The position numbers were made by a program, and so were the translations under genes. The notes under the pieces were generated by a model. That model was given only the letters and a program-made list of their open reading frames with translations, searched no databases and was not told where the DNA came from. Of a stretch of DNA of 64,000 nt, positions 1 through 64,000 are shown piece by piece. The DNA is taken from NCBI GenBank assembly GCA_013306675.1, contig JABLUY010000181.1, positions 1 to 64,000 of the forward strand. Reading direction: 5' to 3'. Every line of letters starts with the position of its first letter. The stretch's first letter is position 1. This DNA comes from Thraustochytrium sp. TN22. Taxonomy: Eukaryota > Sar > Bigyra > Thraustochytrida > Thraustochytriidae.

Positions 1-53
<53 letters not shown>
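1..53 (+). repeat. (CAG)17 microsatellite, in frame as polyglutamine
   Basis: An uninterrupted CAG run opens the window. From base 3 it is in frame with the following coding region, so it encodes at least 17 glutamines; its true length is unknown because the window edge cuts it. Confidence 0.95.
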
Positions 54-55
<2 letters not shown>

Positions 56-1856
56 CTTTCAGACGCCGCAGTTGCAGCGCACGCGCAAACGGCCACGCAG
101 CGCGTCCGTGGAGTCGGGCCAGGGCTTGAGTCAGAGGCCATGGTCCTGGCCTTACAAGGACTTGTACACGCCCATGCAGCCACAGCAGCAGGCACAGGCA
201 GCGCAGACGCCGCAGGGCACGCCTGTGCAGACCCCTGTCTTTCAGCTCTTTGCCAATCCGAACACGCGCACCGGCCGCGAGCAGGTCATGTGGGTGTCCT
301 CTCTCATGCCGCAGCAGATTGCACCGCAACAGCAACAGCAACAGAAACAACAACAACAACAACAACAGGAGGAGACCGATCACGAACAGCAAGAATCGCG
401 GGCCGCGCCGCAGTCCCCGCTGCGACGGTCCGCCACGGAGGAAGCGCCGCGCGGGCCGCGGCTCGGGCCTCTGGAACGCATCGCCACTCACCCGACGAGG
501 CGGTCGCGCAAGTCGCGGTCCAAGCTCCTCGCCGAGAACCGCATGCCGTACACGTTCAAGTCGCTCGAGCAGGCGCTTGGCACCACGGACGTGCCGGAGC
601 AGGAGACGCGCGCGCTGCAGGAAGCCATCGATGACGCCTTCCACCAGGACATGGTGAACAAGGACCTGTACGGGCGCGCCTTTGTGGGCGTCGTCCCGGC
701 GCCCGGCAAGCGGCCCACGGACCCAGCCACCGGCGCCTCGAGCCTGCTGCCGCCGCTGTCCGCGCGGCGCACCACGCTCGACGACGAGGCCGCCGAGGCG
801 CGCGCGCAGCGCGACATGTACTACGGCCAGGGGCAGGCCAGCGTCAGCCTCGACGACGATGAAGTCGACCAGAACCGTCTCGACGCCGCTGCCACCACGG
901 CTGCACTCGTCTGCGGCGACCGCGTCTCGCGCATCGGCGGCGTGTACGAGACCGTCACACTTGAGCTGGAGCGCCCGCACTACGACTTCATCTACGACCG
1001 CGAGCGCTTCGACCAAGTCTTTGAGCGCGCCGTGCGCAACGAAGAGCTCGTGGTCGATTCCGCTGGGTGCATGTACAAGGTGCCCTCCTCGACGCTGCGC
1101 AAGCGATTCTTCGTGCGCAAGTGGCGCGACGGACACGAGCAGCTCGGCGCCGAGTACAACATCATCGTCGTGCACGCGCACGGCGCCATCCGTGCGCCCT
1201 CCACGCCGCCGCGCAGCGCCACCTCCAGCGAGCCGGACACCGAAGACAAGCCGCTCATCCTCATGTGCCTTGACGACATCTTCTTGCTCGGCCTCGAGTT
1301 CTTTGAGTTCATGGGCCTCACGCAGTGCTTCTCGCTCAAGTCCTACATTGCTGCCTTTCAGGCCTGGCAAAAGGGCCTACGTCTCGGCGACCTTACACTG
1401 CTCATCGAACCCAAGGGCACCTCATCCTCGTCCTCCTCATCCTCCTCCACGAGCTCCTCCTCCTCCTCCTCCTCGCCCTCTCCGCCGCCGGATGCTTCCA
1501 GCCCGACGCCGTCCGTCGCTTCTTCACGTGCAAGCTCCAACAAGAACAAGAGGCGGCTCGCTAAGCCCTGGTCCGCGCGCATCATCGCCGACAGCTCCTC
1601 TGCCTGGCCCGCGACGCCCGGTGACGCGGCGCCGCCCGACCTCGATGACGCCTTGCGCGACATGCTGCTCTTCCGTGTCGACCAGGCTTCCGCCGGCCGC
1701 GTTCCGGCCATGCTGATCTTCTTTCGCCACGTGTACTATACCATCGCACGCGTTGGCGCGCTGCGCGGCTTCGCGCCCTCCAGCAGCTCTCGCCAGCAGG
1801 AGAGCAAGCTCCGCGCGCGCCATGACCGGGCCAAGCGCTCCGCCGCCGACGCCTGA
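3..1856 (+). CDS. Unrecognised Gln- and Ser-rich protein, 5' partial
   Basis: The frame is open from base 3, through the CAG tract, to TGA at 1854-1856, so the N-terminus lies outside the window; the first in-window start-like codon (TTG at 72) is unlikely to be the real start. In order the product has polyQ, a basic stretch (RTRKRPRS), a second polyQ around 330-370, a basic Arg/Lys segment near 490-530, and a more ordered middle (about 880-1400) rich in aromatic and hydrophobic residues with motifs such as HYDFIYDRERF and FFEFMGLTQCF. A polySer run follows (about 1421-1480), then a short hydrophobic C-terminal segment and a basic end. Glutamine and serine tracts flanking an ordered core are common in transcription or chromatin factors, but I recognise no family and give no function. 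The stop is followed 25 bases later by a perfect hairpin. Confidence 0.8.
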
Positions 1857-1881
1857 CTCTGAGCAAATGAACCATCACATC

Positions 1882-1912
1882 CCAGGTTGTGCTGCACAGC
1901 AGCACAACCTGG
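1882..1912 (+). other. Perfect 14-bp hairpin in the 3' flank
   Basis: The left arm CCAGGTTGTGCTGC (1882-1895) is the exact reverse complement of the right arm (1899-1912), with a 3-base loop ACA. It starts 25 bases after the upstream stop codon, so it probably lies in the 3' UTR. A role in 3'-end formation or mRNA stability is inference only. Confidence 0.85.
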
Positions 1913-2284
1913 CTCCTCGCTCCGACTCGCTCCAACTCTTTCTGACTCTGCCTGATTCTCAAGTGATTTTTGTCTTGTCGAATCGAGCTCGCTGTCACCA
2001 CCGACCTAAGTTAGGTTTAGTCGCGTGCAGTGTTGTCAGCCTCCCGCCCGCAGCACTGCAAGAAAGAAAGCTCCCATCAACGCGCCAACTTAAGAACGCA
2101 CCATCCTGGCCGCTGGCGCCGCCGGCGTTGTCAACAATCGCAAAGAACCCGCGAAACGGCAACTTTCCAAACGGCGCGTTCCACGAACCGCCGCCGCTGG
2201 AGAACACGATAACGAATCAATCGGGACCGGACACGAAGGTCCCGCGAGGCGAGCGAGACTCCGAGTGCTCGCCTCGAACTCTGT

Positions 2285-2312
2285 GGCGCGCGCGCGCGCG
2301 TGCGCGCGCGCG
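2285..2312. repeat. Alternating purine-pyrimidine (GC)n tract
   Basis: About 28 bases of almost pure GC/GT alternation just upstream of the ATG at 2406. Such sequence can adopt Z-DNA; here it is simply a low-complexity promoter or leader element. Confidence 0.7.
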
Positions 2313-2405
2313 GGAGCTCTGCTTGCACGGAGCTCGCTCGGCGCGGGCGGCGCCGGACAGAAGACTTGCAGCCAGAGCACCGCGCCAGGGCACTTGCGGG
2401 CCACG

Positions 2406-5189
2406 ATGGCCACGCCCGGCGCCGCGGCGCTCCTGGTGCCGGCGAAGCTGCGGTTGGACGCGGACGGCGCGCCGCTGCGCGAGTCCGAGGCCGCCGTGGA
2501 GAGCGACAAGGTGCTGCGCGCGTCGCCATACGCGGAGGACGCACGCACGCCGCAGCATGTGCAGCTCGTCGAGGCGCGCGAGGAGGCGCGCCGCAGAGCG
2601 AGGGACCCGGCGGTGCGCGCCAGGAAGCGCATTGGCGCAGTCGTGCAGGAGATGCTCAAGATCGGCAACGAGCTCAAGGACTTTCGCGTGGCTGGCGTGC
2701 CCAAACAGCGCGAGCCTGGCCGCCTGCCGCGCTTCACGGACCCGGCCAAGGCCGGAAGCTTGAAGCGCCCAAGGCCGCGCACGCTCCCCAAGGGCATGCG
2801 CGCCAAGCGCGACAGCCTCGTGGCGCTGCGCGCCAAGGATCTCGTGGACGAGTGGCGCCAGGAGTGCGCGCTCGCCGCAACCCCGGGCAGCACCAGCGCC
2901 ACTTTCCAAAACGACGACGACACAACCGAGCGCGCCGTCCAGGACGCCTTAGCGGCGTCCGCGGCGCTACCCGGCATCCAGCACCCGCGCGAGATCCCGA
3001 GACGGCGAGACGTGGTGGCCGACTACGGCAATGCGCCCAAGTTCTACGGCGTCAAGCGCCACCCGCCGCCAGGCCGCCTGCCATCCAGCATGGACACGCC
3101 CGAGGGAAGGTCGGCCTTCAAGGAAGTGCCCAAGACGGATTGGCGCGACGCCCCCGAGGAGGTCGTCCTCGAGAAAGCTTACGCCTACATGCTTGACAAC
3201 GTGGCTGTCTCCGAGGAGGTGGACCTCATGGTTACAGCATCTGCGGAGATGGAGGAGAACCGCCGCGTCTTCTTCGCCAACAAGCTAGGGACCGGCTTCT
3301 GGCAGGATGAGGTCACTTCCATGATCGCGCAACCGCTCGGCATGGAGGTTTACTGCGAGCAGCGCAAGGCACAGGAGGCGGCCGCACCAAGCGCGCCGGC
3401 GTACGCGCCCAACCTGCTCCGCGAGGCGCCCGCCGAGGAGCCCGCACACACCACCTTCCTCCGCGTCGATCCGCGACCACTAGCCGAGCAGCCCGGAGCG
3501 CTCGCGCCGGCCAGCCCCGAGGCCTCGGTCCTTGCAGTACTCCCGGTGCACATCGCAGGCCAGTCCCGCAAGGACCCGGACGCGGTCTTTCGCTTCTCAC
3601 AGGAGGCCACCGAGGCCTGCACGCTCATCCAGCGCGCCTGGCGTCGCGTGCTGGCACGAAGCATCCGCGCGGCCTGTATCCTACAGCGCATGGCCCGCGG
3701 CATGGGTGCGCGCCTGCTCGCCGAGCGCGTGCGCCGTGACAAGGTGGCGCACGTCATCCTCATTCAGGCGCAGGTCCGCGCCTGGCTCGGCCGCCGCATC
3801 CTTGACTACCTACGCATGGCGCGCAGCTACAACATGAGCCTCCGAGATCTGGCCAGTTGGAACCTCGTTCGCATTCCGGGCAACATCAAGCTCGCGCTCG
3901 CGCGCCAGCGCGCCGAGGACGCTCGCCTGCGCCGGGATCGCGTCGTGGGCGGCCGCCTCGCCAAGATCCAGTCGCGCGTGCGCGCTTTCAAGGCACGTCG
4001 TCGCGTCGAGTACCTACGCCGCATGCGTCACTACCAGGACCAGGTCGCGAGGCATCTACAGCGCATCTATCGCGGCAATCGTGCCCGGAAAGAACTCGAG
4101 CCGCTGCGTCAGGCTGTCTCCGTGGCCGTCGCCGGCATGCAGGCACGTTTCCGCGGCCGCCAGCAGCGCCGACACTATCATGCGATGCTTGCGCTGCGCG
4201 ACGAGCGCGCGGCCGCCATCCAACGCGTCTATCGCGGCCACATGGGCCGCGCGCGCGCCGACCGCATACGACTGGAAATTCAGTCCGCGGTACACATGTG
4301 CTCACTCGTACGCGGCTTCATGGCGCGCCGGTTCGTGCATCGTTGGAAGCGGACGCGCATCGAGCTCGAGCGCCGCCGCCTTGACCTTGAAAAGGCTGTG
4401 CTTCGCAAGGTTACGGAGACCGAGGCCGTCGCGACCAAGGCGTTCCTCAAGACCACCGAGGGCAAGAGCCAGCTGCGCGCCGGCGTGCGCGTCGCCTGCG
4501 CAGCGCGCCAGGCACGCAAGGTGCAGCGCCGTTCAATGACGCCCGAGGCCCTGCGCCGCAGCCTGGCCGAGGAGGCTTTCGAGCTCTTCGACCTGGACGG
4601 CTCCGGCGAGATCGACGAGTCCGAGTTCAAGAAGGCTGTCGCCGAGCTCTGTCTACCGCTCTCCAAAACCCAGATCGTGGCCGCTCTGGAATCTATGGAC
4701 GCCGATGGCAACGGCGTTGTCACTCTTGAGGAATTCATCCTCTGGTATGACGACTCCACAACGGCGACCCCGGCGAGTCGTCGCCGCCGGCGCCGCGAGC
4801 GCCGTCGTGCGCAGCGTACCATTCTGGACGATGCGTCGGCCGGCGGCAATGACGACGATGACGACGACGACGACGATGATGATGATGATGAGATTGAGAC
4901 CAAGATGCACGGCGGCGTGGCGCACTTTACCTGGGCCAAGGCCGCCAAGCAGGTCAGCGACACCGTCTCTGCCGCCATCAAGCTCAAGCTCAAGGCTACC
5001 AAGGCCATGCGCGACCTCTCCGGCTTCACAGACCGACGATCTGCCACGCGCGCAATCTATGCTCAGCGCGCTGAGGCAGCTCGACAGGTGGCTCGCGCCG
5101 AGTATCGCATCGAGCACCCTGCCGACGTGTGGTACCACCAATACATTGCGCCCAAGCTCGTGAATGCAGGGAACCATTCCAAGGCATGA
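2406..5189 (+). CDS. IQ-motif array protein with two EF-hands
   Basis: The product is 927 aa. I chose ATG 2406 (context ccacgATGgcc); the in-frame GTG at 2265 sits in low-complexity GC repeats. Residues 1-400 are charged with no clear domain. Residues about 405-645 hold a run of IQ-type calmodulin-binding helices (for example LIQRAWRRVLAR, IQSRVRAFKARRR, LQRIYRGNRARK, MQARFRGRQQRR, IQRVYRGHMGRAR). About 720-785 are two EF-hands with intact loops DLDGSGEIDESE and DADGNGVVTLEE. A run of arginines and then a polyAsp tract follow, then a C-terminal helical part. It should therefore bind calmodulin-like light chains and also sense calcium itself. Many proteins of this style are axonemal or cytoskeletal, which is inference here. 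Its stop lies 20 bases from the stop of the converging TPR gene. I cannot assign an orthologue. Confidence 0.9.
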   Translation: MATPGAAALLVPAKLRLDADGAPLRESEAAVESDKVLRASPYAEDARTPQHVQLVEAREEARRRARDPAVRARKRIGAVVQEMLKIGNELKDFRVAGVPKQREPGRLPRFTDPAKAGSLKRPRPRTLPKGMRAKRDSLVALRAKDLVDEWRQECALAATPGSTSATFQNDDDTTERAVQDALAASAALPGIQHPREIPRRRDVVADYGNAPKFYGVKRHPPPGRLPSSMDTPEGRSAFKEVPKTDWRDAPEEVVLEKAYAYMLDNVAVSEEVDLMVTASAEMEENRRVFFANKLGTGFWQDEVTSMIAQPLGMEVYCEQRKAQEAAAPSAPAYAPNLLREAPAEEPAHTTFLRVDPRPLAEQPGALAPASPEASVLAVLPVHIAGQSRKDPDAVFRFSQEATEACTLIQRAWRRVLARSIRAACILQRMARGMGARLLAERVRRDKVAHVILIQAQVRAWLGRRILDYLRMARSYNMSLRDLASWNLVRIPGNIKLALARQRAEDARLRRDRVVGGRLAKIQSRVRAFKARRRVEYLRRMRHYQDQVARHLQRIYRGNRARKELEPLRQAVSVAVAGMQARFRGRQQRRHYHAMLALRDERAAAIQRVYRGHMGRARADRIRLEIQSAVHMCSLVRGFMARRFVHRWKRTRIELERRRLDLEKAVLRKVTETEAVATKAFLKTTEGKSQLRAGVRVACAARQARKVQRRSMTPEALRRSLAEEAFELFDLDGSGEIDESEFKKAVAELCLPLSKTQIVAALESMDADGNGVVTLEEFILWYDDSTTATPASRRRRRRERRRAQRTILDDASAGGNDDDDDDDDDDDDDEIETKMHGGVAHFTWAKAAKQVSDTVSAAIKLKLKATKAMRDLSGFTDRRSATRAIYAQRAEAARQVARAEYRIEHPADVWYHQYIAPKLVNAGNHSKA

Positions 5190-5209
5190 ATTTATTGTAA
5201 CACTGTCTT

Positions 5210-7150
5210 TTACGTCTTGATGCCGCCTACCTTTTCCTCCCGACCCTCCTTGCTCTCCTCCTCGTCGGCCAGCGGCGCCTCCACCACCTCCGCCTCCTTG
5301 TTCGTTTCGACGTCGTCCTCGGCATCGTTGTCCTCCATCTTGGCTTCCGAAGCACTTTCCATCTCGGCGTTGTTCTTGGCCTCATCGTCAATGACCGGCT
5401 CATCGTGATTCTTGGCCTCGTCGCTCTCGGCCAACTCGTGGGCATCATCGTGTTTGGCTTCATCGTCACAAGCGTCCGCGCTGTCGACGGGCACTGATTC
5501 CGTAGGCATTGCAATCGCGTCAGAGACCTTGGACTCGGTCTTGCTCTCGCTCCCATCATCGGTGGGCTCGTCGTCGCCCTGAGTCTCGACCTGCGCATCA
5601 CCCTGCGTGTCATACCCGGGTGCGGCCTCGGCGCGCTTGCTCTCTGTTGCTGCTGCCTCTGCTGCCTCTGCTTCTTTGGCTGTTTCGGCTGCTACTGCTT
5701 CCACTGCCGCTGGCTCTGGTGTTGCAGGCTCGTCTGCGGCAGGGACGCCGTCCTGTACATCTTCCTGCACGTCCTGTTTCGCATCATACTCTTCACCGTC
5801 ATCCCCTCCTTCCTCCCCCTCCTCCTCCTCCTCCTCCTCCTCCTCCTCCTCCTCCTCCGTCACTTCTTCCTCTTCGCTGCGCGCCGCCGCATCTTCCTCG
5901 GCGAGGGCAGCAGCAGAGTCTTGCTCAAGCATCTCGAGAGCTGACTCGTCGCGCGGCGTGATAAGGTCCTGCACGCTGGCCAAATCGGCGCGCGCACTGC
6001 GACGGGCAGACTCCAAGGCCAGCGAGTGGTCCACGACGGCATCCGCAAGGTCAGCGGCGAGCTCAGGATCACGAGCGTCCAGGTCCTCGTCCGAGAAGAC
6101 CTCCTCATCCCCACGAGCCAGCTCGGCAGCCTTTGCCTCGTTGGCGACGCGCTGCTGCTCGAGGCGGTCGATGTTGAGGTTGAAGTCGGCGCTGACGGAG
6201 GGCTCGGGCTTCAAGCCCGCGGTCACATCGCCGTATGCCTTTTGGATGTTGCTCCAGCGGCGCTCCTCGCGCTGCTGCAGCCGCGGACTGCGCTTGCCGG
6301 GTGCCACCGGCTTGCCGGCCTTGGTCTTGGCAACGCGACGCGAGGTCTTCGCAGCCGGGCCGCGACGCTTGCGCGCCGCCTCGGCGGCCTGCTTCGCGGC
6401 CAGATATGAGTTGCGCAAGGTGACGGTGATGCCATGGTCCGTGCCCAGGTGCGTCTCGCTGATGTCGACTCCCTTGCGATAGGAATCCATGGCCATCTCG
6501 AAGCGCTTGAGGAATTCTTGCTCAACGCCGATGTTGTGGTAGGCAATAGCAAGGACGGCAATGCGATCCGTACCGGCCATGGCCGGCGCACTAGCGCCGC
6601 CCGCACCACTGAGCGCTCCAGGAAAGAGCTCCTCCTGCAGCTGAATGAGCGCCGCCTGTGCGTGCTCGAGCGCGCCGGCGTGCCGGCCTAGCTGTGAGAG
6701 CACAGCGCACAGGTTGAGGTGCGTGTCGGCGCGGTTGGGCACATTGTCCAGGCGCGACTCGACCTTGAGCGCCTTTTGCAGGTACTGCAGCGCGGCGTGC
6801 AGCTTGCCAGTGCGGCGAAAGTAGCAGGCGAGGTTGTTGAATGTGACAGCACGGCCGTGATCATCACGTTCCGTGAGAATCTCGGCTTTCTTGAGTAGCT
6901 CAAGCACCATGGAGAAGTCCTCCTGCTGTAGATAGGTCATGGCCAGCAGGTTGCACATCTGGCCGACCGTCTTGCATGCTGTCCACACTTCGTCACTGGA
7001 AGGTCCGAAGAAGTGCTGCCGCAGCACCAGCCCGCGCTCCATGCACTCGAGCGCCTCAAGGTACTTGCCCTGTTGCTGCAGCCGCGTGCTCGTTGCATCC
7101 AGCCGGTGAAGCGCCAGCAGCTCCGCGTTGCCCTCGGCGCCGTCCGCCAT
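5210..7150 (-). CDS. TPR-repeat protein with acidic C-terminal tail
   Basis: The product is 646 aa from ATG 7150 (aagATGgcg, strong context); the longer frame from 7207 begins with TTG. Residues about 10-270 form an array of tetratricopeptide helices of the kinesin-light-chain/nephrocystin style, with segments such as LQQQGKYLEALECMERGL, YLQQEDFSMVLELLKKAE, AVTFNNLACYFRRTGKLHAA and HLNLCAVLSQLGRHAGALEH. A Lys/Arg-rich linker follows (about 270-330) and then a long low-complexity acidic tail, including a run of 13 Glu and an Ala/Glu/Asp-rich end. TPR arrays bind peptides as scaffolds, and the tail is probably disordered. The strongly conserved look of the TPR part suggests an old eukaryotic family, but I cannot name it. 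The gene converges on the IQ/EF-hand gene. Confidence 0.88.
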   Translation of the reverse strand: MADGAEGNAELLALHRLDATSTRLQQQGKYLEALECMERGLVLRQHFFGPSSDEVWTACKTVGQMCNLLAMTYLQQEDFSMVLELLKKAEILTERDDHGRAVTFNNLACYFRRTGKLHAALQYLQKALKVESRLDNVPNRADTHLNLCAVLSQLGRHAGALEHAQAALIQLQEELFPGALSGAGGASAPAMAGTDRIAVLAIAYHNIGVEQEFLKRFEMAMDSYRKGVDISETHLGTDHGITVTLRNSYLAAKQAAEAARKRRGPAAKTSRRVAKTKAGKPVAPGKRSPRLQQREERRWSNIQKAYGDVTAGLKPEPSVSADFNLNIDRLEQQRVANEAKAAELARGDEEVFSDEDLDARDPELAADLADAVVDHSLALESARRSARADLASVQDLITPRDESALEMLEQDSAAALAEEDAAARSEEEEVTEEEEEEEEEEEEEGEEGGDDGEEYDAKQDVQEDVQDGVPAADEPATPEPAAVEAVAAETAKEAEAAEAAATESKRAEAAPGYDTQGDAQVETQGDDEPTDDGSESKTESKVSDAIAMPTESVPVDSADACDDEAKHDDAHELAESDEAKNHDEPVIDDEAKNNAEMESASEAKMEDNDAEDDVETNKEAEVVEAPLADEEESKEGREEKVGGIKT

Positions 7151-7493
7151 CTTGTGAGCCCGCGCGCAGGCTTCGCGTGCTCTGCTCGCGCGAGCGCGCG
7201 AGCGCAAGCAAGCCTGTTCTTGACGCGGCGCACTGTTTGGCTGGCTAGCTGAGCTCGCTGGCTGGCTGGCCGGCCGGCCGGCTGCCTACCTGCCTGCCTG
7301 CCTGCCTGAGCTACGACGCTCTATTCATCGATCGATAATCGCGCGCACGCGCGAGCGCGCCCGGCCTCGCTATCGAGAGGCCGAACATCAACACCCAGGT
7401 CAACGGCTCGGCTGCCAAAATTTCCCTTGCCCGGCGGGCGTACGGGGAAACAGAGCGAGAATTGCGGCTGCCCGAGGCCTGCTACATGTAAAC
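7151..7493. other. Intergenic region upstream of the TPR gene
   Basis: It holds short tandem repeats (GGCT then CCTG units, about 7258-7312) and an ATCGATCGAT run near 7327. At its edge, 7495-7502 reads CTAAGTTA on the minus strand, a motif shared with two other intergenic regions. No gene is seen. Confidence 0.6.
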
Positions 7494-9285
7494 TTAACTT
7501 AGAATTGTCACTTTGGGTGTTTGAGTGAGCACGACCAGGATGCAGTTTTCCATTATTAATTTAAAAAAAGAAGACTTGGACACCGGCGTGGGTTTGGGCA
7601 AATTCTTCCATTTGAATGTCATTTGAATAGAGTCGAAGTGGGCAACGGGATCGGAGTCGCGGCGAAAGCTGTGCTCCTCGGCGTGGAGACGCTGAGCACG
7701 CGGGGCAGCGTTGCGTTCGCCGCAGGGCACAAGACAATGGTGCACATTCTCGTCAAAGTGCACAGTCTTTCGATTATTGAAAATCTCTGTCATCAGAGCC
7801 TGTCGCGGGTGCACAAGATGGTCAAAACTTTCATTCATGTGGCGTTCAGGGGATGAAGTGAGCGAACCTGCGCAAAAAGGAAAAGGCATCTCATCATCGG
7901 GGCTTCTGGCGAAGACGCTGCTCCTCCTTGAGGAGCGAGTCGAACTTGGTATGGTGTGAGCCACGCATGTATGGGTCAACGACGCGCGGCAGCTTTCCGT
8001 TCGCACGGGCCTTTCGTGCACGGGGCTGGTCGCGGGCCCTATGTGCGCCGACACCGGCCCCGGCATGGCGGCCGGAGGGGTGCTGGGGCTGGGAGTCCAC
8101 CTCAAAAAGATCGGTAGAGTCCATGGAGGATGACGTGCTTGCGACACTGTCCGAGTCGGAGCCGGCGTCGGGTGGGCCGCCAAAGACAATAGTGTCTGCC
8201 GCCAGCGCGCTGCGGTCCGGAAAGACATCTTTGCCTGCGAGAATAGGACGCTCGACGGCGTCGGGCCGGGCAGCTTGGTTGTTCTGGCCATGCTTGGCGC
8301 CTGAGCCAGCGGCCTTTTTGGACGGGTTCGCAACCTGGGGAAGGACGGAGCCGGCAGCCGCCTTCGCCTTGGGTGAAGCCTTGGTCGGGATGGCACGGCG
8401 CTCCACGCGCGGCTTCCTCTTCTTGGCAGCGCCCGCGCCTTGGGCAAGCTGTGCATGACCGACGCCTGCGCTCCGTGGCGATGCTGTTCGCCGACCCGAA
8501 ATGATAGATGACAGTTCCGAGAGCTCTGAACAGGCTTCGGAGTCGTCGTCGCTCGGAACGCCGCCACCGAAGACCACGTTTTCCTCCAGGTGGCGTCGCG
8601 AGGGAAAGACATCCCGCGCCTCAATCATAGCGGGCCGGTCCACGGCCTCGGGCCGGGCCGCAGCGGGCGCCGCAGGGACCGCGGCGGCGGCCGCATCGCC
8701 GTCTTCCAGAAAGGTCCCTTCGTGCTCGTCAGCGTCATCGGCGTGATCATGCAAAATCTCTCGCAGAACGTCCTCAAGGTCCTCCACGGAGGAGGTATCG
8801 GACTCGTGCGCGAGTGGCGCCATCGGGCTGGGACCGTCGGCGCCGCGTGGGTCGAGCCCGCTGCTGCCTCCACTGCTGCCGCGGCTGTCCTTGTGGCGGC
8901 CCGGCGGGCCCTTGATGTCGATCTTGATGTCGTAGCTGGTGTCGATTTTGTACATGCCGCCAGTGCGCGCACCGCCGCGGTGCCCTCTGGTGCGTTTGGC
9001 CCCGCCGTTGGCCGCGATCACGCGCTCAACAATATCCGCGAGCACGAAGCGTACGGTGTTGACGATGAGTTTCTCGTCTACGGGGGACGGGCGCGGGCCG
9101 CCCGGCGTCGACTCTGTGCTGATAATGGACACGCTGCTCATCGTGGGCAGCACGTCCTGCTCGCTGTATGGGTCGACGCGCGTTTGAAGCGACGAGGCTG
9201 CCGAGGCGAGCCGCGCCGACGCACCGAGCGGGCCCGGCGACGGCGCGGACATTTGCACGACCTCCGCCGCGCCGCTCGCGTCCAT
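7494..9285 (-). CDS. Unrecognised protein with repeated DVFPxR motif; probable two-exon gene
   Basis: The main frame runs from ATG 9285 to TGA at 7894 (463 aa). It is low-complexity and Ser/Asp/Ala-rich, with two copies of one motif: residues about 215-240 (ARDVFPSRRHLEENVVFGGG) and about 340-365 (GKDVFPDRSALAADTIVFGG). Just past the stop is a strong splice-acceptor look (TTTTCCTTTTTGCGCAG, ending at 7868). Beyond it another frame is open to TAA at 7494 and carries what looks like a third copy (TEIFNNRKTVHFDENV). I therefore propose exon 1 as 7917-9285 and exon 2 as 7494-7867, in phase, giving about 580 aa. The donor (GTCTTC) is poor, so the exact junction, or a one-base assembly error instead, stays open. 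KTVHF resembles an RVxF phosphatase-1 docking site. No family is recognised; the last 30 codons look less coding. Confidence 0.6.
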
Positions 9286-9577
9286 GTCGCGCGCGCGCGG
9301 GGGCGCCGCTGCGCCGCCGCCGCCGCCGCCGCCGCTGCCGCCGCTGCCGCGCCGCGCCACCGCGCGCAGCTGCGCTAGACTCGGTTCCGCTGACAGGCGC
9401 TGCTGATCCGAAGAACCCAGGGTTCTCGGCGCGCGAACGGCTCTTGGTTGCGAGATCCAAGCAAGCGAGGAGCACGACGAGCAAAGGGAGAATCAGGCAA
9501 GCAAACGCAAAGCAAACAAACAAACGATCCATCAATCACACCGCCTTTCTTTTTCTTTTTTTCGCAGGTTCAGCCGC

Positions 9578-11812
9578 TTAGGCGTCGTCGTCGTCCTCGA
9601 AATCGTCCTCGTCGAGGTGGTCGCGGGGCGCCGAGATGGCGGATGCGTCGATGAGGAGGTCGTCGAGCGTGTCGTTGCCCTGGATCTCGAGGCCGTTTTC
9701 GTTGGCGAGGTGCAGGAGGCTGATAAAGTAGAACGGGATGGTGACCTGCGCGTTGTCGATCTTGGGCGCGAGCTCCTTGATGGACTCGGCGAAGGAGATG
9801 GGCGCCTCGGGACCCTTGGTGTCATGCTTGGTTTCGATCTCGGTCCAGATGGTCTCCTTGAGTTTCTTGACGTCGATACGCTTGGCGCGGCGCGCGTAGT
9901 CGACGTTGATCTTCTCGAGCACATGGCTGGGCTGCACCAGGTCGTCGCCATCGCCGGCAAAGTGGTCGTCATCGTCATCGTCATCGGCGCCCATGTAGCC
10001 GAAGCCGCCGGCGTCGTCGTCGTCGGCGTCATCGTTGACGTTGTCGAAGTAGCCGGCGTCGTGGCCCGCGACGCCGGGCGCGCCGTCCTCGCCGGCGCCG
10101 GAGACGCCCGAGACGCGGCGGCCCGGTCGCTGCAGGACCTCGGAGATGACGACCGGCTTGAGGAATAGCTTGCAGAGATCCTGCACGGTGTAGTGCAGGT
10201 CCTGCGGCAGGTCGCTGGCGCGCGCTGCCTGCTGCGTCCGCTTGGAGAGGCTGATGGACGCGGTGCGCGCGGCCTGCTCGGGGACTTGGGGGCTCTCCTG
10301 CTCGGCGGCGTCCTCGCCCTCGCCCTCGCTCGGCGCGGGCGTGCGCCAGTCGAGGTCGTCGAAGTCGATGAGCGCGGCCTTCTTGGCGGCGCGCGGCGCG
10401 CGCGAGCGCGGGCCCTGCGGCGCGTCGCGTTTGCGCCCGAAGCGCCAGTGCGAGGGGCCGGCCCAGTTGGCGTTGCGCGCGGCGGCGCCGCCAGACTCCT
10501 TGAAGAAGCTGTAGGCGTCGAACTGGGTGAAGTCGATGCGCTCGTGTGGGGCGCGCTGGGGACCCTGTTGCTGGCCGTGCTGCTGCATCTGGCCGGCGCG
10601 CTCCTCGCGGGGGCCCAGGTGACCAAAAGCGTTACTGCGCGCGTCGTCGTCGTCGCCGTCGTCATCCGCGTTCATGGCAAAGTCGTCATAGCCGTCGTAG
10701 CCGTCATCCCCAGCCCACTCGTGGTCGTACACGAAGCCATCGTCCTCGTCCAGAGGCGGCGAGGCCGCGCCAGCGGCGGAGGACGGTGCGCCTGCGCCCG
10801 CACCTGCGCCGCTCGAGGAGGAGGAGGAGGAGGAAGGTTCGCCAGCGTCATCGGCCCGGCCATCGGCCTCAGCGCCGTCCGCATCGCCCTCCGCGGCATC
10901 ACCTGCCGTCTCCAAGTTGCGGTGCAGGAGCTCGAGCGACGGGCAGAGCGGCGCGGTGTTGGCGGCCGCAACGTCCAGCTCGAAGCCGACGAGCTTGGCC
11001 GGGTCTGCAGCCCAAGGCGAGCCAGTCTTTTCCTTGGTGGCTGCCTCCTCCGCACTGTCGGCCTCCCTCTCGGCGGGCTCCTCTGGGCGGCCTTCGTCGC
11101 GGTTGCCGTCCCGGTCTTCGTCCTGCGGCTCGCGCCGCTCGTCGACCGTGGCCTGCGCGTGCCGCGGGGCAAAGGCGACGGTCTCGCTCGTGTCGAAGAT
11201 GACGCGCGGGCCGCCGTGCACGCGCAGGTGGTTGAGCAGCAGGCCGCGCGCGCCGCCGGCATCGAAGGTCTTGGACATTTTGCGGAAGAGCGGGTCCACC
11301 TCGTACTCGCGTTCGACGGAGCCCTGGTAGGTGATGTTGCTCAGGTTGGACTCGAGGAAGGTGGAGACGGACTGCGCGCCGCCGGCCTTGCGGCGCGTCT
11401 CGCGGCTCTCCTCGGCGTCGTTGGCGGTGCCCACGCGCGTGCGGTTCACGTTCTCCAGCATCTTGAAGGTGTCCTGGTGCGTGGAGTCCACGCGCTTCTC
11501 GTAGATCTGCACGGACGCCTGAAGCGTGCAGCTGGCCGTCTGGAACGAGCCGGCGTGCTGGTCCAGCACGTCGTCGATGTGGTCGATGAGGTCCAGGCTC
11601 CAGGAGTTCTTCAGGTTCACCTTGTTGGTCGAGCACATGGTCATCACCGAGCTGAAGTCGTAGTTGACGCCCGGCCGCTTCGCCTTCTTCGCCGAGCTCG
11701 CGCCCTTTTGCGCCATCGACTGCCGTCGCTCGCGTCGCTCGCGCTCATCGTCGTTGGAGATGTCCACCAGCACGGCGGCGCCCGCGCTCAGCGACTTGCG
11801 CCGGTTGCCCAT
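9578..11812 (-). CDS. NCAPH: Condensin complex subunit 2, kleisin CAP-H / Barren
   Basis: The product is 744 aa, close to the usual CAP-H length, from ATG 11812 (MGNRRKSLS); the frame is open further upstream but that stretch is low-complexity leader. Family signs in order are the N-terminal helical domain that contacts SMC2 (about 48-90, with NYDFSSVMTMCSTNKVNLKN and WSLDLIDHIDDVL), the TFKMLENVNRTR and STFLESNLSNITYQGSV blocks, long acidic linkers, the central IDFTQFDAYSFFKES block, and a C-terminal winged-helix region that contacts SMC4 (about 660-735, with VTIPFYFISLLHLANENGLE). Known role: the kleisin bridge of condensin in mitotic chromosome compaction. Polyacidic linkers are longer than the ordered blocks. 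It is tandem with the downstream gene (292 bases apart) and divergent from the Rieske gene. Confidence 0.95.
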   Translation of the reverse strand: MGNRRKSLSAGAAVLVDISNDDERERRERRQSMAQKGASSAKKAKRPGVNYDFSSVMTMCSTNKVNLKNSWSLDLIDHIDDVLDQHAGSFQTASCTLQASVQIYEKRVDSTHQDTFKMLENVNRTRVGTANDAEESRETRRKAGGAQSVSTFLESNLSNITYQGSVEREYEVDPLFRKMSKTFDAGGARGLLLNHLRVHGGPRVIFDTSETVAFAPRHAQATVDERREPQDEDRDGNRDEGRPEEPAEREADSAEEAATKEKTGSPWAADPAKLVGFELDVAAANTAPLCPSLELLHRNLETAGDAAEGDADGAEADGRADDAGEPSSSSSSSSGAGAGAGAPSSAAGAASPPLDEDDGFVYDHEWAGDDGYDGYDDFAMNADDDGDDDDARSNAFGHLGPREERAGQMQQHGQQQGPQRAPHERIDFTQFDAYSFFKESGGAAARNANWAGPSHWRFGRKRDAPQGPRSRAPRAAKKAALIDFDDLDWRTPAPSEGEGEDAAEQESPQVPEQAARTASISLSKRTQQAARASDLPQDLHYTVQDLCKLFLKPVVISEVLQRPGRRVSGVSGAGEDGAPGVAGHDAGYFDNVNDDADDDDAGGFGYMGADDDDDDDHFAGDGDDLVQPSHVLEKINVDYARRAKRIDVKKLKETIWTEIETKHDTKGPEAPISFAESIKELAPKIDNAQVTIPFYFISLLHLANENGLEIQGNDTLDDLLIDASAISAPRDHLDEDDFEDDDDA

Positions 11813-12110
11813 GATGATGTCTGCGCGCTTGCACGCTTGCGAGCAGCGGCAGCTGCGGCGGCAGCCGTCGCCGCGCGCCGCGCGTTCCTCCGCGCTCCAC
11901 CCGCCTGCCTGCCTGCCTGCCTCTCTGTCTGACTTCCCTTGCTCGCCTTCAAGTTGGCCGCGCCGCGGGACTCGTCTTCGACTCTCGCGGCGGTTGCACA
12001 TCAACGCAAGGACGAGCATACCTAGGTGACCGCCGACCGCGGACGGTACACAACGCCCTTTTTGTCGGCCGTGATGGTGATCGTGATGGTGACCGTCACC
12101 GAGTGTGCTG

Positions 12111-12132
12111 CCGCTGGCAGCGCTGCCAGCGG
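12111..12132. other. Perfect 22-bp palindrome
   Basis: CCGCTGGCAGC is followed directly by its own reverse complement. It lies about 300 bases upstream of the CAP-H ATG. An adjacent shorter palindrome, GGTGAC-C-GTCACC, lies at 12088-12100. It may be a dimeric factor site or a stem in the leader RNA. Confidence 0.8.
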
Positions 12133-12566
12133 GCACCACTGCAGTTCAAGTCAGTTCACTGACGAGCCCCACTGAAGAGCCACGCCTCTCTGGCACTGCA
12201 GAGACGCCCGAGCAGCGCTCGCAGCCGCTGCTGCACCGCTGCCATCCTGGCCGTCCCTCCCTCCCCGTCGCGTCAAAAGGCCGCTCCTGTCATGCCGGGT
12301 GCCACGCGGCCCCCATCCTCTCGTACAAGCTCGCGAATCGTGCTCGCATCCATCACCTCCCGCCCCCCAAACCACAACGCGCTCGCCGCCTCCTCCGCCC
12401 CCTCCCTCCCGTCCTCCTCCGCCTCCAGCTCCTCCGCGCCACAGGCGCCGCGGTCCCGGCCGGTCCCGCATCCCGGGACCGGCGCCGGATCCGCGCCGCC
12501 TGCTCGCGCGCCTGGCGGCACCGCGCGGAACGGCGCGACCCAGCAGCGGCTGCCGGGCGCTGCAGG

Positions 12567-12569
<3 letters not shown>

Positions 12570-12610
<41 letters not shown>
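12570..12610. repeat. (GA)n microsatellite
   Basis: About 20 GA units, then purine-rich imperfect repeats, some 350 bases upstream of the Rieske start codon. Confidence 0.85.
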
Positions 12611-12613
<3 letters not shown>

Positions 12614-12962
12614 GAGAGGGAGAGGGAGGAGGAGAGGAGCGCGCGCGAGGCGGGCCGCGCGCGCGCGGCAGAGCGCAACAGCAGCGGCGACGGCGTGCGT
12701 GAGTGGCGGCGGCGGCGGCGCGGCGCGGCGCGCGGCGCGGCGGCGGCGCGCGCGGCGCGGCGCGGCGCGCGAGCGGGCGGGAGAGGCAGGGCAGGGCAGG
12801 CAGCCTGGACGCTGGCACGGGTGGCGGCGGCGCGCGCGCGCGCGCGGCCGGCGGCGGCGCGGAGGCAGAGGGCGAGAGCGCGGGCGGCGGGAAGGGCACG
12901 GGGAGATGGACTGACGAGAGTCGCGCGCGCACAGACAGACAGCTCGAGCTCGAGCAGAGAAG

Positions 12963-13619
12963 ATGATGTCCTTCCGCGTGGGCAAGGTGGCGCAGACGGC
13001 GGCGCTGCGCAGCGCCGCCGGCCGCCAGGTGCGCCTGAGCAGCGGCAAGGCTGTGGACAGCATGGGCTCGTACGACAAGAACTACGAGCAGGCCGTGCCC
13101 AAGGCCGGCGACCCGGACCGCCGTGAGTTCACCTACCTGGCCCTGGGCGGCGCGCGCTTCATGTACGCGTCGGCCGCGCGCCTGGCGCTGCTCAAGTTCG
13201 TGAGCACCATGAGCGCCTCGGCCGACGTGATGGCCATGGCCTCGCTCGAGGTGGCCCTCGACAAGGTCGCCGAGGGCAACTCCATCGTCGTCAAGTGGCG
13301 CGGCAAGCCCGTCTTCATCCGCAACCGCACCGAGGCGGAGATCAAGGACGCCAACAGCGTCAACCTGAGCGAGCTCCGTGACCCAGAAGCCGATTCCGAC
13401 CGCGTCGTCGACCCCAAGTGGCTCGTCACCCTCGGCATCTGCACTCACCTCGGCTGCGTGCCCATCAGCAACGCCGGCGACTACCACGGCTGGTTCTGCC
13501 CCTGCCACGGCAGCCACTACGACGTCTCGGGCCGCATCCGCAAGGGCCCGGCGCCGCTCAACCTCGAGGTCCCGCCCTACAAGTTCATTGAGGACGGCGC
13601 CAAGGTTCTCATCGGCTAA
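12963..13619 (+). CDS. UQCRFS1: Ubiquinol-cytochrome c reductase Rieske iron-sulfur subunit
   Basis: The product is 218 aa, the usual size for a mitochondrial Rieske protein. It carries the [2Fe-2S] cluster of respiratory complex III and passes electrons from ubiquinol to cytochrome c1. Box I is CTHLGC (C160, H162, C165) and box II is CPCHGS (C179, C181, H182); cluster ligands C160/H162/C179/H182 and the disulfide pair C165/C181 are all present. Residues 1-30 are Arg/Ser/Ala-rich without acidic residues, as in a mitochondrial presequence, and about 56-92 form the single membrane anchor and hinge. The start ATGATG follows GAGCAGAGAAG. The C-terminal [10 protein letters not shown] segment is typical of the family. 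No intron. Confidence 0.98.
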
Positions 13620-14335
13620 GGTGGCCGGTATGGCCTTTGCCTGCCTCTCCCCTCCACCACCCTGTGCGATGATCTGACCCCGCCTCTGCCAGCGATGTGA
13701 AGAAGACACCCAGATGAAGATGACCTTCAGAGGACGGAGCCGCACCTGACGCGCAGCCTCGTCGTGACATTGCGGGCGGGTGATCTGCGGGATGGGGCGG
13801 ACGTGGAGGTTGCCGGCGCGCAGAGCGCCGCGCACCTGCACAAGCTCTTTTGCCCTCGTTCACTCCTCGACGCCTGGCTCGCGTGCCCTCCCATGCCAAC
13901 CCCACTTCGAAGATGTTGACCGCCGACGCTCACGTGAGAAGACTGAGGTGACCACACCCCTCAATCGATCCAGTTAACGGTTAAGAAGAAGATGCCCGTC
14001 AGTCCATATATCCTGCTACTCATGACGAACTTGTCTGCCTGCAACCTGAGAAGCGGCCACGCACGCATCTGTCTCACACAGGACCGCCCAGACCTTTTTC
14101 CATCGGGCGCAGTCCCCAGCTCTGCTTGCATGCATCGGACCGTGCGGTGTGTCTCCGCGCGTCCGCACCAGCAGGCAAGGCCGATTCTTCCTTGGGCACG
14201 AACAACGCATCCTCTGTCGGGGTGATGAAGCTGCTGTGCCACCACCGACTTTTGCTATCCTTACATGGAGACAGACGGCCAGCACCACACCATTTTTTCT
14301 AACCCCCTGTGCTCGGCCGGAAACGCCTCGACACC
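13620..14335. other. Convergent intergenic region, Rieske / MYCBP 3' ends
   Basis: These 716 bases hold the 3' flanks of two converging genes. Base composition is lower in GC than in the genes, and the open frames are short and not gene-like. I see no RNA gene or strong repeat. Confidence 0.6.
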
Positions 14336-14825
14336 TCAATCCGTGTACTCGGCCAGCTGGTCCTTGAGATCCTGATTGCTCTTGGCGAGCTGTTCAATGA
14401 TCTTCTTGAGCTCCGCATTATCCTCCTTGAGCTCCTCATTCTCCTGCATGAGAGCCTCCACGTCCTGGCCCGCCGGAGCGCCAAAGTACCGCTTGATGTA
14501 GTCCACAGCGTTAGGCGGCCGCTCGGGCTCCTCGTAGAGCCCGACCAGGACTGCGTCGAGCGCCAAGTCGAGCTGCGCGTGAGTGGAACTGGCCTCCGCA
14601 TGCAGCCCGCATCAACAATGAATGCATGCACTTACCGTCCGTGATCCCCTGCACGACGCCAGCGTTCTGCAGGTACTTTCTGTATTCCTCCTTCTTCTCC
14701 TCGGGCGTCTGCACGGTGCTCGCGGTATTAGCGTTCTTGCCTCTGCAGTTCAAGCCCAGGCCCATGCGTCAACGCACCAGGTATCGCACGCCGGCGCCAG
14801 TGTTGGCCGCGTCCACCGCCGACAT
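14336..14825 (-). CDS. MYCBP: c-Myc-binding protein (AMY-1) homologue, three exons
   Basis: I rebuilt this from three pieces: exon 1 14778-14825, exon 2 14636-14708, exon 3 14336-14550, giving 111 aa (human AMY-1 is about 103). Intron 1 (69 bases) has donor GTGCGT, a CTAAT branch-like site and acceptor GTGCAG. Intron 2 (85 bases) has donor GTAAGT and acceptor GACGCAG. The joined protein reads EEYRKYLQNAGVVQGITD then VLVGLYEEPERPPNAVDYIK, which follows the AMY-1 pattern (RYLEKSGV then VLVALYEEPEKP) without gap across the second junction. The C-terminal half is a coiled coil. AMY-1 proteins bind Myc in animals and A-kinase anchoring proteins, and occur widely in ciliated eukaryotes; function here is inferred. 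Exon 2-3 is firm; exon 1 is less sure, an alternative start being ATG 14765 without intron 1. Confidence 0.85.
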
Positions 14826-15576
14826 GGTTCCAACGCCCAAGCGAGGGCCCGTGCTTCGCCCGCCCGCGCGCGCGCCCGCTCCGCACTGCTCCGCTTTTGC
14901 TGTCTCGGAGTTCTCCCGCGCGGCCCCTTGAGCGTTGATTCGGGAGAGGAGTGCGGCCGGAAACGGTCATCTCGATGTCTCACTCGGCACGAGGCCTACT
15001 AACACTGCTGCAGGCTGCCGGCGCGCACTGACCTCACTGTCCCGTCACAAGGCAAAAAGGCGAGGCCAGCTGAGGCCCGCCCCTCTCGGATAAGCCGGCT
15101 CTGCACTGACTTGGCGGCCTCATTTTGCTGTGGGAAGAGCTTGATGGCTCGCTCGCTCGCTCGCTCGCTCGCTCGCTTGCTCGCTTGCTCGCTTGCTCGC
15201 CTGCTCACTCGCTTTCTCGCTCGCTCGCTTGCAGCAGAGATCAGCAAGACCGTGTCCGGGGCTTGCTCGCTTGCTTGCAATGTTCAGAGAGTTGGCGGTG
15301 GTGGATCCAAGTTGCGCCTTGTCCTCAAACATGTGCGCCTTGTCGTTCATGGTCTGCTGGTCAAGAGCCGCGGCCGCGGCCCATTCATGACTATAGTTTC
15401 GAGATATTCTTTGTTTGGCTGACCGATTCAAGTTGGTTCCCCGTGCTGCGAACGCTACTATTCGAAGATCGTCGTGGTGATGATGGAGGACCAGGAGCAC
15501 GTACATGCCGAAAGTCACGACTCGTGGCATGACGCTTCTGCGCCGTCGCCTCCCTCTGTGAGAGTCACTCCTTGAC
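14826..15576. other. Intergenic region upstream of MYCBP and downstream of RPB2
   Basis: It holds a degenerate tetranucleotide array of GCTC/GCTT units (about 15145-15235) and otherwise unremarkable sequence. Open frames crossing the array are repeat-driven and not convincing. Confidence 0.6.
15145..15235. repeat. Degenerate (GCTC/GCTT)n tetranucleotide array
   Basis: About 20 tetranucleotide units, first nearly pure GCTC and then alternating GCTT and GCTC, in the gap between MYCBP and RPB2. Confidence 0.85.
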
Positions 15577-18500
15577 TCAGTCGCGGGGGAAAATGCGCGC
15601 AGTGATGCTCATGGCCATGAGCTCCTGGAAGAGGAGCTTGCAGGCGTAGGGGAGCTGGATGCGAGCAAACTTGGTGGTGTTGTCGCCGCAGTTGGGGTTG
15701 CGGCAGCGGAAAGTCATGGCCTCGAGGTTGGCCTCGGCGGTGAGGCCGCAGAGGGTGCAGACGTGGATGGCGAAGGGGTCGGAGTTGACAAAGAGGCGGT
15801 CGCGGAGGAAGTTGGCGGCGCCGTGGGAGATGAGGCAGTCGCGCTCCATCTCGCCGAAGCGCAGGCCGCCCTCGCGGGCGCGGCCCTCCATGGGCTGGCG
15901 CGTGAGCATGGTGACGGGGCCGCGCGCGCGGCTGTGGATCTTGTGGGCGACCATGTGCTTGAGGCGCTGGTAGTAGGTGGGGCCGAGGAAGATCTGCGCC
16001 TTCATGCGACGCCCGGTGTGGCCGTTGAACATGACCTCGTTGCCGCGGCGCTGGTAGCCGAGCTTGTGCAGGGCGTCGGAGATGGCGGAGAGGGTGACCT
16101 CCTCAATAAAGGGCGTGCCGTCGCCCTCGTCGCCGGTGAGGGCGGCGACCTTGGAGAGAAGACACTCCATGAGGTGGGCAATGGTCATGCGGCTGGGAAT
16201 GGCGTGCGGGTTGACGACGATATCCGGCGTGACGCCGTCCTGGGTGAAGGGCATGTCGTAGGCGCCATACGTCATGCCGCAGGTACCCTTTTGGCCGTGG
16301 CGCGAGGCGAACTTGTCGCCAATCTGGGGCACCATGACGGTGCGGTACTTGACCTTGACAAACTTGAAGCCCTCGGCGTTGGTGGTGAGCATGACCTTGT
16401 CGATGATGCCAGACTCGGAGGACTTGAGCGCGTAGGAGCCGTCCTTCTTGTTCTGGTGCGTGACGCCCTGGGTGCCGGCGGCGCCGACAGGGATCGTCTT
16501 GCCAATGATGATGTCCTCGCCGGAGACGCGCATGCCCATGGGCACGAGACCGTCCTCGTCGATCTTGTCGTAGTTGCCGTGCTTGAGGCCCATGCAGGTC
16601 TCGCGTGTGGGCTTCTCGAACATCTCCATGAGGCCGGTGGCCTTGTCCTCGCTCTCGGCCTCGGAGTAGGAGCGGTAGTAGACGGAGCGGAAAAAGCCGC
16701 GGTCGATGGAGTCCTGGTTCATGACGAGCGAGTCCTCCTGGTTGTAGCCCGTGTAGGTGGCGATGGCCACGGTGGCGTTGATGCCGGCCGGGAGCTCGCG
16801 AAAGTGCATGTGCTTCATGGCGCGCGTGGTGACGAGCGGCTTCTGCGGGTAGTAGAGCACGTGCGCGAGCGTGTCCATGCGCTGGCTGAAGTTGGACGTG
16901 TAAATGCCCATGGCCTGCTTGCCCATGGCGCTCTGGTACGTGTTGCGCGGGCTCTGGTTGTGGTCCGGGAAGGGAATGATGGAGGCGCAGATGCCGAGAA
17001 TGACAGAGGGGTGAATCTCCATGTGCGTGTAGGTGCGCGAGTAGGAGTTGCTGCGGGAGAGCGAGCCCGGGTCCATGGCGATCATGACGGTCTCCTCCTC
17101 CTCGACGTCAACGTACTCGACGAGGCCCTCCTCGAGCAGGTTGTTCCAGCCGTAGCGCGAGGCGTTGAGCTGGCTCGAGACCTCGCTGGCCGTGTCCGAG
17201 TGCTGCTCGTCGTCGACGACGGTGCCCACGTTAGCGGCGGCGGCGGTCTGCAGCAGGCGCTGAATGTGCTCCTTGCGAATCTTGGTGCGATCGCCGTTCT
17301 CCACGATAAAGAGCGGCCGGCAGCAGCGACCCGGGTCAGTGTGGATGCGCAGCTCCTTGGCGTAGATGTCGCGCACGATGGATACCTCCGAGTCGATGGT
17401 GATCTTGCGGCGCAGCTGCAGCAGCGTGCCGACAAGCATCTCCGGGTCGCGCGAGATACCGACCCAGCTGCCGTTCACGAAGACCTTGCTGGAGCGCGCG
17501 ATGACGCTGGGCGAGATCTCCTCGAGGTTCTCCATGGACCACTCGCCGAGGAGCTCGAGAATGTCGGACTGCGGCGAGCCGACCGAGACGTAGCACATGA
17601 GCGCGATGTTCTTGACCAAGCCCACGGCCTGGCCCTCGGGCACCTCGGCCGGGCACATGTATCCCCAGTGCGTATTGTGCAGCTGGCGCGGCTTGGCCGA
17701 CTTGCCCTCCTTGGCCAGCGGCGTGTTGACGCGACGCAGGTGCGAGAGCGAGGAGGCAAAGGCCAGGCGGTTGAGGACCTGCGAAACACCGGCGCGCGTC
17801 GCCTCGCCCTGCAGGCCCCAGTTGCCCGTTGCCAGCGCGTACTTGAGGCCGTTGGTGATGGTCTTGACCTTGAGCGCCTTGGTCAGGTTGAAGTCCAGCG
17901 AGTTGTCCACGCACCGCTGCAGGTACGCCATGACGTCCTTGCGCAGCTTCTTGATGAGCACGCGGAAGAGGCCAGACAGCAGCGGGCCGGCCAGGTCCAG
18001 CCGCTTGTTGGCGTAGTGGTCGCGGTCGTCCTCCGTCTGCCGGTTCAGCGCGCACATGAGCACGCGGTTGACGACGTAGCCCAGAAAGTACGCCTTCTTG
18101 CCCTCCTGGTTTGGCTCCAGGCCCACGTGCGGCAGCAGCTCCTTCTCCATGAGCTGGCGCGCGTACTCGATACGCTGGCCGCGGCCAATGCTCGTCACGC
18201 TGCCGCGACGCCCGATGTAGTCCAGCGCCACGCGCCGGTCCTGCACCACAAAGGCCTCCTCCAGCGACGACCGGAACCTGTCCATCATCTCCGAGTCGTC
18301 GAACTGGTAGCAGATGCGCTCGAGGATCTCGCGGTCGCGCACGCACCCGAGCGCGCGGAAGAGGATCACCACCGGCACGCTCTGCTTGATGTACGGGATG
18401 ACGCAGTGGATCTGGTTACCCGAGGTTGCCTCGCGCACGGAGCTGCCCGCGTACATTTGCACGTACATGGTGCTCGCCGGCCGCGCGCCCTGCTCCACGT

Positions 18501-19281
18501 GCGAGCGCACCTCGGCCGCCCAGCTGAACTTGCTCGGCGGCCGCTTCTCGAAGCAAAAGACAGAGTTGTTCGCCAGGCGCTCCTGCGCGATCAGCACCTT
18601 CTCGCTGCCGTTGATGACAAAGTACCCGCCCTGGTCGTACACGCACTCGCTCAGCTCCGCCACCTCCGCGTCCGTCTTGCCCTTGAGCACGCAGAACTGC
18701 GACCGCAGCATGATGGGCACCATGCCGATGAACTCGCGCTCCGTGTGGCCCTCCACCTCCGACATGTCGCCCTCGTCCAGGTCGTCGCCCTCCGACGCCT
18801 GCATCTGCTTGTGCGTCACGTCAATGTACAGGGGCGACGCATACGTCAGGTTGCGCAGCCGCGCCTCGTGCGGGTACAGCGTCGACGCCGTGCCATCGCT
18901 CTCGCGCAGAATCGGCGGACACATGTAGATCTGCCCAAAGCGCAGTTGGTGCATGCTCGGCTGGATCTGCTGCCCCGGGATATGCTGGTAGTTCATCCGC
19001 ACCTGGATGTCCGGCGAGTCCGCGATCAGCTCCTGCATCGAGTTGTTGATGAACTCATCAAAGCTGTCCAGCTGCTGCCGCACCAGGCCCTTCTCCTCGA
19101 AGTACGTCGTCACCACGGCCCACGCGTCGTCGGCCGTGATGTTCGCCTCCTCCATGCCGCCGCCGCCGCCCGCGCCGTCCATGTCCACGTCATCGTCCTG
19201 CGTCGGGTCCACGTACGTGTCGCGCTGCTCGCCGTCCAGCCCGTCGTCCTCGTCGCCGTACGTGTTGTACAGGTCCTCCAT
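15577..19281 (-). CDS. RPB2: DNA-directed RNA polymerase II second-largest subunit
   Basis: The product is 1234 aa, standard RPB2 length, from ATG 19281, with no intron. RPB2 forms one side of the active-site cleft of nuclear RNA polymerase II. In order: an acidic N-terminus with a short Gly run, the protrusion and lobe ([38 protein letters not shown]), the fork ([20 protein letters not shown]), the external and hybrid-binding domains with [20 protein letters not shown] (about residue 845) and [15 protein letters not shown] (about 985), the anchor [18 protein letters not shown], and a C-terminal zinc clamp with CTLC and CRNPNC (about 1175-1200). RPB2 rather than RPA2 or RPC2 is chosen from the overall sequence and the RIFPRD end. 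A very long antisense frame overlaps but is a codon-bias shadow. Confidence 0.98.
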
Positions 19282-19457
19282 CCTCCCGCGCGCCGCCGCC
19301 GCGCGCCGCCGCCGCGCCCGCTCGCCGCTCCGCGCGCCGCCGCGCGCCGCAGCCGCCCGATGCGATCCCGCCGCCGCCCGCCGCCCGCCGCCGCCGCGCC
19401 GCGCGGGGCAGGGAGGGAGGGAGGCCGGCAGGCGAGGGAGGCCGACCGCGAGCGCCG

Positions 19458-19489
<32 letters not shown>

Positions 19490-20220
19490 GCGCGCGAGCG
19501 AGCGCGAGCGAGAGGCGCGGCGCGAGAGTGATTTGAATCATGGCAAACAACGGCGCCGCCCTTTCGGACAGTCCGGATATGGTTCGGGACGCGCTGGCGA
19601 CCGTCCGAAATGGGCCCTCAAGGTCGGGCACCAGGCAAGGCAAGCCCGAAACGCGCGGCCACGCGCGGCCAAAAGGGCACGTTCGCAGCGAGCTCGTGGA
19701 GGAAGTCAACGTTATTCCCGGGAGCGACCCGGGAGCTCTCTGTCATGGTTTGAGCTTGCTTGTCGGAGCCCTTCCGAGTCGAGCAAGCTGGTCGCGATTT
19801 GGAGCACGGCTGAAGCGTGCGCGTCAAGCTCATGAATGTAAAGACCGTGACGCCGGACGATCTTACTTGCTAGCTAGCCTTAGTGCACATCACAAGAGCT
19901 GCTGCATGTGCCAGCGTGAGAGCGGCGTGCGAACACAAGGCCTCTGCAGGCCTCTCGATCGTCGAGGAGGTCGAGTAGCTGCAGAGCTACAGGCAAAAAC
20001 TGTCGCGCTACGGCGGCAGCTGCTGCAGGCAAGACTTTCTTCGTCCAAGGAGTGCGTCCAAGGAGTGAACGAGCTCGCGGACTGTCGATCGCGCCAAGAA
20101 GAGCGCGCCAAGAAGAGCGTCAAGAAGCGCCCCAGGATGCAAAGGTTCTCCAACCGTCGTGCTGACACGACGCCTAGCAAGCAAGCAAAGCAGACTCTGG
20201 CCTAAACTCGAAATCAAACG
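19282..20220. other. Divergent intergenic region, RPB2 / TBC1D19-like
   Basis: It contains CCG/GCC-rich repeats next to the RPB2 start (19300-19500) and a less GC-rich stretch to 20220. A 221-codon open frame (19540-20205, +) lies here, but its third positions are much less G/C-rich than in the real genes and its product is low in recognisable structure, so it is treated as non-coding leader/promoter. Confidence 0.55.
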
Positions 20221-21218
20221 ATGCGGCTGGAGGAGTACACCGCGAAGCGCGGGGCGCGCGCCCAGCGGCGGTCGGTGGCGGCCGCCGCGGCCACCGTGCG
20301 CAGCTCGCGCGAAGACCCGGATGAAAACGGGCCCGGCGCGGCCGCCGCCGCCGTCATGGCCAAGTCGCGCGCGGTGCTGCGCGCCGGCGTGGAGGCCAAG
20401 AACGCCCACGTGCGCGCGCACCGGCTGCAGACGCGCCTGCGCGAGCGCGAGGCCGCGAGCCTGGCGGCCTTCGAGGAGGCGCAGCGCGCCTGGGACGAGA
20501 GCCTGCGGCGCGAGCTGGAGGACCAGGCCAGCGCCGAGCAGCGCTTCCTCTACGACGCGCAAGACCTGCTCCACAGCCTGCAGGCGCTGAGCAAGGCGCT
20601 GGGCCGCAGCGACGCGGGCTGGACGCTGTGCCCGCTCGGGCTGCGCGCTCGCTCGGTGCAGGAGCTGCGCGAGGTCTTTGGCGAGCTGGCACCCAGCCGG
20701 CCGCAGGTGGGCGTGGACCCAGAGGATGGCGACTTCCACGAGCGCCACGAGGCGCTTGGCGCGAAGCTCGCCAAGCTCGCCAGCGTGCAGCTCGTCGAGC
20801 AATACCTGCGCCAGGGCTGTCCGGCGTCGCTGCGGCCGCAGCTGTACCGCGCGGTGCTATTCCCAGCGGCGCCGCGACCCGTGGCGCGGCGAGCCGGGCC
20901 GGCCAAGGCCGTGACGGCCGCCTCGGCCGCGGCGACAGCCAACAGCGGCGGCTCCGCGAGCCACCGCAAACTTGGAAACAGCCACAGCCGCGGGCGCCTA
21001 CGAAGTCGTAGCCGCGGCGGCCGTCGGCGTCGTAGCAACGGTCGTGGGCATGGCGCGCACTTGGAGGCGCGCCCGGAGACGGGTGCGAGCGACAGCGAGG
21101 CAGCGAGCCGTAGCGGGAGCGACGGCGACAGCGAGAGCGGCAGCGAGAGCGGCAGCAGCGACAAGAGCCGGACCAGCAGCAGTCAGGACCAGCGCGTTGC
21201 GGCTGGCGGGGAGCGCCG

Positions 21219-21251
<33 letters not shown>

Positions 21252-21999
21252 AGAGCAAGAGCAACAACCGCAACAATCGCAACGACAGCAAGCGGTGGCT
21301 GCGCCTCCAAGTCGCGCGTTGGCGGCTCTCCTTGCCCGCCTGCACGCACTTGACACGGAGCTGGTGCGCAACAATGACAACTACTTCATCTTCGAGGACC
21401 TCCTCCGGGACATCATTCCGGAGCTCTTCCGTAAGCACCTGGACTGGGTGCGGCTACACGCGAGCGTGGGGCCGCGGCGCGCCGGCGCGCTGCCGATTGT
21501 GCCGTACCGCGGACTGGCCCTACAGGCTGCGCCGCTCGCGTTTGTGTACCGAGAGCGGCGCGACATCGTGCTGTGCCTGCGTGAGATGTACGCCCGGTAC
21601 TGGTGCCAGCTCAACACGGTCCGCAACACGCCACCAGGAACGCAGCGGCTACATCTGCTGCCCAATTTGTGCGCGCAATTCGAGAGTCTGATCCAGGAGC
21701 GGTGCAGCGACGTCTTGCACCACATGCTTGCGCTGGACGTCCACCCTCTGCAGGTGGCCATGCCGTGGCTGCACCTGGCGTTCGCGGGCGCGCTCCCGGT
21801 CAATCAGCTGCTGCTGCTCTGGGACCGCATACTAGGGTACAACTCACTGCTCCTGCTACCAGTGCTGGCCGCGGCCATCTTTCAGTACCGGCGGCCGGCG
21901 ATCCTGGCGGCAGGCTCGGCGCGCGAGGTGCGGTTGATGCTGGGCGAGACCGCGAACCTTCAGGTGATTGCGCTGGTGCAGTCCTTTCTGTTTCTGTAA
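20221..21999 (+). CDS. TBC1D19: TBC domain protein, TBC1D19-like
   Basis: The product is 592 aa from ATG 20221. Residues 1-190 are helical and charged; about 195-215 (EQYLRQGCPASLRPQLYRAV) open the TBC fold. A low-complexity insert of about 150 residues follows (Ser/Arg/Gly, then polyQ), and the rest of the TBC fold resumes with NDNYFIFEDLL, PYRGLALQAAPLAFVY, LREMYARYW and LLLLWDRILGYNS (about 530). The last block and the DNYFxFEDLL motif match TBC1D19 as I recall it. Classical TBC proteins activate Rab GTPases with an Arg finger (IxxDxxR) and a Gln finger (YxQ); neither is visible here, so GAP activity is doubtful. It converges on Rab11, and its 3' end is duplicated downstream. Confidence 0.88.
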
Positions 22000-22162
22000 G
22001 ATTCTTCTGTGTGATAGGCAAGTCTCAACGTAAATGATGAAGCCGTACGTTCACGTCCCTCTGTGTGTCTACTTTAGTAGCCTGCAAGGTGGCCGGCCGC
22101 CGGTCAGAGCCAGCGAGCGGCCCCACGCGCAGAGGCAAAAGGAGGCGGCGAAGAAGGGCTCT
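21931..22162. repeat. Tandem duplication, copy 1 (TBC 3' end plus flank)
   Basis: These 232 bases begin inside the last 23 codons of the TBC1D19-like gene and end at GAAGAAGGGCTCT. They match 22171-22393 nearly base for base, with small indels. Confidence 0.92.
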
Positions 22163-22170
22163 AAGAGTTA

Positions 22171-22393
22171 CGGTCGATGTTGGGCGAGACCGCGAACCTT
22201 CAGATGATTGCGCTGGTGCAGTCCTTTCTGTTTCTGTACGTTTCGTCTGTGTGGTAAATGATGATGTCGAGTGGAATATCCGTACATTCACGTCCCTCTG
22301 TGTCTACTCTAGTAGCCTGCAAGGTGGCCGCCGGTCAGAGCAAGCGAGCGGCCCCACGCGCAGGGGTAAAAGGAGGCGGTGAAGAAGGGCTCT
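22171..22393. repeat. Tandem duplication, copy 2 (ends at the Rab11 stop)
   Basis: These 223 bases repeat 21931-22162 at an offset of 240. In copy 2 the TBC stop TAA reads TAC, so the same frame would end YVSSVW instead of FLFL. The copy ends exactly at the stop of Rab11 on the other strand. Only copy 1 is joined to the TBC gene body. Confidence 0.92.
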
Positions 22394-23347
22394 TTAGCAG
22401 CAGGAGTTGGAGGCCTTGTCTGCGCCGGTGTCGCCAGGGCCCGGGAGCGGCACGCCGCCGCCAGGCGCCGGCACGCCGGGGCTGTCGTCACCGGCGACCA
22501 TGGACTTGCGGCTCATCTTCTGGTAGATCTCTGTGAGGATGCGCTGGAAGGCCGTGTCGACGCCGGATGAGTCGAGCGCGGACGTCTCGATGAAGGCGAT
22601 GCCGTTGGACTCGGCGTAGGCCATGGCCTCCTCGGTGGAGACGGCGCGCAGGTGCCGCAGATCGCTCTTGTTGCCGACGAGCATGATGACGATGTTACTG
22701 TCGGCGTGATCGCGCAGCTCCTTGAGCCAGCGCTCCACGTTCTCAAAGGTCTGGTGCTTGGAGATGTCATATACAAGCAGGGCGCCGACCGCGCCGCGGT
22801 AGTACGCGCTCGTGATGGCGCGGTAGCGCTCCTGGCCGGCCGTGTCCCAGATCTGCGCCTTGATGGTCTTGCCGTCCGTCTTGATGCTCTTGGTGGCGAA
22901 CTCCACGCCGATGGTCGACTTGGAGTCCAGGCTGAACTCGTTCCGGGTGAACCGCGACAGCAGGTTCGACTTGCCCACGCCCGAGTCGCCGATCAGCACC
23001 ACTGCGCGCGCCCCGCCCGCGCCCGCCCCGGCACAACGCGCCCAACGCTCGCGTGCTCGTCAGTCTCCTGCTCGCTCGCCTAGAAGCCGTTCGTGGCCGC
23101 GGCCCACCCGCCGCCGCCGCCGCCGCCGCCGCCGCTCGCCGCGCGCCGCGCCGCGCGCGGGCGGGCGGGCGGCGCCGGCCGGCCGGCCTGGCGGTTGACC
23201 GGCCGCCGCGGCCGGGCCGCGCGGCCGCCGCGCGGCCGCCGCGCGCCTCGCCGCCGCCCGCGCGCGCGCCGCCGCGGCCGCCTCCACGCCGCATGCATGC
23301 CACTTACCCTTGAACAGGTAGTCGTACTCGTCCTCCTGCTTGAGCAT
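22394..23347 (-). CDS. RAB11: Rab11-family small GTPase, two exons
   Basis: Exon 1 is 23308-23347 (ATG in context ggcaccATG) and exon 2 is 22394-23001, joined in phase to give 215 aa (human Rab11A has 216). The intron (23002-23307, 306 bases) has donor GTAAGT and acceptor GCGCAG. The N-terminus [14 protein letters not shown] matches Rab11. G-motifs are intact: GDSGVGKS (18-25), TIGVEF, WDTAGQE with the catalytic Gln, NKSD and ETSAL. The effector and interswitch segments, and [20 protein letters not shown], are Rab11-type. It ends in CC, the usual double geranylgeranylation site. Known role: recycling endosome and late-Golgi traffic, including delivery to cilia. The C-terminal linker is Gly/Pro-rich. 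It converges on the TBC1D19-like gene. Confidence 0.96.
23002..23307 (-). other. Rab11 intron
   Basis: GT-AG intron in phase 1 of 306 bases, extremely GC-rich with GCC/CGC repeats, splitting codon 14. Confidence 0.9.
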
Positions 23348-23369
23348 GGTGCCCGCCTGCGCGCCTGCG

Positions 23370-23371
23370 CG

Positions 23372-23407
<36 letters not shown>

Positions 23408-23410
23408 CCC
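23370..23410. repeat. (CCTG)n tetranucleotide repeat
   Basis: About ten CCTG/CCTN units in the Rab11 leader or promoter, followed at about 23460-23500 by GGAT then GAAT units. Confidence 0.85.
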
Positions 23411-23711
23411 GCTGCGCGCCGCCTCGGTCGTCCGGAGCGTGGAGGCCGCGGCGGCGAGCGATGAATGGATGGATGGATGGATGAATGAATGGGTGAATGA
23501 ATGAACGAGGATGACCAGGATGCTCCAACGAAGGAGCGAGCGAGGCTGGCCGGCTGCGCGCTCCGGCCCAGCGGGCGCCCGCCGGCCGGCGGCCGCGCGC
23601 CCGCCCGCGCACTCGGCCCGGCGCGGGCGGCCGCGCCCGCGCGGCGACGGCGGCGGCGCCGCGGCCGGTCGGCGGGCGCGGGCGCGACGTTGGGCCGGCG
23701 CGGCGTGGCGT

Positions 23712-23774
23712 TGCACAGTGCGGCGGCTCCGACTAAGTTAGCCTAACTCGGAGGCGACTCGGAGGCACTGTGCA
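23712..23774. other. Nested inverted repeat
   Basis: The outer arms are TGCACAGTGC (23712-23721) and GCACTGTGCA (23765-23774), exact reverse complements. Inside, CTCCG/CGGAG and AGTTA/TAACT also pair around a GCC loop. It lies about 365 bases upstream of the Rab11 ATG. Confidence 0.8.
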
Positions 23775-23946
23775 GCTGAGCTGGGCTGACAGGCCTGCTG
23801 TCAGTGCAGTGCTGTCAGGTGGTCAGTCAGTCAGAAATATCTCGAGCGCTCAGCTCAGCTTGCGAATGGGCGCGCGGGAGAACCAGGCGGAACGGGGCTC
23901 TCATGCGTGCACGCATGAACGTGGCCAACTCCAACTTGGAGAGCTT

Positions 23947-24014
23947 GGGTCGAGCTTGCGCCGCTTGGGTCGAGCTTGCAGTGGGTCGAGCTGGGGTCGA
24001 GCTGGGGTCGAGCT
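23947..24014. repeat. Five copies of decamer GGGTCGAGCT
   Basis: Copies start at 23947, 23967, 23983, 23994 and 24005. The last spacings are 11 bases, about one helical turn. It is either a cluster of factor sites or a young tandem repeat. Confidence 0.85.
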
Positions 24015-24200
24015 TGGGAAGGCAATCGCCTGCGTTTGCGGGCGTTTGCAGACCTTTGCAGTGATGGGCGGGCTGGGCTGTCTCGGTGCTTTGAGGCCGG
24101 CAGTGAAAGCTTTGCTCAGGACAAGGTCGCCGGACGAGGACGACCGGAGACGTCTCACAATGATGGCTTGATGAGTCATGTGACTAGCTTAGTTACATAC

Positions 24201-26160
24201 TTACTTGCCAGGCCTGCGGCGACGTTGCTTCTTGACAAAGGGAGGCGGCTTGGCAGCCGCGTTGGCGGCGTCCTCAGCCTTCTTGGCGTCAATCTTGCGG
24301 TTGGCCTTGGCGATGTAGACGAGCGCGGCGCGCTGGAAGTTGGACTCCTGAGGCGCGATCTGAGCGTTGACCTCGTTGCGGATGGCAAGCACGGCCTCGT
24401 TGGTGTTGCGCTTCTTGAGCGAAAGAGCCTGCTTGAGTCGCTCGATGTTGCCGCGGAGCTGCTCGCGCTTGTCCTGAAGGCGCTGGTCGAGCTTCTCGAG
24501 CTGGACCGCGCGCTCGTCGCGGATGCGCACGTCCATGTCAGCGACCTGCTGGTTGTGGTTCTTGGTGCGCTCGGTGCGCTGCGCAGGGGTGAGGTTAGGT
24601 TCGAGTTTGAAGCTGTCCTTGAGGAGCTGCCGCGCCTGCGTGAGCTCCTGGATCTTCTCTTCCGCCTCCTGAATGGTCTTGAGCTTCTCCTGCTGGACAA
24701 ACTCGTCCAGGGTGGCGGTGAGGCCGTCGATCTCCTGGTTGGTCTCGATGCGCGCAGCCTCCTGCGCCTGCTCGAGCTCGCCGATCTTGATCTGCGCGTC
24801 GGCGTCGAGCGCCATGGCCTTGCCCAGGAGGTCGCCCCCCTGACGCTGCAGCTCGAGGCCCTCCTGGCGGAAGTCTGCCGAGTAGAACCAGTCGTCCTCC
24901 TCCGGCATCTGCTCCAGGACGCCCTCCAGGTCGGCGCGGACCTGCTCCATCTTCTGCTTGCCGCGCGTCACGATGGATGCCTGCGCCTGGCGCATCCAGC
25001 GCTGCAAAATGGCCGTGCTGGCGGCCGACAGCTGCACCGGGCCGAAGTTCATCGGGTCGTCCTTGGACGGGTCGTCCGCCTTGCCGGCAGCGCCGCCCGC
25101 GCCGCCCCTGCCCGCGCCGCCGCCCGGCCCGCCCGCCTGCGTACGCCGGCGCGACTTGCGGCGCGCCTCACGGCGCAGCTTGGCGTCCTTCATGCGGTTC
25201 GCGTACTCCTTCATCTGGTCGCGCGCCTCGGGCCGCGGGAAGTCGCCGCCCAGGCGCGCCCGCGCCGCCGTGAGCCACTTGGACATGGCGCGGCCCTCGA
25301 CCGAGGTGCGCGAGACGATGACCGGGTCGAAGACGTCGTCGTCCGCCTCGTCCTCCTCATCCGAGGAAATGTCCACGGCGCGCGCCACGCGGCCGCCGCC
25401 CGGCGCGCGAAGCGCGTCGCGCTTCTTGGCCATGTCGGCCTGGCGCTGCTGGTCCAGGCAGATCTGGCACCGCGTCGTGAAGCGCGCGTGGCCGCGGAAG
25501 AAGGCTTGCCACAGCGCGCCGTCGAAGCCCTTGCCCGGGTACGCCTCCTCGTATGCCTGGATGAGCTTGTCCAGCGCGCGAGGGTCCGGCTTGCCTTCCT
25601 CGTCCGCCAGCTCGGGCGACATCTGCACGCCGCTCTGCTGGTTGCGCCCGCACTGCGAGCACACGTCGTCGACCTGCTTCGCAATGTGGCCCTGCACCAG
25701 CTTGGCAAAGGCGCGCCGCTGCCGCGCGCGCTCCAGCCAGTACTGCGCGATAGCGCGCGACGACGCGCTCAGGGGCGCCTTGGACCAATTGCGCCGCAGC
25801 AGCTCCTGGTCGTCCTCCTCATCCGACGAGATGTCCTCACGGTCGCCCTCCTGACGCCGGCCCTCGCCCATGGCCACCAGGTCGTTGTACACGTCGCGAA
25901 TGTACTCAATATTGGGCCGGCCGTCCGGCCCGGGCATCTGCAGCGTGCGCGGCGTCAGCAGCTCCGCCAGGTGCTGCAAAATCCATGGCCGGTTGCGCTC
26001 CAGGAAGCGGTGGCGGAAGCGCTCCGAATTCATCGCCTGCAGCTCCAGTCGCTCCTGCTCCAGGTCCTCTTGCCGGCCGGCGCCCACCGCCAGCTTGTTG
26101 GCCACGTCATCGTCCACCGTACCCTCCAGCGACTTTAGCTTCCAGATGCCCATGCGGTCA
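24201..26160 (-). other. Giant protein: cytosolic-type C-terminal tail
   Basis: About 650 residues after the last span. The tail has a conserved-looking helical start (RMGIWKLKSLEGTVDDDVA), two CxxC pairs (CSQC near 25650, CQIC near 25465) that could bind zinc, two DISSDEED acidic sites, a Trp motif repeated three times, a Gly/Arg-rich linker, a long coiled coil (about 24800-24350) and a basic end (KKQRRRRPGK). Confidence 0.8.
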
Positions 26161-29100
26161 CCGGCGCGCCGCAGCAGCCGCTCGCACAAGTGGCACAGCA
26201 GCCACACAATCAAAGCGATTGCCGGCATCATCGGGTCCGCGAACAGGTTGTACGTGTTGCGAATGTGCACCGTGACGCCCAGCACCAGGAGCAGAATGCC
26301 CCATGCGTGCACGCCCGCCAGGAAAAAGTACTGCGACGAGAAGCACAGGCTGTCGATGAACTGCAGCTTGGGCGCGATGCTCTCGTCCAGCGTATCGGCG
26401 TCCATCTGCCAACGGTTCTCACGCACCGAGAACCGGTACTGTTGGTACGAGACATACTCGTAAATCTTGAAGCCCAGCGTGAGCTCCTGCGTGTGCAGCA
26501 GAAAGATGTCCATCGCCAGCGTGAACGGAATGATGAGCAGCGAGAACATAAAGTAGAACTTCAGGTCCGTCTCGCGGATCCCGTAGTTGTCCGGGATCTC
26601 CGTCGTCTTGTTGAAGACGATCAGAAAGATGTTCGCGAACGGCGCCATCATGAGCGCCTGCGCCGAGTTCACATACGTCGCATACGCACCCAGCAAGGGC
26701 TCCACACCCTCCATCTCCAGCGCGATCAGCTCGTTCACCTTCTTCCACTCCGCCTCCTCGCGCGCCCGCTGGTCGCGCGTCATCTTGCGCTTGTTGTTCA
26801 CGAAGCGACGCCGCAGCATCAGCTTCCACTTGGGCCACATCAGCACGATGTGGTCCGAAATCGGCTCCGCCACGAGCCGCTCCAGGAGCATCATGCCCAG
26901 CTCCACCTCGTACGAGACCACGAAGTCCATAAAGTCCGAGGCGCCCATGGTCACGATCATCTCCACTACCTGAATCACCACGATGAAGGGCGCGATCAGG
27001 TGAACGTCGCGCACCAGGTCCTGCAGCATCAAGTTCACCACCATCTGGCCCACCTTGAAACACACCAGGAATTCCACCACGTACGTCTCGAACCAGTAGC
27101 TGTAAGAGAACTCAAAGATCACCAGCAGCACCAGCGACTCCACGAGGCTCAGCAGCATCATATGCGTGCGCTTCCAGAACCGCGGACGCCACGTCACGCT
27201 CGGCTCCAACTCGTCATCCTGCAGCTCTTCCAGCTCGTCGCTGTCGCCGCGGTTCACGCCGTACTTGGCGCGCTCGTCCCGCAGCCGCTCGCTGAAGCGC
27301 TCCTTCGGGATCGCCAGCCGAATCGCCGCGCGCATCATGTAGAGCGCCACCAAAATAAAGACCAACCCCATCCGGCCCTTGCGGTATCGCTCGCGGTTCG
27401 TGTCCGTCAGAATCAGCGTGTCCTGAAAGTTGCCCGTGATGCCCTCAAAGGTGGGCGCTGACGGTGTCTTGGCAGGATCGTCAGATCCAAGGAAGGAAAA
27501 CCAGAACAGCGTCAGTAGCGAGGCCAGCGCGACCGGCACCGACGCCAGCAGCATGCCGTACGCCGATGGCTTGCCCACCGTGCGGTAGAACGAGAAGAAT
27601 TTGAACGGCGGCGGATGCTTGAGCCGCGTCAGCACGCGTGCAAATGCCCACAGCACGACGCCCACCATCGTGCTGCCGAAGCCCACCACCGCAAAGAAGA
27701 GCGCATACACGTCCCAGCTGAACTGGAACGTGTTGATCAAGTCAAACCACCCGAGCGGGCTCCAACGCAGGTACAGCGTGTACCCGTAGTCGTCGCTCTC
27801 GCACTCCTCAATGGGCGGGTCATACTTGGCGTATTTCTCCAGGGTCGCCGGGTCATCCGACACCGTGCACATCTCCCCGAATCGGATCGACCCATACACC
27901 AGCGACTTTTGCTCCGCCGTGTACTGGTAGTACATGAGGAAGAGGTAAACCTGCCGCGGCACCAGATTCTCCTGGCTGCCGTAGTTCTCTTCGACGGCGA
28001 TCGGAATCAAGTTCTCCGTGCCGATCAACGAAGCAAGGTTGTCGCGCCGGCCCCACTTCTCCGAGTCCGTTGCAACGAAGTCTTCCACCGACACAGGGTA
28101 CTTGGTCACGTGAAAGAGCGTCGTCTCCTCCCCGGCCTCGTACCAGCGCGTCTTGCTCGCGGCCCGTCCAATGTTCTCCTCGTACGTGCACGAGAGCGAC
28201 ATGCCCGGGTAGTCCGCCTCCTTGTCCGCGCAGTCGCTAGAGTCCACACAGAACTTGTCCGGCGCGTACAGCTCGTCCAGCTCGTCCGGCGGGAGCCGGC
28301 ATTCGTCTGCCTGCGGCTGCATCTGGTCCTTCCATGGGTACGGGCTCACATAAATGGTCTCCTCCAGCGAGTAGTGCGTGCAGTGCGGCGCTGGATGCAT
28401 CTCGAGCACCTTGCTCATGTAGATGTGCGAGTCGTACTCGCGGCAGTTGCTAAAGAATGGCAGGTACTGCAGCGCAAAAAAGTCCGCGCCCTCGCTATCG
28501 ACCAGGTCCCACCAGCCCTCATCGCGCTCCAGCACGTCCGCCAGGTCGCGGGCAACGTACTCCAGCGTCGCGTTGCTCGAATTGCTGCTCCCGCTCGTCA
28601 GCTCGTCCAAAGTTGTGTACGTCGCGAGTCCCCGTCGCTGCCGCCGTGATGAGGCCTCCTCGAACTCCGTGTTGGACCGCGTCCCATACTCCGGGTCGCC
28701 AATGAGCACGCGCGCCACGCGGTCGATGAAGGCCGCATTCTCCACCTCGTAGGCGCTGTAGTCCGTGCCGGAGGCTGAACCGGACGAGCGCATCGAGAGC
28801 GGCAGGTTGTACGGCAGGAGAAGGTCGTCGAAGTCGTCCTTGACCAGCACAGAGACGAACTGGTCTCGCGCGCCCCAGTTTGCTCGCGACGGCCGGTGGA
28901 TCACGATATCGCCTGCGGCGGGCGAGATGTCCTGAAACGGGCCGTAGTACAGACCGTGCACGAGCTCCAGCACGACCACCATCTCCAGGTCACGCACCGC
29001 CGCGACGTTGATCTGCACTAGCGCGTGCTTGTTGTCTGGGTAGTCCTCCGGCTCGTGGTAGACGTCCTCAAAGAAGTACGGCAAACCATGCCGCTCGCAG

Positions 29101-32100
29101 CTGCAGCACTCCGGCGTCTCGTCCTCGTCCAGGTCGTCACAAATGAATCGCACTTTGCACGGCTTGCAGTCAAAGTACACCGACAGCTGATAGTGGTCGT
29201 TGTACGTCAGGTTGCGCATCACGTCGCGCAGATCCAGAGTCACCACAGCGACGTCCCACGCCAGCAGTGAGACGGTGCCCATGCCCACGTAGCCGTTGGA
29301 CACGTAATCACCGAAAACTTCCGAGGCGAGTTCCTCGTCGCTCGCCTCTCGGTCCACCATCTCAAGAGTGCCCGTCCAGCCGTCCATGTTGACCAGCGGG
29401 TTCATGGGCACAATCGGCATGAGGCGCGTCAGTACTTCGTTGCCGTTTTTCACGCAGTTGTAAATGTTCGTCGCGCCCACCAGCGAGGTTGTGCCGTCCG
29501 GACACCGGGCCAGGTCCTGGCACGAGCATGCGTCCAGCCGCCCAGACTGCAAGAGGGCCTCTGCCGCCTCGCCGAAGAGATCGACAAACTGCACCGCGGC
29601 CCACAGGTCGTAGAGAATCGCGTCGATGTACGAGCATTGCTCGGTCGAGCTGCACGCCACCTTGTTGTCCAGCTGTATCTGGAAGGCGCCCTGATACGGG
29701 TTGTACGAGGTTGCCGTCGCCAGCACGCCGTGACGGTCGCGCAGCCGCGCACCCATCAAATCGGCTGAGTCCTCGTCGATCAGGTTCTCTTCCTCGTCGA
29801 ACACGAAGGCCTTGAGGTCGTCATACGAGAAGAAGGACATGCTGCGTTTGTGCATCTGACCGCCGTCATTGCGGAATTTGAACAGCTGGCACTCCTCCGG
29901 GTTTTTCGTGCCGTCGCAGTAGGTTTCCATATCGTATAGCGTGGCCTCGCTCGCATTCTGCGCCAATTCCACCAGACCGCCGTGCGCCACGTCCTCGCAC
30001 TCAATCGAGGGGTCCAGTGCGTGGTCGCACAGCTTGCGCGCCTTGATGAAGCGCAGCTCGCTCGTCGTGTAGGCAAACTGCGTCGGGAAGGCCCCCTCCG
30101 CCGCATCGTCGCAGCTCGCCAAGCCCTGCTTGCACGCCCACAGCGCGTAGACCTGGAGGGCGCGCTCCTGGAAGGTGTTGCAGTGGCACCGCTGACGGTC
30201 TGACGTGTCCGTGTTGAGACGCCATGTATGATCGCGGCCGCAGAACAGGTTGTTCTCCACCGCCAGCGAAATGTAGCCGTCGTACAGACCCTCTGCCGTA
30301 CGCTTCATGCGGTAGGTCTCCTGTAGTTCCTCGTTGATGCCCTTGAAGCACCGGTCGTCATGCGCTGAGATCTCGCGCGGCTCGAAATTTTCCGGATCCC
30401 AAGTTGCCGTGTACAGGTAGGTGTGATACGGGTCGGCTGTCGTCTCGTTCAGCGACCTCCGAAGCGAGTCGGCCGCTACCATGCCCGTGTAAGGGTTGGC
30501 GAGGCCGGTGGGGCAAAAGTAGCCCACAGGGCACGGCTTGGACTGCGCCTGGCCCTTGCCCGTGCCGCGCTCGCAGTAGTAGCCCTCCTCGCAAAGGAAG
30601 TTGTAGCGGCCCTGCGGCGCCTCAAGGTTCACGTCCAGGGTCGTGCCAAAGTCGCAGTAGTACCCGGGCTCGCACTCCACGTCCAGCGCAGTCACCGCGT
30701 TCGTGCCCTCGCCGCATACGTAGCCCTCGTTGCATGGCTGCGCCTCGGCTTTGTTGGTGTACGCGCAGATCAGGTCCGCCTCGCAGGTGCCCACGACCCA
30801 GGAGTCCGCCCGCGCCGTTGTATTGTACGCAAAGTAGCCCGAAGTGCAGTTTCGCGACGCGTAGTACCAGGTCGAGACGGGCTGGTCGATGTACAGCGAG
30901 CCGCGCCCGTAGTAGCCCTCGTACGTGCCATCGCCGTAACCCTGGTGGTAGACGCCGCCGGATTGAATCTCGTACCGCGGGCCATGAAAGTCCTTGAACC
31001 GCTGGTAGACCTTGCTGCCATCCGGCTGTGTGTTGCGGTAGCACTGCACGGTCGACGTGAACGCGGTCCCGTTCGGGTAGTACACGGTTTGCGACGTGCC
31101 CTGGATCGCCTCCGACTCCACAAAGTTGGGTCCACGCCCCAGCGAGTCCACGGGGTAGTCCAGGTAGCCGTAGTAGAAGTTGTCGCCCTTATTCAGGCAC
31201 TTGTACCGCGACTCGCTCAGACCGGTCGGCGTGTACGGAAGCGGAAGGTCGTCAAACGAACAAGGAAATGACATGCCGTCCATCGGGCACGTTACGCCGG
31301 GCGGGCAGATGGTGCACTCACTGCTGTTGCGCAGCTCCCAGTTCTTGGACCATGTGCCGGCCGGGCAGCCTCGGCACACCACGCTCTCGCCGGGCCCTGT
31401 CATGGTCTTGTACGTGCCCGGCGGGCAGATGAGCGCCTCCGACGTGCCGTCATTCACGCACTGCGTACCGGCAGGGCACGGATAGCAGGAGACCGTCTCG
31501 ATCGTGGGCGCGTAGTAGCCCGGCAGACACTTGGCCGGCTGCACAGTACCCTCCATGTATGCAAAGGTGCCAGGGTCTGTCGGGATGGGCACGGCCGTGC
31601 CCGCCGGACAGTAAAAGCCCTTCGGGCACAGGCCCGAGCCCTTGGGCGACGTCGAGCCGAGCTCGCAGTAGAAGCCATGCGCACAGGGCTGCGCGTAGAG
31701 GTAGTCCCCCTCGCGCGACTCGTCGTAGCCCACACCGCCCGGGCAGTATGTGCCCGGGGCGCACGGATATGGGCGCAGCGTGGTATCGTTTCGGAAAACG
31801 TCCGCGGTCATGGTCCCGTTCGGACAGAAGAAGCCGGCCGGGCAACGCATGTCCGGCTCGCTGAGGCCGTCCATACTGCACACGAAGCCCGGCGGGCAGG
31901 TGGCCGGGTCCACGCGGCCGAAGCCGGAGCAAAAGTACCCAGGCGGGCAGCTCGTGCACGCCGTCTGGCCCACCATGCTGTTGAAGGTAGTGGGCGGGCA
32001 CGGTAGCGGCGTGTCCATGCCCTCGCGCGGGCAGTACGTGCCCACTGGGCACGAGAGGCGCGCCCCGAACGGGCAGTAAAAGCCAGCCGGGCAGGACCCG

Positions 32101-35100
32101 GCGCCCTGCGGCGTCGCGCTTCCCTCCGGGCAGTACATGCTCTCAAAGCACGGCTGCGGCGTCGTGAAGTTCTTCATGTGCCGGTCGCCCACGGCCGTGC
32201 CGGCCGCGCAATAGCTGCCGGCCGGGCACGGCACTGGCCGCCGCAGGTTGAAGGCGCTATACTCGAAGGCGTAGTCCGTCACGCGCATCGCGTCTGCGTC
32301 GCTCAGGCGCATGCAGCTGTCATCCAGGCAGAATCGCCCACGCATCGGCACGAAGGGCGCCTCCGGGTCCAGCGGTAGCAAGTGCCGCTCGGACCAGAAG
32401 CGTGCCGGATAGCTCGTCACCTGCAGACCAAAGTCGTCCGTCGCGTTGCTCCAGCACGCCGTCTGCCGCGATCCCAGCACGAAATCGCCGCCGCGGGGCG
32501 CACGGTGCTTGCGAATCGTGCCGGCCAGCTCACCCAGCCGCCGTGAGGGCGTCAGCTGGCTTGACAGCACCGACGGGTCGCCGCAGGTCGTTGCGGTGGT
32601 TGCCGTACCTTCGAGGCAGAAGTGTCCTTCTGGGCACGGCTGCCGCGGCTCCTCGGTGCCCGTCACGTCGCACACGAAGCCTGCCGGGCATATGCGCGGC
32701 ACGCGCATGCCCTCCTCCGGGCACGCGTAGCCGATCGGGCACCGCAGACAGCCCTCCGTGCCGGGCAGGGGCTGATACGTGCCCCGCGGGCACAAGGTGA
32801 AGTTCCCGTTGCCCGTGCCGGGGCAGTACGCGCCCGGAGGGCAACGCAGCGCATGAGCGGCGTCCGGACAGTACATGCCGCCCGGGCACGGCCCCCAGCT
32901 TTCAAACGTGACAAAGTCCGTTGAGTAATCGTACGCGTTGTTCGACGCCTCCACGACCAGGTGCCTTCCCACGGCATCGTCCCCCACGTCCGGCGACACG
33001 AGCACGCTGCACAGGAGCAGCGTCGGGCTCAGGTACACGGCGCGAAACTCGTGGTGGCCCAGACGACAGCTGAGGTCCGTCGAGTTCACGAACCCGCTGC
33101 CCTGCACAAAGAGCGACAGCCCGCCCTCCGTGCCAAGGTAGCCGCCAGACGGCATTACGCTGGCGACCGCCGCCTCTTCAGTGTAGAGAAATCGCTTGCC
33201 CGTGTGGTGAAAGTCTGCGCCGTTGACCGTCGTCTCCACGTCCACGAGCCGGGATCGGTACAGTGGGAACCCGTGCGCGTCGGGGTACAGCGCAGTTCCG
33301 TCCTCGTGCACGTGGCGGCCGAGCGCAAAGTAGTCAAGCGCCAGGTCCAGGACCGGTGTCAGGCACTGAATCTCGCTCTCGTGCACGAAGCGCGCCGGGA
33401 CCACGAGGCGGCCGTCGAAGCGGCATGCGAGCGAGGTGGAGTTCGCAAACCCGGAACCACGCAGGACGAGCTTGGACGCCGGACGCGACGCCGCGCCGCT
33501 ACGCGGCACCATGCTGCGCACCTCCGGAGCCTCAAAGACCAGAAGTTCCACGGGCAGGGCCACAAAGTCCAGTCCGTTGCTCGAAACCTCCACAAGTACG
33601 CGAGCAGGCTCCGCGAAGGCATCCTCCGGCACGAAGCATACCAGCTCAAATGCATCGACCCACGTGGCGGCCACAACCACGGCCGGCACGGTCTCCAGCG
33701 CGTCAACGACGGAGAGCCGGCACACCAGCTCGTCCGTGGGCGCGAAGTTACTTCCCATAATGCGCAGCTCCACCTGCTTGCCCAGCGGAGCTTGTCTGGG
33801 GAAGACGTCGCGCAGAACGACCGGGTCGGTGTATGTGAAGTTGACGCCGGTCCCAACGAAGTTCGTCGCCCGCGTCCCGATGCGGACCTCGCGAGGGCCG
33901 GCCCATGCCACGGCGGGGCTAACACAGTACACGCAGCTCGCGTTCACGGCAAAGGCCTCGCTCGGCTCGGCATTGCCGAACTGGCACGCCAGCTCCTGCG
34001 CGCTGGCCGCCGCCGCTGCCGCCGCCAAATGATCGCCCAGCACCACCACCAAGGTGCCGCCGTTTGTCGAACCATGGTTCGGGTACACGCCACGCACCAC
34101 GGGAACTTCCGTGAACTCGTACGTGAGCCCGCTACTTGAGAAGTCCTGGCCGTTAATGGCCACCTCCACTTGCACCTGGCCGACGGGCTGAGCCACGCCC
34201 TCTTGCACCGTGCGCGTCCAGGCACGAGTACCCACGAGCGTGGAGGACCCCTCGTCCACGCCGAGCCGCGCGTAGGGCTCACCGTCGGCAAAGCTCACCG
34301 TCCAAGATTGCCCGCCAGTCGAGTTCGTGTCTGTCCTCGACACAACTGCGTCGTGCAGCCAGGGGTCGTCCAGCCGCTGCAGCGCGCGCTTGATGTCCTC
34401 CGCGGTGGTGTCCAAACCAATGCCGATGTCCAACGTGCGCTCGCGGCAGACGCCCTCGTAGCACGGTCCTGTCACCATGAGCGCCAGCGTACCGGAGATG
34501 CGCGCTGTAGTGCCTGCCTGATTCTCGGTCACGACCACCTGCGCGAGGTTCTCAACATTATCGGTAATCAGCACCAGCGGATCCAGATCGCCGACGAGCT
34601 CTTCCAGCGCGGTCACCTGCCAGGTCGCGGCAGCCACCAGCGTCACCTGCACCGGCGTCGCGTTGTAGCCGTTGCCAACCAGCACCTCGGCGAGCGCGTC
34701 CGCAACCTCCTCCGCCGACGCGTCGACCGCGAGGGACTGCGTGAGCCGCGATGCAGGGCTGACATTGGGTGGGAACCACGTCAGAGGCAACTCCACCACA
34801 AAGGTGCCCTCCAGTGCGTTCCCGTCATCTTGCAGCTCCACGGTCTGCACCTCGTTGTAGGTCTCCAGATCCAGGATGGTGACGCTCGCCGTCAAGCCGG
34901 CTGGGCCCTCCACAGCCCCCATGTCCACGGCAAGCAACGCGGAAGTGCTTCGCCCGTCCAGCGATTGATCGAGAAAGGTCACATCCCAAATCGCGCTCAG
35001 GCTGCCATCCGCGGCGGTCGTGAACCCGTCGTGCGTCACCTCCACATCGGAGATGTAGGGGAGCAGCTCCAGCGCCGCGGCAAGATCCGCGCCTGTGGTG

Positions 35101-38100
35101 CTGTTAAGCGGGAGCAGGTCGGTCTGCGAGGAGCCGCTGTCCCACGTCACACGAAAGTTCCCGTTCGCGCCAGGCTCCGCGGTGCCGTGCGAGGAAACGG
35201 CCACAACGGTGTTGGCGTCCGCAAAGCTGGCCGTCGATTGCAGCGGCGCGTACGCACTGCCCACGTACGGCATCTCGTACAGCCAAGAGATCTTCCCGTT
35301 GCTGTCCGGACCCACCTGAACCACCTCTACCCCTCCACTCCAGGGGTAGAGCGACTCCAGCGCTGCATGAATGTCAGCAAGCATGTCGTCCTGTCGCTCG
35401 GCATTTACCGCAACGACAATGTCCGGGTCGCTCGAGTTCTGCCGCTGCAGCCCCACCGAGCCCTCTGGACCCTTGGTGCCGTTCTGCACCCTGTTTACCG
35501 CTACAGGCTCCGCTGTGTCCGTCACGCCGAGCGTCGGCTGCGCCCCGTAGTTCCGCGTCCATCGCCCACCCACCATCGGCACGAAGCTTATTGCCCAACG
35601 AGTCTCGCCCGCGGCATCTGGTCCGGAGCGCGTCACCTCGACGGCATCGATTTTATCCAGCGCCTCAAGCGCGGCACGCATCTCCTCCGCGCTGGTGTTG
35701 CGGCTCAGCGGAGAGGTGTATTCCGCATCATACGAGAGCGCAAAACTCCCGTCACGGGCCTGCAGGCGTGGTGCCAGCGCGTGCCAGCGCGCCACCGCGT
35801 TGGTGCCCGCCAGGGTGCCAGAAAACACCGTCTCCACGGCGAGCTCCAGCCCGCTCGACACGTTCCAGGCCCAGCCACCGTTGATGTCGCTGGCGGGCTC
35901 CCTGACAACGCTCAACACGTCAATCTGGATGTCTGCGAGTGCGTCAGTGACGTCCTGCGCGCTCGCATCGTACGCCAGCTGCCTAGACTCGAGGCCGTTG
36001 GCGCGCAGGCGAAAGTCACCGCTCAGCGATGTCCCGGTTCCCTGCACCTGCGTGGCCACCAGGACATTGACATCCGGGCAATCCAAGAGTGCGTCATCCA
36101 CGTTGCCGACCCGGTCCACGTAGGTGATGCGCCACATTCTGTCCACCGCGCCATTGTCCTCTCGCGAGACCTCGAGCGCCTCTCCGGTGCCGAACGCCTC
36201 CTCTAGAAGCGCCCGCACGTGCGCGGCACTGCTGCTGTACGAGAAAGAGAATGCCGTGCCACCCGCAGTGCAGGTCGTAGAGAACCCAACATCGACCGTA
36301 ATGGACTGCACCTCGGCAACGCTGGGCGCTGTCAGGAGGCCCAGCGCGACATTTGCGCCAGACCCGCGCAGTGCGCCCAGACTCGCCTCCAACGTTGGCG
36401 GTAGCGGGTCGCCCTTGCGCGCCGCAAATCGCACCTCCCAGCGCCGCGCCCCGTTCAGGTCCGTCTGTGCAACGGTGACGGCCTCCACAGAGGACATGCT
36501 CCCGCCACGGGCGAGGAGATCATTCAGAAGACCCTGAAGCGTCGACGCGCTCGCGTCGTATGGGATGGCCACTTCCTGCACGCTGTCCGTGCACGTCAGG
36601 CAGCGCACCAGAAAGGAACCGTGAAGCGTCGAGCCGGACCCCTTTTGCATCTCCTCCACCGTGATGCTCGCCGAGTCGCCTTCAATGTTGGAATGCAGGT
36701 TCGAAGCATCTGCAATGAGCGGGGGCAGATCGCCAGCCAAGCTCATGAACGTAACGTCCCAGATAAACCGGGTGTCGTCCGCGCCGACGCCTCTCGTCAC
36801 CTCCACGGTGCCCATGCCGGGCGCCTGCGCATGGACCGCATCCTTGACGGCGTTCGCGCTTGCGTCATATGGGAGCCCACGCACGCGGTGCCCGTCCAAC
36901 GAAAAGCCCCAGGTGCCAGACAGGCGGCCGCCGGCATCGAAGGTCGTCGAGGTGGTGAGGCGCTGCACCTCATTCAAGCGTGCCTGGCGCTCCAGCTGCG
37001 CAGAGACTCGGAAGCCGTTCAAGCTAGCGTCGCCGTCCACGACGAAAACTGAGGGGTCCTGCGCGTCCGTCGCCATGGCCGGCGTCGACAATGAGATGCG
37101 CCACACGTGCTCGAACGGACCATCCACCACCTTGTCCACGCCGGAGAGCGGAAAGCCCGGCGCCTGAGCGAGGATGGCGGTCTCCACGTCCAGCGCGGTC
37201 GCATCAAAGTTGAGGGTCGCAGTCCACGCCGGAGTGGACTGGCCGACCAAAAGGGCTCCCAATGTGAAGCTGCCGCCCGTACCCGCCAGGCCATTCGTGT
37301 TGGAGACGGCCGTCTGCGCGCCGGTTCCGAGGAGGCTGTCGATCGAGCCGATCGACACTTGGAACGAGCGCGGCAGCTCCACGGTGTAGGTTCGCGCCCC
37401 ATTGTGTCCGCTGTTGGGCGTGGTGCGGTCCATGGCGACCTTGAAGTCCGAGACCTTGTACTGCGGAAAGGCCGCGATGAATGGGTCGGTAAGGTCGTCC
37501 CCGCGCACTTTCGACAGGTTCAGCGCGACTTCCACTCGACGCCCAGTGTCCGAAACCACCTCGACGCCGAGGATCCCGCCGAGCGTCTCGCTCGTACCAT
37601 TGCGCAGCTCCAGAACGCTGCTGGAGCCCGCGTCAAAGAGAGTCAGCAGATCAAGGTCGCCATGGATGCCGTCGAAGCGCACCTCCCATCCTTGGAAGGA
37701 GGCGTCTGTGTGTGCCGCCGAGGCCACCGCCGAGACGCTGCCAGAGGAAAAGCCGGGAATGGACTCGACCCAGGCCGCCACCTGTGTGGCGTCGGTGATA
37801 TCGCCCGTCGCCAGGAGTACGGAGCCCGTTACTGGGCCGAGCGCGACGCCCACATCTGAGGCGGTTCTGTCGAGAACCAAAATCTGGCGCTCGTCCACGG
37901 CCTGCGGGACCACCTCCGTCACTGTCGCGGCCACATCAGTTCCTAACAGGCCTCCCGCGTCAACTGCCATCAGCGCGGGCGCCCCGCTCGTCATGACCGG
38001 GAAGGTTACAAGCCAGGCGTGGCGCAGACCGGCCACGGTCTCACTTGCGTCGACGCTCACCGTGGCAGCGCCAAGGCCGGAGATGGATGTGATGACGCCC

Positions 38101-41100
38101 TGGAGCGTCGCGGCATCGGCGTCCGCGGCGACCGAGCCAGAGCCCGGTGTGCCATCCCAGCTCAATGCAAAGGTGCCCGTGAGGTCGGCGCTGGCCTCGA
38201 GGGCAAGCCGCTGTACCTGGCCCACCTCTGGGCTCGTCGTGCAGTCGAGTGTGATCGTGGCAATTGTACGCTGGAGGTCCTCGTCCGCACTCACCGTGAC
38301 GAGGTGCGACTCCGGGTAGAGAGCGCTGGAGGTTGTTTCGATCTCGACCACCTGGGCGCGGTTGGATGGCTCCAACGTTGTGGAGAGCTGGAAGATCGCC
38401 GGGTCCGTCGGACCCGGCAGCACGACCTCCTGCACGTCGGGCAGCACCGTGCGCCCGATCAAGCTGACGCGGATCTCGCCCTGCTCCGTAGATGGCGCGG
38501 GTGCCGCAATGGAGATGCGCTCTACGCGCGGCCGTGGGCCGGGGCCATCGAAGCCAACGAGCTCCACACGCGCGTCAGCACGCCGCTCCGGCACGTCACA
38601 GCGTAGCGACGCCACGTCGCCGGCCTCCAACAGGTCCGCCTCCACAATTTCGGTGCCAATGCGGCACAGTAGGTGGCCGTCGAAGTCGCGCCGCGTGCCT
38701 GGGATGGGGCCAGCGTGCACCACGACGCTCGTCCCCCCAAGGCGGGTGCCGTAGGGCGGATCGACTGCCTGCACGACCACATCGCGATCGTACGTGAAGC
38801 GAAGATGCGCGTCCGTGAGCACCTGGCGCTGCTCGCCAACACCCAGGTCGAGCGCCACCGACTCCGGCTCTGATGTGGCGAAGAAGCTCGAGCGCGCGGG
38901 CGACGCGCAGGTGACCTCCCCGGACGCAAGCGTCGTTGCGCGCGTGCTCACCGTCTCGCCTTCATCTGAGAGGAAAAGGCAGTGCACGTCCTGACCGCCC
39001 AGCGCAAGCGAGCTCAGGCCTTGGCCCGAGAGCGTCAACAGTGTACCTCCGGAGACCGGACCGAACATGGGTTGCACCTCCAGCACCTGCGCCGGGACCG
39101 TGTCCTCATACGAGAAGTCCATCGCGCCGGCGAAGAAGTCCGCGCCCTCGTTCGCCGAGACGCGCAGCGACACCGTCTGGCCTCGCTCCACCCAAGGTGC
39201 GGTACACTCCAGTGCCATGCCGTCCGCCACGAGTGCCGCGGCCACGCTGCGGTCCCCAAACCAGCAGAACATGGACGGCAGGCCGGTGGCATTGGTTTCC
39301 AGCATCAAAGTCACCAAGGTGCCGCCGCGAAGCGGCGCCGATAGGGGTGTCGCGCTCACAACTACGGGCGCATCGAAGACGCGGAAGAGAAGCGGGCTGG
39401 CGAACTCCACACCGTTGGTCGTCAGGGACACGACGAGGTCATCCGCACTGAGCAGCGTCACCTCCAGCGCCTCGCTGGCGCTCGTCTCGAGGGACACGGC
39501 GCACGCTGTCGTCTCCGCGAGCCAGGTCGCCGTGACTCCGTCGTAGTAGGAGCGCAGAATGGCGATGCTCGCGCATCCGGTGGCGGCCTCGATCTCCGCG
39601 GCGCTGCTGTCCATCGCAAAGGCAGGGTTCGTGCCAAAGCTCAGGTCCGCAACACGGCTCTGCGTGCTGATCAAAACGCGCTCGTCGGGTGCAGGAGCCC
39701 CTGCGGGCCCCGGCACCGAGCACGACACCTGGCTCTCCGCAAGCCACGTTGCGGCGACTGAGCCCCTCTCCGCGAAGTCGCACCGAAGTACAAGGGAGCG
39801 CGGAATGTTGGCCCCCAGCAGTCGCAGCGCCGTGCCGCCAGCGCGCGGGCCGGCACCGACACTGAGCGCATCCAGATGAATGGCATCCTCATACCAAAAG
39901 CCGGCGGCATTCTGCGAGATGTCGAGGCCGTTCAGGGTCGCGCGCACGCTAACCGGGCCCGGCGCATGCGCGGGCAGCGTACATGCGAGCGTCTGCGGCC
40001 CGGCCAGCGTCGCCATCACCCTCGTCGGCGCATTGTCGCTGCCGCCCTCGATCAGGCAGCTCGCGTCCTCCAGGTGCGCGAGCTCGACGCCGCTCTGCAA
40101 TTGCAGGCTCAGGACGATGCCGCCACGTGTGTTTCCGCGCTCCGGCTGCACCTCCACGATGCGCAACAGTGGAATATACGTGAGGTTCACGTCAGAAACA
40201 GCCTCGGTGGGCGCCGCGTGCACGGAAGGGTAGTAGCGCACGGTGAGCGCCACGCGCTCTCCCGCCGTATCAGCCTCAATTCCAACCTCAGCCGCGGGCG
40301 GCGACTCGCACGTGAGCGTCGAGGCATCCACGAAGCTTGCCAGGGTCTCAACACTCGAGGCACCGTGGCGAAAGACGCAAAAGACCGCCGCGGCCTCATA
40401 GAAGCCGCTCCCATGAACTTCAAGGTGCGTCTGGCCCTGTGGGCTCGCGAAGAGCGGCGAGACGGACTGCAGTACCGGGCGGTCGTCGTACCTGTAGGGC
40501 AGCGGGTCCGAAAACTGCTGACCGTCCACGGTAACCTGCACGTGGCAGCACGCGGCTTGCAAGCGGTTCACGCGCAGATGAAAGCCCGTGCCCACGCCTA
40601 GGTCCGACGTCGCAGCCAGCAGCGAGAGCGGGCCAATGTTGGCGGGCTCGCCGCGCGACGTGAAGGTCACGCGCCACCGCACGGCGCTCGTCTCTCGCGA
40701 GTGCTCCTCAACCTGGACCGTACCGACTGTGGCCAGCTGCGCCAGCGCCGAGGAGAGCACGGCGGCGTCCGTGCTCGCGAAGGGCAAGTCCTCCGTCCAT
40801 GCGCCTTCAAAGCCGAGGCGAAAGCTGCCTTCCAGCTCCTGCACCCCTCGCGCTACCGCGATGAAGTCCGCGTGAACGTCGGTGCCGGTCATTCCACTCA
40901 CATCGACCGCGAAGCTGTGCGGCAGGCCGAGCAGGTCGTCGAAGCTGACTGCAATCTGCTTCGTCCAGGCATCCGACGTGACAGTGGTGATGGCGGATGT
41001 CACGGTGGCATTGACGCTAAGGTCCTCACGGATGGCAAGCTCGATCGACGCCGCGTCCACCGTTGCCGCCAAGGGCCGCGTCGTGCTGTCCGCAAAGGTC

Positions 41101-44100
41101 AGCGTAAAACTGCCGTCCACCGTGCTGCCCACCTGCATCCTGGTTGTGACGCATTCCACGGCGCTGGCCGGCGCGAGTCCGCTGGTGTCCACGGTAGCCA
41201 GCGGGAAAGCCCCGCTGCTGGGGAAGGTCGCGGTCCACGTGTAAGCCCCGTTGCGGTCTGCGGTCGCAGAGCGGGTTGTGCTCACGCCCGAGATACCGTG
41301 CAGTGCATCGAGCGCCGCCGCAAAGTTCGCCTCGCTCGCGTCGTGTGCCAAGGTCTGTGAGGCACCATTCAGGCTCAGGTCGAAGGTGCCCGCCTGCACC
41401 GGGACGGAGGTGCCGTCCTGGATGGTGGAGACCAACACGGTGGCGTCATCCGTGGCAATGCCGTGAAGGTTGGCATCATCCGCGACGAGTGGGGCGAGAT
41501 CGCCGGCGTTGCCCACGAAGGTCACCGTCCACGCGAAGCCTCGACCCGCCGGCGCGCGTGTCACCTCGGCGTCTGCAATCGAATCGAAGGCATTGAGCGC
41601 GTCTTGGAGCGCGTCGGCGGAAACGTCAAACGGGAGGGCACTCGTGGTCTCGCTGCGGAAAGAAAGCGTGAAGCTGCCGCGGAGGGTGCTCGAGGCCTGC
41701 GTCTGGACGACCTGGACCTCGGGCAGATGCCCAGCAGAAGCATCGACACCCTGCGCCAGCAGCTTGAACGTCTGGATCTCGGCACGCGTGGGAAGCGAAA
41801 TGATGTCAATCGCGTAGCTGGTGGCAGTCGAATCCGCGCTCGTCGACACGTAGACCTCCTGTACCTCGTTCGTCTCCTCGCGGTCCGCAGGTGTGACGCA
41901 GTCGATAAAGTCGCCCTTGGGCGACACGTAGCCCGCCGGCACGAGGTCGTCGCCGATGCGACACGATGTGAGGGGCGAGCGCACAAGATTGCGCCCGTAC
42001 ACACGAAGCAGCACGCCGCCGTGGGCAGGCCCTCGCGTGCTCGAGAGCCGCGTCAGCAGCGGGTTGGCGGTGAAGGTAAAGCCCAGCGATGGCGCCGCAA
42101 AGTCCTGCGCATTCAGTGTTACCGAGATGCGCGCGTGCGTTCGCTCGCTGGCGTCCGCGAGCTCTGGGGCGACACATTGGAGCGTGTCGGGAGCCGTGAG
42201 CGAGACGGGCACCCAGAGATCGCCGAACGCGGTCGCTTCAAAGGAGAAACGGCAAAAACTGGTCGCCGCCTCGAAGTGGAAGGGCTCCGGGAGGCCGAGA
42301 GCGCGCAGCGTGAGCACCGTGCCTCCCGATGCTGGGCCCTGAGGCGGAAAGACGCTTTCGAGACGGACCTCGGGCTCGTATGTGAAGACAGCACTCATCG
42401 AGTCCGGAACGGTCCAGTTCGCCAGCAGGTCGCGCTCGCCCTCGGATCGCGCCGCGCTGTGCACCGAGAGCCTGACCGCCCGCGCAAGGTCGGTTCGGTT
42501 CCCTGTCCATGTCGGAGTTACACAGACGAGCTGCTCCGGAGACACCTCGTCCGCGAGGACGACGCGATTGTCGAGCTGACACGTCGCGCCCGGCCCGAAG
42601 TTGGCGCCCTGCACCACGACGCGAGTGCCGCCGGACAGCGGCCCGCGCCTCGGCTCAATCGAGTACACAATCGGACGCTCTGAGTACGTATAGCTGACGA
42701 GGTCTGACGAGTAGTCGACTCCATTCGAGGTCACCTCCACGATGACGTCGCCGTGATGCACCGGCGCTGGCGCCGTGCAGCGGACCTCGGTCGGGGAGAC
42801 GTAGATGGCAGGCACAGCCTCGCTCATGCCGAAACGGCAATGCAGGAGCGCCGCGTCGACGAAATTGGTCCCGAAGACCGTCACCTCCGTGCCGCCCTCC
42901 GCCGCGCCCGAGGCGGGCCTCACAGCACGCACGTGAGGTACCGGCTCGAAGGCAAAGCGAGCTGCCGTCAGGGAGTCGTCCACGCCGTTTGACGCCACCG
43001 AGACGATGAGATCGCTGCCGCTGTATCCGCCATCCCCCAAGGATGCGGCGCTTGGCGTTGCGCAACGCACCTCCTCTTCGGAGATGAACTCTGCGGCCGT
43101 GCGAACCTGCACTGTGCGATTGCTAGCTGGTGCAAAGCCGCACGAGAGCTGCAGCAGGTCCGAGAAGCCGCGCCCTGACACGTACAGGAGCGTGCCGCCG
43201 CGCGAAGGTCCCGTGCGAGGGTAAATGGCCCGTACCTCCTCGTCCGAAATGTAGGTGATCTGCGCCTCGTCCGAGAGAAGCAGATAGCTGCCCGGGATTG
43301 GGGAGCGCAAGACGAGCGCCAGCTTCACTGTCGCGCTCGAGTCCTCGCTCCAGGCCAGCTCCGCGCGGCCCGGCGCCACGCAGCGCAGCAATGGCCCGCT
43401 CATGGAAGAATCCCCCGCTGCTGCCTGCGTCACGAGGTCCCTCGCGGACACGCCGTCGGAGCGTTCCACGCGGAAGCGACACAGGACGGCGGCGAGGTTC
43501 ACGTTCGGCAATTCCTCAATCTGCACGGCGAGGGGCGAGCCACCGCGGCGCGGGAGCCAGCGCGGCGATACCATGGTGAGCGTGAGCGGGCTTATGAAGC
43601 GCAGCTGCAGCCCGCTCTCGGTGAAGGAGCCACCGTCGACGCTGACCTCGACCGCAAGGAGCGCGCCAGCCTCGCGGTCCGGCGCGTCGCAGACCACCTG
43701 CATCGGGCCGAGCCGGGTGCCGGGCACGATGGCGGCGCCAAAGCGGCAAGAGCACACCGCGTCCTCGCGAAGGGCGCCGACATTGGCCAGGGTCAGGACG
43801 ATGGGCGTCGTGCCCCGGCCCGAGACGAGTGCCGCCGGCTCAGCGGACACCAGCACGGCGTCCTGGCGGTACGCAACACGAGCCGCCGGGTGCTCCGCGT
43901 CCGTCATGTCGTGCAGCACGAGCTGCAGGCGCGCAGCAACTTCCTCGCCAGCGGCGAGATCGCACGGCGGCACGCTGACAACGAGCTCCTTTGGCCCAGC
44001 CTGGGTCGCCTCCAGCAGCACTGAGCTCAGGACACCAGAGTAGGAGAGGGACACGCGCACTCGGGCCGCGATCTCCGTCGCGAGAGGCTGCGCGAGTACC

Positions 44101-47100
44101 AGGCGAACCTGTGTCGTCTGCGTCCAGCCCAGGACCCGCGGCGAGACGCTCTCCACGTGCAGCGGCTCGTGCGCGAAGATGGCTTCGTCAGCATGCCAGA
44201 GCAGGTCGTCGTCGCCAAGGTCCGCGTCGTAGACCGCTAGCACGCTGAGCGATGACCAGCCGGCCTCTGCAAAAGGCGGCGACGTGCAGACGACGGAATC
44301 GGCGGCCACGAGCGCTACAGACCTTGTCTCGCCAAACACACAGTAGACCGAAGCGGCGTCTTGGAGGCGCCGCGTCTGGAAGGGAGCCAGGGCGACCGTA
44401 GCGCCTCCTGTTGCAGGGACATAGGTCCGGTTGAGCTGCGGGCTATCCAGGGTGGCCTCAACGAAGAGAGAGGTGGGCTCGAAGTCCACCCCGTTGTTGG
44501 AGACGAAGATCTCGTGCGCACCGGGACGCGGCGCCACGTCGCGCGGCCATGCGCAGCGCACGCGGTGCGGGCCCAGGTAGGTCGCCGTGAAGGCCGCTGC
44601 GTCATGCAGACCAATGCGGCAGCGCAGTGAGCCTGTGTCGCGAAAGCCGCTCCCTGTCACGATAAGGGACCCAGGGACCCCGGCTGCCACGACAGAGGGG
44701 TACGCGCGTTGAGCGACCACGTCAGCCGCCGCCGAGAAGTACACCGGCGCGGACCACGAGAGCCCGTCGTTGGTGACCTGCACGCCGATGACGCGCATGC
44801 CAGAGGCGTCTGCCGAGAGCGGCAGCGAGGGCACTTCGCAGACGATCTCCGCGGATGAGACAAAGTCTGCGGGTACGACCGGGGCGTCGGCGTCCAAGCC
44901 AAACCTGCACCGAAGGTCCGGGGTTGCCAAAAAGTCGCCGCCCTGCACGTGCACACGCGTGCCGCCGCGAGCGGGCCCCCAGGTGGGCTGCAGCGCGTCG
45001 ACGCGGGCGTCGGCGTGAAACTTGTAGTGCAGCGTGAGCTGCGCGCTCGGGGCGACGCGGTCCAGGTCCATGGCGTCCACAACGCGTACGAGGTCGAGAG
45101 ACGCCGGGCCGCGCCACGGCCAGCTCGGCGTGGTGCATGTGACACTCGAGGGGGACATCACTACAGCCGGCACAGTGCGAGTGGTCTGTGCAGCGCCCAT
45201 AAAGCGGCACAGCAGCGCGTCGCCGACCACAAAGCCGCTGCCGGCAATATTGAGCATGGTTCCGCCACTGATCGAGCCAGCGGCCGGCGAGACAGCCGCA
45301 GCGGCGTATTGCGGCACGTACTCGACGGAAGTTGAGGCGCTTGGGGGCGCATAGTCGCGGCCGTTATTGGTGATGGAGAGCAGAACAGGCCCTGGCTCGT
45401 GCGGCGGCGCCACGCACCGGAGCGTGGATGTGTCCACGAACTCAGCGGCCACTTGCACGCGGGTGCCAAAGCGGCAACGCAGCGCGTCGCCCTGCACGAA
45501 GTTGGCGCCCTGCACGGTCACCTTGACGCCGCCTCCCGCGTCGAGATGCGCCGGCTGCACCGTGTGCACCTCGATGGGCGCATGCAGCCGCAGGTCGCCG
45601 GCGCGTTCGAAGCGCGTCTCGTCAAAACTGAGCTCCAAGATAGCCTTGCCTGCGGAGAAGTGTGCCGTATTGAGTGGGCATTCAATGATCGAGGCCGCGT
45701 GCCGCGTCGCCTTGACTGTCATGGATAGCGCGCCCTGCGAGAGCCGGCAGCGAAGCGTCTGCACTTCCGGGAAGCTGCCGCCGTGCAGGGAGACAGCAAC
45801 GCCGTCCGCACGAATGGGCACGAGCTCGGGCCACACCTCGTCGATAGAAGGGGCCTGGAAGAAGGTGAAAGCTGCGTCGAGGCGCGCGACCTCGATGCCT
45901 CTGGGCGCGAGCGACGAAAACGCAGAGCTCGCGACGCCAACTTGGAGCAGCTGCAGGCCCATGGTACGCTGCGTGGTTCCAGCCTCGAGCGGGACCGCGG
46001 GCGTCTCGCAGACCAAGGTTTCGTCGTCCACGCGGACTGCCGAGGCATCCCAGCCGTCAAAGGAGCACACCCAGCCGTCAACGTCGCGAAAGCCCGTGCC
46101 CCGTACCGTGAGCGGCGTTCCGCCCAGCACCAGGCCGGCCGTGGGGGTCGCCTCCAGCACGGCCACCTGCGGAATGTACGTGAGTGGCTCCGGGGCAAGC
46201 GCCAGCTCCTGGCCATTGATCAAGAGACCCATGACGATTCTGCCAGGGCTCTGACGAGGCGCTTTGCAGGAGATCAGGTCTGCGCCCTGCACCATGGCAT
46301 CAACGACCACAGCAGTCCCGAACCTGCATTGCACCGTTCGACCACGTAAGTCGCCCTCAAGGCGCACGTGCAGCACGGAGCCGCCAGCCTCCGGAATGAG
46401 CGTCGGGCGCACCTCGACCACGCGTACAGGGTGCACAAAGTCCACCTCTACGTCGGTTTTCAGCTCGTTGCCACGGCCGTCGACAAGCGTCAACGGGGCC
46501 AGGGCGGTATCTGGCATGACTGGAGTGACGCAGACGATGGACTCGTCGCGGTGCTCGCGCGGCGCACCGCCAGAGACGCCTCCAAAGACACATGTGAGCG
46601 GGCCGGTGAGCTGGCGAAGCCCCGAGCCGGCGACGGTAACCTCCGAGCCGCCAGCCGTGGAAACCGCCACGGTGCGTCCGGCCTCAATGGTGGTCGCTGT
46701 GACCACATGGAGGACGTGATCGCACGTCTCCGGTAGCGGGATCCCGTCCGCAAGGAGGTCGACGCGGAAGCTGCCCTGGTGCGGAAGCACAACCTCGAGA
46801 CACTCCACGACGGCGCGCTCCTCCAGCAGGCGCGCCTCGAAGAGCTGCGCTTCACTTTCTCCCAAAGATAGCGAAGCCATCTGGTCGATGCCACGGAAGC
46901 GGCAACTAAAGCTGATCGTGTCGACGGCAGCAGGCAGACCCTCAGCGAGCGCCACGCGTACCGTCGGTGTACGCTGGCCCTGCGTCAGCGCCTGCGGGCG
47001 GATTGAAGCGCAGTGCGGCGAGGGGAGCACCTGGACATCGATCCCGAGGAGACCTGAGTGTCCGTCGTTGTTTGGCACGACGCGCGCGACGCCAGGCATG

Positions 47101-50100
47101 TCGAGCACTGGGACCGCGCAGGCGACCCGCGCGGCGTCAAGAAAGGTGCGCTGCGTCACGACGGCGCCCTCGGTTGAGCCGAGGAACCAATGGCACGTGG
47201 CCGTTGCCGAGTCCACGTAATCCTTGCCCGTGAGCAAAACCGAGGCGCCCTCGCCGGTGACGAAGAGCACAGCGGGCTCCGCACGCTCTGGGAGAGGCAT
47301 CGTGAGGTACTGGAATGCGACGCTGCCGCGCGCGCGAATCGCGCCGTCCTCCGACTCGAGGTTCACCTGCACGAGACCGGCGGAGGACCGCGGGATGGCG
47401 GGCGTGGCGCAGGTGACCGCGGACTCCGAGAGCACCTCGGCCGGTGTGACGCCGAAGAGGCCAAAGTCGCACCACAGGCTTGTGTCCGCAACCCCGAAGT
47501 TGGAGCCATAGATTGTGAGCTGCGTGCCGCCTGCTGTGGACCCCTGCGTCGGGACGACTTCTCGAAGCATTGGCCGCTCCACGATTGTCCACACCAAGGG
47601 GCGCGCCGCGTAGGCCGGGTCTTGGCCGTTGCCGAGCAGCACGACCTCGTAGATGCCCGCGTGTCGGCCTGAGGTGGTGCACGTAAGATCTGTGTCCGAA
47701 AGCACCGTGGCCGGCACTGCCTCGATATCCTCGTCGAGGACACCATGGTTCCGGCGCAAGAGGCAGACCGCCTGCTCCCGGTCCAGAAGCATAAAGTTCG
47801 AGCCCTTGAGCGTGAGCTCCGCCGGGGTGTACGCGGCGGCGCGAGCCGGATGAATCTCGTGCACCTGGACGACCTCGTGGACGACGAACGTGAGGCCGGT
47901 GTCCTGGAAGTAGGTACCGTCCATGGAAAGAAAGACGCGAAGGTCCTCCGACAGGGCGCCGCCCTTTTGCGCGGCCGTAAGCGTGCAGTGCACCTCGGCG
48001 TCGGACACCCAGGTGGCGGTGACCTCAGCGTGCGCTCCGAAGCGACACGCAAGGGGCCCCGTGGCCCGAAAATTGGCGCCCTTGAGCGCAACGACCGTAT
48101 CGGCGTGAGCGTCTCCGCAGCGCGGCACGATGGAGTGTACAGAGGCGGCGGCAACCACAGACACCGACGTCTGCGCGCCGGTCCAGTCCTTTTCGTTGAC
48201 CGAAACGAGCAGCTGACGCACCGTGCCGGCCAACTCGGCCGGTAGATCTAGTGCACAGAAGAGTGCCGCTGCCTTGCTGTCGGAGGACCGCTGAACCTTG
48301 CCAACGATCTCGCCCAGCCTGCAGTGTGCGATCTGCCCAAGGTCTTCCAGGGCGCCGTGCACGTGCAGCTCCACACGGGCGCCCGCGTGTACAATGCGAG
48401 GCTCAACACTGAGCGGGCCCAGCACCGCGTGAAAGGCAAATCTGGGCAGGCTGGCAGCGGGCTGCCCGGCGAGCGTGGAGGTGCCCGCGTTGGTGGCCTG
48501 AACCGCAAAGACGCCTGGTTCGCGAACCTCTGGTGTCGCGCAGGTCACGTAGGTGTCCGAGACGAAGTGCGCGGCGGTTCGGGCCCAGGGCGCCGTCGAG
48601 TCGGAGGGCTCGTCCAGACGCCGAAAGAGGCAAGCCAAGGTGTCGGAGGCGACGAACTGCGTGCCCCGCACGCCCACGAGCGTGCCGCCGCGGACCGAGC
48701 CCGCCTTGGGCTCCACCGAGGTTGCGGTCGCACGCGAGAAGAAGATCACCGGCGCGCTCGCCGCGTAGGTATCCATGCCGTTGAAGCGCACGCGCAGGAT
48801 GGCGGGGCCCGGTCGCCGTGGCAGCGCGTCGCAGACCAGCTCAGTCGAGGACAGCAGACGCGCCGGGACCTCCTGGTCGGCACCGAAAATGCAAACGGGC
48901 GTGTGCTGCGGGTCGGTTGCCAGAAAGTTTGAGCCGCGCACGCGGACCTGGTCGCCGCCGCGCTCGGAGAGGGCGGACGGGCTCACAGAGTCCAAGATGG
49001 GCGTCGGCACGCACGTAAAAACGGGCGCCATGCCGTCGTCAGGAAGCGGTGCCAGCGAAGCGAGACGCGCCGAGGTCACGTGGACGGACACCGTGCGGCG
49101 CGCGTCGTTCGGCCAGGCCGCTGAGGCGCACGTCACCGTGTTCGCAGCGGCGCGCTCCGCCGGCGTGCAGAACCTCATGCGTTCGGGCGTCGCGTTGTCC
49201 TGAAAGCAGCACATGGGCGCGTCGGCGTCCGCGGCCTCGGCCAGCGCGTCGAGGTGCGCGTCGAGGTCGTGGCCGATGATGGTGAGCGGCGTGCCGCCCT
49301 GGGCCGCGCCGAAGGAAGGCGAGACATTCTGCACGCGCGAGACGGGCGTGAACGTGAGAGTGGCGCTACTGCGCACCAGCTCTGCGCTAGCGTCCTGGAG
49401 GGCAAGCGAGACGGTGACTCGGCCCACGCGCCGCCCGCGCGGCGCCTGGCAAACCGCGGTGGCGTCGTCGTGGACAACAGCTACAGTCCGCTGCTTGCCG
49501 TTATCGAAGCTGCAAAAGACTTCGCCGTCCGCGAGCCGCGCGAAACCAGCGCCGCGCACGGTCAAGCTCGCTTGCGCGCGCGTCGCGGCCAGTGGGACGC
49601 TCGCCGGACTCACGCTTGTCACCTTGGACTGTGGGAAAACGCGAATCATCTGCACGTGCATGTCCTCATCCGACCGCAGCCACTCGAGCGCGCCCTGCGA
49701 ACTGCGCTCCGCGAGGCCGACGCGAACTGCGCCGACCGTCAGGCCCGCGGGCAACGCACAGCGCGCCAAGGTCGAGGCGACCACTTCTACGCGCGATGTC
49801 CAGCTGGGGACCTCCGGCTGATCGCCAGTGGCGAACGCGCAGACCAGCTCACCACGGGACGAGAAGGGCCCGCCCGTGAGAGAGAGCTCCGGCGCCTGGA
49901 CGAGTTGTTCCTGCGCAAAGGCGCGCGGGAAGACCTGCGCAAGCGCTGGCACGGGGCGCACCTCGATAACGGCGTGCGCGGGGCTGGTCCCGATCGCCGC
50001 TTCCGATGCAACCACACCGAGGCGCGTACCTGCCGCATCGCGCAGCGAGACGCTGAGCAGCTGGTAGGTGGCTGCCGCGCCGAGCGCAGCCTCAGGCATT

Positions 50101-53100
50101 GCGCAAGCTAGCACACCGTCCGCCGCGACCGATGCGGCGCTCATGAGCGCGCCGGCGCTGCGGAGCGCATCACTGCCGACAGGTTCAAAAATGCAGGATA
50201 GCGAGTCCGCGGCCAGGTCGCGGGCCCCGAGCTCTGCGACATGGACGTGCACAGGTCGGCCAGGAAGCACAAAGCTAGGCTCGACGCGCGTGATGGTCAT
50301 GTCCGGCACGTAGGAGAATAGTACAAAGTCCTCCACGTGCTGAGCCCAGGTCTCGTCCCACAGGCCCCAGCGACTGACTTGAACCGCCACCGAATGCGAA
50401 GCGAGGTGGGCCGGGGCGCGCGGCGCGCGGCACGTGGCGCTGTGGGCAGTCAGCACTGTGGCCGGGACGACGGTATCGCCAAAGCGGCACTTCATGCCGG
50501 TGCCAAAGTTCGTGCCGCGCACCGTCACCACGCGGCCCTCAGAGCGGCCCCCGCGTACGGGCTCCACCTCGCTGATCGTCTCCACGTCATAAAAGGTGAA
50601 GGCAGCGCTGTCATCGCTCTTGGCGGGCAGCGCTGTGCCTTGGTCCACCAGAGCCACGGCAAAGACCGCCCGGCCCGGTGCACGGCGCGGCGCTGGGCAC
50701 GCGAGGCGCCGCGCGTCTAGCCAGCGCGCCCGGACCGAGTCCTGCAAGCCGAAGCGGCAGCTTGCTTCAGCGCCAAGGCTCCGCAGGGGGCCGTCAACAG
50801 GCCTGTCCAGCGTCACGACGACCTCGCGACCGCCGAGCTCCGAGGTGCCCGAGGGCGAGACTCCGATCACCTCATACGGCTCGTGGTAGAAAAAGGCCGC
50901 CGTCGCAAATGCCTGGGCATCCCCGCTGGTCTTCAGCGTCACGGTGGCCCACCCGGGACCCGGAGAGGCGGGGAGGGAGCACGCGACGCTCTGAGACCCA
51001 GTCGCGCGGCACGGGACCTCGGCGGCCTGCTTGTTCGGCAGGATCACGGTGGCGCCCAGCGCGACGCCCGACTCGGGCAGGCCCTCGAAGTTCACGTCCA
51101 CGCCAGCTGTCCGTGGGCCGGCGAGCGGGACCGCAACGACGCGCTGCGCGGCGGGCCCAAAGTGAAAGCGCGGGCCCTGTGCTAGTGCCTCCGCCAGCAC
51201 GCGTGAGGCCGCGCCGGCGCGCTGCGTGCTGAGACGAATCAGCGCGACCGCGGCACCGCCCACGACGCGCTGCGGCGGGGTGAGGCAGGAGAGCACGCCA
51301 CGGCGACCCGGCACCGCAAATGCCGGTGTCTCCTTCCAGCGCTGCGAGCCGTCGAGGCCTTGGAAGGCGCACACGAAGGGATCGCGCACGATACCGGCCT
51401 CGCTCATCGTGTTCAGGTTCGTCTCCAGTACCAACACGGTGCCGCCGCCCACGGGCCCCCGCTCCGGCTCAAGGGCCAAGATGCGTGCCGCGGGCCGCAC
51501 CATGACGGGCTCTGGTGCCCGGGCTACGTCAACGCCCGCGTTTACGGAGAGCTCGACCGCAAAGACGCCGGCGCCGAGGCCCGTGGGCAGCGGACAGCGG
51601 ACGAGACGGCCGATGGTCGCACCGACGACAACCTCCCGCCGTTCGCCATCCACGAAGTGGCACTCGAGACCCCGGCCGCCATGCGTGGCGGGCGCCGCGC
51701 TCTCCAGCCACAGCTGCACCTCTTCGCCGTCCTCGTCGACCTCCTGGTCCACGATCTTGCGGACCTGAAGCGGCGCGTGAATGTAGACATAACCCGCATC
51801 GGCGCGCACATTCTCCGGCGCGGAACGGTCGACGAGCTGAATGCGCAGGTTGCCCGTCTGTAGAAGGTGCGGTGCGCCCTCTCGACGGGGCAGAGCGCAC
51901 GTCACGGTGCCCTGCACCGCGTCAATGGCGGTGACGGAAGTCAGATTTGCCAGTCCAAAGTCGCACGCCAGGTCTCCGCTCTCGACAGCGACCGCGCCCG
52001 GCCATCGCAGGCGTAGGTCGCGCGAGGCGAGTGCTGGGACGAGACGTGCATCCGGAAACGCGACGGTCTCGCCCTGTGCACGCAGGAGAAGCGGATGCGG
52101 GCTTGTGGCAAAGTCGCGGCCGTAGTTGAAGGAAACCTCGACCTCAACACTGCCGATCTCGCCCAGCGCTGGCACGGTGCAGGCTACAGCGTTGCCGTTC
52201 CGCACGCGACCGGCGACAACCACGCGACGTGCGAACCTGCAGAGCGCCACGGCATCGTCATCCGACAGCCCGGGTGGCAGAACAGCAGCGAGGTCGGTCT
52301 GCAAGTGGAGGACCACCTCAAGGCCGCCCGTGTGTGGCCCTTCGCGCGGTTGCAGATTGGCGACGACCAGGTCAGGTTCGACGCGAAAGCGCTCGAGCGC
52401 GCCGAAGAAGGCAATGCCGTCGACGCTGAGCGCCAGCTCCACCATTGTGCGGGCTGGGAGTGACGGCGCGCGGCAGGCCACGGCGGAGCGGTCGACCCAG
52501 CGTCCGGGCTCGGGCTCGAGACCGCCGAAGCGGCAAAGCACCGGACCGAGCAGGAGCATCGCGTCTGCCTCCTGGGCAAGCTGCACGAGCACCCTTGTTC
52601 CGCCGCGCGGGGCGCCTGAGGGTGGGAAGAAGGAGGCCACCTCGAGACCGGGCGCCACCACGACGCGCACGGCCTGAGAGACCTCAGCGCCGTCATTGCA
52701 GCTGACAGCCAGCTCCACTGTGGTAGCGACGCCCGTTGCGGCCTGAGCCGGCACCGCGCAGGCGAGTGCCGTACGATTGAGCAGCTGAGCCGGAGCGACA
52801 GCATGCGCGCCGAAATGGCAGGTCCAGGATGCCGAGGTGGGCGCCTCGAAGCGGCCGCGGAGCAGCAGGTTTGCACCCGCATCGACCCGCGAGGGCGTCA
52901 CGGAAGAAATCAGCACCGGCGCTGCGTACAGGAAGCTGGCGTCCGAGGCGCTGCGGTGCAGGCCTCCGTTGTTGGACACCGTCACGAGCGCGTCGCCCGT
53001 CGCCGAGACGGGCGGCGACACGCAGACGGCTTCGGTTTCGGAACGCACCTCCGCGGACGCCGCGGCGGTGCGGCCAAAGTAGCAGGCAAAGGAGGGGCCT

Positions 53101-56100
53101 GCGCGAAAGCCAGTGCCGAAGACGGTGACGGCAAGCCCGCCGCGCAGAGAGCCGAGCGCCGGCACAATGGCTGAGACCTGGGCACGCGCCACGACGCGCA
53201 GTGAGAGCGAGTTCGAGTAGTCTTGCCCGTTGCTGGAGAGCGCGAGTTGGACGGGCCCAGGGCGGAGCTGGCGCGCGTCCAGCGCGCAGCGCACGAGCGA
53301 GGGCGTCACCAGCGTCGCTGGCGTGGGTTCCGCGTCGAAGCCGATTCGGCAGAGCAGGTCCGCGTCGTGATGAAACCCTGAGCCGGCCACGTGGATCTCG
53401 GCGACCTGATCCTCCGGCACCGTGTCCGGCCACAGATGGTCAAGCTCGACGGCGTCCTCGTAGCGAAAGCTGTGGCTCGTGTGCGCCCCCGTGCTGCGCT
53501 CCAGATCCTCGCGGCTCACGAGCGCCTCGGGCAGGACGTGCAGGCTTGCGAGGCCTGGGCCAGCGCGCGCAGGCGGCGTCGTACAGCTGAAGATGCTGTT
53601 GCCCTGCGGGCGCGCCTCCACCACGTCTCGGTTCGCGAACACGCACAAGAGGGCGCCCATGTCCGTCGCAATGCCGGTAACCTTGATAGAGACTTCTGTG
53701 CCGCCATGAACCTGGCCGCTGCGCGGTGCCACGGACACGACAGCGAGCCGGCGCTCCACGCGCACCGTGGCGCCCGGGTCGGGCGCGGAGAAGTCCTGAC
53801 CACCGTTGAGCGAGACGCGCACCGGGAGAGCCTCCTCCTCATGCCAACTCGCGGCGCCGAAGTCGGGCACGGTGCACTCGGCTTGCGTGCTGGAGATGAG
53901 GCGGCCTTCGCCGACAACGTCGCCGACGGCGCAGACCAGACCAGCCCCGCCGATATCGGCGGCCTGAAAGCCCGTGCCGAACACCTGCAGCGTGCTGCCA
54001 GGCAGCGCGATGCTTGGCTGCACGAAGGCAACGCGCGCAAGCATCGCGTAGTGGAAGGCCGCATCGCCCCCCTCAAAGTCCACCGCGTTGGCCGAGATCT
54101 CGACGGCGACCGCCTGGCGGCCGACCGTCGGGACATGGGGCGGCGCCACACAAGATGCGCGTTGCGTGCTATACACCGTGGCCGAGACAACCTGCGCCCC
54201 TCCAAAGCGGCACAGGAGCTCGGTCTCGAGCGGAAAGCCTTCGCCGCGCAGCTGGACCTCGGTCCCACCAGTCTCGGGCCCGAGCTCGGGCTCGATGCCG
54301 GCGAGGGAGAGCGGCGGCAGAAAGGAGAAGGTGACGACTCCCGCGTTGCGACGCGGCAGCGGCTGCGATGGCGTGCCGACCGCAAGGAAGAATGTCGCGC
54401 CGGCTGTGAGGTCTGCCACCGCTGGCGTCTCGCAGGAGACGGACGAGGCGGTCACATTGGCCACGGCTACAGCGTACGAGGAGTCGCCATTGTAGAACTT
54501 GCATTCCAGAGAGCGGTCCAACGGGAAGTGATCGCCCGCGAGCGTTAGCTGCGTACCGCCCGTTTGCGCACCGAAAGCAGGGTAAACTGCGAGGACGGCC
54601 GGCTCATCCAGGGTGACGAAAGTCGCCGCTGAGGAAAAGCTGACACCGCCGTTCCACGAGAGTTCAAGCGCGCCGACACTTGGACTGTCGGCCGCGACAA
54701 CCTCGCAGTACACCGCCGTGGTGCTCGCATCATGCACTACACGTGCCACTGAGACGCGGCCCGTCGAGGTGAGCCGGCACACGGGCACGAGCGCGGCGGA
54801 AGGCGGCGTCTCCTCGAGCTCCAGCCGCACCTCCACGGCCTCGCCCATGAGGACCGCGGCGGGCGTCAGACTCTGAACCGTTGGTGGGTCGAGCGTTGTG
54901 ACGAGGCCAACTGCTGGAAAGACCGTGTGGAGCTCGCCGCTCCCGTCGCTGTGGTGGCCGCCGACCAGGTCGACACGGTAGGTGCGCCCAGCATCGCTCT
55001 CGAGGCCGGCCGGCCACGTACAGGTTGCGAGGCCAGCGCTCAGCGTTACCGGCGCCCTGGCCACAGACTCGGCTCCTTCAGCGGGAGTGATCGAGCAGGC
55101 GGTCCACGCAAAGCTTTCGAGCAGGCCAATTGCCGCCGCGGCGTCCTCGGAGAAGCTGATCCATAGGCTCTCCTGTCCGCCGGCATGGAGCACCGACGGC
55201 CAGAGCGCCACCGCGGGGTCGCCGCTGGCTGGCAGAAGAAGCACAAAACTTGCCGCACCGGCCGCGCGGTGCGGCACTTGATCGCCGTCCACAGCAACCG
55301 TGAGCTCCCACACCACAGAGAGCTGGCCGGCCGCGGCCGTCGTGGCTACCTCGAGCAGCGTGTCCGGGAGGGCGCAGCGCAGGCGATCGGCGCTCATGAA
55401 CGAGGCGGCAGTCTCCAGGTCCGCCGGGGCGCCCTCGGCATGGAAGACGCACGAGTACGTGTGCTGATCGCTGGGCAATGCCGGAATGCGCCCGAGCAGG
55501 TCGATCGTGGTGCGGGTCGAGCCGAGAGAACTTGCCGTGACCAGTTCTGGATCCGCACGCTCAATCTCGGGCGGGGGAAATCCTTGGACCAGCGTGGAGC
55601 CAGGCAGCGCCACGCGGCCGGCCGAAAATAGCACACCGAGCGAGTAGTTGCGCGCGGCTGCCCCCCCAAGGGGCGGCACCGGGCAAACGAGAGTGAGTGC
55701 GCCGGTCTCGTCATGGGCCACGACGCGGGCGGCAGATACCCAGCGGCTGTCCGTGCCATGCTCGAATGCGTCAAACTCGCACTGAAGGTCCGAGGAAGCA
55801 TCTACGAGGTTCGAGGGGACACCGACCGCATGCACGGCGACTTCATGACCAGCGCCCATGACAAAGGCCTGCGGAGTATCGTTCGGAACGATGGCCGCCG
55901 CGATGCCGGTGGCTACGTGCCACAACGTGAAGGAAAGCACCGGGACGTGCTCGCCAAGCCACCTGCGCTCAACGACACCAACGGCCTCGACGGCGTCGTG
56001 CGGGATCTCACAGCGCAGCTCGCGCTCCGCGGCCCAAGAGACTGGCCCGAGCAGGCGCTGGGCAGCATCCACACAGACCCAGTCGGCAGCGGCGGCGCGG

Positions 56101-59100
56101 GAGACTGCCTCGCTCAGTACCACGCTAGTCGTGGTCCCTACAAAGCCGTGAGCTGGCTCGAGAGCTGTCGCAGCGGGCGGCGATAGCACTTGCACACGGA
56201 CCGGATCCCGAGGGTTGACAACCACGTTCCCCTGCGACGCAAGCTGCAGGCGCAGGACGGTCACGTCGAGTCCGTGCGGGAGCGCGCAGGAAAGAGAGCT
56301 GCCGGTGGGGTCTTGATCCACGATTGGAGTGCTCGCAACCACGGAGCCGTCCGTGTCCAAAGTCCAAAGGCACTGCACGCGTTCCACATCAAGGTGGTGA
56401 AGGTGAGCACCCTGGACCTGGATGAGGTGATCTTCGGTGCCAACGTGCGCGGCGAGTACATGCGTGGGCGAGGCAGCCCAGACCTGCGCAGAGGGCAAAA
56501 CCTCGAAGAGGTCCAGGGCGCGCGTCGCGTGGAACCCGCCATCGAGCGACACACTGATCTCGTAAATATCCTCAGCGAGTGGCGGCTGCACCAAGGTGAG
56601 ACGATCGACCTGCACAGCCCGTGCCGTCACGGTGTGCTGGTATCCCGTGGCAGGGCTCCTGAAAGTGCAGGTGACGCTGGACGCGTCATCAGCATTGACT
56701 GGAAAACTGCCGTGCAGCGTGATGAGAACACCGCCAGAGGCTGTGCCAACCGCCGGAAGCAGATCGTCGATGACGATGGCGGGCTCAACGGGAAGTTCCA
56801 CCTGCGCGAAGGCGCCGGACATGGCGCAAGATTGCGAATGCTCGGCGTGCTCGAGCCAGAGCCGTGGGCGCAGACACAGAGAGGCGTTCTCACCCGGCAT
56901 GACGGTGGCAAGGCTCGCAAAGGTGCAGGCGACAATGCTTGGCGTGAGCGCATCGGCAGCTACGACGAGGGAGTCCCAGTCGTTGACGCTGCCTTGGAGC
57001 GGCTCCAGAACGCACTCGAGGTCGCCTGCGGAGGCGAGCGATCCATCATGCGTTACCTGCAGACGCGTGGCCTCACCTGCACGAATGGAGACGAAGGCGG
57101 GGCGGACCTCGGTGGCGCTCGCATCGGGGCCGAAGGTCAGCATCAGGCTGTCCTCTGCCACGAGCGGCAAGGTGACTTCATCGGAAGGCACGATGGCGAC
57201 CGCGACTTGGTCACCGGCGCCATCAATGTCGGCACGTGCGGGCGCGAGACAGACCACCCGAGAGCTCTGCACTTCGATGGCAGGCACTGCGACAGCGCCG
57301 TTGAAGACGCAGGCGGCTGTCGGCGCGGAAACGACGTCGCGTGTCTCGGTCTCCACAACGATTGGGAAGCCACCAGCCAGCGGCACGACTTGGGGCCAGA
57401 TCGAGACGAGGCGCGGCATGACCTCGTAGGCAAATGGGACGGGCGCGGTCGAGCCGATGTCAAACCCGTTGTTGGAGACGGCGACCCAGACGATGAGCCC
57501 GTCGGAGCGCGCGTCGAGGTCTGGGTTGGCGGCCAAAAGGGCGGCGCGCGCCGGGACCCGACAGGCGAGCTGCGACGAGCTCAGGGCGGCGTGCGCCGGC
57601 ACACGCAGCACGCCAGGACCGTCTGCACGGCCAATGTGCGGGCGCGGCGCGAAGATGCAGGTCAGGTTGGCGTCTGCCGTGTGAAAGGCGGAGCCGAAGA
57701 CCTGAACGTCCGTGCCCCCGGTCGATGGGCCCCGTGCCGGCTCCAAACGCTGCACGATGGCGTCCGACGTGAAGGTGAAGGAGGCTGCGGTCTCATATGT
57801 TGCGCCGTTGCGCTCCAGACGCACGGCGGCGATCTGGCCTGCGCGACGGGCGGGTGGGGAGAAGCACGCGATGGTGCGGTCGTCCAGGCGGTGCGCGGCG
57901 ACGCGGACACGTCCAAAGAGGCAGGTCCAGACATCGTGCGGGCGGATTGCGTCGGCGGTCTGCTGCGCGGCAAGGGTGAGGGTGAGGAGAACCTTGGTGC
58001 GGCCAGCGACCGCGCCGTGCGTCGGGTGTATGGACGACACGACGGGCGGGTTCCGGCGCTCGAGAGCGGCCGTGTTGCTGCGAAAGCCTGACTCATTTTC
58101 GACAGCGAGCGAGATGCGGCCCGGGCGTGGCAGGTCCTCGCGGAAAAGGTCTGCCGGTGGCATGCATTGCACGAAGTCGGTCCCTGACGTGCCGCTGAGG
58201 CCCTTGACAGCAGGCGCAGTGAGCTCTACGAGGCCGCCTGTATCGGCCTCGGGGGCGTACGCGAAGACACAGACCAGGCCCTCCATGGCTGCGCCGATAA
58301 AATTCAACCCTGTGACCGTGATAAGGTCCGTCTCGGCGGTGATTTCTCTCGGCGCCACGCCGCTGATGATAGGAATGGCGGCGAGGCGGGTCCCGACCCG
58401 CATACGCTGCGACGCGGAGAGCGCGCTGCCCTTGCCGTAGTTGCCGAGATCGTTGATGGTGAGTTCGACCTGGTCGTCACCCACGTAGCGCAGCGGAGCA
58501 TCAATGGTGATCTCTGCGAGCGCCGCGTTGACGTTGGCAAGCGTGCCGGAGAAGTCGAGCGCAGTTGCCGTACGCGGCTCAAGTGAGAGACCGGCCTCGC
58601 GCGCGAGCTGCAGACGTCCGTCTGAGTCGCCCTGCAGGCTCAGACTGACTTGCACCTCGTGACCGGCGGGCGCCTGGGCGGCGTCGATGTCAGCAACACC
58701 AAAGTTGAGCAGGCCGAGCTGCACGTGGTCGTAAGGGCGCGTCGCCACGAGATTTTCTGCGTCGGGGACCGCATGCACAGTGATTGGCACCGTGACGCGC
58801 ACCGCGGCCTGCGCAAGGTCCTGGACGTCGGCTTGGGCGGCGCCCTCGAGTTGCACCGAGTACGTCAGCGAGGCCATCGCCTCGCCTGTGGCGTGCGCCT
58901 CGGGTGCATACGTGAGGAAGGTGTCGTCCGAAGAGAGCTGAAGTGGCAAGTCTGCGCTGGTGATGAGAGCGTCGCCAAGCCCGCGGTAGAGCGAGCCGGT
59001 GGCCGGGATGGCTTGGAGGACTACCTTGAGCGCGCGTCGGCGCAGGTCCGTGGCGTTGAGCACGAAAGCCACGGGCGTGTCCTCTTCGGTCTCCACGCGA

Positions 59101-60765
59101 TCGTCGATGTAGGTCGCCGTGCTGGGCAGAATGGCCGGGACAGCCGTGGTTGCGGCGTCGAGCGAGACGAGCTCCAAGCTCGCCCAGGCGTCGAGGCCCC
59201 AGACGGCGCTGCGCGTCCGCGAGAGCAGGTTCCACTCGTGAAAGGGCAAGTAGGCAGCGAGCCCGTCCTCCATGCCCGTGCTGCTGTACCTGGCGAGGCG
59301 GGCCGCCTCGGCGGCGGTGAGCGCGCGCGTCCAGAGGTGCACCTCATCGAGCTGGCCAAAGAAGAGGAACTGGCTCTGGCGGGCCTCGTCCAGCGTGCGC
59401 GCGCCAAGCACGAGCGAGGAGGAGGGAGAGGGAGAGGAATGCACAGCGGAGGTGGCGACGCCGGCGCTCACGGGCGCCTCGAGCGCCAGGCCGGCGAGAT
59501 TTGCGTGCAGCCGCGAGCGCGCGGTCTCAACGCCCGCCACATAAAGGACGGCCTCGTTGTCATCCCACGACAGTGCGAGGTGCGTCCAGGCATTGAGCGG
59601 CGGCGTGTAGTAGGTGTTCCAGGCCCAGGCGCGCGCGCTGTCCTCGCCCATGGTCACGCGCAGATCGCTGGACTGCTTTTGCGGCTCCCAGCTCAGGGAA
59701 ACCTGAAACCAGGACCCGGCGGGTCCGCGCAGCGAGGCGATGACAGCCTCGGTGCGACCCGTGGGCGCCGCCTTGGTCGCGCGCGTCGGGAAGACCCAGA
59801 AGCTGACAGCGAGCTGCCGCAAGGTTCGGCCTGCCGTGCTTCCGGCTGGCGGTGGCGCGAACTTGCGCAGCTCCAGGACCTGAGCGCCGGCGAGCTGCAG
59901 AGCATAATCGGCGGAGCGCGCAGCGAGCGGCGGGGGCACGCGCTCAAGGACTGTGCCGATGAGCGCGAGCTGCGCGAGCTCCGTTGCGGAAAGCGCTCTG
60001 CCGTAGAAGAAGGCGTTGCGCAGCGCGCCGCGCAGTCCACGGCCCAGGGCGAGTGTGCGGTCGGCGAGCCCGGTCGCGGCGCAGGTCGCACCAAGGAAGG
60101 GCAGACTGGCGGCGACAACGCCGTCCACAGCAATGCGGGCGACCTGCGCCTCGGGAGCCGTGTCGACGGAGACGGCGACAAGGGTCCAGCGCTCCCGTTG
60201 TACGGAGACGCCTGAGCGCAACAGGTCGCCGCTGCCCTCCAGGCGGAGCACCCACTCGCCCTGGTCAATCAGGAGCGACCAGCCGGCGGTCGGGTCCTGC
60301 CCAAGCGAGGTGATGAGCTCCGTCGCCTGGTTCTCGTTAAAATCCGGCGCGGTGGCCGTGCGTACCCAGACGCCGGCTGCGAAGGCCTGCCACTTGCAGG
60401 AACGCAGGTCAAGTGGCAGATCGGCGCGCGCCTGGCCGTCCATGTACAGCGCTCGCGTGCCGAGCGGGCCTGCGCTGGTGGACCTCCCGCCCAGATTCAG
60501 CGCTTCGAGCGCGAAGCCGTCCTCACTCACTGCGTACGGCGCCAGATTGCGCAGGACCTCCGGCATGTCGCTGGTCGCGTCCTGCGTATTGTCATCGTCC
60601 ATCGGGAAGAAGGCCAGCAGGTCGTCTGCCGCAACCACCGCCGCTCCCGACGCGCTACCTGGGTCAGCGGCCCTCACCGCTGACGCTAGCACTGCGACCG
60701 CAGCAGCGATCGCCACTACCCATCCTTTGTTGTCGGCGCCCCTCACGCGCCTGCGCCTACCTCGG

Positions 60766-60798
<33 letters not shown>

Positions 60799-60842
60799 GT
60801 TGGCAGCGTCGGCGTCGGCAGCGGCAGCATGGCCTCCGCCAT
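24201..60842 (-). CDS. Giant IPT/TIG-repeat multi-span membrane protein (about 12,213 aa, single exon)
   Basis: One uninterrupted frame of 36,642 bases. I chose ATG 60842 (MAEAMLPLP); ATG 60830 is also possible, and the frame extends without ATG to a GTG at 60998. In order: polyQ (16-25) and a basic run, a hydrophobic signal (41-56), two LamG-like domains (about 75-540), a cadherin-like segment (about 578-720), IPT/TIG domains (about 821-6334), an array of another repeat (6334-6761), more IPT (6761-7437), a second array (7437-8897), four IPT (8897-9317), a Cys-rich GCC2/GCC3-like region (9317-10134), a membrane-proximal ectodomain, about ten membrane spans (11041-11557) and a charged tail. 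Animal IPT-rich fibrocystins are far shorter, lack this C-terminal half and carry other domains. I infer a cell-surface or flagellar adhesin/receptor of about 1.3 MDa. Repeats keep family residues throughout, so it appears to be under selection. Confidence 0.93.
26165..27725 (-). other. Giant protein: multi-span membrane region
   Basis: I count about ten hydrophobic helices, for example ALFFAVVGFGSTMVGVVLWA, AYGMLLASVPVALASLLTLF, FYFMFSLLIIPFTLAMDIFL and ALIVWLLCHLCERLL. A lumenal N-terminus and a cytosolic tail would need an odd number, so nine or eleven is likely. No channel, ABC or GPCR motif is recognised. Confidence 0.8.
30440..32890 (-). other. Giant protein: Cys-rich GCC2/GCC3-like region
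   Basis: About 820 residues with many CPxGxYCPxG-type units (CPPGAYCPGTG, CPAGFVCD, CPVGTYCPREG, CPPGYFCSGFG and so on), the ephrin-receptor-like/GCC2-GCC3 pattern, interrupted by two Cys-poor inserts. Confidence 0.88.
32890..34110 (-). repeat. Giant protein: IPT/TIG block 3 (four domains)
   Basis: Four IPT-type units, beginning PVVRGVYPNHGSTNGGTLVV and ending before the Cys-rich region. They retain the P-x-x-G-x-x-x-GG, CxFG and NGxDF marks in degenerate form. Confidence 0.82.
34190..38530 (-). repeat. Giant protein: second-repeat array B (about 13 units)
   Basis: Roughly 100-110-residue units with G-[ST]-F-x-L at the start, LPYDASA-like then a short helix in the middle, VEVTR, then WxVTF and GDLPxL. 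Clear units include GTWGFSLDGHRVRGLPYDAS and GSFALSYDAEYTSPLSRNTS. The first three or four are degenerate. Confidence 0.75.
38530..40560 (-). repeat. Giant protein: IPT/TIG block 2 (about six domains)
   Basis: The units start PVLQSVSPLFASPQGQTHLE, LRIVEVQPERGNTRGGIVL, IHLDALSVGAGPRAGGTAL, PVVVSATPLSAPLRGGTLV, AQVLEVQPMFGPVSGGTLL and VVVQAVDPPYGTRLGGTSV. The last is split by array B. Confidence 0.85.
40560..41840 (-). repeat. Giant protein: second-repeat array A (four units)
   Basis: Four units of the same roughly 100-residue repeat, opening GSFTLSFRSETTSALPFD, GTFDLSLNGASQTLAHD, GSFTLTFADSTTRPL and GSFRLGFEGAWTEDLPF. Most carry a WxVTF-like strand about 45-50 residues later. Confidence 0.8.
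41860..58380 (-). repeat. Giant protein: IPT/TIG block 1 (about 56 domains)
   Basis: About 5,500 residues at a mean spacing near 98. Typical units read P-x-x-G-P-x-x-GGT-x-[LV]-x-[VI]-x-G-x-x-F, then CxFG, then C-x-x-P and a closing NGxDF. Around nine are degenerate, so the count is approximate and by eye. Confidence 0.85.
59100..60625 (-). other. Giant protein: N-terminal LamG-like and cadherin-like region
   Basis: Two concanavalin-A/LamG-type units: FFPMDDDN to the RNAFFYGRALSATELAQL end motif, then SVSFWVFPT to FFGQLDEVHLWTRALTAAE. A segment starting EEDTPVAFVLNATDL follows, as in cadherin-like/Big repeats of adhesins; it lies at the lower edge of this interval and beyond. The closing FYGRAL and DEVHLWTRAL motifs are typical of LamG-type lectin folds. 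Confidence 0.8.
60771..60800 (-). repeat. (CAG)n on minus strand, polyQ near the giant N-terminus
   Basis: Ten glutamine codons just ahead of the basic run and signal hydrophobic segment. Confidence 0.9.
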
Positions 60843-61548
60843 GGCTGCCCGTGCCAAGGCGGTGCCGCACCGGTGGCCCGGCGAGACGGCGCGCCGGCCC
60901 GAGGCCGTCCGCGGCGCGCGTGCGAGCGCGGCGGCCTGGCGGCCTGGCCTCGCCTGCTCTGCTCTGGCCTCGCCTCGCGCCCGCTCGGTTTTGAACACGC
61001 GCGCGGCGCCTTGCCTGTCGGCCCGCGTCGGAGACCGCCCGCGCCTGGGACAGCGCGGGTAATCCCACGCACCAACGGTCGCCGTCTCTTTCCCAGCGCA
61101 CCCCCCTGTTCCCAGTTCTTGCTGCTTACGGCAGCTGAAGCATGCGCCCGCAGGGGGGTCTCTTGCTTAATCTAACACTCCTTTGAAGCTCCCCGGGCAA
61201 ACATTCTTGGCATTCTTGCTGGCTCGAATGTTGATCCGAGCGGGGGTACGTTCAGAGTCTGTTCGTGTGGGCAAATGAGAACCAGGTGTGTGCGCGGCGC
61301 GGGGCGGCGCGGGCCACCGCCGCGCGGGCTTGGTCCTGCGGTCCTGCGCGGCGTCAACGCCGCGGCGCGAGCGACGCACAGGCGCAGCCCGCGCGGCAAG
61401 GCAGGGCAGGGCTGGGCAGCACAAGGACAAGGCGGTGTGTGGTGTACAGTCCTGCTGCGCCCAGGTTGCGCTGCTGCGAGGCGCTGCGTCGCGACGCGCA
61501 GCTGCGTTGCGCTTGGGCAGTTTGCGGCGGGCGCGATCGCGAGACAGG
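60843..61548. other. Divergent intergenic region, giant gene / DIxGA gene
   Basis: About 700 bases with both promoters. Both flanking frames extend into it without stops but also without ATG. No clear repeat or RNA gene is seen. Confidence 0.6.
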
Positions 61549-62949
61549 ATGCGGCGCGCGACAAACGACGTGTCAGACATAGAGGGCGCAGCGCCAGCGA
61601 AGCGGTGGAGCAAGTGGGCGAAGCCGGACCTGTTCACGACGAGCGACATCGAGGGCGCAGCGCCCAAGGAGCTGCACCCGGCGCGCGTAAACAAGCCGGA
61701 CGGCACGGCGACGTGCGACATTGACGATGCCAAGCCGCACATCAAGATGTTCCGTACGAAGCGCGTGGTGGACCCGCTGAACCCGGTCTACAAACTGCCG
61801 ACTGCAGTGCTGGCGCCGGCGCCGGAGCCGCGGTTCTTGCGCGACAGCATGGACGTGAGCGACCTGCCGGGTGCTCAGGTACGCAGGCCGCCCAAGGCGC
61901 GGCGTGACCCGCAGGACCAGCTCGTGGTCAAGGACATCCCGGGCGCGACGCAGGAGACCTCCTTCTTGGCGTACAAGCGGCTGCAGCGGTCGGAGAGCCA
62001 CCACAGCCCGCTGGATGTGCGTGACATTGTGGCGCGGCGCAAGCACACCAACCGCGTGAGCGACCCGCTGCGGCCTGTGTACTTTGTGAACAACCTGCGC
62101 ATCCAGGACAGCCCGCGGACGCGCCCGCGGACGTCGGACGCAATCCGGACGCGCAACTCGGGCCGCGCGCTGCGCACGGATGACATCCCGGGCGCGCAGA
62201 GCGGGTCTGCGCTCAACCAGGAGCGCTTGCGGCGGCCGATCATCGCCAAGGAGGTAATCGACGGCTCGCACGCCGACTCGCTACAGCGCGGTTTGTGCAC
62301 GAAGCGCGCGCCCAGCAACCCGCTGCAGCCCATGTACCGCGACCTAGACGGCCAAACGAGTCGGTGCGCGACGGCGCCAGCCGGCCGCTCGCGGCGCAAG
62401 CCAGCACCGGACGCGTCTACGGCCTTGTCGACGCAGACGCAGACGCGGGCGCGGGCGCTGCAGGGCCCAGATGGCGTCGAGGCCGCATCCAACGTCGCCT
62501 GGGCGGCGCGAGCCGTGGAGGACGGCGCGCGGCCATCCTCCACATTGCACGGCGGTCTGCTGGGCTCCTTTTTCGGACCCGACCCAGACTGCCAGCTTCC
62601 TGTGGACTCCACCGACACGGCCGTGTCCATTGCGCTGCAACGCAAGGTGGTGGTGGTGAAGGATCGTCGTGTCGAGGATGGCCGGCACGGCGGAGCGCCG
62701 GCCGCAGGGCCATCTGCGTCGACGGCAGCGCCGCGCTCGCCCACGCCGCGCGTCAAGCTGTCCTTGACAAGCAGCAGCAACAGCAGCGGCAGCCAAAGCA
62801 ACCCGGCCAAGGCCCTTGCTGATACGCAGCAGCAGCGGCAGAGCCAGCAGCGGGACCGCCTGGCGGTCGCGGCACTTCCCGACAGCCTGAGCGCGTCCAG
62901 CTGCCTGTTTCCGAACCGCATGGGCATTTCCAAGAGAAAGAAGAAGTAG
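61549..62949 (+). CDS. DIxGA-repeat protein
   Basis: The product is 466 aa from ATG 61549, the only ATG of the long open frame before its first repeat. The first 260 residues repeat a short motif: VSDIEGAAP (8-16), TSDIEGAAP (31-39), CDIDDAKP (about 56), VSDLPGAQ, VKDIPGAT, VRDIVAR and TDDIPGAQ. Between these lie PLxPxY motifs (DPLNPVYKLP, DPLRPVYFV, NPLQPMYRD). The C-terminal 200 residues are low-complexity, Ser/Gln/Ala-rich, ending in a basic KRKKK. I recall DI(x)GA/PLxPxY repeats in proteins of other flagellated protists, but no named family or function is firm. It is divergent from the giant membrane protein and may share its regulation. Confidence 0.85.
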   Translation: MRRATNDVSDIEGAAPAKRWSKWAKPDLFTTSDIEGAAPKELHPARVNKPDGTATCDIDDAKPHIKMFRTKRVVDPLNPVYKLPTAVLAPAPEPRFLRDSMDVSDLPGAQVRRPPKARRDPQDQLVVKDIPGATQETSFLAYKRLQRSESHHSPLDVRDIVARRKHTNRVSDPLRPVYFVNNLRIQDSPRTRPRTSDAIRTRNSGRALRTDDIPGAQSGSALNQERLRRPIIAKEVIDGSHADSLQRGLCTKRAPSNPLQPMYRDLDGQTSRCATAPAGRSRRKPAPDASTALSTQTQTRARALQGPDGVEAASNVAWAARAVEDGARPSSTLHGGLLGSFFGPDPDCQLPVDSTDTAVSIALQRKVVVVKDRRVEDGRHGGAPAAGPSASTAAPRSPTPRVKLSLTSSSNSSGSQSNPAKALADTQQQRQSQQRDRLAVAALPDSLSASSCLFPNRMGISKRKKK

Positions 62950-62964
62950 GCCAATGAAGTTGCC

Positions 62965-63030
62965 AGGAACGAGAGAGGGAGAGAGAGAGAGAGCGAGCGA
63001 GCGAGAGAGAGAGAGAGAGAGAGAGAGAAG
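62965..63030. repeat. (GA)n microsatellite
   Basis: A GA run broken by GAGC units lies 15-80 bases after the stop of the DIxGA gene, probably in its 3' UTR, and just beyond the stop of the converging CCNDBP1-like gene. Confidence 0.85.
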
Positions 63031-63140
63031 CAAGGAAGAGAAAGAATCGGTGTGCGCTGACGGACTCGGATGGAGGAGGAGCAGTTATACGGTAAAACCA
63101 CGATGTTGTTCTTCTTACAAAAAACCAAGAGACAGAGATA

Positions 63141-64000
63141 TCATGAGTCGGAAGAGGATGTGATGGAGAGCGACTGCAGAGCGGCTGCAAGCGCGCCAGG
63201 GCCGTCCGCCTCTTCGGTGGACGAGCCAACGGCGGCCGCAAGGTCGCGCGCCTTCTCCTGGAGTGCGTCGGCAGCCTCGTCAACGAGACGGATGTCGTGC
63301 GGCGGATAAAGCTTGACGCCGAGCTCCACAACGGCCTTCTCCACGTCAGTGGCACGGGCCACGATCTGGTCGAGCCAGGAGACGTAGGACACGCTGGCAC
63401 CGGCGGCACCCCACGCGTCACGCTCGCCCACAGCCTTGGCCGTGGACTGCAGCAGACGGCCCGCGGCGCGCATAAAGGCCAGGCCCTGCTCGACGCAAGC
63501 GGCCTCGTCCTCGTCCATGTCCTCCTCCACGGCCAGGTCGTCCATCATGGCGTACCACTCATCGGATCCGATAAGCGGCTTGGAGCCGGTGCCACCGGGG
63601 ATGTCGGTGCCGGCGCCGCTCGCGTCGCTCACGTCGACGTCCCCGTCCCCGTCGTGGCCTTCGTCGCCTTCGTCGTCGTCGTCGTCTTGGCGCGAGCGCT
63701 CCAGCATGTCCTGGAACTCGTCGTGCGTGTCCTTGACGGCGCGCGTGGCGCGCAGCAGGCGGCGCTTGGTGGCAGCGCGGTTTGACTTGGCCACGAGGCG
63801 CACGCCCTTGCAGGCGTCCCAAACGGCGCCGCACTTCTGCGCCGCCTCGGCGCCGAAGCCGGGCGCCTGCGCCGCTTCAAGCGGCTGGTCGAGCAGGTCC
63901 ATCATGACGGCGAGCGCGGCGGCGACCTGGCGCGCCGTGGCCACCACCTCGTCGCGCGCCGCGGCGCAGCAGACGCCGCTGCTCGTCGCCATGAGGAAGG
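63141..64000 (-). CDS. CCNDBP1: Cyclin-D1-binding protein 1 (GCIP) family, 5' partial
   Basis: The frame runs from TGA at 63141-63143 through ATG 63992 and remains open to the window edge. Human CCNDBP1 has about 120 more N-terminal residues, so the true start is probably outside. Blocks matching the family as I recall it are AVWDACKGV, then RLLRATRAVKDTHDEFQDML (family VKDAHEEMEQ), an acidic linker with polyAsp, DEWYAMMDDL, a helical AFMRAAGRLLQSTAKAV, and VEKAVVELGVKLYPPHDIRL, which carries the typical YPP after a helix. Family members are helical-bundle proteins that bind cyclin D and HLH factors in animals. Function in a protist is unknown. Confidence 0.8.
   Translation of the reverse strand, partial: FLMATSSGVCCAAARDEVVATARQVAAALAVMMDLLDQPLEAAQAPGFGAEAAQKCGAVWDACKGVRLVAKSNRAATKRRLLRATRAVKDTHDEFQDMLERSRQDDDDDEGDEGHDGDGDVDVSDASGAGTDIPGGTGSKPLIGSDEWYAMMDDLAVEEDMDEDEAACVEQGLAFMRAAGRLLQSTAKAVGERDAWGAAGASVSYVSWLDQIVARATDVEKAVVELGVKLYPPHDIRLVDEAADALQEKARDLAAAVGSSTEEADGPGALAAALQSLSITSSSDS

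Follow-up and report, generated by a model that had tools for sequence, protein, structure and literature searches.

We report that the DNA analysed here, a 64,000-nucleotide stretch of Thraustochytrium sp. TN22 (the window), encodes on its minus strand a protein of 12,213 residues (whole coding frame with stop 24201..60842; ATG at 60842, stop codon 24201-24203; calculated mass 1.30 MDa), and we give about even chances to the reading that this protein is a giant cell-surface adhesion (attachment) receptor. Sequence comparison indicates that it carries repeats with relatives among the domains that mycobacteriophage Bxb1 exposes on its capsid and tail proteins, and that it forms, together with a paralogue on another contig (C35), one chassis with two different ends.

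The open frame is real. It has neither an internal stop nor an N, and each of the other five reading frames contains between 82 and 312 stops (longest open stretch 688 codons), so that chance does not account for it; third-position GC stays at 0.76-0.90 across all 13 blocks (each up to 1,000 codons). A chance frame, a gene fusion or an assembly artefact is very unlikely as its origin, because the full-length paralogue keeps the same order. The first-pass annotation had given exactly these coordinates and this length, with the frame filling 57% of the window (36,642 of 64,000 bases), and had denied an open-frame artefact, in agreement with the stop-rich other frames, the steady third-position GC and the Pfam domain matches. 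It had also called a coding exon of this size very rare; the 36.6 kb are indeed unbroken, but this is less odd here since the genome has further long single frames, of 16,302 (C66), 10,347 (C35), 7,961 (C126) and 6,738 (C288) codons. Unbroken frames of 31-49 kb can thus occur in the genome of a protist, where gene predictors may split them. Two PfaD-type PUFA-synthase matches in the genome point to a thraustochytrid and make a stramenopile setting likely, and a 4,403-codon frame (C409) resembles an axonemal dynein heavy chain as judged by reading the sequence.

The blocks of the paralogue (contig C35, 6671-37711, plus strand, 10,347 codons) follow the order of the window protein: signal-like segment, tip, cadherin-like region, ~65 TIG repeats, Cys-rich region, 11-helix core and a tail with two CxxC motifs. 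Identity between the two is 36% over 591 codons in the core (residues 11019-11640; MAFFT), 32% for the stem with the nearest TIG repeats plus the Cys-rich region, 26% for a stretch spanning the core and its flanks (BLASTP) and ~21-27% in the TIG arm (longer BLASTP matches). The C35 tail is shorter and its tip different; no similarity was detectable between its front and the LamG tip of the window protein. That the window frame instead holds several genes, or a decayed gene, in an open frame shared by chance is highly improbable. A second hydrophobic peak just past the tip (residues 843-861, mean hydropathy 1.64) speaks for such a division, but it is lower than the signal-like segment (2.07) and sits within a TIG repeat (residues 826-920); moreover, C35 keeps the same order in one frame, and codon position 2 in the core is 61% identical between the two genes (random pairing 28%), with 47% at position 3 (random pairing 39%).

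At the N-terminus, 40 Gln/Arg-rich residues precede the hydrophobic signal-like segment (residues 41-59; 60666..60722, minus strand as for all features of this gene; hydropathy). The tip is a Laminin_G_3 (concanavalin-like lectin) region (residues ~61-515; 59298..60662; Pfam E 6.5e-22), for which one Pfam scan gave two matched stretches and another three, and which we read as two domains; LamG_3 domains are not invariably lectins. A cadherin-like region follows (residues 650-811; 58410..58895), common to C35 (27% identity, E 3.6e-7), where a Cadherin_4 match lies below the model cut-off (Pfam scan of C35 from residue 274 onward, minus contig bases 20003-29998).

The arm consists largely of TIG repeats. 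An iterated local profile found 66 at E<0.01 and 64 at E<0.001, compared with none in one shuffled copy and 65 in C35. Array 1 (residues 826-6336; 41835..58367; Pfam and iterated local profile) holds 56 of the 66, array 2 (residues 6792-7426; 38565..40469; iterated local profile) six and array 3 (residues 8915-9308; 32919..34100; Pfam and profile), which adjoins the Cys-rich region, four. The Pfam TIG model (PF01833) scored above its cut-off in three overlapping pieces (E 6.4e-85, 2.7e-169 and 1.3e-23), and 20 of the 62 TIG Pfam matches in the genome fall in this gene. Literature searches turned up no description of TIG giants from thraustochytrids or from stramenopiles of other groups.

The TIG array is broken twice by blocks of phage-type repeats of ~95 residues, 16 in total: block 1 with four copies (residues 6387-6763; 40554..41684; profile) and block 2 with 12 (residues 7554-8882; 34197..38183; profile and structure model). 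No Pfam family gave them a name (best E 0.018) and the repeat profile detected no copies in C35. Specifically, profile comparison matched them to the Bxb1 tail-tip protein gp23 (9d93) with E 1.9e-25 and to the Bxb1 capsid (9d9w) with E 3.9e-4, while a control of the repeat profile at E<0.01 gave no matches in shuffled sequences and one in reversed sequences. The predicted structure of the repeat has beta strands and one helix, and in a Foldseek search with it Bxb1 took ranks 1, 2 and 5-8 among the PDB matches, none of the 67 matches reaching E 0.001. With tblastn, none of 50,697 phage and none of 72,556 plasmid records matched the window repeat copies; when a 640-aa piece of C66 served as query, 190 phage records matched, every one at <60% identity. 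PHROGs gave a match for one of the 16 copies, and weak matches for the whole repeat block (E 1.1e-4 and 1.3e-4). No bacterial or additional viral copy was confirmed among 406 and 44 pattern matches, respectively.

The arm is followed by a Cys-rich region with Ephrin_rec_like/GCC2-GCC3-type repeats (residues ~9318-10120; 30483..32891; Pfam and composition). Ephrin_rec_like (PF07699) scored 19.2 bits (E 0.0011) in the Cys-rich piece alone, against a cut-off of 23.1 bits that C35 passes with 34.9 bits; within 2,213- and 4,613-aa pieces of the window protein the model gave nothing at E<=1. Residues 9767-9852 of this region had one weak phmmer match to meckelin (E 0.9). A two-sequence profile of residues 9880-12213 gave nine matches (best E 0.035), meckelin not among them; neither this profile nor that of the core covers the meckelin-matching part. 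The juxtamembrane region (residues 10532-11040; 27723..29249) is conserved with C35, and residues 9880-11018 had no Pfam match at E<=10.

The membrane core (residues 11045-11557; 26172..27710; hydropathy and C35 alignment) has 11 hydrophobic helices in each paralogue at a mean hydropathy of at least 1.0, the weakest in the window protein being 1.21. The K and R counts in the loops favour, in both paralogues, an N-terminus outside and a tail inside, and the core would probably have an extracellular N-terminus and long inside loops. It had no match in Pfam (E<=1) or in NCBIfam (E<=0.1; scan of the protein apart from the tip and most of the TIG array), and its two-sequence profile had none among PDB sequences at E<=10. 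No relatives were confirmed among 39 viral-contig and 81 prokaryote-contig pattern matches, and in its own genome a search returned only C35 and the window. The two cores make up a eukaryotic membrane-core family that is unmatched in the libraries searched.

An 11-helix base goes beyond what plain adhesion requires, which counts against the adhesion-receptor reading and hints at a part in transport or signalling. A tethered channel or transporter, with the core as its working part and the arm as a gating spring or positioning device, would suit the number of helices and the predicted topology, and the core is better conserved than the TIG arm, but the stem with the Cys-rich region comes close to it and the stretch with the core and its flanks gives only 26% in BLASTP. 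OSCA/TMEM63-type proteins are 11-span channels; neither these nor other channel families gave a Pfam match to the core at E<=1, NCBIfam and PDB yielded no channel family either, and the AlphaFold model of the core from a single sequence reached a pLDDT of 41.8, too low to show the fold. We consider the channel reading rather unlikely.

The C-terminal tail (residues 11558-12213; 24204..26171), cytosolic by predicted topology, carries SSDEEDD stretches, an 'LSxASxxI..WLxxA' motif and a charged, probable coiled coil. Its paired CxxC motifs (CSQC 11728 and CQIC 11792; 25458..25661) recur in C35 (CEQC 10121 and CLAC 10173) and are a possible zinc-binding module. Taken together, Pfam and hydropathy bear out the first-pass annotation in its description of one giant membrane protein from LamG tip to C-terminal tail, and the LamG domain, IPT/TIG array, Cys-rich region and multi-span part that it had named were recovered. 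Its GCC2/GCC3 assignment holds in C35 and is borderline in the window protein; the composition of the tail (up to 34% charged) fits the coiled coil that it had proposed, which stays probable; and its statement that no described family matches stands for the C-terminal core. It had overlooked the 16 phage-type repeats, the cadherin-like domains and the C35 paralogue.

If the protein is an adhesion receptor, the ~66 TIG and 16 phage-type beta-sandwich repeats would form a flexible arm, ~0.3 µm long when fully extended (assuming ~4 nm per domain), that holds a lectin-type LamG tip far past the cell coat, with the phage-type repeats strung along the arm as putative beads that bind glycans weakly and multivalently. 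Its anchor, presumably in the plasma membrane, would be the Cys-rich stem together with the 11-helix core, and the tail, with its CxxC module, acidic serine motifs and probable coiled coil, may relay binding to the cytoskeleton or into signalling. C35 would provide another receptor built on this chassis; since its tip is different and it lacks phage-type beads, the two would have different ligands. In a thraustochytrid such receptors might attach settling zoospores, vegetative cells or the ectoplasmic net to organic particles, and would be a molecular candidate for how these organisms stick to them. Points for this reading are the signal-like segment followed by LamG, the similar TIG counts with dissimilar tips, the loop charges and the relation to Bxb1. 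It is weakened by the fact that LamG_3 is not always a lectin and by the lack of window repeat copies in the 50,697 phage records. It is further weakened by a study of Aurantiochytrium, in the available text of which no candidate ectoplasmic-net protein is described as a TIG protein, TIG, IPT and lectin being absent from the main text (PMC12221091). The same text describes attachment of thraustochytrids via the ectoplasmic net, which supports the adhesion-receptor reading, as do adhesion by the TIG domains of Dictyostelium Tgr proteins and glycan binding in mycobacteriophage Douge, whose capsid and tail tube carry Ig-like domains that bound glycans of the mycobacterial surface according to the available part of the report (PMC13033339); these Douge domains are not known to share a sequence family with the window repeat. 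We hold it improbable that the protein represents a receptor class of its own, combining a tip-link-like tether and an 11-span signalling/channel core in one >megadalton polypeptide, built by inserting tandem glycan-binding, phage-shared domains into an ancient TIG arm and serving thraustochytrid particle recognition through exchangeable tips.

Among known systems, polycystin-1-type proteins have PKD repeats, REJ/GPS, PLAT and a channel domain, and Pfam found none of these in pieces covering the whole window protein. Plexin/Met-type proteins have Sema and PSI domains, which were likewise without Pfam matches, just TIG-type models of that kind being hit. Bacterial giant RTX adhesins are alike in their mode of working, with a long Ig-like repeat arm and a ligand-binding tip, but have bacterial secretion, other domains and no multi-span anchor. 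The Dictyostelium Tgr proteins are much smaller and have neither LamG nor a multi-span core. They share with the window protein adhesive TIG domains, which mediate cell-cell binding, a transmembrane part and a signalling cytoplasmic domain, as far as the available text describes them (PMC12324515).

The cysteine repeat modular proteins (CRMPs) of alveolates, which act in exocytosis of rhoptries and mucocysts, are closer in gross layout, with a signal sequence, an adhesive N-terminus, an ephrin-receptor-like/EGF-receptor-like Cys-rich region and several C-terminal spans (PMC9670195, PMC9815656, available parts). A contact sensor of this type, with the extracellular arm registering contact and the membrane core setting off exocytosis, is nevertheless unlikely: CRMPs are described there with 9 spans (5 in Tetrahymena) compared with 11 helices here and without mention of a TIG array, and a CRMP-like family of the same genome (C99 and two C399 copies, ~10 spans, its resemblance judged by reading) did not align to the core (hhalign probability 0.2%, at low power, Neff 1.4 and 1.2). 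PKHD1L1 and fibrocystin are also large extracellular IPT/TIG proteins with a signal sequence, and PKHD1L1 coats stereocilia (PMC6707252, available part). A comparable role in a flagellar or zoospore coat (glycocalyx or mastigoneme-associated), for which the dynein-like C409 frame might also speak, has a small chance only: PKHD1L1 (4,249 aa) has 13 IPT domains, one span and an 8-aa tail (same source) as against 11 helices and a 656-aa tail here, and Pfam found neither the G8 nor the PbH1 domains of that family in the window protein. Finally, the likeness to the Bxb1 gp23, capsid and tail-tube domains is confined to the ~95-residue repeat, which is part of the virion in Bxb1, whereas here it stands in tandem within a giant eukaryotic protein, and this raises the question of gene exchange or shared glycan recognition.

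We report that the unbroken reading frame claimed in the first-pass annotation is present in full: it runs on the minus strand from an ATG at 60842 to a stop at 24201-24203, has no internal stop and no N, and encodes 12,213 residues (calculated mass 1.30 MDa). The remaining five frames of the same DNA have 82 to 312 stops each, and third-position GC along the giant frame stays between 0.76 and 0.90 from end to end. Tandem Repeats Finder detected only two short arrays within the frame (32435-32481 and 60767-60798), and a direct-repeat search gave at least 60 short families, mostly 61-82% alike among those listed; from the few arrays and the divergence of the direct repeats we infer that the repeats of the protein are ancient and arose without recent DNA duplication. 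This is a real, single and very large gene, probably an old one, for a putative surface receptor.

A frame so large is unexceptional here, since long single frames are common in this genome (37.9 Mb in 453 contigs searched, the window being the beginning of C90). Measured from stop to stop, frames on contigs C66, C35, C126 and C288 have 16,302, 10,347, 7,961 and 6,738 codons, respectively, and others elsewhere have 4,693, 4,640, 4,481, 4,456, 4,403 and 4,348 codons; because such frames are common, the genome appears to be poor in introns. Within the window, a condensin subunit gene is a further example, and an RPB2-type gene (RNA polymerase second subunit; 15577-19281, minus strand) encodes 1,234 aa with all seven Pfam domains in one frame. 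Opposite the latter lies a GTG-start frame of 1,257 codons (15763-19536, plus strand) without any Pfam match. Two PfaD-type PUFA synthase domains were identified by PfaD-family matches (C124:42424-43761 and C415:117114-118451); the two strong matches in the genome (E 5.8e-200 and 6.8e-198) lie in open frames of 2,083 and 1,719 codons, the layout that PUFA synthase subunits B and C have in thraustochytrids. It is on these two domains that the organism is called thraustochytrid-like. The 4,640-codon frame (C277:154217 onwards, minus strand) combines cadherin-like and TIG parts and, on reading, ends in a very long charged tail that is probably coiled-coil, and the 4,403-codon frame (C409:159327-172535, minus strand) has, on reading, the look of a dynein heavy chain, preceded by a kelch-like N-terminal region and with a single TIG match. 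The small genomes published for thraustochytrids, as given in an extract of PMC12258536, measure 38.6-43 Mb.

The order proposed earlier for the LamG, IPT/TIG and Cys-rich parts is supported. A signal-like segment (residues 41-59) precedes a tip with Laminin_G_3 (LamG) matches, which cover two stretches in one Pfam scan and three in another and are read as two domains. Next comes a cadherin-like region shared with a paralogue, the 10,347-codon frame on C35 (6671-37711, plus strand; 10,067 aa if counted from the methionine that precedes its hydrophobic segment), where Pfam Cadherin_4 scores E 2.2e-4, below the family cut-off. At E<0.01, an iterated profile built from the IPT/TIG domains of both proteins detects 66 such domains in the window protein and 65 in C35; a threshold of E<0.001 leaves 64 and 63, respectively, and a single shuffled version of the window sequence gave none. 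Pfam alone gives fewer, with 20 listed for the window gene in the genome search. Past the arm, i.e., the TIGs and the phage-type repeats described below, the chain continues with a Cys-rich region, then a juxtamembrane stretch conserved with C35, and then 11 hydrophobic helices, which both proteins have.

BLASTP aligns window residues 8887-9858 with C35 7503-8486 (32%) and 10532-11962 with 8922-10318 (26%, E 6e-129). The 11-helix core shows 36% amino-acid identity over 591 aligned codons, with identities at codon positions 1, 2 and 3 of 0.49, 0.61 and 0.47 (0.26, 0.28 and 0.39 for random pairing). When this genome was queried with the C35 core only C35 and the window gene were listed, and with the tail only C35 besides itself. 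The tip (residues 60-560) gave no BLASTP match at E<=1 to the first 1,300 residues of C35. Two paralogues that share one chassis but have tips unrelated to each other are more in keeping with recognition receptors than with a uniform structural coat.

Assuming that the N-terminus is outside, the window protein has six inside stretches, four with 6-13 K/R and two with 1 and 5, while its outside stretches have 0-3, except for the loop before helix 3 (6 K/R, 6 D/E); net charge supports this topology less, three of the six inside stretches being net negative. The tail has acidic serine stretches, paired CxxC motifs at matching places in both proteins, and the motif LSxASxxI..WL, which C35 matches strictly three times and the window protein once. 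The first-pass annotation could match the layout to no described family, and this holds for the core: Pfam, NCBIfam, PDB, and viral and prokaryote contigs yielded no relative. Signalling, channel or anchoring functions are candidate roles for it.

Two blocks of a repeat of approximately 95 residues interrupt the TIG array, with 4 copies at residues 6387-6763 (40554-41684, minus strand) and 12 at 7554-8882 (34197-38183, minus strand); no copy was found in C35. Pfam leaves all 16 copies unnamed (best E 0.018; eight families, each in one copy), and NCBIfam does not name the repeat either. A profile of the 16 copies matches the tail-tip protein gp23 of mycobacteriophage Bxb1 in three to four stretches (E 1.9e-25), as well as its major capsid (E 3.9e-4) and tail-tube (0.016) proteins, all aligning on the common core GxFxLxxxGxxTxxIxYxASxxxVxxAL. 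For an AlphaFold model from the 16-row alignment (pLDDT 84), the two best Foldseek hits were to Bxb1 capsid (probability 1.00, E 0.014 and 0.038), followed in order by a flagellar cap protein, another mycobacteriophage, and Bxb1 chains at ranks 5-8, with no match at E 0.001 or better. PHROGs matches are weak (1/16 copies, E 3.8e-7; whole block, E 1.1e-4), and tblastn with the window copies gave none among 50,697 phage records. Two short pieces at C451:92797-92972 (plus strand) are 70% and 76% identical to window residues ~7658-7720, far closer than the rest of the listed matches.

In the parts read of the C66 frame (C66:165526-214431, minus strand; 48.9 kb), a single frame that exceeds the window gene, a signal-like start gives way to fibronectin type III domains in alternation with a related repeat. 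There, 12-13 copies occur in the first 2,144 residues and 4 in the last 1,491, the two parts read; the profile gave none in shuffled and one in reversed sequences. With the first part, PHROGs gave tail families (E 5.9e-34) and single-sequence phmmer gave gp23 (E 4.2e-11), and a 640-aa piece of it gave tblastn matches in 190 of the 50,697 phage records, all below 60% identity. Weaker matches to the part of the window query that C66 matches came from C446 and C126.

In an extract of PMC13033339, Ig-like domains of the capsid and tail tube of phage Douge are described as binding surface glycans. The phage-type repeats, which may or may not belong to the same sequence family, might likewise be weak glycan binders along an arm of ~82 repeats and perhaps ~0.3 μm in length, with the LamG tip as a putative far-reaching binding site. 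To judge from its base of 11 helices and its conserved tail, the protein would relay binding to the cell interior. It is best read as a novel form of giant repeat adhesion receptor, in which the membrane core is unmatched and one repeat is, unexpectedly, shared with viruses.

The genome also encodes a separate giant family (C11, C99 and, in frames of 4,348 and 4,456 codons, twice on C399). Its members combine cadherin-like, Cys-rich and TIG parts with about 10 spans towards the C-terminus, and one C399 copy has a C-type-lectin-like start. By reading, this family is more similar to the cysteine repeat modular proteins (CRMPs) of alveolates than the window protein is, and since none of the three members compared (C99 and both C399 copies) aligns with the window core, we do not place the window protein among the CRMPs. 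CRMPs are, in the portions of PMC9670195 and PMC9815656 consulted, exocytosis regulators and proposed contact sensors; their overall layout is like that of the window protein, which may have a similar mode of action.
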